Below, in pieces: positions 1-64,000 of a stretch of DNA of 64,000 nucleotides. Below the pieces are notes generated by a model that was given only the letters and a program-made list of their open reading frames with translations, was not told where the DNA came from and did no database searches. Origin of the DNA: Sipunculus nudus. Taxonomy: Eukaryota > Annelida > Sipuncula > Golfingiida > Sipunculidae. Position numbers and translations under genes: made by a program. Location of the stretch: contig CM049309.1 in NCBI GenBank assembly GCA_026874595.1, forward strand, positions 25,485,033 to 25,549,032, in the 5' to 3' direction. Numbering within the stretch: position 1 is the stretch's first letter; each line of letters begins with the position of its first letter.

Positions 1-350
1 ATCTCCTGGTCTTTATTGCTATTTCCAACAACAATCTGAAAATCTCCTGGTCTTTATTGCTATTTCCAACAACAATCTGAAAATCTCCTGGTCTTTATTG
101 CTATTTCCAACAACAATCTGAAAATCTCCTGGTCTTTATTGTTATTTCCAACAACAATCTGAAAATCTCCTGGTCTTTATTGCTATTTCCAACAACAATC
201 TGAAAATCTCCTGGTCTTTATTGTTATTTCCAACAACAAACTGAAAATCTCCTTGTCTTTATTGTTATTTCCAACAACAATCTGAAAATCTCCTTGTCTT
301 TATTGTTATTTCCAACAACAAACTGAAAATCTCCTTGTCTTTAATGCTAT
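1..350. repeat. 41-bp minisatellite, about 8.5 copies
   Basis: Head-to-tail copies of a 41-base unit that begins ATCTCCTGGTCTTTATTGCT and ends CAACAACAATCTGAAA. The variants differ by single substitutions (TTGCT/TTGTT, CCTGG/CCTTG, CAATCTG/CAAACTG), and divergence rises toward the right end. The array runs off the left edge of the window, so its true length is unknown. No coding signal. Confidence 0.95.
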
Positions 351-451
351 TTCCACATATTTTCCTGCCATGGTAGGTAATGGCCACCTTGTGTTTTTTG
401 TGGGAGTGTGTGTGTAATTTCTGACTTGTCTCAGTGATTTCTATTACTCAG

Positions 452-492
452 ACCCCCAGTGGTGCCCCTAGAAGAGATGCCTTCCAACTGAC
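452..492 (+). CDS. Candidate internal exon A (41 nt) of an unidentified host gene
   Basis: A pyrimidine-rich acceptor (TTTCTATTACTCAG) precedes 41 bases that are followed directly by the donor GTAAGC at 493. Of the three frames only phase 0 is free of stops. It reads TPSGAPRRDAFQL plus two bases, so the exon leaves in phase 2. Local GC is clearly above the surroundings. Phase 2 is exactly what candidate exon B at 17890 accepts. The peptide is hydrophilic and proline/arginine-rich, and I do not recognise a family. Short exon-like segments do arise by chance in 64 kb, so the call rests on the splice signals and on phase agreement with the other candidates. Transcript evidence would decide it. 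Confidence 0.38.
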
Positions 493-899
493 GTAAGCCT
501 CTTGTTTGTCTGTTTAGCAGAGACAAAGGCATGCTGAATCCAATGTAATGACCAGCTTATAACCTAATGACTACAGATCTAAATTAGTTTTGTCATGATT
601 AAAGGCACATGCAGCATTATTAGTATTTATTTAATCTTTTCCCGCCAATAAGGTCTATTATGTAACCTGTTGATACCAAATGATGCAAATTTCTACCCAT
701 GGCCTATGTTGTCACTATGTACATATGGGTTTCAGTGCATCCAAGATAGACTTAAAATTTTGGACTTGGTAATTAATTAGTTATCAGTGATGTGACATTT
801 TGCAGAATGTTAACAATATCATCTGAATTTCCACATACAGAAATTTTACATAACCAAGATTTTATTGGGAAAGACGAGATTTAATTTTTTTATCTGGAA
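493..899. other. AT-rich intron-like stretch, no feature seen
   Basis: This lies downstream of the candidate donor at 493. I see no open frame, repeat unit or RNA-like structure that I can support. Confidence 0.4.
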
Positions 900-1564
900 A
901 TGGTCGTAAAATCTCATTTTAAAAAAATTGCTCATATCTCAGGAGTGAATCAATTTATTGGTCTGAAATTTGGCATATACATCCTTCTTGGAGAGTTTTC
1001 TTACAGACAAGACAGGTGGTGCCATCTTCCTTCCCTTTTACTTAAAATACATTAATGCCCTTTTCACAGGAGTGACTTGCTGTAATGGCCTGAAATTGTG
1101 CATGTCTATAGATCTTATATACCTCCATCTTGTATTCAAGACTGGTGGCGCCATCAGCAATTTTTTTTATGGTGCATCCATCTGTCTGTTTGCTTTAAGA
1201 AAAATCACCCATATCTGAGGAGTGGATGGATATATCAGCCAGAAATTTTGGCATGTTTAACCGTCTTGGAAAGCTTTGTTGTAGACCAAACAGGTGGCAC
1301 CACCTGCTGTTCTGTTTTTATAGAATACATTGTTGCAATTTTCTCGGTTAGTGGAATTGGTGTCTCAGCCTGAAATCTTGCATGGTGTATCCATCAGTGA
1401 TCTGTTTTTGGTAAAAATTGCACATGTATGAAGAATTTAAATGGCAACACTCATGCCACAAATTTGAAGTCATGTCGTGTCAGGAACATTCCATTCATTA
1501 TTTTACCCATGCCTCTGTATTATGGCAGATACAAGTAGTCGCTTGTCCACTACCCGTATTCTAG
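900..1564 (+). mobile_element. Degenerate F1 Helentron-like element (3' end intact)
   Basis: The last 50 bases match the F1 3' terminus well: GGCAGATACAAGTAGTCGCT, then TGTCCACTACCCGTATTCTAG, followed by host TTTT. Upstream are decayed F1 internal units, recognisable from phrases such as CTCATATCTCAGGAGTG, GACAGGTGGTGCCATC (about 1011) and ACTGGTGGCGCCATCAGC (about 1141). No 5' terminus (TGTATCCGCC) is visible, so the copy is truncated or heavily mutated. It is more diverged than the other four F1 copies and is probably the oldest. Confidence 0.65.
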
Positions 1565-1875
1565 TTTTAAGGGTACTTCTAAAAGCTGGAATAAAAATAT
1601 TACAAGAGCTTAAAAGATTACAATACCTTATTAGCACTTTGTTGACATGTACACATGAGGAACAAATCTTGAGATACTGGTACCATCATTATGAGTGACA
1701 GTTCAAAGTTCTTCCATGTCAGAGACCAGTTATTGATTTCAACATCAGGTTAACTGATTCCATCAAATGGTTAATAATCACATTAAACAGGTTATTAAGA
1801 TATAAACCTTTGACAATAACTGTAACTGTATTACAAGATTTTTGTTGATTGCAAGTGTCCATCAGGCTGCTGTCA
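1565..1875. other. Unassigned AT-rich interval
   Basis: Nothing I can support between the F1 3' end and the F2 5' end. Confidence 0.4.
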
Positions 1876-4800
1876 TTTTTAGCGAACCTGTGAGCTTATG
1901 CGATGGTGTGGCGTCATCTGGCGTCCGTCGGCCGTCGTCTGTTGTCCGGCGTCTGTACGTTAACCCATACTATCTTTAAAACGGCAAGAGGTAGCATCAC
2001 GAAATTTTATGCAAAACATTAGTCATCTAAAAAACTCGGATTTTGCTTATTTTTTGGCTAACTGCATTTTCTTAGATTTTATAGGGAAAAAGCTAAAAAA
2101 GCTTTAAAAATCTTCTCCTCCGAAACTGTTCAGCCAAATTGTCCAATATTTCACAGAAATGATTCCTGGAATAATCTTTCTCAAGTTTGTTCGAATGGTT
2201 TAAGTTTGGTGATTTTTAGCCGAGTTAGAGGAAGTTGAACTTAGTCATCTGTCCATAAAAGCATACTTAAATTACAATCTCAGAAACAGCTGGAGCTATC
2301 ATCACCAAATTTTATGCCAATGTTGTTCACATGAGACATATCTGAAATTGAGGTATTGGTGGCGCCACCTGCATCGGCCTTTTTTGTAAGGGGGTCACCA
2401 GTGCCGGTATTATACTGACAGCTACAAAAAACTTCTTCTCTGAAACCATATGGCCAAATAGTTTAATATCGCACAGAAATGATCCTAGGGTAGTGCTTTC
2501 TGAACTTTGTTAAAATGGTCTCAGATCAGTGACTTTTGGCTGAGTTATGGGAAGCTGAATTTAGTCATTTGCTGTAACAGCCCATTTTTGCTCAGTGGCT
2601 ACAAGGATCTTCTCCTCAAAAACCACTGGGCCAAATTCTTAAATCTCACACATTAATTATCCTTAGATGTTGATAATTCAAGTTTGTTCAAATGGTTTTG
2701 GTTCAGTGATTTTTGGCTGAGTTATGGGAAGCTTAACTTAGCCATTTTGCTGTATTTTCCCATATGAGTTATAAACCTGTAAGAATTTGTTGTTTAATTT
2801 GTTTAATATTTTACAAGAAAAATCCCCTGAATAATTCTTATAATAATTGTCTTTTATGGATCCAAAGAATGAATTTTGGCTGAATTATAAAGATTCAATT
2901 GAGTCATTTTACCATATATGTTAGCTGTGTGAAGCAGATACATCTAGACTGGCACCAGTTTATCAGCATTCATTACATCATGCCTCTAGACATTTAGATT
3001 TCAGGTTATCTATGGTTAATATTGACAAGAATGTTTTTAAAAGATTTTAAAAAATGTAGATTTATGATTTTTAGATATTCCTCATGCCAGGCAACGTTTA
3101 CAATCACAGGTATACAGCTCTCTATGGGTATATAAAGACGGCTGTACATGGATTATAAATAATTGGTATCCATAGTCATATTAATTCAAGATTTTGTCAT
3201 CAGTGAGAAGTATCTGTATTACAGTTTTGCATTCAATATGCATCTGAATTAATTTTTAGTTAACCTGTGAGCTAATGTGATGGTATGACAGCGTTTGTCT
3301 TCTGTACGTTAACCCATACTATTTTGAAAATGATTGGAGCTAGCATCATGAAATTTAATGCAAAAAATTAGCCATCTGAAAATTTTCTTAAATTTTATAG
3401 AGAAAAAGCTAAAACGACCATTAAAAATCTTCTCCTCCAAAACACTCAAGCCAAATTGTTCAGTATTTCACAGAAATAATCTTTTATACCATCTTCCTAA
3501 ATTTTGTTCCAATTGTTCAAGTTTGGTGAATTTTGGCCGAGTTACAGAAATTGAACTTAGTCATCTGTCCAAAAAAGCGTACTAAAATGACAGTCTCAGA
3601 AACGGCCAGAGCTATCATCACCAAATTTTTGCCAGTGTTGGTCACATGAGTCATATATGAAATTCAGGTATTGGTGGCACCACCTGGAATGCCTTTTTTT
3701 TGTACGGGGGTCATTGGTCATCTGTACATTAATCCATAATTTCTCAGGAAAAGTAGGAGCTACCATTCCCAGATTTTATGCAATAATCTGTCACATATCA
3801 AATTTTGTGGGATTCAGCTTATTTTTTTGCTATCTGCATTTACTTAGATTTTATAGGGAAAAAGCTTCTTGTAGACGGTCCAGCCAAATTGTTCAGTATT
3901 TTACATAAATGATCCCAGAGGCAAGCCCTCTCAAGTTTGTTCAAATGGTTTGCATTTGATGAATTTTAGTGGAGTTACACAAATTTGAACAGTCATTTGG
4001 CCAAGTAAGCATACTGACATAGTACTCTTAGAAATGACAGAAGCTAGCATTACCAGGTATTGTGCAAATGTTGGTCACATGACTCATATTTAAAATTGCA
4101 GATTTTGTGGTGCCACCTACATTGACCTGTTTTCTATGGGCAAAAAACCTCCTAATATTAGCCTCTTTCAGCTTGATGAAACTGTCAAGTTGAATTGTTC
4201 AATTTTTCAAAAGAATTATCCTAGGACATGGTTCTTTCAATCATATCAGAATATACTGAGTTTGTTGATTTTTGGTTGAGTTGTGAAAAGCTTAAGTTGG
4301 TCTTATGGCCATTATTATGTCTTTTTGAAACTGAGGACTGCAGTAGTGTTCTTCTACAAAATTATTATTTATATTATATCTTCTGTAACATTGCACAAAA
4401 ATTATTCTTAGGTGGCCTTTGTTCAAGTTTACTGGAATGATTTTTGGCAGAACTATTGGACCTTTAACAATGAAAGTACTGCATCTTTTATTATTCTAGA
4501 TATTTTGATAAAAAGTTTATGAATATGTCGGCTTGAAACAAAACAAAATTTAGCCAAAGTCTTTCAGTATGTGTAAACAGATATACCAACAAGCCAAGAT
4601 TGAATCCGTATCTTTCAATAGGTTGAGAAACTGCCAACTGTTTCAGATTTGGGAACAGATCAAGAGTTCATTCAGTGCAGCCAGATATAGGTCAAGAGTT
4701 CAATCAGTGCAGCCAAGCACATGGCATGTGATCACCTCATGGGTGACATGTGAACACCTCATGGGCACCATGTGATCACTTCATGGGTGTCAAGCCCCTC

Positions 4801-4975
4801 AGGGCATGGCCCCTGCATGAGCTTATGCAATGGTGTGGCTACTATTTCAGATTTGGCAACAGGCTAGAGGTCAGTCTGGATTTATTTATAGCTTTGGCAG
4901 ACTTTCAACTGTGTCAAATTATGCAACAGGTCAAGAGTTCACTCAGTGCAGCCAGGTACAGGTCAAAGCCCATCT
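1876..4975 (+). mobile_element. F2 Helentron-like element, copy 1, 3'-truncated
   Basis: Begins at a T-run followed by AGCGAACCTGTGAGCTTATG and then the GTCC/GTCT-rich tract (about 1915-1955) typical of these families. It carries GGTGGCGCCACC at 2358-2369 after a phrase resembling the F1 and F4 core (ATCTCAGAAACAGCTGGAGC). A second, diverged 5'-like start at about 3256 (TTAGTTAACCTGTGAGC) shows internal tandem duplication of a roughly 1.35-kb block. The whole segment is collinear, with indels, with 18812-21480. The family's 3' end (seen at 21988-22016) is missing here, so this copy is truncated near 4975. Confidence 0.75.
4650..4975. repeat. Degenerate ~32-bp repeats inside F2
   Basis: Repeated phrases CAGGTCAAGAGTTCACTCAG and TGCAGCCAGGTA recur at irregular spacing. 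They are mixed with short inverted variants of CATGTGATCACCTCATGGG (about 4724-4790). The same block is present, longer, at 21070-21560 in F2 copy 2. Confidence 0.7.
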
Positions 4976-6327
4976 CTGATGTTGCACATTATGAAATACC
5001 CACAGTCCATCTGTTAATATTTAGTGTCACCTTGATAACTTACAGCACTTCGATGGGAAAAAAAACTCTCCATAACTACTTACCAATAGCCCAAGTTAAA
5101 TCATAGGCAAAATCCATCCATATAATGAGGTCAGAGGTTCCCAGTCTACATTCTGGTGTCCTTGCGTTAACTTACCAGGAATATGATATTTGATTTTGAT
5201 GAAACTTAAAGAATATTAACCAATATATTATTAAACCTAAGTCTGATTACTGGCAAAATCCATGTATATTATGGATTTTCATGAAAATCATAATAAATAT
5301 TGGGATTGCTCCATCCCGTAGCAGTAAGGGCATAAAGGCATACATTACTGCCATAACTGTTACATATACATCATCACAAACCTCCATTAAACTGAAAGGA
5401 ACACAACCAATCCCTTTAGTAAAAGATTTGAACTTAAAATCCTGTGATGAAGAGCTTTAATGAATAAAAAATTCCCCAAATATAGAAGCTGCAAAAATTA
5501 CTCTTGAATGAATTTTATAGAAACACACTTAAGCTTTACTGTCAAGCATTTTGTGTGCCTGACTTACATTTTAATATAATAAAGGATGAAATTGTGTAAC
5601 TTTTGCATTGTAGAGGTTTTCCCACTGGATTACAGTGCCAGCTGGTGGTTGCCCATATGGTTTCCATTTATGTTAATGTGAGTGTTAATGGGGACCTAAA
5701 TAATCTCACACTTGAACAGATTTGTTTTATTCTTAAATTGACCACAGTCCAATCAACATTATTATTAAACCAGTATAGAACTTGAATAACCCTTACTCTG
5801 AATATTTGCAATAACATGTATTTGTAAATAAAAAAATGTTAAGGGGAATAATCCAACTGACCAAAAAAATTAAGGAAAATTTATCTCAGTCATTTCTTTG
5901 ATTGTTTAAGACTACAATACTTTACAATTTCCCCTCAACTCTGCTGATTATTTGGTATGTTTGATTAGGTTTCATGTTATGCATTGATTGAATTAATGTT
6001 TTTGTTAATATAGCCGTGTGAAACTATATTATAGAGTTACTTTGTTTATCTTAATTAGTTTTAAATTTAGAAAATATTTTAGCCAGCCATCTTGTTCCAT
6101 TTCACTAAAGTCTGCAGCAAAACTATATTATTGACTCATACTGACAGTAGGAACTTTCCCCTTTGCCCCTACAAAATATTAATAGTATTAAAAACATAAT
6201 ATATATCTGGAACATTTAATTTTACCTGAACAGAATGGAAGGAGTCTTGGTAGGATTAGTTGTCTGTTAGGGTAGAAAGGTGTACATTAATTCATACCTT
6301 AACAGTCAGGGGAAGAAGGGGTGCTAG
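4976..6327. other. AT-rich interval without supported features
   Basis: Low-complexity AT-rich sequence. Only short random open frames are present (for example 5603-5785, 60 codons), with no protein-like composition or splice context. A few short runs of A and T. I see no gene, RNA or transposon termini. Confidence 0.4.
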
Positions 6328-9300
6328 CTATTAGGGCAGGAAGTGTGTTAGGGCAGGAAGCAGGAAGTGTGTTAGGGCAGGGAGTGTGTTAGGGCAGGGA
6401 GTGTGTTAGGGCAGGGTGTGTTAGGGTAGGGAGTGTGTTAGGGCAGGGAGTGTGTTAGGGCAGGGAGTGTTAGGGCAGGGAGTGTTAGGGCAGGGAGTGT
6501 GTTCGGGCAGGGAGTGTGTTAGGGCAGGAAGTGTGTCAGGGCAGGGAGTGTGTTAGGGCAGGAAGTGTGTTAGGGCAGGGAGTGTGTTAGGGTAGGAAGC
6601 AGGAAGTGTGTTAGGGCAGGAAGTGTGTTAGGGCAGGGAGTGTTAGGGCAGGGAGTGTTAGGGCAGGGAGTGTGTTAGGGCAGGAAGTGTGTTAGGGCAG
6701 GAAGTGTGTTAGGGCAGGAAGTGTGTTAGGGCAGGGAGTGTTAGGGCAGGGAGTGTTAGGGCAGGGAGTGTGTTAGGGCAGGGAGTGTTAGGGCAGGGAG
6801 TGTGTTAGGGCAGGGAGTGTGTTAGGGCAGGGAGTGTGTTCAGGCAGGGAGTGTGTTAGGGCAGGAAGTGTGTTAGGGCAGGAAGTGTGTTAGGGCAGGA
6901 AGTGTGTTAGGTCAGGGAGTGTGTTAGGGCAGGGAGTGTGTTAGGGCAGGAAGTGTGTTAGGGCAGGAAGCAGGAAGTGTGTTAGGGCAGGGAGAGTGTA
7001 AGGGCAGGAAGCAGGAAGTGTGTTAGGGCAGGGAGTGTGTTAGGGCAGGGAGTGTGTTAGGGCAGGAAGTGTGTTAGGGCAGGAAGCAGGAAGTGTGTTA
7101 GGGCAGGGAGTGTGTTAGGGCAGGAAGTGTGTTAGGGCAGGGAGTGTGTTAGGGCAGGGAGTGTGTTAGGGCAGGGAGTGTGTTAGGGCAGGGAGTGTGT
7201 TAGGGCAGGAAGTGTGTTAGGGCAGGATGGAGGAAGTGTGTTAGGGCAGGGAGTGTGTTAGGGCAGGAAGCAGGAAGTGTGTTAGGGCAGGAAGTGAGTT
7301 AGGGCAGGGAGTGTGTTAGGGCAGGGAATGTGTTAGGGCAGGAAGTGTGTTAGGGCAGGGAGTGTGTTAGGGCAGGAAGCAGGAAGTGTGTTAGGGCAGG
7401 GAGTGTGTTAGGGCAGGAAGCAGGAAGTTTGTTCGGGCAGGGAATGTGTTAGGGCAGGAAGTGTGTTAGGGCAGGGAGTGTTAGGGCAGGGAGTGTGTTA
7501 GGGCAGGAAGTGTGTTAGGGCAGGAAGCAGGAAGTGTGTTAGGGCAGGAAGTGTGTTAGGGCAGGGAGTGTTAGGGCAGGGATTGTTAGGGCAGGGAGTG
7601 TGTAAGGGCAGGGAGTGTTAGGGCAGGGAGTGTGTTAGGGCATCGAGTGTGTTAGGGCAGGAAGTGTGTTCGGGCAGGGAGTGTGTTAGGGCAGGGAGTG
7701 TGTTAGGGCAGGGAGTGTGTTAGGGCAGGGAGTGTGTTAGGGCAGGAAGCAGGAAGTGTGTTAGGGCAGGAAGTGTGTTAGGGCAGGGAGTGTTAGGGCA
7801 GGGAGTGTTAGGGCAGGGAGTGTGTTAGGGCAGGGAGTGTGTTAGGGCAGGAAGCAGGAAGTGTGTTAGGGCAGGAAGTGTGTTAGGGCAGGGAGTGTGT
7901 TAGGGCAGGGAGTGTGTTAGGGCAGGAAGTGTGTTAGGGCAGGAAGCAGGAAGTGTGTTAGGGCAGGGAGAGTGTAAGGGCAGGAAGCAGGAAGTGTGTT
8001 AGGGCAGGGAGTGTGTTAGGGCAGGGAGTGTGTTAGGGCAGGAAGTGTGTTAGGGCAGGAAGCAGGAAGTGTGTTAGGGCAGGGAGTGTGTTAGGGCAGG
8101 AAGTGTGTTAGGGCAGGGAGTGTGTTAGGGCAGGGAGTGTGTTAGGGCAGGGAGTGTGTTAGGGCAGGGAGTGTGTTAGGGCAGGAAGTGTGTTAGGGCA
8201 GGATGGAGGAAGTGTGTTAGGGCAGGGAGTGTGTTAGGGCAGGAAGCAGGAAGTGTGTTAGGGCAGGAAGTGAGTTAGGGCAGGGAGTGTGTTAGGGCAG
8301 GGAATGTGTTAGGGCAGGAAGTGTGTTAGGGCAGGGAGTGTGTTAGGGCAGGAAGCAGGAAGTGTGTTAGGGCAGGGAGTGTGTTAGGGCAGGAAGCAGG
8401 AAGTTTGTTCGGGCAGGGAATGTGTTAGGGCAGGAAGTGTGTTAGGGCAGGGAGTGTTAGGGCAGGGAGTGTGTTAGGGCAGGAAGTGTGTTAGGGCAGG
8501 AAGCAGGAAGTGTGTTAGGGCAGGAAGTGTGTTAGGGCAGGGAGTGTTAGGGCAGGGATTGTTAGGGCAGGGAGTGTGTAAGGGCAGGGAGTGTTAGGGC
8601 AGGGAGTGTGTTAGGGCATCGAGTGTGTTAGGGCAGGAAGTGTGTTCGGGCAGGGAGTGTGTTAGGGCAGGGAGTGTTAGGGCAGGGAGTGTGTTAGGGC
8701 AGGGAGTGTGTTAGGGCAGGAAGCAGGAAGTGTGTTAGGGCAGGAAGTGTGTTAGGGCAGGGAGTGTTAGGGCAGGGAGTGTTAGGGCAGGGAGTGTGTT
8801 AGGGCAGGGAGTGTGTTAGGGCAGGAAGCAGGAAGTGTGTTAGGGCAGGAAGTGTGTTAGGGCAGGGAGTGTGTTAGGGCAGGAAGTGTGTTAGGGCAGG
8901 AAGCAGGAAGTGTGTTAGGGCAGGGAGTGTGTTAGGGCAGGGAGTGTGTTAGGGCAGGGAGTGTGTTAGGGCAGGGAGTGTGTTAGGGCAGGAAGCAGGA
9001 AGTGTGTTAGGGCAGGGAGTGTGTTAGGGCAGGGAGTGTTAGGGCAGGGAGTGTGTTAGGGCAGGGAGTGTGTTAGGGCAGGAAGCAGGAAGTGTGTTAG
9101 GGCAGGAAGTGTGTTAGGGCAGGGAGTGTTAGGGCAGGAAGTGTGTTAGGGCAGGGAGTGTGTTAGGGCAGGGAGTGTGTTAGGGCAGGGAGTGTGTTAG
9201 GGCAGGAAGTGTGTTAGGGCAGGGAGTGTGTTAGGGCAGGGAGTGTGTTAGGGCAGGGAGTGTGTTAGGGCAGGGAGTGTGTTAGGGCAGGAAGCAGGAA

Positions 9301-9816
9301 GTGTGTTAGGGCAGGGAGTGTGTTAGGGCAGGGAGTGTTAGGGCAGGGAGTGTGTTAGGGCAGGGAGTGTGTTAGGGCAGGAAGCAGGAAGTGTGTTAGG
9401 GCAGGAAGTGTGTTAGGGCAGGGAGTGTGTTAGGGCAGGAAGTGTGTTAGGGCAGGAAGCAGGAAGTGTGTTAGGGCAGGGAGTGTGTTAGGGCAGGGAG
9501 TGTTAGGGCAGGGAGTGTGTTAGGGCAGGGAGTGTGTTAGGGCAGGAAGCAGGAAGTGTGTTAGGGCAGGAAGTGTGTTAGGGCAGGGAGTGTTAGGGCA
9601 GGGAGTGTTAGGGCAGGGAGTGTTAGGGCAGGGAGTGTGTTAGGGCAGGGAGTGTGTTAGGGCAGGAAGCAGGAAGTGTGTTAGGGCAGGAAGTGTGTTA
9701 GGGCAGGGAGTGTGTTAGGGCAGGGAGTGTGTTAGGGCAGGAAGCAGGAAGTGTGTTAGGGCAGGGAGTGTGTTAGGGCAGGGAGTGTGTTAGGGCAGGG
9801 AATGTTAGGGCAGGCC
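6328..9816 (+). repeat. 17-bp TTAGGG-containing minisatellite, about 200 units
   Basis: Nearly 3.5 kb of units built on GTGTGTTAGGGCAGGGA (17 bases). The variants are a short form lacking TGT (GTGTTAGGGCAGGGA) and a long form with an added GCAGGAA (AGGAAGCAGGAAGTGTG). Every unit carries TTAGGG, with GGG runs on the + strand only, so the array is extremely strand-asymmetric and two adjacent units hold four GGG runs. Rare marker variants recur about 976 bases apart (GGATGGAGG at 7225 and 8201; GGAGAGTGTA at 6991 and 7967; CATCGAGTG at 7641 and 8618), showing higher-order duplication. It is not a true telomere array because the period is 17, not 6. Confidence 0.95.
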
Positions 9817-11688
9817 TAGCTGTACCTTCCTGCCCTAATTGCAAGGGCCTTTAATATTTACCAACAGATGTCTCCCCTGATGTAAATTCTCATAAAACCC
9901 AAATCATGTATATAATTAGGTCAAAGGTCACAAGATGTGGGATGGGTGTATTATGCACCCTTGTGATGTTCTTTTTCTTATCATGTTATATGTCAAGTTA
10001 TATATTATGTACCCTGCAGATTTTATAATGCAACAAATTCCTTAATTCAGTACCAGAGGCATTGAAAGTTTTGAATAAATGAAAGTTAAACATGTATGAC
10101 TGGATCAGCATTAAAGGACCACCACTGAAGACACTGCTTTCTTCACTGAATAAGATACCCAGAGAAAACCGTAGGCACATGAAATAACAAAGCCATCTCA
10201 TAACATTCCAGGATGGATGTTTTGTTTCAGATTCAAAATCTTTGTTACCTGTTGCAGGGAGGATTTTTTAGAAGTTTTGTTGCTTGGTGCAGGATGTAAA
10301 ATGTCACCATAACAAGCACATCAGAGAAATAAAAAAAGAACATAATAAGACTGGACTAGTGAAGGCCATTATTTCTATGGGTTCTTCTGTAACAAGTTGC
10401 CATCAGAGAAGTGAAAAGGGACTCTGGCTGACTGTGCTAGTGAAGGGTATTCTTACTGTATTTCTCCTTTATCAGGCATCCAATGGAAAAGTAATGTAGC
10501 TCGGGTTTGAAACCTGAGTGGGGACACTGAATGAGGATTAGCAGGAATTGGAAAAAAATCTTGTGCTCGCATTTCTATTCCTTCCCTGAGATCATGCGGC
10601 ATGTGTAATCACCACCTATAGCCACCTCAGTCTCTTTCTTTTGTTTGTGATATTGCCTTTAAGAAGGATGCTGTGGATATATCTCTTCCTACAGGTCTTA
10701 CTTGGTCATCCTATCAGGATGTAGTCAGTGTGAGACCAGGGATGTGGCGGAATGTGTCTGTTAGCATACCTCTCAGTATTGGTGGCTTTACATAGCTGTT
10801 CTGTCTTCTGTTTTGAATGCTGGTGTTTCATTTATTAGACTCCAACACACAATTTTGCTTGTTGCTGAGCCACATAAAAGACCCATTAGAATGTCAAAGA
10901 AACCATTCTGAATGAAGGATAAGAAGTAAAAGACTTGATGGACCTGCCTCAGCAGCCGGCCATTATGCCATGTTTTTACTGGTGGCTGCTTCAGCATTAG
11001 CTTTTATGGACCAGGACTTAACATCCCAGCCTGGTTCTCAGCTGTCATACATTAACATCCTGCTCTTCTTATTTGTGCAGTATTTAAGAATTAGTAAAAT
11101 AAGCAATTCATATATAAAACTTTTTCATATGAGCTTAGTCAGATGACCTTTAAAATCTAATATGGAAATTATTACTCAAAAAGATATTAACAAATTTTGA
11201 TGAAATTTTAAGGATAGCTCAGAAATGATACAAAGAACAATTGACTAAATTTTGGGGGTCTGCTTTCTCTGAGTGCAAATTATTGTTATATATATGTTTA
11301 ACCTGTAAACTCGTATAGAATCTAATTATAAATGAAATATAGAATATATGATATTATATAATACATAGCTTAAAGCAGGTTGCTTTGGATGGAAATAAAC
11401 AAGTTAAATTCACAAATTTTCTAAATGTTTCTTAGGAAATGATATACAGTTGAAATTTTATGGCAATTCAGTGTTTTTTTTATCCATAAGGAATTAAACA
11501 AATCAATTAGTGAAATTAAGAAATACATCACAGTCTAAAGTGTTTGATTCAAAATTATTCTTTGAATAAATTAATTTAGGAGTTGAAATCCATGTGATCA
11601 AATCAAATAACAGGATAAAGTATTGAGTAAAGTTAACCAATTTGGTAGAGATAGCCTGCAGTGTGTCTGATAAGTTAACTAAGTTAAT
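9817..11688. other. Unassigned interval between minisatellite and F1 element
   Basis: An inverted single unit of the preceding array (CTTCCTGCCCTAATT) lies at about 9827-9840. The rest is AT-rich, with a somewhat higher-GC block at 10490-11040. I saw pyrimidine tract plus AG patterns there (for example near 10694), but no exon in a phase consistent with the other candidates. No repeat family recognised. Confidence 0.35.
9918..9930 (+). promoter_or_regulatory. DR1-type nuclear-receptor motif (sequence match only)
   Basis: AGGTCAAAGGTCA is a perfect direct repeat of AGGTCA with one-base spacing, the DR1 form bound by RXR-, HNF4- and COUP-class receptors in animals. Binding here is inference; no promoter is visible nearby. 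Confidence 0.25.
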
Positions 11689-11848
11689 TGTATCCGCCAA
11701 AACAGAGTTTTGCGGATACTATGTTTTCAGCTGCACGCCCCCGCCGCGTAGGTTTCCGGAGAACTCCTCCGTAACCGCTGGGCGGAATTTTACAAAACCC
11801 GGGATTATGTTCGGGTCACATGTGAACTGCTGCGCCCCAATTTTGTTT

Positions 11849-11861
11849 TGACCTCTGACCT
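11849..11861 (-). promoter_or_regulatory. DR1-type motif in F1 copy A
   Basis: TGACCTCTGACCT, the reverse complement of AGGTCAGAGGTCA. The same site is at the equivalent position of the other three well-preserved F1 copies. Function is not shown. Confidence 0.25.
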
Positions 11862-11911
11862 TTCCTCTGCGCTCTGTGTCCGTTTGTGCGTCTGTTTCCA
11901 CACATAAACCC

Positions 11912-13590
11912 ACATATCTCGGGAACCGTTTGACGGATCATGAAATTTTTTTTGCACAAATGTAGCCCTTGGAGAGCTTTATAACATACACAAAAAATGG
12001 TGGCGCCACCTGCAACCATGTTTGCACAGTGTCCATCTGTTCGTCTGCCTTGGGTTAAAATCACTCATATCTCTGCAGTGACTTGACTAATTCACCTGAA
12101 ATTTGGCATGCGTATACATCCTGGATAGCTTTTCTGATTTTGTGACAGGTGGCGCCACCTACATTCACGTTTACGCTGCAGACATCCAATCTCATATCTC
12201 GGGAACCGTTTGACCGATCAGGAAAATTTTTTGCACAAATGTAGCCCTTGGAGAGCTTTATAACATACACAAAAAATGGTGGCTCCACCTGCAACCATGT
12301 TTGCACAGTGTCCATCTGTTCGTCTGCCTTGGGTTAAAATCACTCATATCTCTGCAGTGACTTGACTAATTCACCTGAAATTTGGCATGCGTATACATCC
12401 TGGATAGCTTTTCTGATTTTGTGACAGGTGGCGCCACCTACATTCACGTTTACGCTGCAGACATCCAATCTCATATCTCGGGAACCGTTTGACCGATCAG
12501 GAAAATTTTTTTGGACAAATGTAGCCCTTGGAGAGCTTTATAACATACACAAAAAATGGTGGTGCCACCTGCAACCATGTTTGCACAGTGTCCATCTGTT
12601 TGTCTGCCTTGGGTTAAAATCACTCATATCTCTGCAGTGACTTGACTAATTCACCTGAAATTCGGCATGCGTATACATCCTGGATAGCTTTTCTGATTTT
12701 GTGACAGGTGGCACCACCTACATTCACGTTTACGCTGCAGACATCCAAGCTCATATCTCGGGAACCGTTTGACTGATCAGGAAAATGTTTTTGCACAAAT
12801 GTAGCCCTTGGAAAGCTTTAAAACATACACAAAAAATGGTGGCGCCACCTGCAACCATGTTTGCACAGTGTCCATCTGTTTGTCTGCCTTAGGTTAAAAT
12901 CACTCATATCTCTGCAGTGACTTGACTAATTCACCTGAAATTCGGCATGCGTATACATCCTGGATAGCTTTTCTGATTTTATGACAGGTGGCGCCACCTA
13001 CATTCAGGTTTACGCTGCAGACATCCAAGCTCATATCTTGGGAACCGTTTGACCGATCAGGAAAATTTTTTTGCACAAATGTAGCCCTTGGAAAGCTTTA
13101 TAACATACGCAAAACTGGTGGCGCCACCTACAGCCATTTTTGCACAGCTCCTGTCTGTTTGTCTGCCATGGGATAAAATCACTCATATCTCGGCAGTGGT
13201 TTGACATAACTGCCTAAAATTTTGCTGGTTTATACATCCCCGACAGCTCTCTTGATTTTATGACAGGTGGAGCCACCTGCATTCTAGTTTATGCAGCAGA
13301 CATCCAAGCTCATATCTTGGGAACCGTTTGACCGATTGGGCCAAAGTTTTGCATGTGTATAGTTCTCACATAGCTCTTTATCATACGCAAAACTGGTGCC
13401 GTCACCTGCAACCATTTTTGCTCAGCGTCCATCTGATTGTCTGCCACGGGCTAAAATCACTCATATACATGTAGTGGTTTGACTTATCTGCCTTAACTTT
13501 TGCATATGTATACAACTGGGACGGCTTTCTGGATTTTGTGGTAGGGGGGGCAACCTTCATACACAATTTGGCTGCAGACATCCATGCTAA
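11912..13590 (+). repeat. Six ~280-bp tandem units within F1 copy A
   Basis: The phrase CATATCTCGGGAACCGTTTG recurs at about 11912, 12192, 12471, 12751, 13031 and 13310, a period of 279-280. Each unit contains two GGTGGCGCCACC palindromes (or one-base variants), one about 90 bases after ATCTCGGGAACCG and one about 95 bases after ATCTCTGCAGTG. Each unit is therefore a dimer of two diverged ~140-bp halves. The first units are nearly identical; the last is more diverged. Confidence 0.9.
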
Positions 13591-13703
13591 TATGCAACAC
13601 TTCACTCTGTTTCCCCTTGCCACTTAATCCATGCCTCACTTCACCCGTTCCACTCTATTTTAGGCAGATACACTTAGTCGCTTGTCCACTACCCGTATTC
13701 TAG

Positions 13704-14372
13704 TTATATTATCTTTATCTTCTTTGAGTAAATAGTGCCAACTACATGATGTGATCCAAACTTAAGGACAAAATACCAGATGCATATGGAATCAATCCTT
13801 GTGTGCCACTTTGCAAAATATTCTGTTTTATTTTTTTTTTTTAGAAAAAAGAACAAATATGATTTTCCTAGGAACATACTCAACGATATGAATTATTTGT
13901 GAAAAACCCCTCAAGTTTTCTTCACTGAAATGGATATCATGTAAGCTGGAACCTCACTTTTAATTGAAGAATATATTTCTTGTTATATCCCAAGGGGATC
14001 ATTTATCCATTCACTGTGCCACCACTTAGGAGCATTACTGACTCCTAGACTGAGGTATGCTGCCTTCAATTTATTTCATGACCAGTCGGTTCTCCTGTTG
14101 TGTTAGAGGTGTAAATCTCAATTGTCTTGAAAGGAATTTCTGTGAAGCTTATTTTATTGTTAAAAACAAGACCATTTTTATTTGATTCTTCAAGCAGGGT
14201 TGCTCTTAAATTGAAAGAAACCTTACTTGAAATTCCTTTTAATTTGTTAGCTCCTTGGCAATTCCTTAGTATGGGTTCTACACAAATTAACAATGCCTGA
14301 TCCTAAAGGAATCTATTTTCATACCAATACACCAGGACAGCATTTCTGTGCAGGACAAATGTCATTAGCTCA
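13704..14372. other. Unassigned AT-rich interval
   Basis: Nothing supported apart from a T-run near 13832. Confidence 0.35.
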
Positions 14373-14640
14373 GCTGACTGAAAGTCATCTGAGCTATAGG
14401 GATCACTCTTTGTCCTTCATCTGTCTGTCTGTCTGGCTGTCATTCCATCTGTCTGTCCGACTGTCTTAACATGTCTATCCATCTGTCAGTTAACCACGCA
14501 CAAATCGTAACCACCAAAAAATCTCCTTGGAAACCTGAACTTAGATCTCTGTTACCCATATCCTTTAGATTCAGGAGAAACATTTACAAATATAATCTTG
14601 TGGGTAAACAAGGCTAATTGGTAGGTGAGGTATTGTAAAT
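14373..14640 (+). mobile_element. F3 Helentron-like 5' fragment
   Basis: Starts TTAGCTCAGCTGACTGAAAG with ATCTGAGCTATAGG and a CTGTCTGTCTGTC tract, then a phrase shared with the F3 copy at 35430 (ATCTCCTTGGAAACCTGAA). The 3' terminus is absent. Confidence 0.6.
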
Positions 14641-15728
14641 GCTCCAACATGGTCTGCTGGTTTAAGCTATTCTGTCATGGTTGCAGTTCCGTGAATTACT
14701 TGAGACTAGAAATAATTATATTTTCAAAGTCATTCATGAGATGAGTTTAAAAAAATTATAGAGGAGAAAACAGTCAATACATATAATGTTATTTATAACT
14801 GTTTTAACAGATTTATTCTTTACTTATACTCAGTGTTAAACAGTTTGTACTCAGACAAAAGATGGCAAAAATGAATTCAACAAATAACACCTCTGTTACA
14901 GGTAAAGTAGTCACTTTATAGCCCTGTTGGGAAATCAGATCACATAAGGTTGATACTGACTGTATATATACCAGGCCTCATTCAACACACAATCCTAAAC
15001 TTTGGAGACCCTGTTTTATTTCCATTTAAAAATGGTTGTCTTCTAAATGTGTTAAATGTCAAAAGGTCTCAGTCAAAGAGCAGGGAGACTGGATATAAGC
15101 ATCAGCCTGCATAAATTGAAACAAGTTAACAGGCTCGTTACACTTAATTTTTAACACTAACATGCCCATACAACCCAGCCTGTCGCTGAAATGTGACAGG
15201 AGGCCACTGAAGGCACATTGTATATTAACCATAGATTTCTAGGTGGTACACGGGTTACATAAGTACATTTTTGTGGACTGAGCTGTGGTCACAGGAGGTC
15301 ATGACGCTGACAGAGTGAAGCTAATCCCAGGCTCTCACAGTCTGTATAACAGTATTTATTTATTTTGTTCTCATATCCAGTATAGCATAGACATGCCATA
15401 GTTCTCATTATAAGATAATAAAATAAATATTGTGTTATTGATGCACTAGTATAATAAGACATACCCTTAAGAGTAAATATCATGATGAGACTGTACATTG
15501 GAAAATTACGCAAAAAAAACAGGTTGCAGTTCTGAATAATATTGTCTTAACCTTTCCTATCAAACTGCCAACTGTGGCTGAGAGTTTACATCCTGATAAC
15601 AACATATTGAAATCCAAGATTGGTGGCAGACATAGGCACACACAGGAGAACCAGAACCCCGTTTAGCAGAGGGGACATCAGGTGAAAGGGGAGCATTGGT
15701 CAGTTTTGCAAATTTGTAATTATCTGGG
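14641..15728. other. Unassigned interval
   Basis: AT-rich DNA with no repeat termini or exon-like segment I can defend. Confidence 0.35.
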
Positions 15729-15730
15729 TT

Positions 15731-17621
15731 TTTTAGCTAAGCTGACTATAAGTCATCTGAGCTATAGTCGTGGTCCTTTGTCCGTCGTCCGTCCGGCTGT
15801 TAACAGGGCACGTTTCAAACCGTTGGACCTACAAATCCAAAATTTTGCATTCCATTAGATGTCCCCTAAATCTCCTACCATACCGAAAATTCGGTCATTA
15901 GGACTTCGATCCTTCGAGATATTAAGGAAAAACCTCCATTTTCCATAAAAAAAGCCATTGTTACACTTCAAGGCTGCCTAATATCAAAACCACTGATCTG
16001 TTTTTGATCATATTTAGTAACCATATTCTTCCATAAATTTTCTATGAACAAACCAAAAATTAGGTCAGTATTGGGTATCATTTTGAAGTTATGGGCCCAA
16101 ATATAATGCAATTTTTAAAAAACTCAGGAAATATATTTACTCACCTAACATTAGAATTGCTGAAGCTGGAGACTTTTTTTTCCAGGAATATAACTTTATT
16201 TAATCAAGATTCAATTGTTTACCCAAAATTAGATCTGAATTTTGCAAATTTTTCAAGTTATTAGCATAATAAAAAATTAATACCTTAAATTTTGTCCAAC
16301 TTTGGCAATGGCATGTTTTTTCCCTGTATGCACTGTTGATTTAATTTTCACAGCATATATACATAAGGATTTAATCTTTTAAAATCTGAAATTTCAAAGG
16401 AATTGATTGAAAAGAGTAGCTTTTACATTTTAAGTTTTCATACACCATGTCAAGTGTTGTTTTCATCTGGCCCACCTAGTAATACAGCCTTCACTTGCAT
16501 TATGTAACCCACACCAGGCAGCTTGCCTTGGCTCAGCTTGGCCACTACTAGCAGGCTTCTCCTCTGCCCTGCACTCCCCCCCCCCCCCCCCCCCGATGGT
16601 GCATTAACTAGATGAATGTTATAATTTTCTGCATTTTATTTTATTCTTGGCTATGCTACATTTAAGATTTTGTATTGTACCACCAGGGTTACAATGATTA
16701 AAGTGCTCATTACCTGTGTCCACAAAGTGGTGTATTGCTATGAAAGTGTGGATATTTATCAGATAAGTAATTCCTTACTTCAGAAGAGTAAACACTTCAC
16801 CAGGTGTGAAATTGACTATTAATTCCAGTAATAAATTATAGCTGAGATAGTAATTAGCACAATGATATTGTTTGTCTCTCATTCAATCAACAGTATGTAT
16901 ATTTTATTTGAAAAGATGTTTTTATTTTATCAAATTTACTGATAATTTTATTTTATTTCAGTGAATAAAATTAAGCTTCTACTGAAAACTCCATTGTGCA
17001 AAACTTTTAAATAGTGATTCAAGGAATAATCTTGTAGATGCCATGTTGTGGCATTATTTTCTTTTAAATTCAGTTTAAACATTTGTGATTTAAAAATAAT
17101 AAAATATATTTGTATGCATAATATGACCCAATATGAGCTACACTCTGGATATATAATGATTGCAACTTAGAATTCCAATATTTTAGCTTATATTTTCAGT
17201 TTTTTTATTAAAAATTTATAAAACTTGTAAATTAAAAAAAAATGAATCAGATAAAAACTATTAATGGAAAAAGTGGATATGCTAAAAAATAGGCTTATAT
17301 ATAAACTTAAATGCATTATTCCCTTGAAAGTGAAATAAAGGTATTAGTCCATTCTGTCCACTTGCCTGTCCATTTGTAATTTTTTCATATGCTTCACAGT
17401 ATCTCCAAACTTTTACTGTTTTTCTTCATGACGGTCTTGTCAGAGTATTAGTTTGCAATCATATATTTAGAACTTTACTATAACCAAGTAGGAGGGCCCC
17501 TCTACTCTTAGGTTCACATATGCTTATATAAATGAAAAACATTACAATAGAATATTTTGCATATTTTGCATTTGCAAAAATTTCAAACTTCAGCTGAGCG
17601 CCGTGACCCATGGGTCCCTTG
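15731..17621 (+). mobile_element. F3 Helentron-like element, copy ii, full length
   Basis: 5' end TTTTTTAGCTAAGCTGACTA, then GTCATCTGAGCTATAG and a GTCCGTCGTCCGTCC tract. The 3' end is CTTCAGCTGAGCGCCGTG followed by the palindrome GACCCATGGGTC and CCTTG, with host T-run after it. The 5' AGCTnAGCTGA and 3' TCAGCTGAGC are inverted partners. The left half is AT-rich F3 body; the right half (from about 16474) is a different, GC-richer then AT-rich segment that occurs again only in the 35430 copy. A poly-C tract of about 18 lies at 16577-16594. No coding capacity of its own. Confidence 0.75.
16474..16595 (-). other. Possible captured host fragment inside F3 copy ii
   Basis: A GC-rich island (locally near 55%) inside an AT-rich element. 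The minus strand is open for about 37 codons. The same island occurs in the F3 copy at 36230/37931, but different sequence occupies this position in the copies at 27024 and 57526. Capture of host DNA is an inference from that comparison; the source gene is unknown. Confidence 0.35.
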
Positions 17622-17889
17622 TTTTTTGCAAATCAGCACCTGAAAACAGAAGTGTATTTCATAAAATATATCTGAACTTTATATGTTGTGTATTCTTCTG
17701 CTAGATGTCAGCACCAATTCTATTAAGTTTCAGCCTTTTAAAAAATTCCTGCTTCCACATCCAGGTCAAGGTCAATTACAAAACTGAGTTAACCCTTCAA
17801 GAGAGAGAGTTGACAGTCAGTGTAGAGCTTTGGAGGCTGTAGAACCTTGTTTGTTGTATGGATTCTGCTGAGGTGATGATGCATTACAG

Positions 17890-17946
17890 GAAGGCTTACA
17901 GTGATCCATTTACTGGCAATCAGCAGGCCAGTCAGGCCCTCCCAGG
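17890..17946 (+). CDS. Candidate exon B (57 nt) of an unidentified host gene
   Basis: Acceptor ATGCATTACAG, then 57 bases, then donor GTAAGC at 17947. In the phase-2 frame it reads KAYSDPFTGNQQASQALP and ends in GG, leaving in phase 2. That accepts exon A and feeds exon C. Alternatively this is a first coding exon starting at the ATG at 17858: the same frame is open back to that ATG (MDSAEVMMHYR...) and the first upstream in-frame stop is TAG at 17840. The acceptor's pyrimidine tract is weak, which favours the first-exon reading. In both readings the exon ends at the same donor. Local GC is high relative to its neighbours. No family recognised. Confidence 0.38.
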
Positions 17947-18204
17947 GTAAGCCTGGCCACACATTCATTTATCACTATGCTCACTCAACAATTCATCTCC
18001 AGGACAACTTGGGTCAAGTTTGTATGACCTTACCCTTAGGAGCTAAAGGTCAAACCAGGCCCAGTGTGACATATTAATTGTTTCACAATACATGTAGAGC
18101 TCTATTTTGCCATGACAATATGTGTTTGTAATATTTTGAGGGAGAAAATGGTAATTTAGGTAGATGATTTAAAGGCCTATTTTTCAATAATGGAAATAAA
18201 ACAC

Positions 18205-18556
18205 CTACCTTAGGCCAAAAGAGAAAAAAGTTAGGGTTCTCAGGCACTTTTTTTCAGAAATCAATGTGGGCGGGCGGTTTTTTATTTTTAATTTTTCTGT
18301 ATGTTTTGATCAAAATGTCAAATGATTAAAGAAAAGCATAATAATAACAGATTTATTTTGCTAGACAACCAAAGGCACTAGAAAACAAAGGAATTTGTAT
18401 GGTTTTATATTCTTGACAGAAATTTCCGAGCGGCTGCAGCTCAAAATTGGTAAGTTTCTATTGAAAATAAAAATCAAAATTTTTGATGCGGGGGTTTAAA
18501 ATTGATGCGGGCGGTGCCTGAGAACCATACCTTTTATGTTTTTTGGCCTTAGGCCT
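18205..18556. mobile_element. MITE-like element with imperfect ~40-bp inverted ends
   Basis: The left end CCTTAGGCCAAAA ... GGTTCTCAGGCAC pairs with the right end GTGCCTGAGAACC ... TTTTGGCCTTAGG. Just inside the ends are GGGCGGGCGG (left) and GATGCGGGCGGTGCC (right). About 350 bp, with no coding capacity. The target duplication is not clear, so I cannot assign a superfamily. Confidence 0.5.
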
Positions 18557-20120
18557 ACACATTTAAAATACAGGATTATTTCAAAACATGAGAAATTAGT
18601 CTATAATTACACCGTGTCAGCCCCACTTAATGATCATGTGTCATATGCAAAAACACCCTCAGCAGATGCCCTTATGGCTGACACCTTACCGATAACGTGA
18701 ATATATCAAATGTTGTCAAAAGTTTAATACAATTCCTTAAGGAGTTTGAGTAATCATGAAACATTTTATTTGTTTCAACTAAGAAATAGAGAATTACTGT
18801 GCATTCACCTGTTTTTAGCGAACCTGTGAGCTTATGCGATGGTGTGGTGTCGTCCGGCGTCCGTCGGCCGTTGTCTGTACGTTAACCCATACTATCTGAA
18901 AACGGTAAGAGGTAGCATCACATAATTTTATGCAAAAAATTAGTCATCTAAAAAACTATATCGGATTTTGCTTATTTTTTGGCTAACTGCATTTTCTTAG
19001 ATTTTATAGGGAAAAAGCTAAAAAAGCTTTAAAAATCTTCTTCTCCGAAACTGTTCAGCCAAATTGTCCAATATTTCACAGAAATGATTCCTGGAATAAT
19101 CTTATTCAAGTTTGTTCGAATGGTTTAAGTTCGGTGATTTTTGGCCGAGTTACAGGAAGTTGAACTTAGTCATCTGTCCATAAAAGCATACTAAAATTAC
19201 AATCTCAGAAACGGCTGGAGCTATCATCACCAAATTTTATGCCAATGTTGTTCACATGAGACATATCTGAAATTGAGGTATTGGTGGCGCCACCTGCATC
19301 GACCTTTTTTGTACGGGGGTCATCTGTGCCCGTATCATACTGACGGCTACAAAAAACTTCTTCTCTTAAACCATATGGCCAAATAGTTTAATATCGCACA
19401 GAAATGATCCTAGGGTAGTGCTTTCTGAAATTTGTTCAAATGGTCTAAGTTCAGTGACTTTTGGCTGAGTTATGGGAAGCTGAATTTAGTCATTTGCTGA
19501 AACAGCCCATTTTAGCTCAGTGGCTACAAAGATCTTCTCCTCAAAAACCACTGGGCCAAATTCTTAAATCTCACACATTAATTATCCTTAGATGTTGATA
19601 ATGGGAATCTTAACTGAGCCATTTTGCTGTATTTTCCCATATGACTTATAAACCTGCAAAACGTTTTTTGACTGACTCAACTGAGGCCAATTTGTTTAAT
19701 ATTTTACAAGAATAATCCCCTGAATAATTCTTATAATAATTGTCTTTTATGGTTCCAGAGAATGAATTTTGGCTGAATTATAAAGGTTCAATTGAGTCAT
19801 TTTACCATATATGTTAGCTGTGTGAAGCAGATACACAGATACATCTAGATACATCTAGACTGGCACCAGTTTATCAGCATTTATTACATCATGCCTCTAG
19901 ACATTTAGATTTCAGGTTATCTATGGTTAATATTGACAAGAATGTTTTTTAAAAGCTTTTAAAAAATGTAGATTTATGATTTTTGGATATTCCTCATGCC
20001 AGGCAATGTTTACAATCGCAGCTATACAGCTCTCTGTGGGTATATAAAGACGGCTGTACATGGATTATAAATAATTGGTATCCATAGTCAAATTAATTCA
20101 AGATTTTGCCATCAGCGAGA

Positions 20121-20690
20121 TGTATCTGTATTACAATTTTGCATTCAATATGCATTTGTATTAATTTTTAGTGAACCTGTGAACTAATGCGATGGTGTGG
20201 CGGTGTTTGTCTTCTGTACGTTTGCCCATACTATTTTGAAAATGATTGGAGCTAGCATCATGAAATTTAATGCAAAAAATTAGCCATCTGAAAATTTTCT
20301 TAAATTTTATAGAGAAAAAGCTAAAAAAAACCTTTAAAAATCTTCTCTTCCAAAACACTCAAGCCAAATTGTTCAATATTTCACAGAAATAATCTTTTAT
20401 ATCTTTATTGTATCTGTATTACAATTTTGCATTCAATATGCATTTGTATTAATTTTTAGTGAACCTGTGAACTAATGCGATGGTGTGGCGGTGTTTGTCT
20501 TCTGTACGTTTGCCCATACTATTTTGAAAATGATTGGAGCTAGCATCATGAAATTTAATGCAAAAAATTAGCCATCTGAAAATTTTCTTAAATTTTATAG
20601 AGAAAAAGCTAAAAAAAACCTTTAAAAATCTTCTCTTCCAAAACACTCAAGCCAAATTGTTCAATATTTCACAGAAATAATCTTTTATAC
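20121..20690 (+). repeat. 288-bp tandem duplication inside F2 copy 2
   Basis: Bases 20121-20408 and 20409 onward are near-identical over ~285 bases: both start TGTATCTGTATTACAATTTT, and the translated reverse frames are the same. The corresponding region of F2 copy 1 (about 3215-3480) is single, so the duplication arose after the two copies separated. Confidence 0.9.
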
Positions 20691-21659
20691 CATCTCCCTC
20701 AATTTTGTTCAGGAATAATGTCTTATGGCCATTATTATGTCTTTTTCAAACTGAGGACTGCAATAGTGTTCTTCTACAAAATTATTATTTCAATTATATC
20801 TTCTGTAACATTGCACAAAAATTATTCTTAGGTGGCCTTTGTTCAAGTTTACTAGAATGATTTTTGGCAGAACTATTGGACCTTTAACAATGAAAGTACT
20901 GCATCTTTTATTATTCTAGATATTTTGATAAAAAGTTTATGAATATGTCGGCTTGAAAAAAAGAAATTTTAACCAAAGTCTTTCAGTATGTGTTAACAGA
21001 TATACCAACAGGCCAAGATTGAATCTGTATCTTTAAATAGGTTGAGAAACTGCCAACTGTTTCAGATTTGGGAACAGATCAAGAGTTCATTCAGTGCAGC
21101 CAGATATAGGTCAAGAGTTCAATCAGTGCAGCCAAGCACATGGCATGTGATCACCTCATGGGTGACATGTGAACACCTCATGGGCACCATGTGATCACTT
21201 CATGGGTGTCAAGCCCCTCAGGGCAGGGCCCCTGCATGAGCTTATGCAATGGTGTGGCTACTATTTCAGATTTGGCAACAGGCTAGAGGTCAGTCTGGAT
21301 CTATTTATAGCTTTGGCAGACTGCTAACTGTATCAGATTAGGCAACAGGTCAAGAGTTCACTCAGTGCAGCCAGGTATGGGCAGGAGTTTACTCAGTGCA
21401 GTAGCTGCATTCTATTTATAGCTTTGGCAGACTGCCAACTGTGTCAGATTATGCAACAGGTCAAGAGTTCACTCAGTGCAGCCAGGTACAGGTCAAAAGT
21501 TCACTCAGTCCAGCCAGGTGCAGGTCATGAGTTCACTCAGTGCAGTAGTCTGAGCAAGCAATTTGTCACAGTTCACTCAGGGCAACAGCTTTCTCAGCTA
21601 AGCCTGGTCAGCCCCATGCATCAGACTCAATATAAGTTTGATGTATTGGCCTAATATTT

Positions 21660-21840
21660 TGACCTGTCTATGTGTCTTTGATGGCTTTTTCGCTCACAAG
21701 ACAGGTGTCGCCACCTACCATGACTTTTGCACACATTTTTCTCAGGAGGGGTTTGATATATCAGTCTGAAATTGGGCGTATGTATATATCTCTGATAGCT
21801 TTGTTGTATACAAGACTGGTGGTGCCAGCTACAATCCTTT
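21660..21840 (+). mobile_element. F1-like core fragment within F2
   Basis: Contains ACAGGTGTCGCCACCTACC and ACTGGTGGTGCCAGCTAC about 120 bases apart, with ATATATCTCTGATAGCTTTG between them. This matches the F1 half-unit layout without F1 termini. Confidence 0.5.
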
Positions 21841-22456
21841 AAGTGTTGTGTGCACCTATGCCAGAATTTCAGCAGTGATGGTTGTGTAATTGTTTCTTAT
21901 TCAAAATGTTTAGTACTTGCATAGTTCATATACATGAAAAGTAATGGTCCAGCATTGAAGCATTATACCTGGTGTATTTCCCAATGCACAGGTTCGCATT
22001 AGGCCTGTAGGCCTTGTTGTATGTTATCTATAAAAAGCAAAATGGCTGACAGCTTAATGATCAGGTGAATGTGTCAGAGGTCACAAAGTTTAGCAGAATT
22101 CCTAAAAGATTTTGATTTTTATAACACGTATTATCTTCTTTTTTTTTAACTTTAAAAATACTTCCTGTACATTAACCTGTTCGTGTGTGGTCTTCTGGAA
22201 AATGTCATCCTTCCACCAGAGAACATTTCTACTTGAAACCATTGTGAGTACGATCCTACGCAGTGTGCATGGTTTGCTGCATACTGATCACGTGAATATG
22301 TAAAAGGTCAATAAGGTGAGAGGTCACATTAGGCCAGCAAAAAAAAAGATTCATACTTCAAATTTTAAAAAAAAACCAAAAAAAAAAAACAAATCAATAC
22401 TGTTTTCCTTGAGGATTTTATTTTGAATTAGAAAACATATTCACAGATTGACCGTA

Positions 22457-22949
22457 CAGGTAATGCTCTTGAATAAAAGACCGTGTTTATAGCATATCCC
22501 GTGTTTATAATACAACCTACCCGGTGACCATTTGTCTGGGGAGGAAGTGTAGAATTAACGCATCAGACACATTTAATTAAGCCTGTAATCAAGGAGAGAA
22601 ACCATTTCAGCCGGTGGCTCTAGCCAGATTAAAGGCTAATCAGAAAAAAAGAGTGGTCAGTGGTCCATGAGGTAACCCTTCAAAGCTGTTCGGCGAGCAA
22701 TATCAAAGGCAAATTAGCGCACCTAGCGGTCAGTAGTCCATGAGACCGTTGTTGCACATGCGTATCAGGGATTTTCGTGCATGATGGTAGGATTTTACCA
22801 TACAATTACTCGATATATACATTTATCAGATATTCATATAAATGAAGAATTTTACTAAGAAGACCTAGGAAAAGGTTTTGGTTTTCATTATTTTATACAT
22901 TTAAACGGGATATACAATTATATGATATACAATTAAGCAGGACTGACTG
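22457..22949. mobile_element. Possible TA-flanked mariner/pogo-like MITE
   Basis: Both ends read TA then CAG inward (left TACAGGTAATGC; right, read inward, TACAGTCAGTCC). Inside, GCATATCCCGTGTTTAT is matched by ATTGTATATCCCGTTTA in inverted orientation. The ends are imperfect, so this is a tentative call. Confidence 0.35.
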
Positions 22950-24312
22950 TATTCGATCTTTTTTTTTTTCAATTTGACACACAAGTTGTTCCACCAGGAT
23001 CTTGGACATTGTCAGAAACTGCAGGTGACCTTGACCTTGGTTTTCAAGGTCAGATCTGAATATTTTTGTAAGCCCCATAACTTTTTAAGTACTGCTTATT
23101 TTTTTCATCAGATTTGACACAAAAATTAATTTCACTGAGATCTCCGAATTAATAAAGACAATAGTGGTTTTCAAGGTCAGATCTGCAAATATATAGGATT
23201 TTTTTTTTAACTTCAGCAGTTTTGAATAACTTCTACAATAATAATTTCTGCAAATTTGATTCACAAATTGTTTCCACCAAGTTGTCAGAAAAGTTTAAAA
23301 TTTGTGACCTTGTCCCTTGTGGCCTCAGCCTTGTTAAATGTCAGTAAATATGCTTCAGAAGAAGGGGGCCTATTTTAGAGGGAGTATATATTCTTTGGAT
23401 ATTATGGCATCTCTGTTTAAATGCTAATTAGTAGTTTCAAATGAGTGGTAGTTTGTGGATTAATTTATTGCATGTGTTGAATATTCAATTAATTAATTTG
23501 TGAAGTGGAAATATCCCTTAAGGCCTTCAGAAGAGCTTGAAAACTCCTGGAATATAATCCACCTTATGAGTGTTCACCTATGGTACACAGGTGATGACTA
23601 TAATTCAAATCATTTTACTTTTATTAATTTCTAGATAGATACTCACTCAGATATATTTTAATCACAACAACAACACATACAGATCACAATAAAATGGATA
23701 ATATAAATACACATATCTATCATAATTATATTAATAAAATCTGCAAGTGTTAAAAATCCATGATAAAGGAGCACTAAAAAGTAACTAACATTTTGTGAGG
23801 TATACTTGTTTTTATTATTAATTATTCATATTGTGTAGTTTTAATGTTTTCTAGATCTGTAGGTTAATATAATTATTAGCTAAATAGACTCTAAACACCA
23901 GGCTGTGTGTGCTGTATTACACCCATGCATATTACCAATTAAAAACAATTTGTAGGTGTTTTGTAACAATTAATTAAGTTCCAGGAAAACCCTGTATTTT
24001 CTGGTTTGAGTTAATTAACATGGTTTATATGTTACATTCAACAATATTCTGCAGCTTGTAACACAATCCTGTTAGGACCTGTCATGTGCAGACAGCTCAC
24101 AGCTCTCCACATATATATACAAATGTCATAGTTCAAACTTAAGGCTCCTTTGTAGATTAAAAAATGACATTTGATAAAAATTGATGGTATGTATAAGGGA
24201 AGCCTAGAGCAGAATTGTTGCTGTTCTGGGACTATCATATCAGGAATAAGAGAGGATATACACATAACACAGTTCCTGTGTCTCTGCCATTCTTATCTTT
24301 TTTTATTGGCAG

Positions 24313-24450
24313 GTAGATGAAGTTTTACTGCAGCCCCTCCTGGTAGGCTGCCTGGAGGATAGTTTTTACTTCTTCGGCTGTGACAGCGTAACCAGACCCT
24401 CCTGTGACACTGTGGTCAATCTGTCAGACTTGACCTATGATCTGTCATGA
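24313..24450 (+). CDS. Weak candidate terminal exon (45 codons plus stop)
   Basis: A strong acceptor (TTTTTTTATTGGCAG) precedes a GC-richer open frame in phase 0, starting VDEVLLQPLLVGCLEDSFYF and ending at TGA 24448-24450. The other two frames stop within three codons. Phase 0 is not compatible with the phase-2 donor of candidate exon B, so if real it is an alternative end joined to another exon, or a separate gene. A 45-codon open stretch is not significant by itself. Confidence 0.18.
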   Translation, partial: VDEVLLQPLLVGCLEDSFYFFGCDSVTRPSCDTVVNLSDLTYDLS

Positions 24451-26081
24451 ATTGCTTCAGTGTTAACCAGAGAGATTAGCTCCTGCATGTTTGTAGTGAG
24501 GGCTACTGGTATGAAATAGCAGAGCTGTTTTGTAAACCACTCTGGCTGACCTGCCAGTATGCTGCTTTAATATTCACCATTAGTCTTCAGCTGTCAGAGA
24601 GTAACAAACCAGCAAACCACCCTATAATACAAGGCTTTCAATAGGATGAACACTTGCAGTATCTCAGATGCTAAGGCCAAAATTTTTGGAGAGTCACATT
24701 GGGTTTTTGAGCATACATGATCTGCTTTTGAGGTTATCTGTGACCAAATTTGAAGTGCTTGGTAAAATTGAATATATTTTACCGTAAAATTTTATGTCAT
24801 TTTTGTCACATCAAAATCATTAGATATCTTAATTGTCATTTTATGACTTTGTTTGGGGTCAGTTGTCAGCACAGTGTATACAACTGATCGGTTAGATTGG
24901 CAACCTGCAATGGTCAGTGACTGCTACAAGAGCCAGCTTTGATCCTTTCAGTTCAACAGACAGAAATTTTTAGGTCTGATTGGATGCTTGGACCCCCAGA
25001 ACCAAGCACAGGAAAAAGATCTCAGGCATCACAGATGCTTAACCCCATGTTCATGAAATCCCTGATAATATACACTTTGGGAAATTAATTTGGGAAATTA
25101 ATGTTCATTTGGTTAGAACTTTCAACACAAGAGGATAAACCCCTTTATCATGATTTGTAATGAAAGATCTGGACTCCTGTGAGACACCTGTCAAGTGACA
25201 CTCATCAATTAATTGCATGCCTGTAGATAATATTGACACTTCCCAGTCTTCTATATCATCTTGTAGTGTTTGTTGTGTGTATGCTAATATGTTGTTGATA
25301 AGTTCATTCATCTGCTCTTTCTTTAAATTTTTTGATTTAAGCATTCAAGCTACATGTCTATTTAAACAGCACCCAGACTTTTCTGTTCCCTGTCCCTGAT
25401 GTGCTGAAATAAAGAAGATCTTGAAAAAAAACCCTATAATGCCACACCTGGACTTCTGGTGCATGGACCTTTACCAGCTTGAGCCATTCAAGTGACCCAG
25501 GATTGTTGGCTAATCCATGATAATATAAATTCAAAGACAATAAATTGAAGAAAAAGGTTGATAATATAAAAAAGAACATTAAAGCAAATATCTGATACAG
25601 ATCAGAAGAATGAGTAGGCCGACTAAAGATATCTAATGGATTATGCAGTGTCAACAGGAAACACAGGGCTCTGCAAGATTTGCACATGGGTAAAAATGTA
25701 ACTGCAACAGGATTTATGATGAATTTTGTTATTTCGGTGAGAATCAAAGTTGTTACACTCTTAACAAAACTTAAGTTTACTGTTTTGTTTGTGTTAAATG
25801 GCGTGGTATTCCAAGCATTTTTCTGGAGCTCAGGTGTGTACATAGTACATTGTTTTGGGACAGACTTTTCACAACACCAGGCAGACTGACTTACTCCTGT
25901 CTAGAATTTGGCTCTCAGAAATTATCATCAGAATTTATCAATTATGATTGTTAAGTTATTCACATGACTGAATTTATCAGTTCCCTTTATACATCAGATC
26001 TAGAATATGGTTCACTCAAGTGGGCCTTTTTGTCTGTGCCCTCTTGAGGTTGACCGTCTCCCCCTGTTATCCATTCCACAG

Positions 26082-26157
26082 TGATGACTTCAAGAGAATC
26101 ATCCATTTAATGCTGCAGTGTGGGTTCAGCAAGAATTTGAAGGTTTTACAGCACTAG
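26082..26157 (+). CDS. Weak exon-like segment
   Basis: The pyrimidine-rich acceptor TTATCCATTCCACAG is followed by a phase-2 frame reading DDFKRIIHLMLQCGFSKNLK before TAG at 26155. The entry phase would fit after exon B. No good donor is present (weak GTGTGG or GTTTTA only), so it may be an alternative end or chance. Confidence 0.15.
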
Positions 26158-26760
26158 ATTTCTAACTTGAGCCTCAGCAAATGCATCTTTTTAGTTGTTT
26201 TGGCAATATAAAATGTCAGCAGTCTGGCAGATATTAAATCAGACTGGAGAAAGATTCATGGTTGTGCCAAACCCAAGCATGATTAGTATTCTGGCCAGTC
26301 AGAATTCAGACTTCAGACTTAATTTATTTTACACTACTATATAGGCACTCTCCATGGCTCAAGTAGTCATGTTTGGTAGTGTCTAGAGGTGGAAAACCTT
26401 GGATAACACCACCAGCCTTGGATGGGCCACTACAACCTCACTCTCATAGTCACACCCTGGAATGTACCTGGGTCGCTAGCAGAGAGAGCCAAGTGTTTAA
26501 CCTCTCAAAATGCCAGTCATAGTCTCATCTAACCCTATGATTCAAATTTTGTGTGCATAGACAAAATACTAGATAATGCCATCAGTACATCTTAAGTAGA
26601 TAAAGTTTCATTTGAGTTCAACTGAGTGGGAACTGCTAGAAAATATGACAACAAGTCAGCAGGTGCTTACAGTTTGCTTGCAGACATCAAGGTTCAGATG
26701 TCTGAAAATTGCTTCTTCTTAGTTCATTAACTTTCATTATATTCATTTTAACCATATCAG

Positions 26761-26806
26761 TGTTGAGTTCACATCAGTCAAAGATGTAGAAGCAGGAATC
26801 CTTGAG
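26761..26806 (+). CDS. Candidate internal exon C (46 nt) of an unidentified host gene
   Basis: A long pyrimidine-rich tract ending AACCATATCAG, then 46 bases, then donor GAG/GTAAGA at 26807. Frames 0 and 1 contain stops; only phase-2 entry is open, reading VEFTSVKDVEAGILE and leaving in phase 0. The uniquely determined entry phase equals the exit phase of candidates A and B, and the exit phase equals the unique entry phase of exon E at 30775. Best splice signals of the set together with E. No family recognised from 15 residues. Confidence 0.45.
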
Positions 26807-27023
26807 GTAAGATTATATCTTGCAGTCATGCTTATAGAGTGGAACCCCACAATTATGACCACCAAAGTGGTCGTAATTTGGGGATGGTCGCATTTGTGAA
26901 ACTCTTATCTTAGTTTCATATAACATGCCAATGTTTATTAATGTGTATCAGGGTGTATTAATTGCATATCTTTAATTTGAATTATAACAAAATATTTAAC
27001 TTTGCAGTGGTCCTTGTTATGAT

Positions 27024-29655
27024 TTTTTAGCTCAGCTGACTATAAGTCATCTGAGCTATAGTCGTGGTCCATTGTCCGTCGTCCGTCCGTCTGTCCGTCC
27101 GTCCGTCCGTCCGTCGTGCCGTCCGTCCGTCCGTAGATGTGGCACGTTTTGAAACCGTAAGACCTAGGAATCCAAAATTCGGCATAATGTTAGATGTCCC
27201 CAAGATCTCCTACCAAGCCGAAAACTGGGTGTTTGCAACTTCGTTCCTTTGAAAAATTAAGGAAAAACCTCAATTTTTTATTAAAAACCTATTTTTACAC
27301 TTCAGGACTGCCTAATATCAAAACCACTCATCTGTTTTACCTCATATTTACCATAAATATTCCTCTATATAGTTCCTATGTACATGCCAGAAATTATGTC
27401 TGTATTATTTAATTTAAAAAAGTTATGGGCCCAAACATAATGCATTTTGTAAAAAATCAGAAAAGATATTTGATCACTTAACACAAAAAATGTTAATGCT
27501 ATGGACCTTTTTTCCAGTAATATAACTTTTATTAATCAAAATTAAATTGTATACCCAAAATTAGATGAAAATCTTTTAAACTTTTTAAAATATTAATAAA
27601 AATAAAAAATTGGTACCTTAAATTTTGCCCAACTTTGACCATGGCACGTTTTTTTCCTGTAAGTACTGTGGATTTAATTTTCACAGCATGTTTTTGTTAG
27701 CATTTCAACTGTTAACACCAAAAATTTGAAACCAGTTGATCAAAAACTGTAGATTTTAATCAAGTTTTCAAGCACCATGTAACATATTGTTTACATCAAG
27801 CTAGTGTTATGCAGTTTGCAAGAGCTCAGCTCCCCAGCTTCAGCTCTAAGTTACTTAAATTGGCATACAGTAAGATGTCTCCAAAATGCCCTACCATGCC
27901 AAGAATTTGGTCACTAGGACATTCGAGATATTAATGAAAAACTTCATTTTTCCATAAAAAACCCATTGTTACACTTCAAAACTGCCTAATATCAACACCA
28001 TTGATCTGACTTTAATCATAAATAATATACATATTTTTCATTCTCTATGCACGTGCCAGAATGATGTCAGTATTGTGTAATTGTTTTAAGTTACGGGCCC
28101 AAACATAATGCACTTTGTAAAAAATCAAGAAATATATTTACTCCCTTAACAAGAGCATTGCTGAAGCTAGAGATTTTTTTGTCAGGGATGTAACATTATT
28201 TAATCAAGATTCAATTGAATACCCAAAATTAGTTCTGAATTTTTCAAATTTTATTTAGTATAAATATAAAATTAGTACCTTAAATTTTGCCCAACTGTGA
28301 CCATGGCACGTTTGTTTCCCGTGAGCACTGTTGATATAATTTTCATATCATGCACACATAAGCATTTCAGCTTTTTAGTTTAGAAAGCTGAAAGAAATTG
28401 GCCAAAAATTGTAGCTTTTATTAATTATTTTTATGAGACCCTGTCAGACTTTGGCTCTCTCCAGCCCCTCTTGAGTCACCTGTATGTTGACCTTGTTGAC
28501 CTTTCATCAAATTATGCACACTTGAGGCGAGGCATACATGGAATCCAGGCAGCTTATGGCAAGCCACAGTTGATCCAGGTGTCCAACCCAACTCATCTAG
28601 TAGTTTTAACCAAGAACATAACAAAAAACAATAAATTAATAAATTTTTATTGGTTTTTATTAACAAATTAAAGAAAAATAGAAAAAGAATTTGTTAGTTT
28701 ATAATAACAGGAAATTAACTTGCAGTTACTGATGATATAAGAATCTTGTATCGATGGGTAGAATATCACATATTCCAAATAACACCATGCAGTCACCTAT
28801 GGCATTTTTCAGTTCAATTTTAATGATAAAGAAGTAAATCTTATTATTCATCACTAATCATTAGGGATCATATGAAGGAAATTAGACAAAGATGCAGTTG
28901 ATAATATTAATCTAGATTCCTGCTGTGTCTAGTGTGTACATTGATGTGGAATTAGTCCAAAATGAATTTTTTACAGTTATTTTTTAATATAAATAAAAGC
29001 CATAAAACCAGGTACTTATGATCATTATTTAAATGTGTGAATTTTGTATATTCTGGATTCTCAACATCATTGTTTGGTGAAAACTGAATAAATTCCAGAC
29101 ATGGTGCAAATACTTTGTAATTGTATTTAAATACGAATATGATTTTGTACTCCATTATAAAATTTCTTGCATAAAGAATGGGAATTCAGGTAAAAATGAA
29201 AATATATGAATACTCGTGCAAATACTTTCAAAATGTATTCATGAATGCATTCATGAATATATTCTTTAATATTATTTTAATAATCATATCAGTTATATTT
29301 CATTTTAAAAAATCATATGATTCTCTTATTATTTTTTATAAAAAATTATATTTGGGACAATATTTGTATTTTTTTTAATAAATAGTTAAACTCTTATATT
29401 ATATGTTCTGCTTATAAGTTATATGGCCAAGTCAAAATCTGTGTGACAATAGTACTCCATTTGTTAATAAAATAAATGAAATCAATCCTCTTCCCTGTCT
29501 CCAAAGGTACTATCAAAATCATACATAAGCTAAACAACAACAACTCATAATACAGCTTATATTTATTACCACACAAAACCAGCATGTGCCTCATTTCTAA
29601 ATAATATTTTTTTATCATATATAACAGCTGAGCGTCGTGACCCATAGGTCCCTTG
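27024..29655 (+). mobile_element. F3 Helentron-like element, copy iii
   Basis: 5' end TTTTTTAGCTCAGCTGACTA, GTCATCTGAGCTATAG, then a perfect-looking (GTCC)n tract at about 27075-27135. The 3' end is CAGCTGAGCGTCGTG, the hairpin GACCCATAGGTC, then CCTTG and a T-run. The left part contains two tandem diverged copies of the ~650-bp F3 body (27100-27830 and 27840-28440). The right half, from about 28440, is unlike the other copies and begins with a GC-rich exon-like segment. It is inserted in a T-run of the mariner/pogo-like element with no obvious target duplication. Confidence 0.75.
28465..28578 (+). pseudogene. Exon-like segment (38 codons), probably captured by F3
   Basis: The acceptor-like CTTTGGCTCTCTCCAG precedes 114 bases open in phase 0, starting PLLSHLYVDLVDLSSNYAHL and ending LIQ, followed by GTGTCC. 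Locally GC-rich inside an AT-rich element. It sits at the junction between the F3 body and a copy-specific 3' half, where other F3 copies hold different GC-rich inserts, so capture of a host exon plus flanking intron is my preferred reading. Its phases (0 in, 0 out) would also fit between candidate exons C and E, so a genuine host exon cannot be excluded without transcripts. Family not recognised. Confidence 0.3.
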
Positions 29656-30604
29656 TTTTTTGTGTGTAGTTAAAAAGAAAACAAATTGTTTTAAATATTT
29701 ATTCATGATAAAGATAAATATAAATGTACACATACATAATGCCTGATGATTAACCCACAATATGAAAACCTACTGAATACATATTGAACATAATATGTAG
29801 CAGTATAGGTGCACGGAAGACATGGAATTTGCCCCATGCAAGCTTTATTTATACAATTTACGGAATTGTCAATATTCAGTGTAATATTAGCACATTTAGG
29901 ATTAACTGGGTCATAAATTGGACCAATGAGGATAGAACAATATGTGATGAGTAGAAATACTAAGCTCTCATACCTCACATAGAGTAGCTGTAATACAGGT
30001 GATCACTGAGGGGCCATTAGCATCGCTAGCCAAGGGCAGTTAGCCAGGCACACCGGCTCTTTAAGTAATCAGGCCGATGGTTACCCTTTTTGCTCTATCA
30101 GGTACACCTCAACGAGTCTCGGCACGGACATGGATTCAGGAAGATATGCGGGACCAGATTAACACTCGGGTTGGGAAACCTTGTTACCCTCTTTGATCTA
30201 TCAACAAGGTGCAGCCATTGACTCATTACAAATGTTGTGTCTGTATTTCTTGGCGGTGGTCACATTAGCAGGGTGGCATTAGTGCTGGGGCCTGGAAATC
30301 TGGTCGTTATTCTGAATTCAGTGGTGGTCATAATTGTGAGTCATTAATAAACATAATAAACTAAAAAAAATTCTGGACCAAGCCAAATGGTCATGATTGT
30401 GGGGTGGTCCCAATTGTGGGGTGGTCGCAAGGTGGGGTTCCACTGTATTACATTAATCAAACAGCCTGAAATTCTTTAGCTTTGCTGTCCCATATATCTG
30501 TGATGTTGATCCACCTGCTGGTTTCAACTTCCATTTAAGTTTCTGGTTAAAATACAGGATTTATGCAAAGAGCAGATTCTGGCAGCTTATTTCTGTATTT
30601 TCAG

Positions 30605-30652
30605 GCTGTTCCTGCGAGGAAAATCATTACCCATGTGTTACTAGGAATATAA
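30605..30652 (+). CDS. Weak exon-like segment D
   Basis: A very strong acceptor (TTATTTCTGTATTTTCAG) precedes a phase-0 frame reading AVPARKIITHVLLGI and then TAA. Only a poor donor (CAT/GTGTTA) is available. It could be an alternative last exon after C, with AATAAA at about 30932 as a possible polyadenylation signal, or chance. Exon E, 170 bases downstream, is the better candidate. Confidence 0.18.
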   Translation, partial: AVPARKIITHVLLGI

Positions 30653-30774
30653 GTTAAAGAAGAATTTAACTTTAACATATGACCAAACTAAATTATTCAT
30701 TGGTTATATATGATTTGGCATATGTTAATTTGTGTAATGACTGTATCTCCTGTTTCTGATCTGGACCTCCTCAG

Positions 30775-30890
30775 GCTAACCAGAATGTTCATAATTTCTA
30801 TACAATTTTCCTTCTCCTCCTGGTCATTATGGTTACAATTGTGGTACTTACAACAAGACCATTGAATGTTCGGTCAAAGATACATTGTTT
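30775..30890 (+). CDS. Candidate exon E (116 nt) with a membrane-spanning segment
   Basis: Acceptor CTGGACCTCCTCAG, then 116 bases, then the consensus donor GTAAGT at 30891. Only phase 0 is open throughout; one alternative frame stops immediately and the other shortly before the donor. It reads ANQNVHN, then a hydrophobic core FYTIFLLLLVIMVTIVVL, then TTRPLNVRSKIHC, and leaves in phase 2. A roughly 18-20 residue apolar run followed by Arg/Lys suggests a single membrane helix with the basic side cytosolic. Entry phase equals the exit phase of exon C. If unspliced, TAA follows almost at once (30891 region), so it could also be a terminal exon. Protein not identified. Confidence 0.45.
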
Positions 30891-30895
30891 GTAAG

Positions 30896-31515
30896 TTCCT
30901 GCTGTTTTTATTTGTGTAACATTAAACATTGTCAATAAACTATTTAAGGGTAAAAATAACATAATCTAGTTTAAAAGGAGTTTATTTTTGCTGGGAAATA
31001 ATAACATGGATGAACATAATTGACAGGTTTAAGAAAGGTTCATTTTAAGTGTTTTATCAATAAAATCTGTCTGTTAAAAATTGTGGCTTCAGTTGAGTAA
31101 TGTGATTTGGCAGCTGAAAAAATAATCATAAGACTAAGTTTACTAAGCCTTTGCTGAATATTTTGTACAGGCATCAACTCTGGCAAGGGTATTTATAATA
31201 AAAGCAAATACTGTTGGAAAAAAGAGACAAATTAAAACAAAAATTATTAAAAGTTAAGTTTCGTTCCTTGTATGTCAAGCTTGAAAGGTAGGTTTTGTTC
31301 CATTTGTTCCATAATTAATTTATGTTACAGTGTTTTAATTTTCTAAAAAATTCATTTCCACCACTATTTAGTCCCTGCTCAAGAAAAGACGAAAACACTC
31401 CAAAAAATAAGTTTTCATGTAGCTGAGCTGAATAGACCTGAATCAGGACCTGCTGACTGCACGAGATCTGTATGTCATATAGTGTTTTTTTTTTTGACAG
31501 TACAGTTTTCATGTA
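30896..31515. other. AT-rich interval, no supported feature
   Basis: No phase-2 acceptor exon that I can defend follows exon E here. AATAAA at about 30932 is the only motif of note. Confidence 0.35.
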
Positions 31516-32579
31516 TTTTTAATGAACCTGTGAGCTTATGGGATGGTATGGCATTGTCCATCATCTGTACGTTAACCTATACTGTATCTAAAATGGCAGG
31601 AGCTAGCATCACCAAACTTCATGCAAAAAATCAGTCATCTAAAAAACTCTGTCGGATTTTGTTAATTTTTTGGCTATCTGCATTTACTTAGATTTTATAG
31701 GGAAAAAGCTTAAAAACATTTCAAAATCTTCTTCTATAAAACCATCCAGCCAAATTGTCCAGTATTTCACAGAAATAATCCCAGAAACAATTTCTCTCAA
31801 ATTTGTTTGAATGGTTCCAGTTCAGTGATTTTTGGCTGAGTTACAGGAAGTTGAACTTAGTCATCTGTCCAAAAAAGCATACTAAAATTTCAATCTCAGA
31901 AATGGCTGGAGCTATCATCACCAAATTTTATGCCCATGTTTGTCACATGAGCCTTTTTTGTAAGGGTGTCATCAGTGCCTGTATCATACTGACGGCTACA
32001 AAAAACTTCTTCTCTGAAACCATATGGCCAAATTGTTTAATATCGCACAGAAATGATCCTAGGGTAGTGCTTTCTGAAGTTTGTTCAAATGGTGTCTGTT
32101 TAGTGACTTGGATGAGTAATGGGAAGCTGAATTTAGTCATATGGCATAACAGCCCATTTCAGCTCAGTACCTACAAAGATCTTCTCAATAACCACTGGGC
32201 CAAATTCTCACACATTAATTATCCTCAGATGTTGATAAATCAAGTTTGTTCAAGTGGTTTTAGTTCAGTGCTTTTTGGCTGAGTTACGGGAAGCTGAACT
32301 TAGCCAGTTTGCTGTATCTTCCTGTATGAGTTATAAACCTGCAAAACGTTTTTCGATGTTGCCACTGAAGCCAGTTTGTTAAATATTTTACAAGAATAAT
32401 CCCTACAATAATTCTTATAATAATTGTCATTAATGGTTCCACATGAATGATTTTTGGCTGAATTATGGAGATTGAATTGAGTCATTTTACCATATATGTT
32501 AGCTGTGTGAAGCAGTAACATCTAACCTGGCATCAGTTTATCAGCATCTATTACATCATGCCACTAGACATTTAAATTT
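31516..32579 (+). mobile_element. F2 Helentron-like element, copy 3, 3'-truncated
   Basis: T-run then AATGAACCTGTGAGCTTATG, collinear with the first ~1.1 kb of F2 copies 1 and 2. The shared phrases end at CATTACATCATGCC / ACTAGACATTTAAATT, where a 35-bp minisatellite takes over. The GGTGGCGCCACC segment is deleted in this copy (near 31952). Confidence 0.7.
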
Positions 32580-33115
32580 GTCTGCTGTCTCAGGGTGGAT
32601 TAAATTGTCCCACTGTCTGCTGTCTCAGGGTGGAATAAATTGTCCCACTGTCTGCTGTCTCAGGGTAGATTAAATTGTCCCACTGTCTGCTGTCTCAGGG
32701 AAGATTAAATTGTCACACTGTCTGCTGTCTCAGGGAGGATTAAATTGTCACACTGTCTGCTGTCTCAGGGTGGATTAAATTGTCACACTGTCTGCTGTCT
32801 CAGGGAGGATTAAATTGTCACACTGTCTGCTGTCTCAGGGTGGATTAAATTGTCACACTCTGCTGTCTCAGGGTGGATTAAATTGTCACACTGTCTGCTG
32901 TCTCAGAGTGGATTTAATTGTCACACTGTCTGCTGTCTCAGGGTGGATTAAATTGTCACACAGTCTGCTGTCTCAGGGTGGATTAAATTGTCACACTGTC
33001 TGCTGTCTCAGGGTGGATTAAATTGTCACACTGTCTGCTGTCTCAGGGTGTCACACTGTCTGCTGTCTCAGGGTGGATTAAATTGTCACACTGTCTGCTG
33101 TCTAAGGGTGATTTT
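32580..33115. repeat. 35-bp minisatellite, about 15 copies
   Basis: Units of TGTCTGCTGTCTCAGGGTGG plus ATTAAATTGTCACAC. Variants include GGAGGATT, GGAAGATT and GTCCCAC in the left units, and a few shortened copies (for example near 33040). It directly abuts the truncated F2 copy. Confidence 0.95.
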
Positions 33116-34260
33116 AATTGTCAGGATAATAAATGATGGATGATCAAGCAGAAGAAACTGATTAATGAAACGTGCCTCAACAGTAATTGTGGTGTGCCCG
33201 GCTATACATAACTTGGTTATTTTCAACGTCTGCAGATTTGACATTAAGATATGAGACTGAAACAAATGTGAAACATGGATAGCTTGATGGATGCCACACA
33301 CCATAATAATATTGAATGAAAAACCTTGAACTGGAAGCATGTGACTTTTAGTTGGTGGATTGGTCTCCTGCTACAGCTAACACTGTAGACCTGAGAGCCA
33401 ATATCAACTCATTTCTCAATGCCACTGTCACATATGGCTGGGCATATGGCTAAAATTTACAAGACTAAATTTTGAGGGACTATTCAATGCCATCTATTCT
33501 TGGCCATCTGTCATCCTGTCCTGACACAATACTCATTATTTTATGTATACACATAGGTACCTTCAGTGTTTTGTTAAAGCTGTTGTATCAGTGCCTGTAT
33601 CTTACCTGGTTCCTTTCCCTAAAAATTGTGGCCCACAGCCATTTCATTCCAATATTTTTTATATTCATGCACTGATATATAACACAGTTTTGGTTACATC
33701 ATCAACAATTTAAAAAACTTTGGACCCCCTGATATGACCATTGCAGCCACATAGTAAGTACCTAATATTTTGGAATCATGTTTATACATTCATATCATAT
33801 ATCTGTTTTCCTTGTTGGTGTCTGATAAAAATTAGTTGGTAAAAGATCTTGCTGGTATGAAGATACCATGTACAAAGGGTGCATCATTTTCATATTTTAG
33901 CACAGATATCTTAAACCAGAAAGATAAATTTGGTGCTTAGACGTGTGATATTATAAATGCAATATCTCAAAGTAAATAAGAATGGTTATTGTAAATAATC
34001 CACTGACAATTTGTGAAAACATAAAAAAAGTGAGAATTGAACTGATATATTTAAATTTGAGAGTCATACTGTCCTGAAACCTTTAGTACCACTTGATAAT
34101 CAACAAAATGATGTAGAAGCATGATTGTTTCCTTAAAGAAACAGACAGCTTGTTGTCCAATGAAAAATGAGTAAAACAGTTAGTTTAGCAGCATTGTATT
34201 AAAGAATAAACTTTTAACCACAATCATGTTGCTAGTGCCTGAAGGATCACCACAGATCCA
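33116..34260. other. AT-rich interval, no supported feature
   Basis: Only short random frames; nothing recognised. Confidence 0.35.
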
Positions 34261-35230
34261 TTATCAATAAGACTTGGTTTGTTCACCTTTGAGTACTTGA
34301 TATAATCATATGGACTTCTTCTCTTCAAGTACTTGATATAAGAACTTTATAGTTAAAGACTCATCTTTGAGTACTTGAGGTAAGAACTTAATATATAGAC
34401 TCCTTTTTTTTTAGTACTTTGTATAAGAACTTAATGTATATAGACTCATTTTTGAGTACTTGTTATAAGAACTTTATTTATAGACTCCTTCACTTTGAGT
34501 ACTTTGTATAAGAACTTTATGTATAAAGACTCATCTTTGGGTACTTGATGTATTAAGAACTATATATAGACTCCTTTACTTTGAGTTCTGTGTATAAGAA
34601 CTTTATGTATATAGACTCATCTTTGAGTACTTGATGTGAGAACTTTATATATAGACTCCTTCACTTTGAGTACTGTGTATAAGAACTTTATGTATATAGA
34701 CTCATCTTTGAGTACTTGATGTGAGAACTTTATATATAGACTCCTTCACTTTGAGTACTTGATATAAGAACTTATAGTTAAAGACTCATCTTTGAGTACT
34801 TGAGGTAAGAACTTAATATATAGACTCCTTTTGTTTGAGTACTTTGTATAAGAACTTAATGTATATAGACTCATTTTTGAGTTCTTGTTATAAGAACTTT
34901 ATATATAGACTCCTTCACTTTGAGTACTTTGTATAAGAACTTTATGTATAAAGACTCATCTTTGGGTACTTGATGTATTAAGAACTATATATTGACTCCT
35001 TCACTTTGAGTTATGTGTATAAGAACTTTATGTATATAGACTCATCTTTGAGTACTTGATGTGAGAACTTTATATATAGACTCCAGCACTTAGAATACTG
35101 TGTATAAGAACTTAACGTATAAAGACTCATCTTTGAGTACTTGTTGTAAGAACTTTATATATAGACTCCTTCACTTTGAGTACTTTTACAAGAACTGTAT
35201 GTTTATAGACTCATCTTTAAGTATACGGTT
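34261..35230. repeat. ~42-bp minisatellite with a 425-bp higher-order unit
   Basis: Alternating related units around TTTGAGTACTTGATATAAGA and ACTTTATATATAGACTCCTT. Markers recur 425 bases apart: AGTTAAAGAC at 34351 and 34776; GTATAAAGACTCATCTTTGG at 34521 and 34946. The array is therefore a duplicated higher-order block of about ten units. Confidence 0.9.
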
Positions 35231-35320
35231 ATGGCAAACAACTCTGGGAAACATGGTGCATGCAACATAAAAATTGATAAGCATTTACCATTGTTATGGA
35301 AACAGCTTAACAGAGAATAT

Positions 35321-35324
<4 letters not shown>

Positions 35325-35385
<61 letters not shown>
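35325..35385. repeat. (AT)n microsatellite
   Basis: About 30 uninterrupted AT dinucleotides, 45 bases upstream of an F3 5' end. Confidence 0.98.
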
Positions 35386-35389
<4 letters not shown>

Positions 35390-36092
35390 CATATACACAG
35401 TAAAACCGCTCCAGTTTTGGAAAGTCTAATTTTTAGCTCAGCTGACTGTAACTCAACTGAGGTATAGGAATGGCGCTCTGTCAATCGTCCGTCTGGGCAT
35501 CCGGCCATCTGGTTGTTCGGCTTGCGGTTAGCAGGGCACAAATTGTAACTGCTGGTCCAAGAAACTTTTAATTGAACGTCCGGGAGATCAATAAAATATC
35601 TCCTTGGAAACCTGAAATTGGATCACTGTGACCTATATACTCCGAGCTATGGGGCTTGAAAGTACCCAGAATAATAACAAATTTGAAACAAAACCTACAG
35701 TATCCTGATAATTAATGCATGGATTGTCATGATTCTTGCCTTGAATATTGACCAGGACTAGTTTTGTCAGTTCCTGAAAAGTGGTGGTGCCACCTGTTTT
35801 TTTTTTTTTATTTTAATGAATATTCTTCTATTTTTTTACTGTTAAATGACAACAGTCATGTCAGTTTCTCAGCTAGTGTCCCAAAACCGGGTGTTTACTT
35901 TTGATCACAAGTGGTTGCCCTATAGTAATCACCCTGTCTGTCTGTTTGTTTGTCTGTCTAGCTGTCCATCCATCCATCCACACAAATTTGTTTCCAGATG
36001 ATAACTCGAGGTTGGATTGACACATGGATTCCAAACTTGACTTACATATGGCCCACCACTTTAGCAAGAATTTATATGATTTTGGGATCACA

Positions 36093-36105
36093 AGGTCAAA
36101 GGTCA
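36093..36105 (+). promoter_or_regulatory. DR1-type motif in F3 copy iv
   Basis: AGGTCAAAGGTCA, followed at once by a third half-site (AGGTCAC). Sequence match only. Confidence 0.25.
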
Positions 36106-36276
36106 AGGTCACAGGACTTATTTAAAAAGATTATGGCTGCATATTAAGCCAAGCTTTTCATCCCAAAGTTTCCATCTTGTGCATTTAGCTGATATGCCAG
36201 TATGAGGAGAGCATAAATAAATCTAGCCCACCTACTAGTACAGCCTTCACTTGTGTTATGTAACCCACCCCAGGCA

Positions 36277-37930
36277 CTTTCTGGAGATCTCGGACATTTT
36301 ACATCTTGGCCCACACGAAGTCGGACTGCTTAGTACAATCTCGGACTACCCCATCGATGATCTCGGACCACATTCTGTACCATCTCAGACCACTATCGGA
36401 CCCGTTCAGACCTTGATCAGACTCATGATGTCGTTGTCAAATGTGTATGTTCCGTCTTCAAACGATGTTAAAGCTAATTATTAAAACATTATTACTCCAC
36501 GCATTACTGTTGCCTCTCTCTCTTTATCATTCTCTCCATCATTAATCATTCGCTACATTAGTCTTAATACTTATTTATAAATAATTCTAAAGTTTGTGCA
36601 TTTGATCGTGTTTTAAAGAATACGAGTGTGTGTGATAAAGAATGGAAGAAAGACAGAATGAATGAAATGATTAAATGAATGAAAGAATGAATGAAAGATT
36701 GAATGAGGGAAAGATTGAATGAATCAATTAATGAAAGAAAGAATTAAAGAAAAAAAGATTAAATGAAAGAAAGATAAATTGAATGAATGAATGAATGAAT
36801 GAATGAATGAATGAATGAATGAATGGATGAAAGACAGACAAAATAAATGAAAGATTAAATGAAGGAAGGAAAGAATTAATGAAAGAAAGATAAATGAAAA
36901 AAATAATAAGATTGAAGGAATGAAGGAAGGAAAGAATGAATGATAGATTGAATGAAAGAAAGATTGAATGATAGACAAAATGAATGAAAAGTTGAATGAG
37001 ACTAAATGAATGAATGAATGAAAGAAAGAATGAATGAAAAAAGTTTTAATGAATGAAGGATTGAATGAATTAATGAAAGAAATATTGAATGATAGTCAGA
37101 CAAAATAAATAAAAGATTGAATGAAGGAAGGAAAAAATGAATGAAAGTAGGAAAGGTTAAATGAAAGACAGTTTGAATGAAAAAAAATTGAATGATAGAT
37201 AGACAAAATTAATGAAAGGTTGAATAAGAGAAAGATTGAATCTTGTTTTTATATTGTATATATACAAAATTCTAATAAACTTTTTCAGCTCTTTGAGTTT
37301 AAATATGGTGTTAATTCCCACTTTTGAATTTCTTTTTAATGTATATATCTAAACTACAACTGTTAAACTCTCTTTAATATTATCTAGTACAGTAGTTGAA
37401 TTGTAGATATATAACAGCAATACACCAGTTCTGATTCTTTGATTCACACATGCTCACTTGTTCATTTTTGGTTTACGTAGTTTATCACAAATTTCATATT
37501 TTGGGTTTCATACCTCTTTCAATATTGTTTATATTAAATAAATCCTAATAAACTTTGTCATTTCCCTTTGAGTTAGAATATGGTGCCATGCGTTTAAGTT
37601 TAAGAGTGTGTGTTTGTGTGTGTCAAATGTTTTCTGAGTGGATATACATACTGAGCTATGTCATAGGCCTAACTTGTCCAAATAGAATTTTTAATATCTG
37701 AATCGCGCGCAGACGAAATAATATTGTGTATTATAAACATAACATTGTTTATTTCATAACAGTTTAGGCGGCCAGGACATGTATGTTACTTTGGTCTGAA
37801 AATCGTAGTTGCCCAATCGCAAAGTGGTCCGAGATCGTCGGCCCAGTGGTCCGAGATCGTAATGGTCTGATCTGAAGTGGTCTGACTTCGTGTGGGCGGA
37901 GATGTAAAAGGTCCGAGATCTCCAGGTACC
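36277..37930. mobile_element. TIR transposon (~1.65 kb) inserted in F3 copy iv
   Basis: Left end CTGGAGATCTCGGAC ... CCCACACGAAGTC pairs with right end GACTTCGTGTGGGCGG ... GTCCGAGATCTCCAG, giving inverted repeats of at least 55 bp with few mismatches. Further GATCTCGGACCAC repeats extend inward on both sides. The 9-base sequence CCCCAGGCA flanks the element at 36268-36276 and 37931-37939; the uninterrupted F3 copy ii has a single CACCAGGCAGC there. Long inverted repeats with a 9-bp duplication suggest a Mutator-like element; an 8-bp hAT reading is possible. The interior is a (TGAA)-rich tract with no transposase. Confidence 0.75.
36640..37250. repeat. Purine-rich (TGAA/AGAA)n tract
   Basis: About 600 bases built from GAATGAAT, GAAAGAAT and GAAGGAAG steps, including a pure (GAAT)n run at about 36783-36822. 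It occupies the centre of the TIR transposon. Confidence 0.9.
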
Positions 37931-39118
37931 CCCCAGGCAGCTTGCCTTGGTTAAGCTTGGCCACTACTAGCTGGCTTCCCATCTGCCCTGCACTCACCCA
38001 CCCCAAAGATGGTGCATTAACTAGATGAATGTTATAATTTTCTGTATTTTATTCATCCTTATTCTTGGCTATGCTACATTTTAGATTTTGTATTGTACCA
38101 CAATGATTAAGGTGCACATTTAATTGTGTCCACAAAGTGGTGTATTGCTATGAAAGTGTCGATATTCATCAGATAAGTAATTCCTTACTTCAGAAGAGTA
38201 AAAACTTCCCCAGGTGGGAAATTGACTATTAATTCCAGTATTAAATCAAAGCTGAGATAGAAATTCTAAGCACAATGATATTGTTTGTCCCTCATTCAAC
38301 CAACAATTTTTATTCTTTATTTGTAAAGACGATTTTATTTTATCAAATTTACTGAATATTTTATTCTATTTCAGTGAATAAAATTAAGCATGTACTGAAA
38401 ACTCCAATGTACAGAACTTTTTAATATTGATTCAAGGAATAATCTTGAAGGTGCAATGTTTTGGCATTATTTTCTTTTAAATTCAGTTTAAACATATGTG
38501 ATTTAAAAATAATAAAATATATGTGTATACATAATATGACCCAATATGAGCTACACTCTGGATATATAATGATTGCAATTTAGATTTATGATATTTTAAC
38601 TTATATTTTCAGATTTTTTATTACAAATTTATAATACTTGTAAATAAAAAAAATGAATCAGATAAAAACTATTAATGGAAAAAGTGGATATGCTAAAAAA
38701 ATAGGCTTATATATAAACCTAAATGCATTATTCCCTTGAAAGTGAAATAAAGGTATAAGTCCATTCTGTCCACTTGCCTGGAAAAATAGGCTTGTACATA
38801 AACTTAAATGCATTGTTCCCTTGTAAGTAAAATAAAGGTATTTGTCCATTCTGTTCACTTACCTGTCCATCTGTAAATTTTTCATATGCATCACAGTATC
38901 TCAACACTTTTACTGTTTTTCTTCATGACAGTCTTGTCAGAGTATTAGTTTTGCAATCATATATTTAGAACTTTACTGTAACCAAGTAGGAGGGCCCCTT
39001 TCTTCTTAGCTTCTTATATGCTAATAAATATGAAAAACATTACAATAGAATTTTTGCATATTTTGCATTTGCAAAAATTTCAAACTTCAGCTGAGCGTCG
39101 AGACCCATTGGTCCCTTG

Positions 39119-39291
39119 TTTAAAAGATTGTAACAATAATCTAAATGCTGCAAGTTCAAGGATAATAAGTTCCAAGATTTTTTGGTCACAAGGTCATTGA
39201 TAAAGGTCACAGGACTGTCATTCTGAAAAATTTCTTTAAAAATATCCATATAGACAATTTCAGCTGAGCATCGAGACCCATGGGTCCCTAG
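39119..39291 (+). mobile_element. Second F3 3' terminus
   Basis: Ends TTTCAGCTGAGCATCGAGAC, CCATGGGTCCCTAG, then host TT. It lies 173 bases beyond the 3' end of copy iv. Here the terminal tetranucleotide is CTAG instead of CTTG, linking F3 ends to those of F1, F4 and F5. Confidence 0.55.
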
Positions 39292-40024
39292 TTCTACTAT
39301 TTATTTTTGTTTGGTTTATGTGGACACCTCCATTATCCCAAAACTTTAGTTTGCACATATGTCAAGCTTATGTACAAATTCAGTAATTAGCCTTATATTT
39401 TATATCTTATGCAAGTAGTTGGTAACACATAAACAAATATTATAAATTATAATATCATGGTTCAAGGTATTATTTTTGTTAGGTGTCTTGATCTCTGAAT
39501 AAAGAAAATACCATGTTTTGTTGGGAGCACCTGAAATACTAATGGTACAGCAGTGCATGGCTTTAAGTGCTTAGGCTGTTTGTATAACATTCAGATTTCA
39601 TTCTGTTATTTCCATAGACACATGTGATAAAATGTGTTTTTAATATAGCTAACCAAGCACTGATAAGTGTGAAAAAAATATCTAAAAAAACAGACTGAGG
39701 GTACATGCAACATGTTAATGCTATGAAACAGAAGCAATGATACTATATAGTACACAAAATAGTACAATGTCCAACAAAAATGGCAGCACTTTATGTATTT
39801 ATAATGTGGGATTTTATAGAGAGGTTCCACTGCAGACAGTTATTTATTCAAATCAGATTTGTTCAAATCAAATTCATTTACATCAGGGCTTTCACTCCAG
39901 ATCACACATAATCAACCCAGGATGGCTAGGGATTGCCATGGAAGCATGTACAGTAGTACTACTGTGGGAAGGGTGGTACTACGCTAGTCCTAGGGCAGGG
40001 GCATTGTACTAAGGTTACATAATA
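39292..40024. other. AT-rich interval, no supported feature
   Basis: Only short frames on both strands; no repeat termini. Confidence 0.35.
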
Positions 40025-40774
40025 ACTAGAATACGGGTAGTCAACAAGTGTCTAAGTGTATCCGCCAAAATCAGAGTGGGACGGGTGAAGTGAGGCATAA
40101 ATTGAGTTGCAATGGGAAAAAGAGTGAGGTATGTTGCATATTAGCATGGATGCCTGCAGCAGAAATGTGTATGTAGGTTGTGCCAACTACCACAAAATCC
40201 AGAAAGCTGTCCAAGTTGTATACATGTGCAAATTTAAATTTTTTTGGCAGATAAGTCAAACCACTACTTGTTTATGACTGATTTTATTCCACGGCAGACA
40301 AACAGAAGGACGCTGTGCAAAAATGGTGGCAGGTGGCACCACCAATCTTGTGTATGCATGATTAAGAGCTATGTGAGATCTATACACATGCAAAATTTCA
40401 GGGGGATATGTCAAACCAGTCCTGAGATATAAGCCTGAATGTCTGCAGCATAAACATAAATGTAGGTGGCCCCAACTTCCACAAAATGGAGAAAGCTATC
40501 CAAGATGTATAAACATACAAATTTTAGGCAGATCAGTCAAACCATTACTGCGATATAAGTGATTGTACCCCATGGCAGACAAACAGACAGATGCTAGTTG
40601 TGCAAGAACTATGTGAGATCTATACACATGCAAAATTTCAGGAGGATACAGCAAACCAGTCCTGAGATATAAGCCTGGATGTCTGCAGCGTAAACATAAA
40701 TGTAGGTGGTACCACAAGCCACAAAATCCAGAAAGATGTATAAACATGCAAAATTTAAGGCAGCTCAGTCAAAC

Positions 40775-41753
40775 CAAGGAGTTTACAGGACTGGAGTAAC
40801 AACTGTCAGAAGCCCTGCCAGGTCACGAGTGTCAGTCGTGCGCTAATTGCAATTAAGACATGATAAGCCCATTAACTCTATTGTACGCCTATTGTGCCGC
40901 AGTGTCAGGCGCAGCGGCGGCACGGCCTTTGATAAAGCGAGCCTGCTAGATGTTACTTCTGCGGTCCGCTGTAGCTCGCTGAAGCGGAGAGCGATATATC
41001 CAGTAACTGAGCAGTAAATCACTGGAATAACATTGACCGGAATTATGAATGCGCAAATGGTTTGTTTTGTCAAGAATTATGCGCAACAAATATATCTAGA
41101 GAGGTCTCGTGTTGAGGAATCACTTAACCAATTTTTGGATAGATGCGGACACTCTACATCAACTTATGCCGTGATTCATGACGGATGACTGGTAAGTGTA
41201 AACCTTACTTTCCCTGAATAACTTCAGAATTATAAAAAATTCCATCAGTTCCCACACTTCTGACTTATATTAATAATTGGCCATGTATTATAGTATTCCG
41301 ACGATAAAAAAAAATTTTTTAGCTTATGCTCGGATGACTTTCATTTTGATGGATAACAGCGAGCCATTGTCCCCTCTGTCACTGACGGCGTTGTTCTCGT
41401 ATTATCGCCCATATGTACCGCAGCCAAGCTATAGCTCAGGCGTCATTAGCAACGAAACCTTCACACACCTTTCCCACACATATGGAAATATGGTGTTCAA
41501 ACTTATGATTGTTTATATATTTATATTAAGTACAACCGGAGATAATTTTCGCGTTAGTTCACATTGGTGGTCTCCGGGAACTAACGAGCTGTCGAAGTCA
41601 CGCCGAAGGGTGGTCTCTCGCGCTGAATCAATTAGCGCCGGGCTTATCAGCAGCATCTCTGTGTGCCATTGAGCAGCGAGTTTTATGACCCCGGTCAGCA
41701 ACATCCGACACGCCCAGACTCTCACTTGATACTCCATCCCTGTAAACTCCTTG
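40775..41753. mobile_element. 979-bp TIR transposon inserted in F1 copy B
   Basis: Ends CAAGGAGTTTACAGG and CCTGTAAACTCCTTG are perfect inverted repeats, with weaker similarity continuing inward (GCGCTAATTG on the left, CAATTAGCGC on the right). GTCAAAC(C), a 7-8 base direct repeat, flanks the element. The end sequence CAAGG fits the hAT pattern YARNG, and an ~8-bp duplication would fit too, so hAT-like is the best guess. GC-rich ends and an AT-rich centre. The longest frame (41277-41672, 131 codons) shows no transposase motif. Confidence 0.65.
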
Positions 41754-42250
41754 GTCAAACCACTGCTTTGATATGAGTGGTTTTTTCCGATGGCAGACAG
41801 ACAGATACTGTGCAAAAATGGTTTCAGGAGGCGCCACTTGTTTTGCGTATGATGAAGAGCTATGTGAGATCTATACACATGCAAAATTATGTCCCAATCG
41901 GTCAGAGGGTTATTGAGATATTAGCTTGGATGTCTGCAGCATTTACATGAATGTAGGTGGCACAACCTGTCATAAAATCAAGAAAGCCATCCAGGATGTA
42001 TACACATGCAAAATTTCAGGTGGATAAGTCCAATCAATGCAGAGATATGAGTGATTTTATCCCAAGGCAGATGAACAGAAGGTCGCTGTGCAAAAATGGT
42101 AGCCGGTGGCACCACCATTTTTAGTGTATGTTATAAAGCTATCTAAGGGCTACATTTGTGCAAAATTTTTAGCTTGATTTGTAAAAGGATTCCCGAGATA
42201 TGTGGGTTTGTGTGTGGAAACAGACGGACAATAGGACGCTGGGCAGAGAA

Positions 42251-42263
42251 AGGTCAGAGGTCA
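42251..42263 (+). promoter_or_regulatory. DR1-type motif in F1 copy B
   Basis: AGGTCAGAGGTCA, orthologous in position to the motifs in F1 copies A, C and D. Confidence 0.25.
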
Positions 42264-42425
42264 ACCAAAAATGAGGGCACATCAGTTCCCATGTGACCCG
42301 ATCATAGTCCCGAATTTAAAAAAATTCCGCCCAGTGGTTACGGAGGAGTCCTCCGGAAACCTATGCAGCGGCATCCAACTGAAAACATAGTATCTGCAAA
42401 ACTGCAAACTGTTTTGGTGGATACA

Positions 42426-42880
42426 GTAATAATTAAGGTGCAAATACAGCATGCATATCACTGCAGTGGGGCTTTGGTTACCCACAAAGTTCTAAACTGT
42501 TTAAAACTACTAAAGGGCCTACAGATTAACACCGTCAGACCATCCTGGATTGGTACGGTTTGCTGCAAACTGGCTAAGGACCCCCAAGGTTGACCCCTTT
42601 TGAAGCACCAGTGTGACTACACGAGGACCCCCAAGGATGACCCAGATTTATACATCACAGGACTCACCATTGCACTAATCCAAGAATGTGTGACTAAAGC
42701 TGAAGACTACTTCCCTATGTGTATATGGATATAAGAATTTAGTTGTTTCCCTCTTGAGCAACTAGATATCAATGTAGCTTACATATGGTGTCTGATATTC
42801 ATCACACAGTGTTCAGAATCACCATGTCCTTCAACTCTATGAAGAACTGAAAACATCAGGATATTTCTTTGTATATGTCT
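42426..42880. other. Unassigned interval
   Basis: A local duplicated phrase (AGGACCCCCAAGG at about 42579 and 42622) is the only structure noted. Confidence 0.35.
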
Positions 42881-45800
42881 TCATCCAGACTAAAGAGTAG
42901 GGTATACTGGTGATTATAAGATAAGTTTTGGTAGTCTCATCAACCAGACTACAGAGTAGGGTATACTGGTGATTATAAGATAAGTTTTGGTAGTCTCATC
43001 AACCAGACTAAAGAGTAGGGTATACTGGTGATTATAAGATAAGTTTTGGTAGTCTCATCAACCAGACTAAAGAGTAGGGTATACTGGTGATTATAAGATA
43101 AGTTTTGGTAGTCTCATCAACCAGACTAAAGAGTAGGGTATACTGGTGATTACAAGATTAAGTTTTGGTAGTCTCATCAACCAGACTAAAGAGTAGGGTA
43201 TACTGGTGATTATAAGATAAGTTTTTGTAGTCTCATCAACCAGACTAAAGAGTAGGGTATACTGGTGATTATAAGATAAGTTTTGGTAGTCTCATCAACC
43301 AGACTAAAGAGTAGGGTATACTGGTGATTATAAGATAAGTTTTGGTAGTCTCATCAACCAGACTAAAGAGTAGGGTATACTGGTGATTATAAGATAAGTT
43401 TTGGTAGTCTCATCAACCAGACTACAGAGTAGGGTATACTGGTGATTATAAGATAAGTTTTGGTAGTCTCATCAACCAGACTAAAGAGTAGGGTATACTG
43501 GTGATTATAAGATAAGTTTTGGTAGTCTCATCAACCAGACTAAAGAGTAGGGTATACTAGTGATAACAAGATGAAGTTTTGGTAGTCTCATCAACCAGAC
43601 TAAAGAGTAGGGTATACTGGTGATTACAAGATTAAGTTTTGGTAGTCTCATCAACCAGACTAAAGAGTAGGGTATACTGGTGATTATAAGATGAAGTTTT
43701 GGTAGTCTCATCAACCAGACTAAAGAGTAGGGTATACTAGTGATAACAAGATGAAGTTTTGGTAGTCTCATCAACCAGACTAAAGAGTAGGGTATACTGG
43801 TGATAACAAGATGAAGTTTTGGTAGTCTCATCAACCAGACTAAAGAGTAGGGTATACTAGTGATAACAAGATGAAGTTTTGGTAGTCTCATCAACCAGAC
43901 TAAAGAGTAGGGTATACTGGTGATTACAAGATTAAGTTTTGGTAGTCTCATCAACCAGACTAAAGAGTAGGGTATACTGGTGATTATAAGATAAGTTTTT
44001 GTAGTCTCATCAACCAGACTAAAGAGTAGGGTATACTGGTGATTATAAGATAAGTTTTGGTAGTCTCATCAACCAGACTAAAGAGTAGGGTATACTGGTG
44101 ATTATAAGATAAGTTTTGGTAGTCTCATCAACCAGACTACAGAGTAGGGTATACTGGTGATTATAAGATAAGTTTTTGTAGTCTCATCAACCAGACTAAA
44201 GAGTAGGGTATACTGGTGATAACAAGATGAAGTTTTGGTAGTCTCATCAACCAGACTAAAGAGTAGGGTATACTAGTGATAACAAGATGAAGTTTTGGTA
44301 GTCTCATCAACCAGACTAAAGAGTAGGGTATACTGGTGATTACAAGATTAAGTTTTGGTAGTCTCATCAACCAGACTAAAGAGTAGGGTATACTGGTGAT
44401 TATAAGATAAGTTTTTGTAGTCTCATCAACCAGACTAAAGAGTAGGGTATACTGGTGATTATAAGATAAGTTTTGGTAGTCTCATCAACCAGACTAAAGA
44501 GTAGGGTATACTGGTGATTACAAGATTAAGTTTTGGTAGTCTCATCAACCAGACTAAAGAGTAGGGTATACTGGTGATTATAAGATAAGTTTTTGTAGTC
44601 TCATCAACCAGACTAAAGAGTAGGGTATACTGGTGATTATAAGATAAGTTTTGGTAGTCTCATCAACCAGACTAAAGAGTAGGGTATACTGGTGATTATA
44701 AGATAAGTTTTGGTAGTCTCATCAACCAGACTACAGAGTAGGGTATACTGGTGATTATAAGATAAGTTTTTGTAGTCTCATCAACCAGACTAAAGAGTAG
44801 GGTATACTGGTGATAACAAGATGAAGTTTTGGTAGTCTCATCAACCAGACTAAAGAGTAGGGTATACTAGTGATAACAAGATGAAGTTTTGGTAGTCTCA
44901 TCAACCAGACTAAAGAGTAGGGTATACTGGTGATTACAAGATTAAGTTTTGGTAGTCTCATCAACCAGACTAAAGAGTAGGGTATACTGGTGATTATAAG
45001 ATAAGTTTTTGTAGTCTCATCAACCAGACTAAAGAGTAGGGTATACTGGTGATTATAAGATAAGTTTTGGTAGTCTCATCAACCAGACTAAAGAGTAGTG
45101 TATACTGGTGATTACAAGATTAAGTTTTGGTAGTCTCATCAACCAGACTAAAGAGTAGGGTATACTGGTGATTATAAGATAAGTTTTTGTAGTCTCATCA
45201 ACCAGACTACAGAGTAGGGTATACTGGTGATTATAAGATAAGTTTTTGTAGTCTCATCAACCAGACTAAAGAGTAGGGTATACTGGTGATTATAAGATAA
45301 GTTTTTGTAGTCTCATCAACCAGACTAAAGAGTAGGGTAAACTGGTGATTACAAGATTAAGTTTTGGTAGTCTCATCAACCAGACTAAAGAGTAGGGTAT
45401 ACTGGTGATTATAAGATAAGTTTTTGTAGTCTCATCAACCAGACTAAAGAGTAGGGTATACTGGTGATTATAAGATAAGTTTTTGTAGTCTCATCAACCA
45501 GACTAATGAGTAGGGTATACTGGTGATTATAAGATAAGTTTTGGTAGTCTCATCAACCAGACTACAGAGTAGGGTATACTGGTGATTATAAGATAAGTTT
45601 TTGTAGTCTCATCAACCAGACTACAGAGTAGGGTATACTGGTGATTATAAGATAAGTTTTTGTAGTCTCATCAACCAGACTACAGAGTAGGGTATACTGG
45701 TGATTATAAGATAAGTTTTTGTAGTCTCATCAACCAGACTAAAGAGTAGGGTATACTGGTGATTACAAGATTAAGTTTTGGTAGTCTCATCAACCAGACT

Positions 45801-48800
45801 ACAGAGAAGGGTATACTGGTGATTATAAGATAAGTTTTTGTAGTCTCATCAACCAGACTAAAGAGTAGGGTATACTGGTGATTATAAGATAAGTTTTGGT
45901 AGTCTCATCAACCAGACTAAAGAGTAGGGTATACTGGTGATTATAAGATAAGTTTTTGTAGTCTCATCAACCAGACTACAGAGTAGGGTATACTGGTGAT
46001 TATAAGATAAGTTTTTGTAGTCTCATCAACCAGACTAAAGAGTAGGGTATACTGGTGATTATAAGATAAGTTTTTGTAGTCTCATCAACCAGACTAAAGA
46101 GTAGGGTATACTGGTGATTACAAGATTAAGTTTTGGTAGTCTCATCAACCAGACTAAAGAGTAGGGTATACTGGTGATTATAAGATAAGTTTTTGTAGTC
46201 TCATCAACCAGACTAAAGAGTAGGGTATACTGGTGATTATAAGATAAGTTTTTGTAGTCTCATCAACCAGACTAAAGAGTAGGGTATACTGGTGATTATA
46301 AGATAAGTTTTGGTAGTCTCATCAACCAGATTACAGAGTAGGGTATACTGGTGATTATAAGATAAGTTTTGGTAGTCTCATCAACCAGACTAAAGAGTAG
46401 GGTATACTGGTGATTATAAGATAAGTTTTGGTAGTCTCATCAACCAGACTAAAGAGTAGGGTATACTGGTGATTACAAGATTAAGTTTTGGTAGTCTCAT
46501 CAACCAGACTAAAGAGTAGGGTATACTGGTGATTATAAGATAAGTTTTGGTAGTCTCATCAACCAGACTAAAGAGTAGGGTATACTAGTGATAACAAGAT
46601 GAAGTTTTGGTAGTCTCATCAACCAGACTAAAGAGTAGGGTATACTAGTGATAACAAGATGAAGTTTTGGTAGTCTCATCAACCAGACTAAAGAGTAGGG
46701 TATACTGGTGATTACAAGATTAAGTTTTGGTAGTCTCATCAACCAGACTAAAGAGTAGGGTATACTGGTGATTATAAGATAAGTTTTTGTAGTCTCATCA
46801 ACCAGACTAAAGAGTAGGGTATACTGGTGATTATAAGATAAGTTTTGGTAGTCTCATCAACCAGACTAAAGAGTAGGGTATACTGGTGATTATAAGATAA
46901 GTTTTGGTAGTCTCATCAACCAGACTAAAGAGTAGGGTATACTGGTGATTATAAGATAAGTTTTTGTAGTCTCATCAACCAGACTAAAGAGTAGGGACCG
47001 GTGATTATAAGATAAGTTTTTGTAGTCTCATCAACCAGACTAAAGAGTAGGGTATACTGGTGATTATAAGATAAGTTTTGGTAGTCTCATCAACCAGACT
47101 ACAGAGTAGGGTATACTGGTGATTATAAGATAAGTTTTGGTAGTCTCATCAACCAGACTAAAGAGTAGGGTATACTGGTGATTATAAGATAAGTTTTGGT
47201 AGTCTCATCAACCAGACTAAAGAGTAGGGTATACTGGTGATTACAAGATTAAGTTTTGGTAGTCTCATCAACCAGACTAAAGAGTAGGGTATACTGGTGA
47301 TTATAAGATAAGTTTTGGTAGTCTCATCAACCAGACTAAAGAGTAGGGTATACTAGTGATAACAAGATGAAGTTTTGGTAGTCTCATCAACCAGACTAAA
47401 GAGTAGGGTATACTAGTGATAACAAGATTAAGTTTTGGTAGTCTCATCAACCAGACTAAAGAGTAGGGTATACTGGTGATTACAAGATTAAGTTTTGGTA
47501 GTCTCATCAACCAGACTAAAGAGTAGGGTATACTGGTGATTATAAGATAAGTTTTTGTAGTCTCATCAACCAGACTAAAGAGTAGGGTATACTGGTGATT
47601 ATAAGATAAGTTTTGGTAGTCTCATCAACCAGACTAAAGAGTAGGGTATACTGGTGATTATAAGATAAGTTTTGGTAGTCTCATCAACCAGACTAAAGAG
47701 TAGGGTATACTGGTGATTATAAGATAAGTTTTTGTAGTCTCATCAACCAGACTAAAGAGTAGGGTATACTGGTGATTATAAGATAAGTTTTGGTAGTCTC
47801 ATCAACCAGACTAAAGAGTAGGGTATACTGGTGATTATAAGATAAGTTTTGGTAGTCTCATCAACCAGACTAAAGAGTAGGGTATACTGGTGATTATAAG
47901 ATAAGTTTTGGTAGTCTCATCAACCAGACTAAAGAGTAGGGTATACTGGTGATTATAAGATAAGTTTTGGTAGTCTCATCAACCAGACTACAGAGTAGGG
48001 TATACTGGTGATTATAAGATAAGTTTTGGTAGTCTCATCAACCAGACTAAAGAGTAGGGTATACTGGTGATTATAAGATAAGTTTTGGTAGTCTCATCAA
48101 CCAGACTAAAGAGTAGGGTATACTAGTGATAACAAGATGAAGTTTTGGTAGTCTCATCAACCAGACTAAAGAGTAGGGTATACTAGTGATAACAAGATGA
48201 AGTTTTGGTAGTCTCATCAACCAGACTAAAGAGTAGGGTATACTAGTGATAACAAGATGAAGTTTTGGTAGTCTCATCAACCAGACTAAAGAGTAGGGTA
48301 TACTGGTGATTACAAGATTAAGTTTTGGTAGTCTCATCAACCAGACTAAAGAGTAGGGTATACTGGTGATTATAAGATAAGTTTTTGTAGTCTCATCAAC
48401 CAGACTAAAGAGTAGGGTATACTGGTGATTATAAGATAAGTTTTGGTAGTCTCATCAACCAGACTAAAGAGTAGGGTATACTGGTGATTATAAGATAAGT
48501 TTTGGTAGTCTCATCAACCAGACTAAAGAGTAGGGTATACTGGTGATTATAAGATAAGTTTTGGTAGTCTCATCAACCAGACTAAAGAGTAGGGTATACT
48601 GGTGATTATAAGATAAGTTTTGGTAGTCTCATCAACCAGACTAAAGAGTAGGGTATACTGGTGATTATAAGATAAGTTTTGGTAGTCTCATCAACCAGAC
48701 TAAAGAGTAGGGTATACTGGTGATTATAAGATAAGTTTTGGTAGTCTCATCAACCAGACTAAAGAGTAGGGTATACTGGTGATTATAAGATAAGTTTTGG

Positions 48801-48870
48801 TAGTCTCATCAACCAGACTAAAGAGTAGGGTATACTGGTGATTTTAAGATAAGTTTTGGTAGTCTCATCA
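42881..48870. repeat. 59/60-bp minisatellite, about 100 copies
   Basis: Six kilobases of a unit reading TAAGTTTTGGTAGTCTCATC, AACCAGACTAAAGAGTAGGG, TATACTGGTGATTATAAGA (59 bases). Main variants: GTTTTTG for GTTTTGG; CTACAG for CTAAAG; a 60-base form with GATTACAAGATT; a 60-base form with ACTAGTGATAACAAGATGA. Runs of 60-base variants keep one frame on the minus strand and so create repetitive open frames (for example 43505-43954, a 20-residue repeat beginning LPKLHLVITS). The 59-base variants destroy that frame, so I read the array as non-coding. One truncated unit lies at about 46997. Confidence 0.97.
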
Positions 48871-50127
48871 TTGTACAAAACAGTAGTGATAAGACTATAT
48901 GCTGCAAATCTCTCTATCAGGTACTTCTCCCAGCAAGCTAGAAGGCAGTATGCCAGGAATTTGATTAAGATTTAAAAAAATGGTTGGATAATAACATTAA
49001 CTCATACAAACTATTTTGTAATTCTTAAGCAATCTGATCTGATTTGTTTAACGTGCCATCTTGCACAGTGGTACAAGAAAGTTATTAATCTAGGAGAGCT
49101 AAGTGGACCTTAACTGCTTTTAACTAGTTCTTGCACTTAAGAATCCTAAACTGATTCAGTGTTTTACAGTAAATGTTTATTTTTCCACAGTGCTATAAAG
49201 CTCATGGTCATAGTGATTAAAGAGTATGTTTTACAACATATCAGTGGCAGAATTTTCTAAGTAAACCAGCCTCTGTGTTTCATTGTGCCAAGAAATGTGT
49301 ACCACAGTAAAATGCTTGAATCACATTGGCACAGTGTTAAACATGTGGAAGGATTCAGTAATTTTAAGTAATTCAGCTGCAGGCCTGAATCACCGCCCAG
49401 TAGGTGTAAACATCATGAACACCCTGTGATCTGTGTTGATTTGATTATACTGTCAGGGGTCAGATTAATGACTCATAATGGTAGTGGCATGTTTATTGTG
49501 ATTAAATATATTTACATTGATTAAAGTAGGCTTAGGCCATTAAATATCCAAGAAATCTGAGGTTTAAGGTAGGAATCACCCATATCACTATACTATAACA
49601 TATAATTATCTATTGAATGGCTCCAATTCTGAACAAATATCATCAAAGTCTACAGATGACGGCTTCTTATGAAAATGTTTAACATCACCTGAACCAGATT
49701 CAGGTGGGGGGAGTCCAGACCCTCCCTCCTTTTCCAGCCACCGTAATCTTTTTTAAGGGGTCCATACCAATTTTGTTTATGGCTAGACCCCACCACCCCG
49801 TTTTTCATACTTCGGGACCTTTATTTAGGTTTTGTCATTAGTCCTCCTGAGTTGGATCTTTCCTTTTCCTAAATCCTGAATCTGCTCCTAATCACTAATG
49901 AATGTGGATTATAGTGGAAAAATAAAGTAACACATGTAAATCAGTGTGCCTGACAGCTGCCTTTGTGACCTAGTACCATCCACAAACTAGCTGTAACTTA
50001 CAACTAGCTGTCTATAGGACAGGTTTCATCATGAGTGAACTGACAAATCCAACAGTTGTACTATCTAAGGTGTACAGGTGTTTAATCAAGGAATGACAGT
50101 AAAAATTGTTATGATTGGGAAAACCAG

Positions 50128-50301
50128 GTGCATCTTCTGCTGATTGGTATTTTGGACGGAGACGTGGCTGCTCAGGCTGGGCAGGTGGGCAGACTAGACG
50201 ATAAGTGTTGAATACAGCTCGTCCTCACGCCTGATGTGAATCACAAGACACCAAGGACAGGTGAAGATGCTGTAAAGGAACTTACAAAACTAATTCAGCA
50301 G
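50128..50301 (+). pseudogene. Exon-like open frame interrupted by one TGA
   Basis: One + frame reads VHLLLIGILDGDVAAQAGQV..., stops at TGA 50209-50211, and continues in the same frame as IQLVLTPDVNHKTPRTGED... to LTKLIQQ, where CAG/GTGATG could be a donor. GC is locally raised and the composition is protein-like on both sides of the stop. It could be a decayed exon, two unrelated stretches, or chance. The AG at 50127 has a poor pyrimidine tract. No family recognised. Confidence 0.2.
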
Positions 50302-51984
50302 GTGATGTGGAATTTGATGTCACCCTGCTGCAGTCACCATAGGATTAAAAAGAGCACAAGAAAGAAAAAAAATTATTAGCAGCTTTGTACAAACAGATAA
50401 AATAGCAGTAGATTTATAAGAAATTGTTGACTTCGTAGGCAGCATTGACTGGTAAAATGATATTGCCAGAAGAAACTAATTTGAGCAGTTTGTTTTGGAA
50501 ATGTTTCAGTTTAGGAATGAAATGAAATCGCTCCATTAGATGTCAGCAGGTTACAGATACTAACATACAGCCAGACAGACAAATTGTCCAGGTCTGGGGT
50601 CCAGATGAACGCCTCCGCACTTGCATTTCTAATAATTTTAATTGAAATCCATTGGTTTTTAGATATCCTATGTATGGACAAACAGAGAGAGAGACAGGCA
50701 TTGGTAACCTACCTATAGCTTAATTACTAGAGGTATGGACTGGGAGATGTACCTGAAATGTGTAATAACTGCAGATGCTAGATTTAGTCCCGCACGCATC
50801 TTCCTTTTCAGATGCTTAATTGAATACACACAAAGGTTGTACAATAAATTTTGCAGAAGGCTGGTTCTTATCTCTTACAAGCCAGTTCATAAGCTCTAAT
50901 AGAGTTTTTTTACCCCTAAGGGTTAAAAGGAGAGCAGGGAATAAAATCTGACTTAGGTTTTGTACTCACTAGGCTTATCACACAGTCACATAAATTTGTG
51001 ACATGTCATGTCAGTGTTTAACCAAGAAATGTACTGCATAAAACAAGAACTCACAATATTCATCTGAAAGTGAACCTTTCATATTGTCAAAGTAACTACA
51101 TCATGGCTGCCATTTATTGCATTAGTAGGTACAGCCCCAGATGTATTTCAGTGTACGATTGCTGTTTTTTAAATCAGCACATAATGAATCCCTATTGAAA
51201 AAGGGATGAAATATGTCCATTATCTCTATGAATAATCCACCCTTTGAAAGGAAAGTCTGAGGATAAATTTTTAAACAGGAATATGCACTTTTACCATTTC
51301 CTGTTTTTGGGTGTTTGTTTCATTATTTTGAATAACATTTATTTCTGTGACCATCCATTAACTCCTTACTGATTTGTTGAATTATAGATCTGTGACACCA
51401 TGAATACAGCTGAGACTCGGTTTTCATTGTTTCTTTACAAAAGAGGTGATTGATTGATGCCTTGGCAGCAGCTAATGACTTCATCCTCCATATATTGTGC
51501 AATTATTGTGAAAACCCCAATCAACCTTAATAAAAAAATATGGCAAGCCTAGTCCTAGCATGGATTTTACCAAGCATGCTTTAGTAATATCTATAAATTG
51601 TCTCAAACCTGTGGAAAGGGTTGTGGGGAGAGGGCAAAATGGTTATGCACACTGTTGCGTGTGGGAAGCCTTGGTAAATCAGACACAGTCGCACACAGAC
51701 TCCAAGAAGAACAATCATTGATAATAACTTACTAGATCACCATATAATTGATTACAACTGTGAACTATATAATAATTACCATAAAGACTGCATTGTCCCT
51801 AGTGTCTGTAAGGTGGTGACAGCTGTTAGTGCCAGGGCTGGGTATCAGCCAGCCTGTTCTGGTACAATAAGTATTGTGATACACTTATAGCCATACCCAA
51901 TATGTATTGACAATACGCTTATTTTCTTTGTGTACCATTCTCTGATTAAAAACTTGTGTGTATAAATTTTTTTGTAAACAAATA

Positions 51985-52140
51985 AAAAAATTCAGTATAT
52001 ATATTTATATGTATATATGTGTGTACATATATACATGTATTATATATACATAATATTTATGATACATGTTTTATATATGTATTTATGATATTCATACTAT
52101 ATATTCATTACATATGTATATATACATATATTATATATAA
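51985..52140. repeat. AT-rich simple repeat (TATATGTATATA-like)
   Basis: Imperfect alternating TATATG and TACATATA steps over about 150 bases. Confidence 0.8.
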
Positions 52141-52320
52141 GTATTGGTTATAGCCCAATGAAATGTAATGCAAACCATGAGGTTTGCGAGGCTCAGTGTG
52201 TCACCATGGCCATGGCAATTATACTGTAGGTGTGACCCATGCAGCACTCTTGAGGTTGTCTGAAGCCAAAAATGCAGTATACTGTAGCCTATGGATATGA
52301 AAGTATTATAGGTAATTGTT

Positions 52321-52710
52321 TCTCAAATTAGGAATATATGGTATAATTCAGTCTCAGGGCAGGAATATATGATGTAATTCAATCTGAGAGCAGGAATATA
52401 TGATGTAATTCAACCTTAGAGCAGGAATATATGATGTAATTCAATATGAGAGCAGGAATATATGATGTAATTCAACCTTAGAGCAGGAATATATGATGTA
52501 ATTCATATTTAGAGCAGAAATATAGATAATTCAGTCTCAGACAGGAATATATGATGTAATTCAATCTTTGAGCAGGAATATATGATGTAATTCAACCTTA
52601 GAGCAGGAATGTATGATGTAATTCAACATTAGAGCAGGAATAATTGTTGCAGTCCATACTTAGAGCAGAAAGATAATTCAGACTCAGAGCAAGAATATAT
52701 GATATGTAAT
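52321..52710. repeat. 31-bp minisatellite, left part
   Basis: Units of GAGCAGGAATATATGATGTA plus ATTCAATCTGA or ATTCAACCTTA, with some shortened copies. The array is cut by F1 copy C and resumes at 53824. Confidence 0.92.
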
Positions 52711-53823
52711 TGTATCCGCAAAAACAAAGTTTTGCAAATACTATGTTTTTGACCAGGTTCCTCCGCCGCGGCGGCGTTCGTTTCTGGACTAGAACTCTGA
52801 GATCACTGGACATATTTTTCCGAAACTTTAGAACATTATCAGGTCACATGTGAACTGGTGCCAAAATATTTTGGGTTGACCTCTGACCTTTCCTCTCTCC
52901 ATGCGTCCATCTGTGCGTCTGTTTTGACACATTAACCGATTAGGAATAAAATGTTTGCACAAATATATTTAATATAGCTTTATAACATACATAAAAAATG
53001 GTAGTGCCACCTGCAACCATTTTTGCACAGCATCCATCTGTTCATCTGCCTTGGGATATAATCTCTCATATCTCTGAAATTTTGTATGTGTATACATCCT
53101 GGACAGTTTTCTTGATTTTATGAAAGGTGGCACCACCTACATTCACGTTTACGCTGCAGACATCCAAACTGATATCTAGGGAACCGTTTGACAGATTTGG
53201 CCAAAATTTTGCATTTGTATAGATTTCACATAGCTCTTAATCATAGGCAAAACTGGTGGCGCCACCTGGAACCATTTTTGCACAGCGTCTGTCTGTTTGT
53301 TTGCCATGGGATAAAATCACTCATATCTCTGATTTGGTTTGACTTATCTGCCTTATATTTTGCAGGTTTATACATCTTGGATAGCTTTCTGGATTTTGTG
53401 GCAGGTGGCGCCACCTACATTTATGTTTATGCTGCAGACATCCAGGCTTATATCTCAGAAACCGTTTGACTGGTTGGGCCAAAATTTTGCATGTGTATAG
53501 ATCTCACATATCTCTTTATCATATGCAAAACTGGTGGCGCCACCTGCAACCATTTTTGCAGAGCTTCCGTCTGTTTGTCTGCCATGGGGTAAAATCACTC
53601 ATATCTCGGCTGTGGTTTGACTTTTTGCATTTGTATACAACTTTGACAGCTTTATGGATTTTGTGGTAGGTGGTGCAACCTACATACACATTTCGGCATC
53701 CATGCTTATATGCAACACACCTCACTCTATTTCCCCTTGCCACTCAATCCATGCCTCACTTCACTCGTTCCACTCTGGTTTTGGCAGATACACGTAGTCG
53801 CTTGTCAACTACCAGTATTCAAG
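52711..53823 (+). mobile_element. F1 Helentron-like element, copy C, inside a minisatellite
   Basis: 5' end TGTATCCGCAAAAACAAAG, followed by an inverted partner TTTGCAAATAC. Near the 3' end lie GGCAGATACACGTAGTCGCT, TGTCAACTACCAGTATTCAAG, then host TTC. The interior holds GGTGGCGCCACC at about 53256, 53404 and 53534 and a GGCACCACC variant near 53128. Left flank GATATGTAAT and right flank TTCAGACTTAGAGC rejoin into a normal minisatellite unit, so the insertion junction can be read exactly. Confidence 0.78.
52877..52889 (-). promoter_or_regulatory. DR1-type motif in F1 copy C
   Basis: TGACCTCTGACCT, the same element-borne site as in copies A, B and D. Confidence 0.25.
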
Positions 53824-53970
53824 TTCAGACTTAGAGCATGTAATATATGATGTTATTCAATCTGAGAGACAGGAATATATAATGAAATCCAGCCTCACAT
53901 CAGTGTCTGATGTAGTTAAGAATATATAATGAAATCCAGCCTCACATCAGTGTTTGATGTAACCTTGTAT
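53824..53970. repeat. 31-bp minisatellite, right part, plus a ~50-bp duplicate
   Basis: TTCAGACTTAGAGCATGTAA continues the interrupted array to about 53885. Then AATGAAATCCAGCCTCACATCAG occurs twice about 50 bases apart. Confidence 0.75.
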
Positions 53971-55574
53971 ATTAAATGAAAGTAGGCAGATATATCGTAG
54001 CTCTCTCTGCAGTGTGTTTTAATATCATGCATGTATACATTACTGTACATAACATATTAATGAAACAATAGAAGTCATCCGATACCTGTTGATAAAAAAC
54101 AGACACATCAAAGTATGTCAAAACAAAATGCCTATTGCATGGCATTAACTACTTTATGATTAGTTTTTCTAGCATGTTCCATTTTTCCAGATGTATTCCT
54201 TTGTTACATTTTTTAACTCAGCTGCTTTCATTCATGCTGAACTATATAGCTATATAGCAATGGTTGTTTGTCCATCAGTCTCCCAGCCTGGGGATGGATG
54301 GGGATGTCCACATATTGTAACTATAGGAGACAGGTCCTCGTGAAATTTCCTTGGAAGCTCAAAATCAGGTCACAGTAACCTTTATTCTGTGAGCTGAGTC
54401 ATCATCATGAAAGGGAGTTATGAATTGATCATGGATTCTTTAATCAGTTAGGCAAGACTGGGTGTGTGACCTATTAGTTATCCCCAGCCTTGGCAGAATG
54501 TCAAATACAGTGATCAGCTCCCTTCTGTCTGTCAACTGGCCGTCTGTCTGTAAAAAATTTCTATGCACAGTGAAATATGTTTTACTTGGATCTACTACTA
54601 ATTGTTATGGCAGGTATATCGCATGTTTGTTTAATTAAAAATCTGTTATTATTGGTGAACACTGACTGATGTTTCAGCATGCAGTCTCTGAGCCTTCCAA
54701 ATGAGGTTCAAGGCAGCAGGAGAAAAGTTCAGAAATTATGCTCCCAAGGTTTTTTTTTCAAATTGATGAAAAACAATGTGGATTATCTTTAGTGAAAAAT
54801 AGTACAAACTTTATATTTCATTTTTCATATGGTAGCAATATCCCAAAAACTATTACTCGTATTCACTTCTAATTACATGGCAAGTGCACCTATTTTGTTA
54901 TGAATTTGAAATTTTAAATTATACATATTTCATATCATCATAATATCTAAAACAGCTTTATTCATCCCCACTTCTTAATGATATGGGGAGCTTAAATCTT
55001 ATTTGTTTCCTAACTTATTAAGGTTTTGGTCAAATTTTTATGCCAATTTGGTATAACAGTGATATACATACTCTAAATCAACAAATGTCCTATATAATAT
55101 CAGTTAACAGAGCATTAATTATCATCTCATTGTATTAAGAGTATAATTTATATTCATTACATCTTTAAGTCGATAAATGTTAACTGCTTTGTAAATCTTT
55201 TATAAACCCATGGCATAAAACATAGAAGCCTGTCATCAATCATTTTGAACTTTTGTGACACACATGGAGAAATGTTACCTGAATGAGCCTGACAGAATAC
55301 TGCTTTCAAGAACTGTTCTTGCTCCGTGGGCCACAATAATAATTATTACAAGAAAAGAAATGGAACATTTCAAACCTTCTTGGCATTTATGGGGGAGTCA
55401 CTCCTCTATAAAAGAAATCTTAAGTAAGTATTAACCCAACAGATTATCTATACTCACAAGAGCCATGCATTGTAAAATCAATGGTACAGTATTCATACAA
55501 ATAAGCTCTGTGGTTTAAAGCTGAGCAAGTATAGTTGATATCTGAGTAACACCTCCTCTTCTGAAACTCATTTT
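53971..55574. other. AT-rich interval with one F3-like scrap
   Basis: TTTTTAACTCAGCTGCTTTC at about 54211, followed by GTCCATCAGTCTCCC, resembles a decayed F3 5' end without body or 3' end. Nothing else supported. Confidence 0.35.
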
Positions 55575-55695
55575 CTTGACACTTTTTGTGGTATAAACTC
55601 ACACTTTTGGGGTATAACCTCAATCTTTGTGGTATAACCTCACTCTTTGTGGTATAACCTCACGCTTTGTGGTATAACCTCACTCTTTGTAGTAT
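55575..55695. repeat. 20-bp minisatellite, about 5 copies
   Basis: Units of CACTCTTTGTGGTATAACCT with small variants (CACGCTTTG, GTAGTATAAC). Confidence 0.9.
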
Positions 55696-56358
55696 AACTT
55701 TGTGGACTGGAATATTAAACTGGGCAATGTTGAGCATCGTTTGTCCAGAATATTGAAGAAGTTTTTGCTAGGAGTTCAGCCATGTCTGCTTAACATCAGT
55801 GTTTATACAGGGTTATTGATCTTGTAAGATGTACAGGCTGTCCTCCCCTTTAATCTCTGTGATTTTCCAAATTTTTCACCTCTCAGATGCAATGAAAAAC
55901 TTAGTTTAATTTTGCATACACACACAAATGAATGAGTTTTACAAAAGAATTATAATAAAATAACAAAAAAATCAGGTACTTAATGTAGCCCCTGGTCATA
56001 ACCATCTGATGTGTTATTTAATTCCGATGATACATGCATAATCTCAATCCACAGAGTCTGCACAGTAAGTAAGTCCACAGATCTTAACGTTTCTGTCCAT
56101 TCTTGAACTTCCTTTTTTACACTTATGATGGAACCACTCGTTCAGGAACCACTCAAGTCTGTGTCCACACACCAGACATTGATGAGTTACTGGGTCACAG
56201 GACCACATGATTGTAGGTACCTATGGTCATGTGCCATGAATTCCTGGAATAAGTCTGTTCTTATACACTCTACATGTCAAGGTGTCCAGCAAAAGGGAAG
56301 GTTTTTCTTACCATTAAACAGCACTCTAACCATACAATCTCATCAAGCCACACCACTT
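55696..56358. other. Unassigned interval
   Basis: An open + frame from 56125 runs into the F5 element and is not protein-like; nothing else supported. Confidence 0.3.
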
Positions 56359-57525
56359 TTTTATCTAGCCACAAAGTGGCCGGGGCATATAGTTTTACCC
56401 ATGTCCGTCATTCCGTCCTTCCGTCATTCCAAAATCAAACAGTTGTACGGACTTTTTTTCGCAATGCCTGCAGATATTGACCTGATTTTTGTTGTGTGGT
56501 CAGATAATGACCAGTTACAGATCGAGTTCGTGTTTCGTCCCAGTTGACATACTTTTGACCGTTTTACGGCTCCTAAACTTGGAAATTTCATGAAAAATAT
56601 AAATTATCATGACAAATACACATGTACGGACTTTTTATCGCAGTGCCTGCAGGTATTGGCCTGATTTTTGGTGTGTGGGCAGTCTATAATGATGACTAGT
56701 TACAGATCGAGTTCACATTTTACCCCAGTTGACCTTCTTTTGACCGTTTGACAGTGCCCTAACACAGAAAATTTCATAAAAAATATAAATTTTCATGACA
56801 AGTGCACAAGTACGGACATTTTTCGCAATGCCTGTAGATACGGGCCTGATTTTTTGTGTGTGGGCAGATAATGACCAGTTACAGATTGAGTTTTTGTTTT
56901 GTCCCAGTTGACCTACTTTTGATTTTTTACGGCTCCTGAACATAGAAAATTTCATGAAAAATATAAATTTTCATGACAGATGTACATGTACAGCCGTTTT
57001 TAGCCCTCAGCTCGTAGGCTGATGGGCTATTGTTGTCACCCAAGCTGTCCGTCTGTCGTGCTGTCTGTCTGTCCATCCGGCGTCTGTCCGTCCCGCGTCT
57101 GTTAACTTTTACCTTGTGAGCGGGATATCTCTAAAAGGATTCACCGTTGGAATTTTATTTCATCAATGAAGATGTATATCGATAAAATTTCGGTCAAGTT
57201 TGAAGATGGGTGACCTTGACCCATTTTCATATATTTTAGAGCTGATTATAGAAAAACACTCAGAAGCTTATATCTCAGGAACCATTGTATGGATTTTCAC
57301 AAAACTTACTATGATCATTGGGACTGATGGTCTGTACATGCTGCACAGTTTTGGTGGCGCCACCTGCAATTTCTGATTTTTTAATCAATTTTTATCGGAT
57401 TTTTCAATTTTGGTCTTGTGAGTGGGATATCTCTAAAAGGATTCACCGTTGGAATTTTATTTCATCAGTGAAGATGTATATCATCAAAATCTTGGTCAAG
57501 TGCAAAGATGGGTGACCTTGACCTA

Positions 57526-59412
57526 TTTTTAGCTCAGCTGACTATAAGTCATCTGAGCTATAGTCGTGGTCCATTGTCCGTCGTCCGTCCGTCTGTCCGT
57601 CCGTCCGTCCGTCCGTCCGTAGATGTGGCACGTTTTGAAACCGTAAGACCTAGGAATCCAAAATTCAGCATAATGTTAGATGTCCCCAAGATCTCCTACC
57701 AAACCGAAAACTGGGTCTTTGCGACTTCGTTCCTTTGAGAAATTAAGGAAAAACCTCAATTTTTTATTAAAATCCTATTTTCACACTTCTGGACTGCCTA
57801 ATATCAAAACCACTCATCTGTTTTTCCTCATATTTACCATAAATATTCCTCTATATAGTTCCTATGTACATCCCAGAAATTAAGTCTGTAAAGTATAATT
57901 TCTTTAAGTTATGGGCCCAAACATAATGGACTTTGTAAAAAATCAGGAAAAATAATAACTCACTTAACATGAAAAATTTTGAAACTAGAGTCTATTTTCT
58001 CAAGTATATAACTATGTTTAATTAAGATTCAATTGTTTACCCAGAATTAGATCTGAATTTTGTAAATTTTTTAAGTTATTAGCATAAAAAAAAATCAGTA
58101 CCTTAAATTTTGCCCAACTTTGACCATGGCACGTTTTTTTCCTGTAAGCACCATTGATTAAATTTTCATAGCATGTAAACATAAATATTTAGTTTGTCTA
58201 AATCTGAAATTTGAAAATAAAAGCTTGAAAATTAAGCTAGTTATTGATTTTTTTTTCTGTAGTCACTTGCTTTGATTACAGATGCAGGGTCCCACTCCAG
58301 GTCACTGGAAGTCAGCTATGCCAGGGTTTCTGATTTGTTACAGTCACTGGGGGAGATCCCCTGCTGTGACAGGTGTACAGTTATTCTCATATCATCACCC
58401 CCCCCCCCCCCCCCCCCGTAAACCCAACCCACCAAGTGTTATGCAGTAATTGTTATTGTTTTCACTGTATTTCCTAAATTGTAATGCAGTTTCACTCAGA
58501 TATGCAAAAACTTTCCTTGAAAAAATAATTCAAGGTGTAATCCAGAAGATGCAATGTTGTGTAATGTAACATTTTTAAAGAAATCAATTTTCTTTTAAAT
58601 GATTTTAACAAATATAACCCATCAGTATGCTTAAATTATGATAAAATATGAAGCACATTATGGATAAATAAAGACCCAATTAAAAATTGTCAAATCTATA
58701 TCAAGTATTATTTTTAGATATTGATTGTTTTGCAGATTTAAAAGATGTATTTTTGTGGTAAAAAATAAATAAACATTTGTATGGATGATGTGGTGTTATC
58801 TAACAAGATTGAGATTTATGATGATGCAATTGAGAATTATGAATCAACTTTTATATTCAGATATATATGTTAAATTGGAAATGTATAGAAATATAAACTT
58901 AAACTAGAAAATAATTGATGTGATAAAAAATCAGGATTTAATACAAACAATATGTTCATTATTTTCCTGCCTCAGCAGAATTTGAGATCAGGCTTTGTTT
59001 GCCCTGTTTTATGTTGTTAATTAGCTATATTTCAACTGTATACATTTCATAAAAAAAATACATATATATTTAATAATATATATTATACAAAAAAATAGAT
59101 TCAATTGAACAAATGTGTAAACTACTGAAATGTCAACAGTTAATCGAAAAACCAACTAATGATCATGGTAATAGTACAGATCATTTTTTCACAAACTGCT
59201 CACATGCTTTAGTTTCAACATTAGGAAACACATGGCCAGGTCACAAAATATTTTTTGCAACAATTTCTTGCTCATCAATACAAACCAATCATATAAACCA
59301 ACCATGGCCTTTATTACCTCTTCCTCTTACACTTTATCTCCATTAGATATTATTTTAGATTTTTACCTTCAAGGTTAATGTCAGCTGAGCACAGTGACCC
59401 ATAGGTCCCTTG
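57526..59412 (+). mobile_element. F3 Helentron-like element, copy v, inserted in F4
   Basis: 5' end TTTTTAGCTCAGCTGACTAT and a (GTCC)n tract at about 57577-57620; 3' end TCAGCTGAGCACAGTGACCC, ATAGGTCCCTTG then T. The left body is very close to copy iii (27024). The right half, from about 58262, is copy-specific and includes poly-C (about 18) at 58399. The F4 text ACCTATTTTT ... TTTTAGAGCTGATTATA resumes on either side. Confidence 0.78.
58282..58382 (+). pseudogene. Exon-like GC-rich segment, probably captured by F3 copy v
   Basis: The acceptor-like TTGCTTTGATTACAG precedes about 100 bases open in one frame (starting MQGPTPGHWKSAMPGFLICY) and ends ACAG/GTGTAC, a plausible donor. GC is far above the surrounding element. 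It occupies the same relative position as the unrelated inserts at 16474 and 28465 in other F3 copies. Source gene unknown. Confidence 0.3.
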
Positions 59413-59939
59413 TTCTTTGTTTTAGAGCTGATTATACAAAAACACTTAGAAGCTTATATCTCAGGAACCATTTGGTGGATTGTTATGAAACATGGTACAT
59501 ACCTCTCCTATTTAAATTTATAACTTATTATCAGCTTTTGCTAATATTCTAGTTTCGCAATGCGATGCTTACAGATACTGGCCTAATGTTTGGTCTGTGG
59601 GGGCATAATGACCACTTATAGATAGAGTTCGCGTTTCGTCCCAGTTGACCTATTTTTGACCAAATGACAGATCCTGAACATAGAAAATTTCATGAAAGAC
59701 AGAAATTTTTATGAAAAATGCACATGTATGGACTTTTTTTCCACAATGCCTGCAGATACTGGCCTGATTTTTGGTGTGTTGCTTGATAATGACCCGTTAC
59801 AGATCGAGTTTGCATTTTGCCCTTGTTGACCTACTTTTGACCATATGACACCTCCTGAACTTAAAAAATTTTACAAAATTCAACAAATGTTTCTAATTTG
59901 CCCCAGGCGGGGGCATTCATGTCGTTCCAACACATCTAG

Positions 59940-60508
59940 TTTCACAGTATTTATGGTGTAGGACATTCTTTTGATGTATTTACAATGAACACATAGCTCC
60001 ATGTGTATATATAGCCTAGAGTTAACCTGAGCTGCTCGTCTCATCAGCCTTTACATACTGAAACAAACAACAACAGAAGGCTGTACTGAACTGCATCAAT
60101 GCTAGGTAAAATTCCAGCTAAATTGTCCCAGTTCTTAGTATAAATACTCCCAATAACCATATATATCTGCATGTACATGCTTATAGTCTTTGTATTCAAC
60201 TAAACACGATTCAGAACGGTTTTGAATAAAAAGGTAGTTTTGCTAAGTGTGGGAACACTTGCTATCTAACACCTGCATGTCTTTGATATGCTGTTTACCC
60301 CATGAATATTCATTATATGAATATATTACATTAGGACTTTTATGACACATAATGCCACACATTTTATTAAATGAACAGTAAGAATGAATGTATGAATGAT
60401 AGATGAAAAATCAGGTCTGGAAGTACCTGGACTAAAACTTGTCTTTGCATTTTCATTGTATCTAGCACAAAATAAACAATAATTTCCTTTTACTATTGCC
60501 ATCATAAT
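59940..60508. other. AT-rich interval, no supported feature
   Basis: Nothing recognised between the F5 3' end and the F1 5' end. Confidence 0.35.
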
Positions 60509-61677
60509 TGTATCCGCCAAAACATAGTTTATGACCGGGTTCCGCTGCCGCAGCGTTTGTTTCCGGAGAACTCCTCTGAGACTACTGGACGGATTTTTCC
60601 GAAACTTACACAAATTATCAGGTTACATGTGAACTGGTGCCTAACCAAGTGACCTTGACCTCTGACCTTTCCTCTCTGCCCAGCTTCTGTTTGTGCGTCT
60701 GTTTCCACACATAAACCCACATATCTCGGGAACCGTTTGACCGATCAGGAAAAAAAAATTACACAAATGTAGCCCTGGGATGGTTTTATAACATACACAA
60801 AAAAGGTGGCGCCACCGGCAACCATGTTTGTACAGTGTCCATCTGTTCATCTGCCTTGGGTTAAAATCACTCATATCTCTGCAGTGGTTTGACTAATTCA
60901 CCTAAAATTCGGCATGCTTATACATCCTAGATAGCTTTCTTGATTTTTTGATAGGTGGCGCCACCTACATTCACGTTAACGCTGTAGACATCCATTCGTA
61001 TATCTCCGGACTCGTTCAACCAATCAGGAAAAAATTTTTACACAAATGTAGCCCTGGGATAGCTTTATAACATCCACAAAAATGGTGGCGCCACCTGCAG
61101 CCATTTTTGCACAGCGTCCATCTGTTTGTCTGCCTTTGGTTAAAATCACTCATATCTCTGCAGTGGTTTGACCAAATTACCTGTAATTTGGCATGTCTAT
61201 ACATCCTGGATAGCTTTCATGATTTTATGACAGGTGGCGCAATTAAGCTTCATTCATGTTCATGCTGCAGACATTAATGCTAATATCTCCGGAACCGTTT
61301 GACCAATCAGGAAAAAAAATTTTACACAAATGTACCCCTTGGATAGCTTTATAACATACACAAAAATGGTGGCACCACCTGCAGCCATTTTTGCACAGCG
61401 TCCATCTGTTTGTCTGCTGTGGGATAAAATCACTCAAATCTCTGCAGTGGTTTGACTTTTCCACATGAAATTTTGCATGTGTATACATCTTGGATAGTTT
61501 GTCGTTCAAATAACAGGTGGCTCCACCTACAATCATGTTTATGTGGCAGAGACCCATTCTAATATGTAACACATGTAACTCTATTTCCCCTTGCCACTTA
61601 ATCCATGCCTCACTTCACCCGTCCTTCTCTGATTTTGGCGGATACATGTAGTCGCTTGTCGACTACCCGTATTCTAG
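60509..61677 (+). mobile_element. F1 Helentron-like element, copy D, full length
   Basis: 5' end TGTATCCGCCAAAACATAG. The 3' end has the exact inverted partner TTTTGGCGGATAC, the hairpin TAGTCGCTTGTCGACTA and the terminus CCCGTATTCTAG followed by host TT. Best-preserved 3' hairpin of the family (stem AGTCG/CGACT). Three GGTGGCGCCACC palindromes (about 60805, 60955, 61085) lie within about two internal units. Non-coding. Confidence 0.8.
60656..60668 (-). promoter_or_regulatory. DR1-type motif in F1 copy D
   Basis: TGACCTCTGACCT, preceded by a further half-site (GTGACCT); the same position as in the other F1 copies. Confidence 0.25.
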
Positions 61678-62890
61678 TTACTACATATTGGTATTTGTGT
61701 ACTGATAGTCATTAATTGTTACAAGTTAAGAGTCAGTGGATTCTATCCCATTTGTGAATGTGTTCCCTACTGAAATTTATGAATTACCTATGTCTGGTGA
61801 TAATTAAAAATTAAAATAAAAACAGAAAGTTGGTTTTGATATATACATATACAAGGGAAAGCTAGTTAAAGTCCATACCATATCAGTACATGCTGAAAGA
61901 TCAATCAGAAACCAAACTAAAAGATAAGACAGGCAATTCGTTACTGAAACTAGTTTTCATTCAAAAATTATCAAATTATATTGAGTGGTTTGTGCATGCA
62001 GCTGTTAAAAAAGGATCACTAGGGCAATATTGGTGGAGCAGATTGTCAGCTGTGGTGACAAAACATGATGATTCAGTAATTCATCATGGAAGTCCTGTCC
62101 TACATTTTCCTAGAAGAAGATAATGTTAGAAATTGGAGTAGGCTGGTTTTATCATATGAGAATTAATTGTTGTGTGGTTGTTAGATGATCTGGAGAAGTC
62201 CTTAAACATTTTTGCTTCACTCTGTTCACTGTCACACTTGCAGCTTCAGATGAACAACATGGATGTTGTTCCCTTTTGAACGTCACAGTATACATTCCAG
62301 GTCAGCTTTCCAGCAAAGCTACAATTTCCAGTTTAATGTCCCACAACATTTCATGTTTTGTGATGACCATTTAGGTTACACATACAAGCTGAACATGAAA
62401 ACAGATTTATTACTACTTAGGAATATTTCAAGATTATTTTTTGTATTTTTATCCAGACTGACTGAACAATTTTTCTGATTTTTTTTTCTTTTCCTTATGA
62501 CGCTTCTATCCTATAATTATCAAACTTCTATTTCAGCTAGGTCACTAACACTGTCAGTGCTTTCTAAATTGTTTGACATGTTCTGCATATAGACTTAAAG
62601 ATAATTCTGTATAATAAATCTGGATTGAAATTAACTGAAAATTTTCATGTGGTGAAAATGCTGCTTATGGTCATAATTTTCATCTGGCATGAATCTGTGA
62701 ATGACCTCTCTTTTTTTAAAGCATGAAGAAATTGATATACACAGAATACCTAAATGTGATTCTGGACTTTAGACTGATACCATGGAGACCACAACTGGTA
62801 TGTCTGACAGTTATAATGAACCAATATTACAGCTGAAGTATAATCATTTGCTACCATGGCTTCCAAAGGAGCTTCCATGTAGCAAGTACC
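61678..62890. other. Single-copy-looking interval
   Basis: No transposon termini. It holds the protein-like frame at 61887-62123. The stretch after 62123 is AT-rich and could be its 3' flank or unrelated. Confidence 0.35.
61887..62123 (+). CDS. Weak candidate exon or small ORF (78 codons)
   Basis: The frame is open from an AG at 61885-61886 (CATATCAG/TAC ATG) to TAA, starting YMLKDQSETKLKDKTGNSLL and ending HHGSPVLHFPRRR. Composition is balanced and lysine-rich, with a WW pair, unlike the low-complexity frames elsewhere. The ATG at 61890 could be a start, but no promoter is recognisable. It lies outside every repeat I identified. Entry would be phase 0, not the phase 2 needed after exon E. 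No family recognised. Confidence 0.22.
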   Translation, partial: YMLKDQSETKLKDKTGNSLLKLVFIQKLSNYIEWFVHAAVKKGSLGQYWWSRLSAVVTKHDDSVIHHGSPVLHFPRRR

Positions 62891-63935
62891 TTTTTAGCCC
62901 TCAGCCCTTAGGCTGATGGGCTATTGTCATCACCCAAGCTGTCCGTCCATCCATCCATCGTCTGTCCGTCGGTCCGTCCGGCGTCCGTTAACTTTTACCT
63001 TGTGAGCGGGATATCTTGAAAAGGATTCACCGTCAGAATTTTATTTCCTCGGTAAAGATGTATATTGACAAAATCGAAGATGGGTGACCTTGACCTATTT
63101 TTCTACATTTTAGAGCTGATTATAGAAAAACACTTAGATGCTTATTACTCAGGAACCATTTGTTGGATTTTCACAAAACTTACTATGATTATTGGGACTG
63201 ATAGTCTGTACCTGCTACACAAGTTTGGTGGCGCCACCTACAATTTCTGATTTTTAATGAATTTTTATCGGATTTTTCAACTTTGGGCTTGTGAGCGGGA
63301 TAACTCTAAAAGGATTTAATGTAGGAATTTTATTTTTTTGGTGAAGATGTATATTGACAAAATCTCGATCAAGTTCGAAGATGGGTGACCTTGACCTTTT
63401 TTTCTACGTTTTAGAGCTGATTATAGAAAAAACATTTAGAAGCTTATTTCTCAGGAACCATTGGGTAGATTTTCACAACACTTACTATGATCATAGGGAC
63501 TGATGGTCTGTAACTGCTGCACAAGTTTGGGGGCGCCACCTACAATTTCTGATTTTTAATGAATTTTTTCTTAAATTTTTCAACTTTGGCCTTGTGAGCA
63601 GGATATCTCTAAAAGGATTCACAAATGGATTTTTATTTCTTTGGTGAAGATGTATATCGACAAAATCTCGGTCAAGTTCGAAGATGTGTGACCTTGACCT
63701 TCTTTTCAAGGTCACAGAGCTTGTTATAGAATAAAACTTAGAAGCTTATTTTTCAGGAAGCATTTGGTGGATTGTTATGAATCATGGTACATACCTCTCC
63801 ATTTTAAATTTATAACTGAGACATGTACGGATATACATCCATGTGAGAACAGATATTTAGTACTTGTTACTGTTACCACCTCTAAACACTGTTCTTTTGG
63901 CTGAGGTCTTTTGTCAGCTTCTGCTGATATTCTAG
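62891..63935 (+). mobile_element. F4 Helentron-like element, copy 2, full length
   Basis: 5' end TTTTTAGCCCTCAGCCCTTA, then CCATCCATCCATCGTCTGTCC and GTCGGTCCGTCCGGCGTCC. Two to three tandem body units repeat GTGAGCGGGATATCTTGAAA, GGTGACCTTGACC and ACTCAGGAACCATTTG; GGTGGCGCCACC is at 63227-63238 and GGGGGCGCCACC near 63529. At the 3' end the subterminal GGCTGAGG (partner of CCTCAGCC) is followed by the hairpin TCAGCTTCTGCTGA and the terminus TATTCTAG with host TT. Confidence 0.78.
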
Positions 63936-64000
63936 TTCTACTAAGGAAGTTGTGTTGAGTTAATCCCTTTGTCCATTTTTTGCCATATGAGTGTATATAG

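Follow-up and report, generated by a model that had tools for sequence, protein, structure and literature searches.

Repeat families of the HINE kind at a Sipunculus nudus locus: two supported Helentron partners and a target-site regularity

The 64,000-nucleotide stretch of Sipunculus nudus DNA analyzed here (hereafter the window; C4:25485033-25549032 in an assembly of 1.43 Gb and 153 contigs) contains five repeat families, F1 to F5, which were seen in a self-comparison of the window. A preliminary description proposed that one trans-acting helicase mobilizes the whole set, and the question raised by this locus is whether one helicase or many are at work. Because two of the families can be tied to two Helentrons in one genome, the question is testable. 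The sequence evidence supports the assignment of F1 to F5 as HINEs, noncoding and nonautonomous derivatives of Helentrons. They are new families of a known kind; for two of them a cognate pair is supported, and the target site shows one unexpected regularity.

Copies and families

The copies in the window are as follows, with the element boundary marked by a slash.

1093..1564, plus strand: F1, 3' part
11688..13703, plus strand: F1 HINE; TT/GTATCCGCCAAAAC, 5' hairpin, 280-bp internal repeats, 3' inverted partner, palindrome, CTAG
40026..42427, minus strand: F1 HINE; 5' end at 42427 and CTAG 3' end at 40026, paired by position
52710..53823, plus strand: F1 HINE within a 31-bp tandem array (natural empty site); 3' end CAAG
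60508..61677, plus strand: F1 HINE; 279-bp internal repeats
1876..4966, plus strand: F2 HINE, 5' part and body; 3' end not found
18812..22016, plus strand: F2 HINE; TTTTT/AGCGAACCTGTG ... CACAGGTTCGC, AGGCCTGTAGGCCT, CTTG/TT
31516..32579, plus strand: F2 HINE, 5' part, diverged
14363..14564, plus strand: F3-type 5' module
15730..17621, plus strand: F3 HINE; TTTTT/AGCT(C or A)AGCTGA hairpin ... TCAGCTGAGC, GACCCATGGGTC, CTTG/TT
27024..29655, plus strand: F3 HINE; GTCY tract at about 27074-27134; ends paired by position
35430..35837, plus strand: F3-type 5' module; longest match in the window to the 5' end of the autonomous element H3
39087..39118, plus strand: F3 3' end
39260..39291, plus strand: F3 3' end, CTAG variant
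57526..59412, plus strand: F3 HINE nested inside F4
56997..59552, plus strand: F4 copy nested in F5 and itself interrupted by F3
62891..63935, plus strand: F4 HINE; TTTTT/AGCCCTCAGCC hairpin ... GGCTGAGG, CAGCTTCTGCTG palindrome, ATATTCTAG/TT
56357..59939, plus strand: F5 HINE; 179-bp repeats; outermost of an F5[F4[F3]] nest; 3' TCGTTCCAACACATCTAG/TT

All five families follow a common plan, in which a family-specific 5' motif has an inverted copy near the 3' end, followed by a 3' palindrome and by CTAG or CTTG and then TT. The ends, the exact terminal patterns counted in the whole genome, and the lengths of the exact 5'/3' inverted partner are given below.

F1: TT/GTATCCGCCAAAAC ... TTTTGGCGGATACA, palindrome GTAGTC..GACTAC, CTAG/TT; 4,213 5' and 2,670 3' patterns; 14 bp
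F2: TTTTT/AGCGAACCTGTG ... CACAGGTTCGC, AGGCCTGTAGGCCT, CTTG/TT; 2,579 and 2,317; 11 bp
F3: TTTTT/AGCTCAGCTGA ... TCAGCTGAGC, GACCCATGGGTC, CTTG or CTAG/TT; 17,535 and 8,823; 10 bp
F4: TTTTT/AGCCCTCAGCC ... GGCTGAGG, CAGCTTCTGCTG, CTAG/TT; 2,023 and 1,056; 8 bp
F5: TTTTT/ATGCCCCCGCCAC ... GCGGGGGCAT, GTGTCGTTCCGACAC, CTAG/TT (clean form from the element K5, the window copy being mutated); 1,734 and 1,309; 10 bp

The F5 terminal motif, for which the preliminary description had none, was defined from 56363-59939 of the window and a full-length relative. The counts are lower bounds because only exact matches were counted, and the reversed patterns gave no match in any of the ten whole-genome searches (5' and 3' patterns of F1 to F5). 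One architecture common to the five families, as originally claimed for positions 900 to 63,935, is thus borne out by repeats lying within that range and by patterns that occur 1,056 to 17,535 times against zero in the control. The terminus CTAG or CTTG followed by TT also holds, and the copies in the window include one CAAG in addition.

Terminal structures

The inverted partner of the 5' motif near the 3' end, another element of the original description, is specific to each family: the matches are 8-14 bp within a family and 3-7 bp between families. In a test with one sequence per family, none of 500 shuffled ends reached the observed length for F1, F2, F3, or F5; F4 is the weakest case (9/500). 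A strong 5' hairpin, a feature missing from the list in the preliminary description, was found in F1, F3, F4, and F5 (z from -5.9 to -7.2, mononucleotide shuffles, one sequence per end), and the single F2 sequence folded in the same way had none (z +0.8).

The 3' hairpin and the GTCC/GTCT tract near the 5' end, both ascribed to all families at the outset, were retained in part. A 3' palindrome is present by sequence in all five, and with the same one-sequence shuffles its stability was above background in F1 (z -3.2) and F4 (z -2.4) and not in F2, F3, or F5 (z -1.1, +1.1, and -1.1). Covariation of the F3 palindrome was analyzed in 15 hand-picked distinct F3-type ends (13 from Helentron loci and two listed HINE ends). 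In this set, 98.3% of the cells pair, and one stem pair is altered on both sides in seven of the 15 sequences. Two of five measures failed against shuffles (387/500 for pairs changed on both sides and 500/500 for further pair types), and the seven compensatory cells may be a single inherited change. A GTCY tract in the first 200 bp exceeded shuffles (under 5%) in four of five F3 copies and both F4 copies and in none of the F1 (0/4), F2 (0/3), or F5 (0/1) copies; each F1 copy has one GTCY site, against a shuffle mean of 1.8-2.4.

Helentrons with matching ends

A PF14214 profile search of the assembly gave at least 143 matches (150 of 195 candidates scored, some loci giving two matches), and none of the matches listed lies inside the window. 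The 3' side of 42 Rep loci was surveyed, and lineages were assigned by the best protein match: 25 loci fall in the H3/H4/H5 lineage (three of them, L046, L053, and L054, with an identity of only 42-64%), nine to the H1 lineage, and one is K5; L021 is ambiguous, and six (L026, L038, L055, L056, L057, and L059) have no protein match in the fetched tail. A same-strand F3 3' end lies downstream of 20 of the 25 H3-lineage loci versus none of the nine H1-lineage loci (Fisher 3.8e-5), whose tails were searched over unequal lengths of 1.0 to 15 kb; it was found in none of the six loci lacking a tail match. The five H3-lineage loci in which it is missing are H4, L034, L036, L046, and L047, and for L036 and L046 the stretch analyzed ends within or close to the coding region. 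After the H1-lineage frames, up to about 15 kb is mostly repeat array with no recognized 3' end, and the 5' end of H5 was not found within the stretch fetched.

Two elements are bounded by both ends of a HINE family; the original suggestion was to search this assembly for a Rep/helicase Helentron with matching termini. H3 (C17:35625479-35640361, minus strand, 14,883 bp) consists of an F3 5' end, a GTCY tract, a frame of 2,342 aa, and an F3 3' end. The frame contains a Herpes_teg_N-type peptidase, DUF6570, Helitron_like_N, PIF1, and a weak Exo_endo_phos match. A nested F1 is present within H3 as well, and a further F3-type 5' end lies 0.7 kb internal to the outer one; either of these two ends could therefore be the exact 5' border of H3. 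K5 (C3:41766495-41778497, minus strand, 12,003 bp) has both F5 ends, the F5 5' hairpin, and 179-bp repeats of the F5 type; it contains one frame for Rep (964 aa) and another for PIF1 (877 aa), the latter with a weak endonuclease match. PF14214 and PF05970 both exceed the cut-off in H3, and K5 has the same domains on two separate frames, for which reason it may no longer be intact. Exo_endo_phos is below the Pfam cut-off in H3 (20.5 versus 24.5 bits) and K5 (19 bits) and above it at the C terminus of H1 (50.1 bits), the endonuclease region of which aligns into K5. Over 1,150 aa, the protein identity between K5 and H3 is about 33%. The identity between HINE and partner is 78-100% over short end segments, compared with 84-99.9% for mite pairs (PMC4067079, as far as available). 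The sequences support the view that a separate Helentron exists for F3 and for F5, the F5 case consisting of one element, K5; matching ends do not in themselves prove mobilization.

A weaker candidate is K2 (C3, H1-like, broken), which might be the F2 partner. An F2 3' end lies 2.3 kb past its last coding (helicase) match, and because of this gap, the end may belong to something else. L056 has an F2-like 3' motif and no protein match, and L021 was set aside since its coding remains are on the opposite strand from its Rep. No partner for F1 or F4 was found among the 42 Rep loci, and a comparison by eye of the listed end positions with the Rep positions on contig C1 gave no pair.

Empty and filled insertion sites

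Filled and empty sites, when compared, show that the elements sit among T's and that insertion adds about two bases net, with no longer duplication. For the F1 copy at 52710, the units of the 31-bp host array read GTAATTCA, and the filled site reads GTAATT/GTATCC...CAAG/TTCA, a junction two bases longer than every aligned array unit. Relative to the unit at 63077 (CTATTTTTCTAC), the joined flanks of the F3 copy at 57526 in F4 have exactly TT in addition. Against the unit at 63344, with its seven T's, the excess is again two bases; the T count is not raised there because the gap sits on the adjacent TA. The flanks of the F4 copy at 56997 are two bases longer in the T-run than most of the F5 units among the 25 alignments listed, although these units are variable and have other indels nearby. 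The F2 copy that received K5 has relatives with the reading TTATTTTTTGGC; compared with their six T's, the filled site shows 5 + 3, along with one G fewer, for a net gain of two T's or one base. The simplest reading, which is no proof, is that the element brings one T per end and is inserted between T and T. No target duplication was found beyond the ambiguous T's, and the ends coincide with CTAG or CTTG and the T-run. Together with the Rep/helicase elements carrying matching ends in the assembly, this sustains the original comparison with Helentron-associated elements.

T at position -5

Flanks were taken from the first 100 copies listed per pattern, all on contig C1 (900 ends, 500 5' and 400 3', the 3' sets being without F3). 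A T lies five bases 5' of the element body in 100/100 copies of F1, 97/100 of F2, 99/100 of F3, 95/100 of F5, and 91/100 of F4, the last comprising 48/49 CCTT-type and 43/51 TCAT-type copies. The numbers of distinct 5' flanks are 54 (F1), 60 (F2), 47 (F3), 47 (F5), and, for F4, 28/49 and 11/51 by type; the 3' sets have 78-92. The background frequency of T at -5, given TT, is 0.33, or 0.31 where the site is not TTTT. Since T is nearly constant in the sampled copies against a background of about 0.33, target choice appears to be register-specific. In copies without a plain TTTTT flank, T at -5 was found in 81/81 of F1 (52/52 distinct; binomial 7e-27), 23/26 of F2, 18/19 of F3, 4/5 of CCTT-type F4, and 15/20 of F5. 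The pooled value is 141/151; some of the cases other than F1 weigh less, as they consist of a T-run interrupted at -1 or -2. TCAT-type F4 (1/9) was left out of the pool as nonindependent, its copies mostly sharing one nested, amplified context. At -3, A predominates in F1 (73/100) and T in F2 (83/100), F3 (86/100), F5 (91/100), and CCTT-type F4 (47/49). A at -6 is frequent in F1, F3, and F5 (60, 61, and 53 of 100), and a general rule was dropped because the values for F2 (34/100) and CCTT-type F4 (4/49) are low.

We consider it rather probable that Helentrons integrate in a fixed register of the target, T-N-N-T^T, where the T at -5 is all but obligatory, and that each endonuclease lineage adds its own preference at -3 and -4 (A at -3 for F1, T for F2 to F5). 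For the Helentron endonuclease, which has so far only been proposed to act in target choice (PMC4067079), this rule is a sharp prediction. If it is true, the insertion-site logo would be a fingerprint tying orphan HINE families to an enzyme, and the model of indiscriminate cleavage between the T's of poly-T (PMC4067079), with which a fixed T in all five families contrasts, would be wrong. The same paper left open how the T's are shared between the two ends.

Proposed mobilization and alternative explanations

Here, we propose that F1 to F5 are separate HINE families, each of which has retained the ends recognized by a single Helentron lineage, whose Rep-helicase(-endonuclease) copies it in trans, a reading to which we give a probability of roughly 85%. 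The Rep would recognize the family-specific 5' motif, and displaced-strand synthesis would end at the 3' inverted partner and palindrome. An AP-like endonuclease would nick the T-rich target in the fixed register, leaving the near-invariant T at -5, and satellite-like internal repeats and nested elements would be carried along.

The trans-acting helicase of the preliminary description, a single Helentron serving all five families, would account for the order of parts and the T at -5 that they have in common, and no partner was found for F1 and F4 in the 42 Rep loci. This explanation is nonetheless improbable and lacks support, as F3 and F5 have Helentrons of their own with proteins about 33% identical, the inverted repeats match within families only, and the preference at -3 is A in F1 (73/100) versus T in F2, F3, and F5 (83-91/100). 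Cross-mobilization of F1, F2, or F4 by the Helentron of another family may occur. Canonical Helitrons, which insert at A^T, would share with these elements the Rep and PIF1 helicase and a CTAG-like 3' end after a palindrome; insertion at T^T, the inverted 5'/3' ends, and the C-terminal endonuclease above cut-off in H1 leave next to no room for this assignment.

Two further alternatives concern the flanking T's. If the elements were of the MITE-like cut-and-paste type and duplicated a 2-bp TT target, the filled site would likewise exceed the empty one by about two bases, and A is similarly frequent on both sides (12/500 at -1 and 13/400 at +2), as duplication predicts, so that the A counts are uninformative. 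A TT duplication is disfavored by the asymmetry of C, which occurs at +2 in 15/400 ends (F1, F2, F4, and F5) versus 1/500 at -1 (five families; Fisher 4e-5, with copies not all independent). As the same ends are also found on Rep/helicase elements, we regard a cut-and-paste origin as very improbable. The T at -5 could instead belong to the element. The modal run before the body is exactly five T's in F3 (65/100) and F5 (63/100), and flanking T's have been treated as a part of the element, variable in number (PMC4067079, available in part). This is unlikely, since the T is already in the target at three readable empty sites (F1 in the array, F3 in F4, and K5 in F2) and -4 and -3 vary within a family while -5 does not, as in the 81 F1 copies outside TTTTT.

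Relation to known elements

Pearl elements of bivalves, which Gaffney is said to have described in 2003, reportedly have tandem core repeats between asymmetric ends. F1 to F5 resemble them in both features, a likeness drawn from the description and not from sequence. Pearl elements are also mentioned in the oyster report on Cg_HINE (Vojvoda Zeljko 2020, PMC7492417). This report, as well as that on mites and flies (Thomas 2014, PMC4067079), had already described the HINE architecture. In the available text, Cg_HINE of Crassostrea gigas has, like F1 to F5, a subterminal inverted repeat, an adjacent 5' inverted repeat, central tandem repeats, a 3' palindrome, and T-rich insertion without duplication, and several have a GTCY-type microsatellite, which F1 lacks; this microsatellite is not universal among known HINEs. 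DINE-1 and HINE-Mo likewise are HINEs from Helentrons with Rep, helicase, and endonuclease, with T-T insertion and T's at both ends (PMC4067079). None of ten autonomous oyster Helentrons could be related to HINEs (PMC7492417), whereas two families here have a long coding partner. The herpes-tegument-like domain of H3 and H4 agrees with the deubiquitinase domains of this kind reported in Helentrons of several animal groups, including molluscs (PMC9741609). The available parts of PMC10294476 contain nothing on HINE partners, and neither the -5 rule nor the present cognate pairs are stated in those of the four reports.

Composite of F5 and F4

The preliminary description also supposed that interiors had been swapped among families, and one form of this was found, F4 nested in F5 and spread with it. 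On contig C1, 32 of 51 TCAT-type F4 5' ends lie near a same-strand F5 end (a 5' end up to 2 kb upstream or a 3' end up to 3 kb downstream), compared with 1/49 for the CCTT type and 0/100 in the other-strand control (Fisher 9e-12). This proximity shows that an F5 carrying a piece of F4 has spread as one unit, and the nest at 56357-59939 looks like one such F5[F4] copy with a later F3 insertion. The composite is one route by which the interiors of HINEs change.

Rep-helicase loci elsewhere in the assembly

The two Helentron lineages differ in their deubiquitinase-type domain: a herpes-tegument-like peptidase domain is present in H3 (L008:803-7828) and H4 (L010), whereas H1 (L004) and the broken H1-like element K2 (L051) carry an OTU domain. 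Downstream of the Helentrons of the H1 lineage lies a stretch exceeding 10 kb that is dense in satellite-like arrays, as observed in the following tails (L019, L020).

C11:50366400-50380899, H1 tail, satellite-like arrays downstream
C8:80144101-80156600, H2 tail, satellite-like arrays downstream

No recognizable 3′ end was found in the more than 10 kb behind these Helentrons (H1 and H2 tails; L019, L020), and they may be very long elements. Two H5-type Helentrons are located on one contig.

C7:70980080, H5-type Helentron (L054)
C7:71189229, H5-type Helentron (H5)

Because they have a 3′ flank in common, this pair probably represents a segmental duplication and not two insertions.

Recurrent flanks and arrays

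Among the matches listed on contig C1, 18 of 100 5′ ends of the non-autonomous family F1 share the flank GTATTTTT, which suggests another amplified composite with F1 inside. Likewise, the flank TATTTTTC, common to 7/100 of the listed F4 3′ ends on this contig, suggests a larger amplified unit. Certain F4 and F2 3′ ends appear to abut the 5′ end of another element via common T's (e.g., CTTGTTTAGCGA and CTAGTTTAGCTC). Such apparent junctions accounted for 6 of the 200 F4 and F2 3′ ends among the C1 matches listed, with the abutting 5′ ends recognized by their first 6–8 bases. Arrays within the window itself include the following.

6331-9814, 17-bp array (unit TTAGGGCAGGGAGTGTG), ~196 copies; a 75-bp period was likewise detected
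42881-48870, 59-bp satellite, 101 copies, 96% alike
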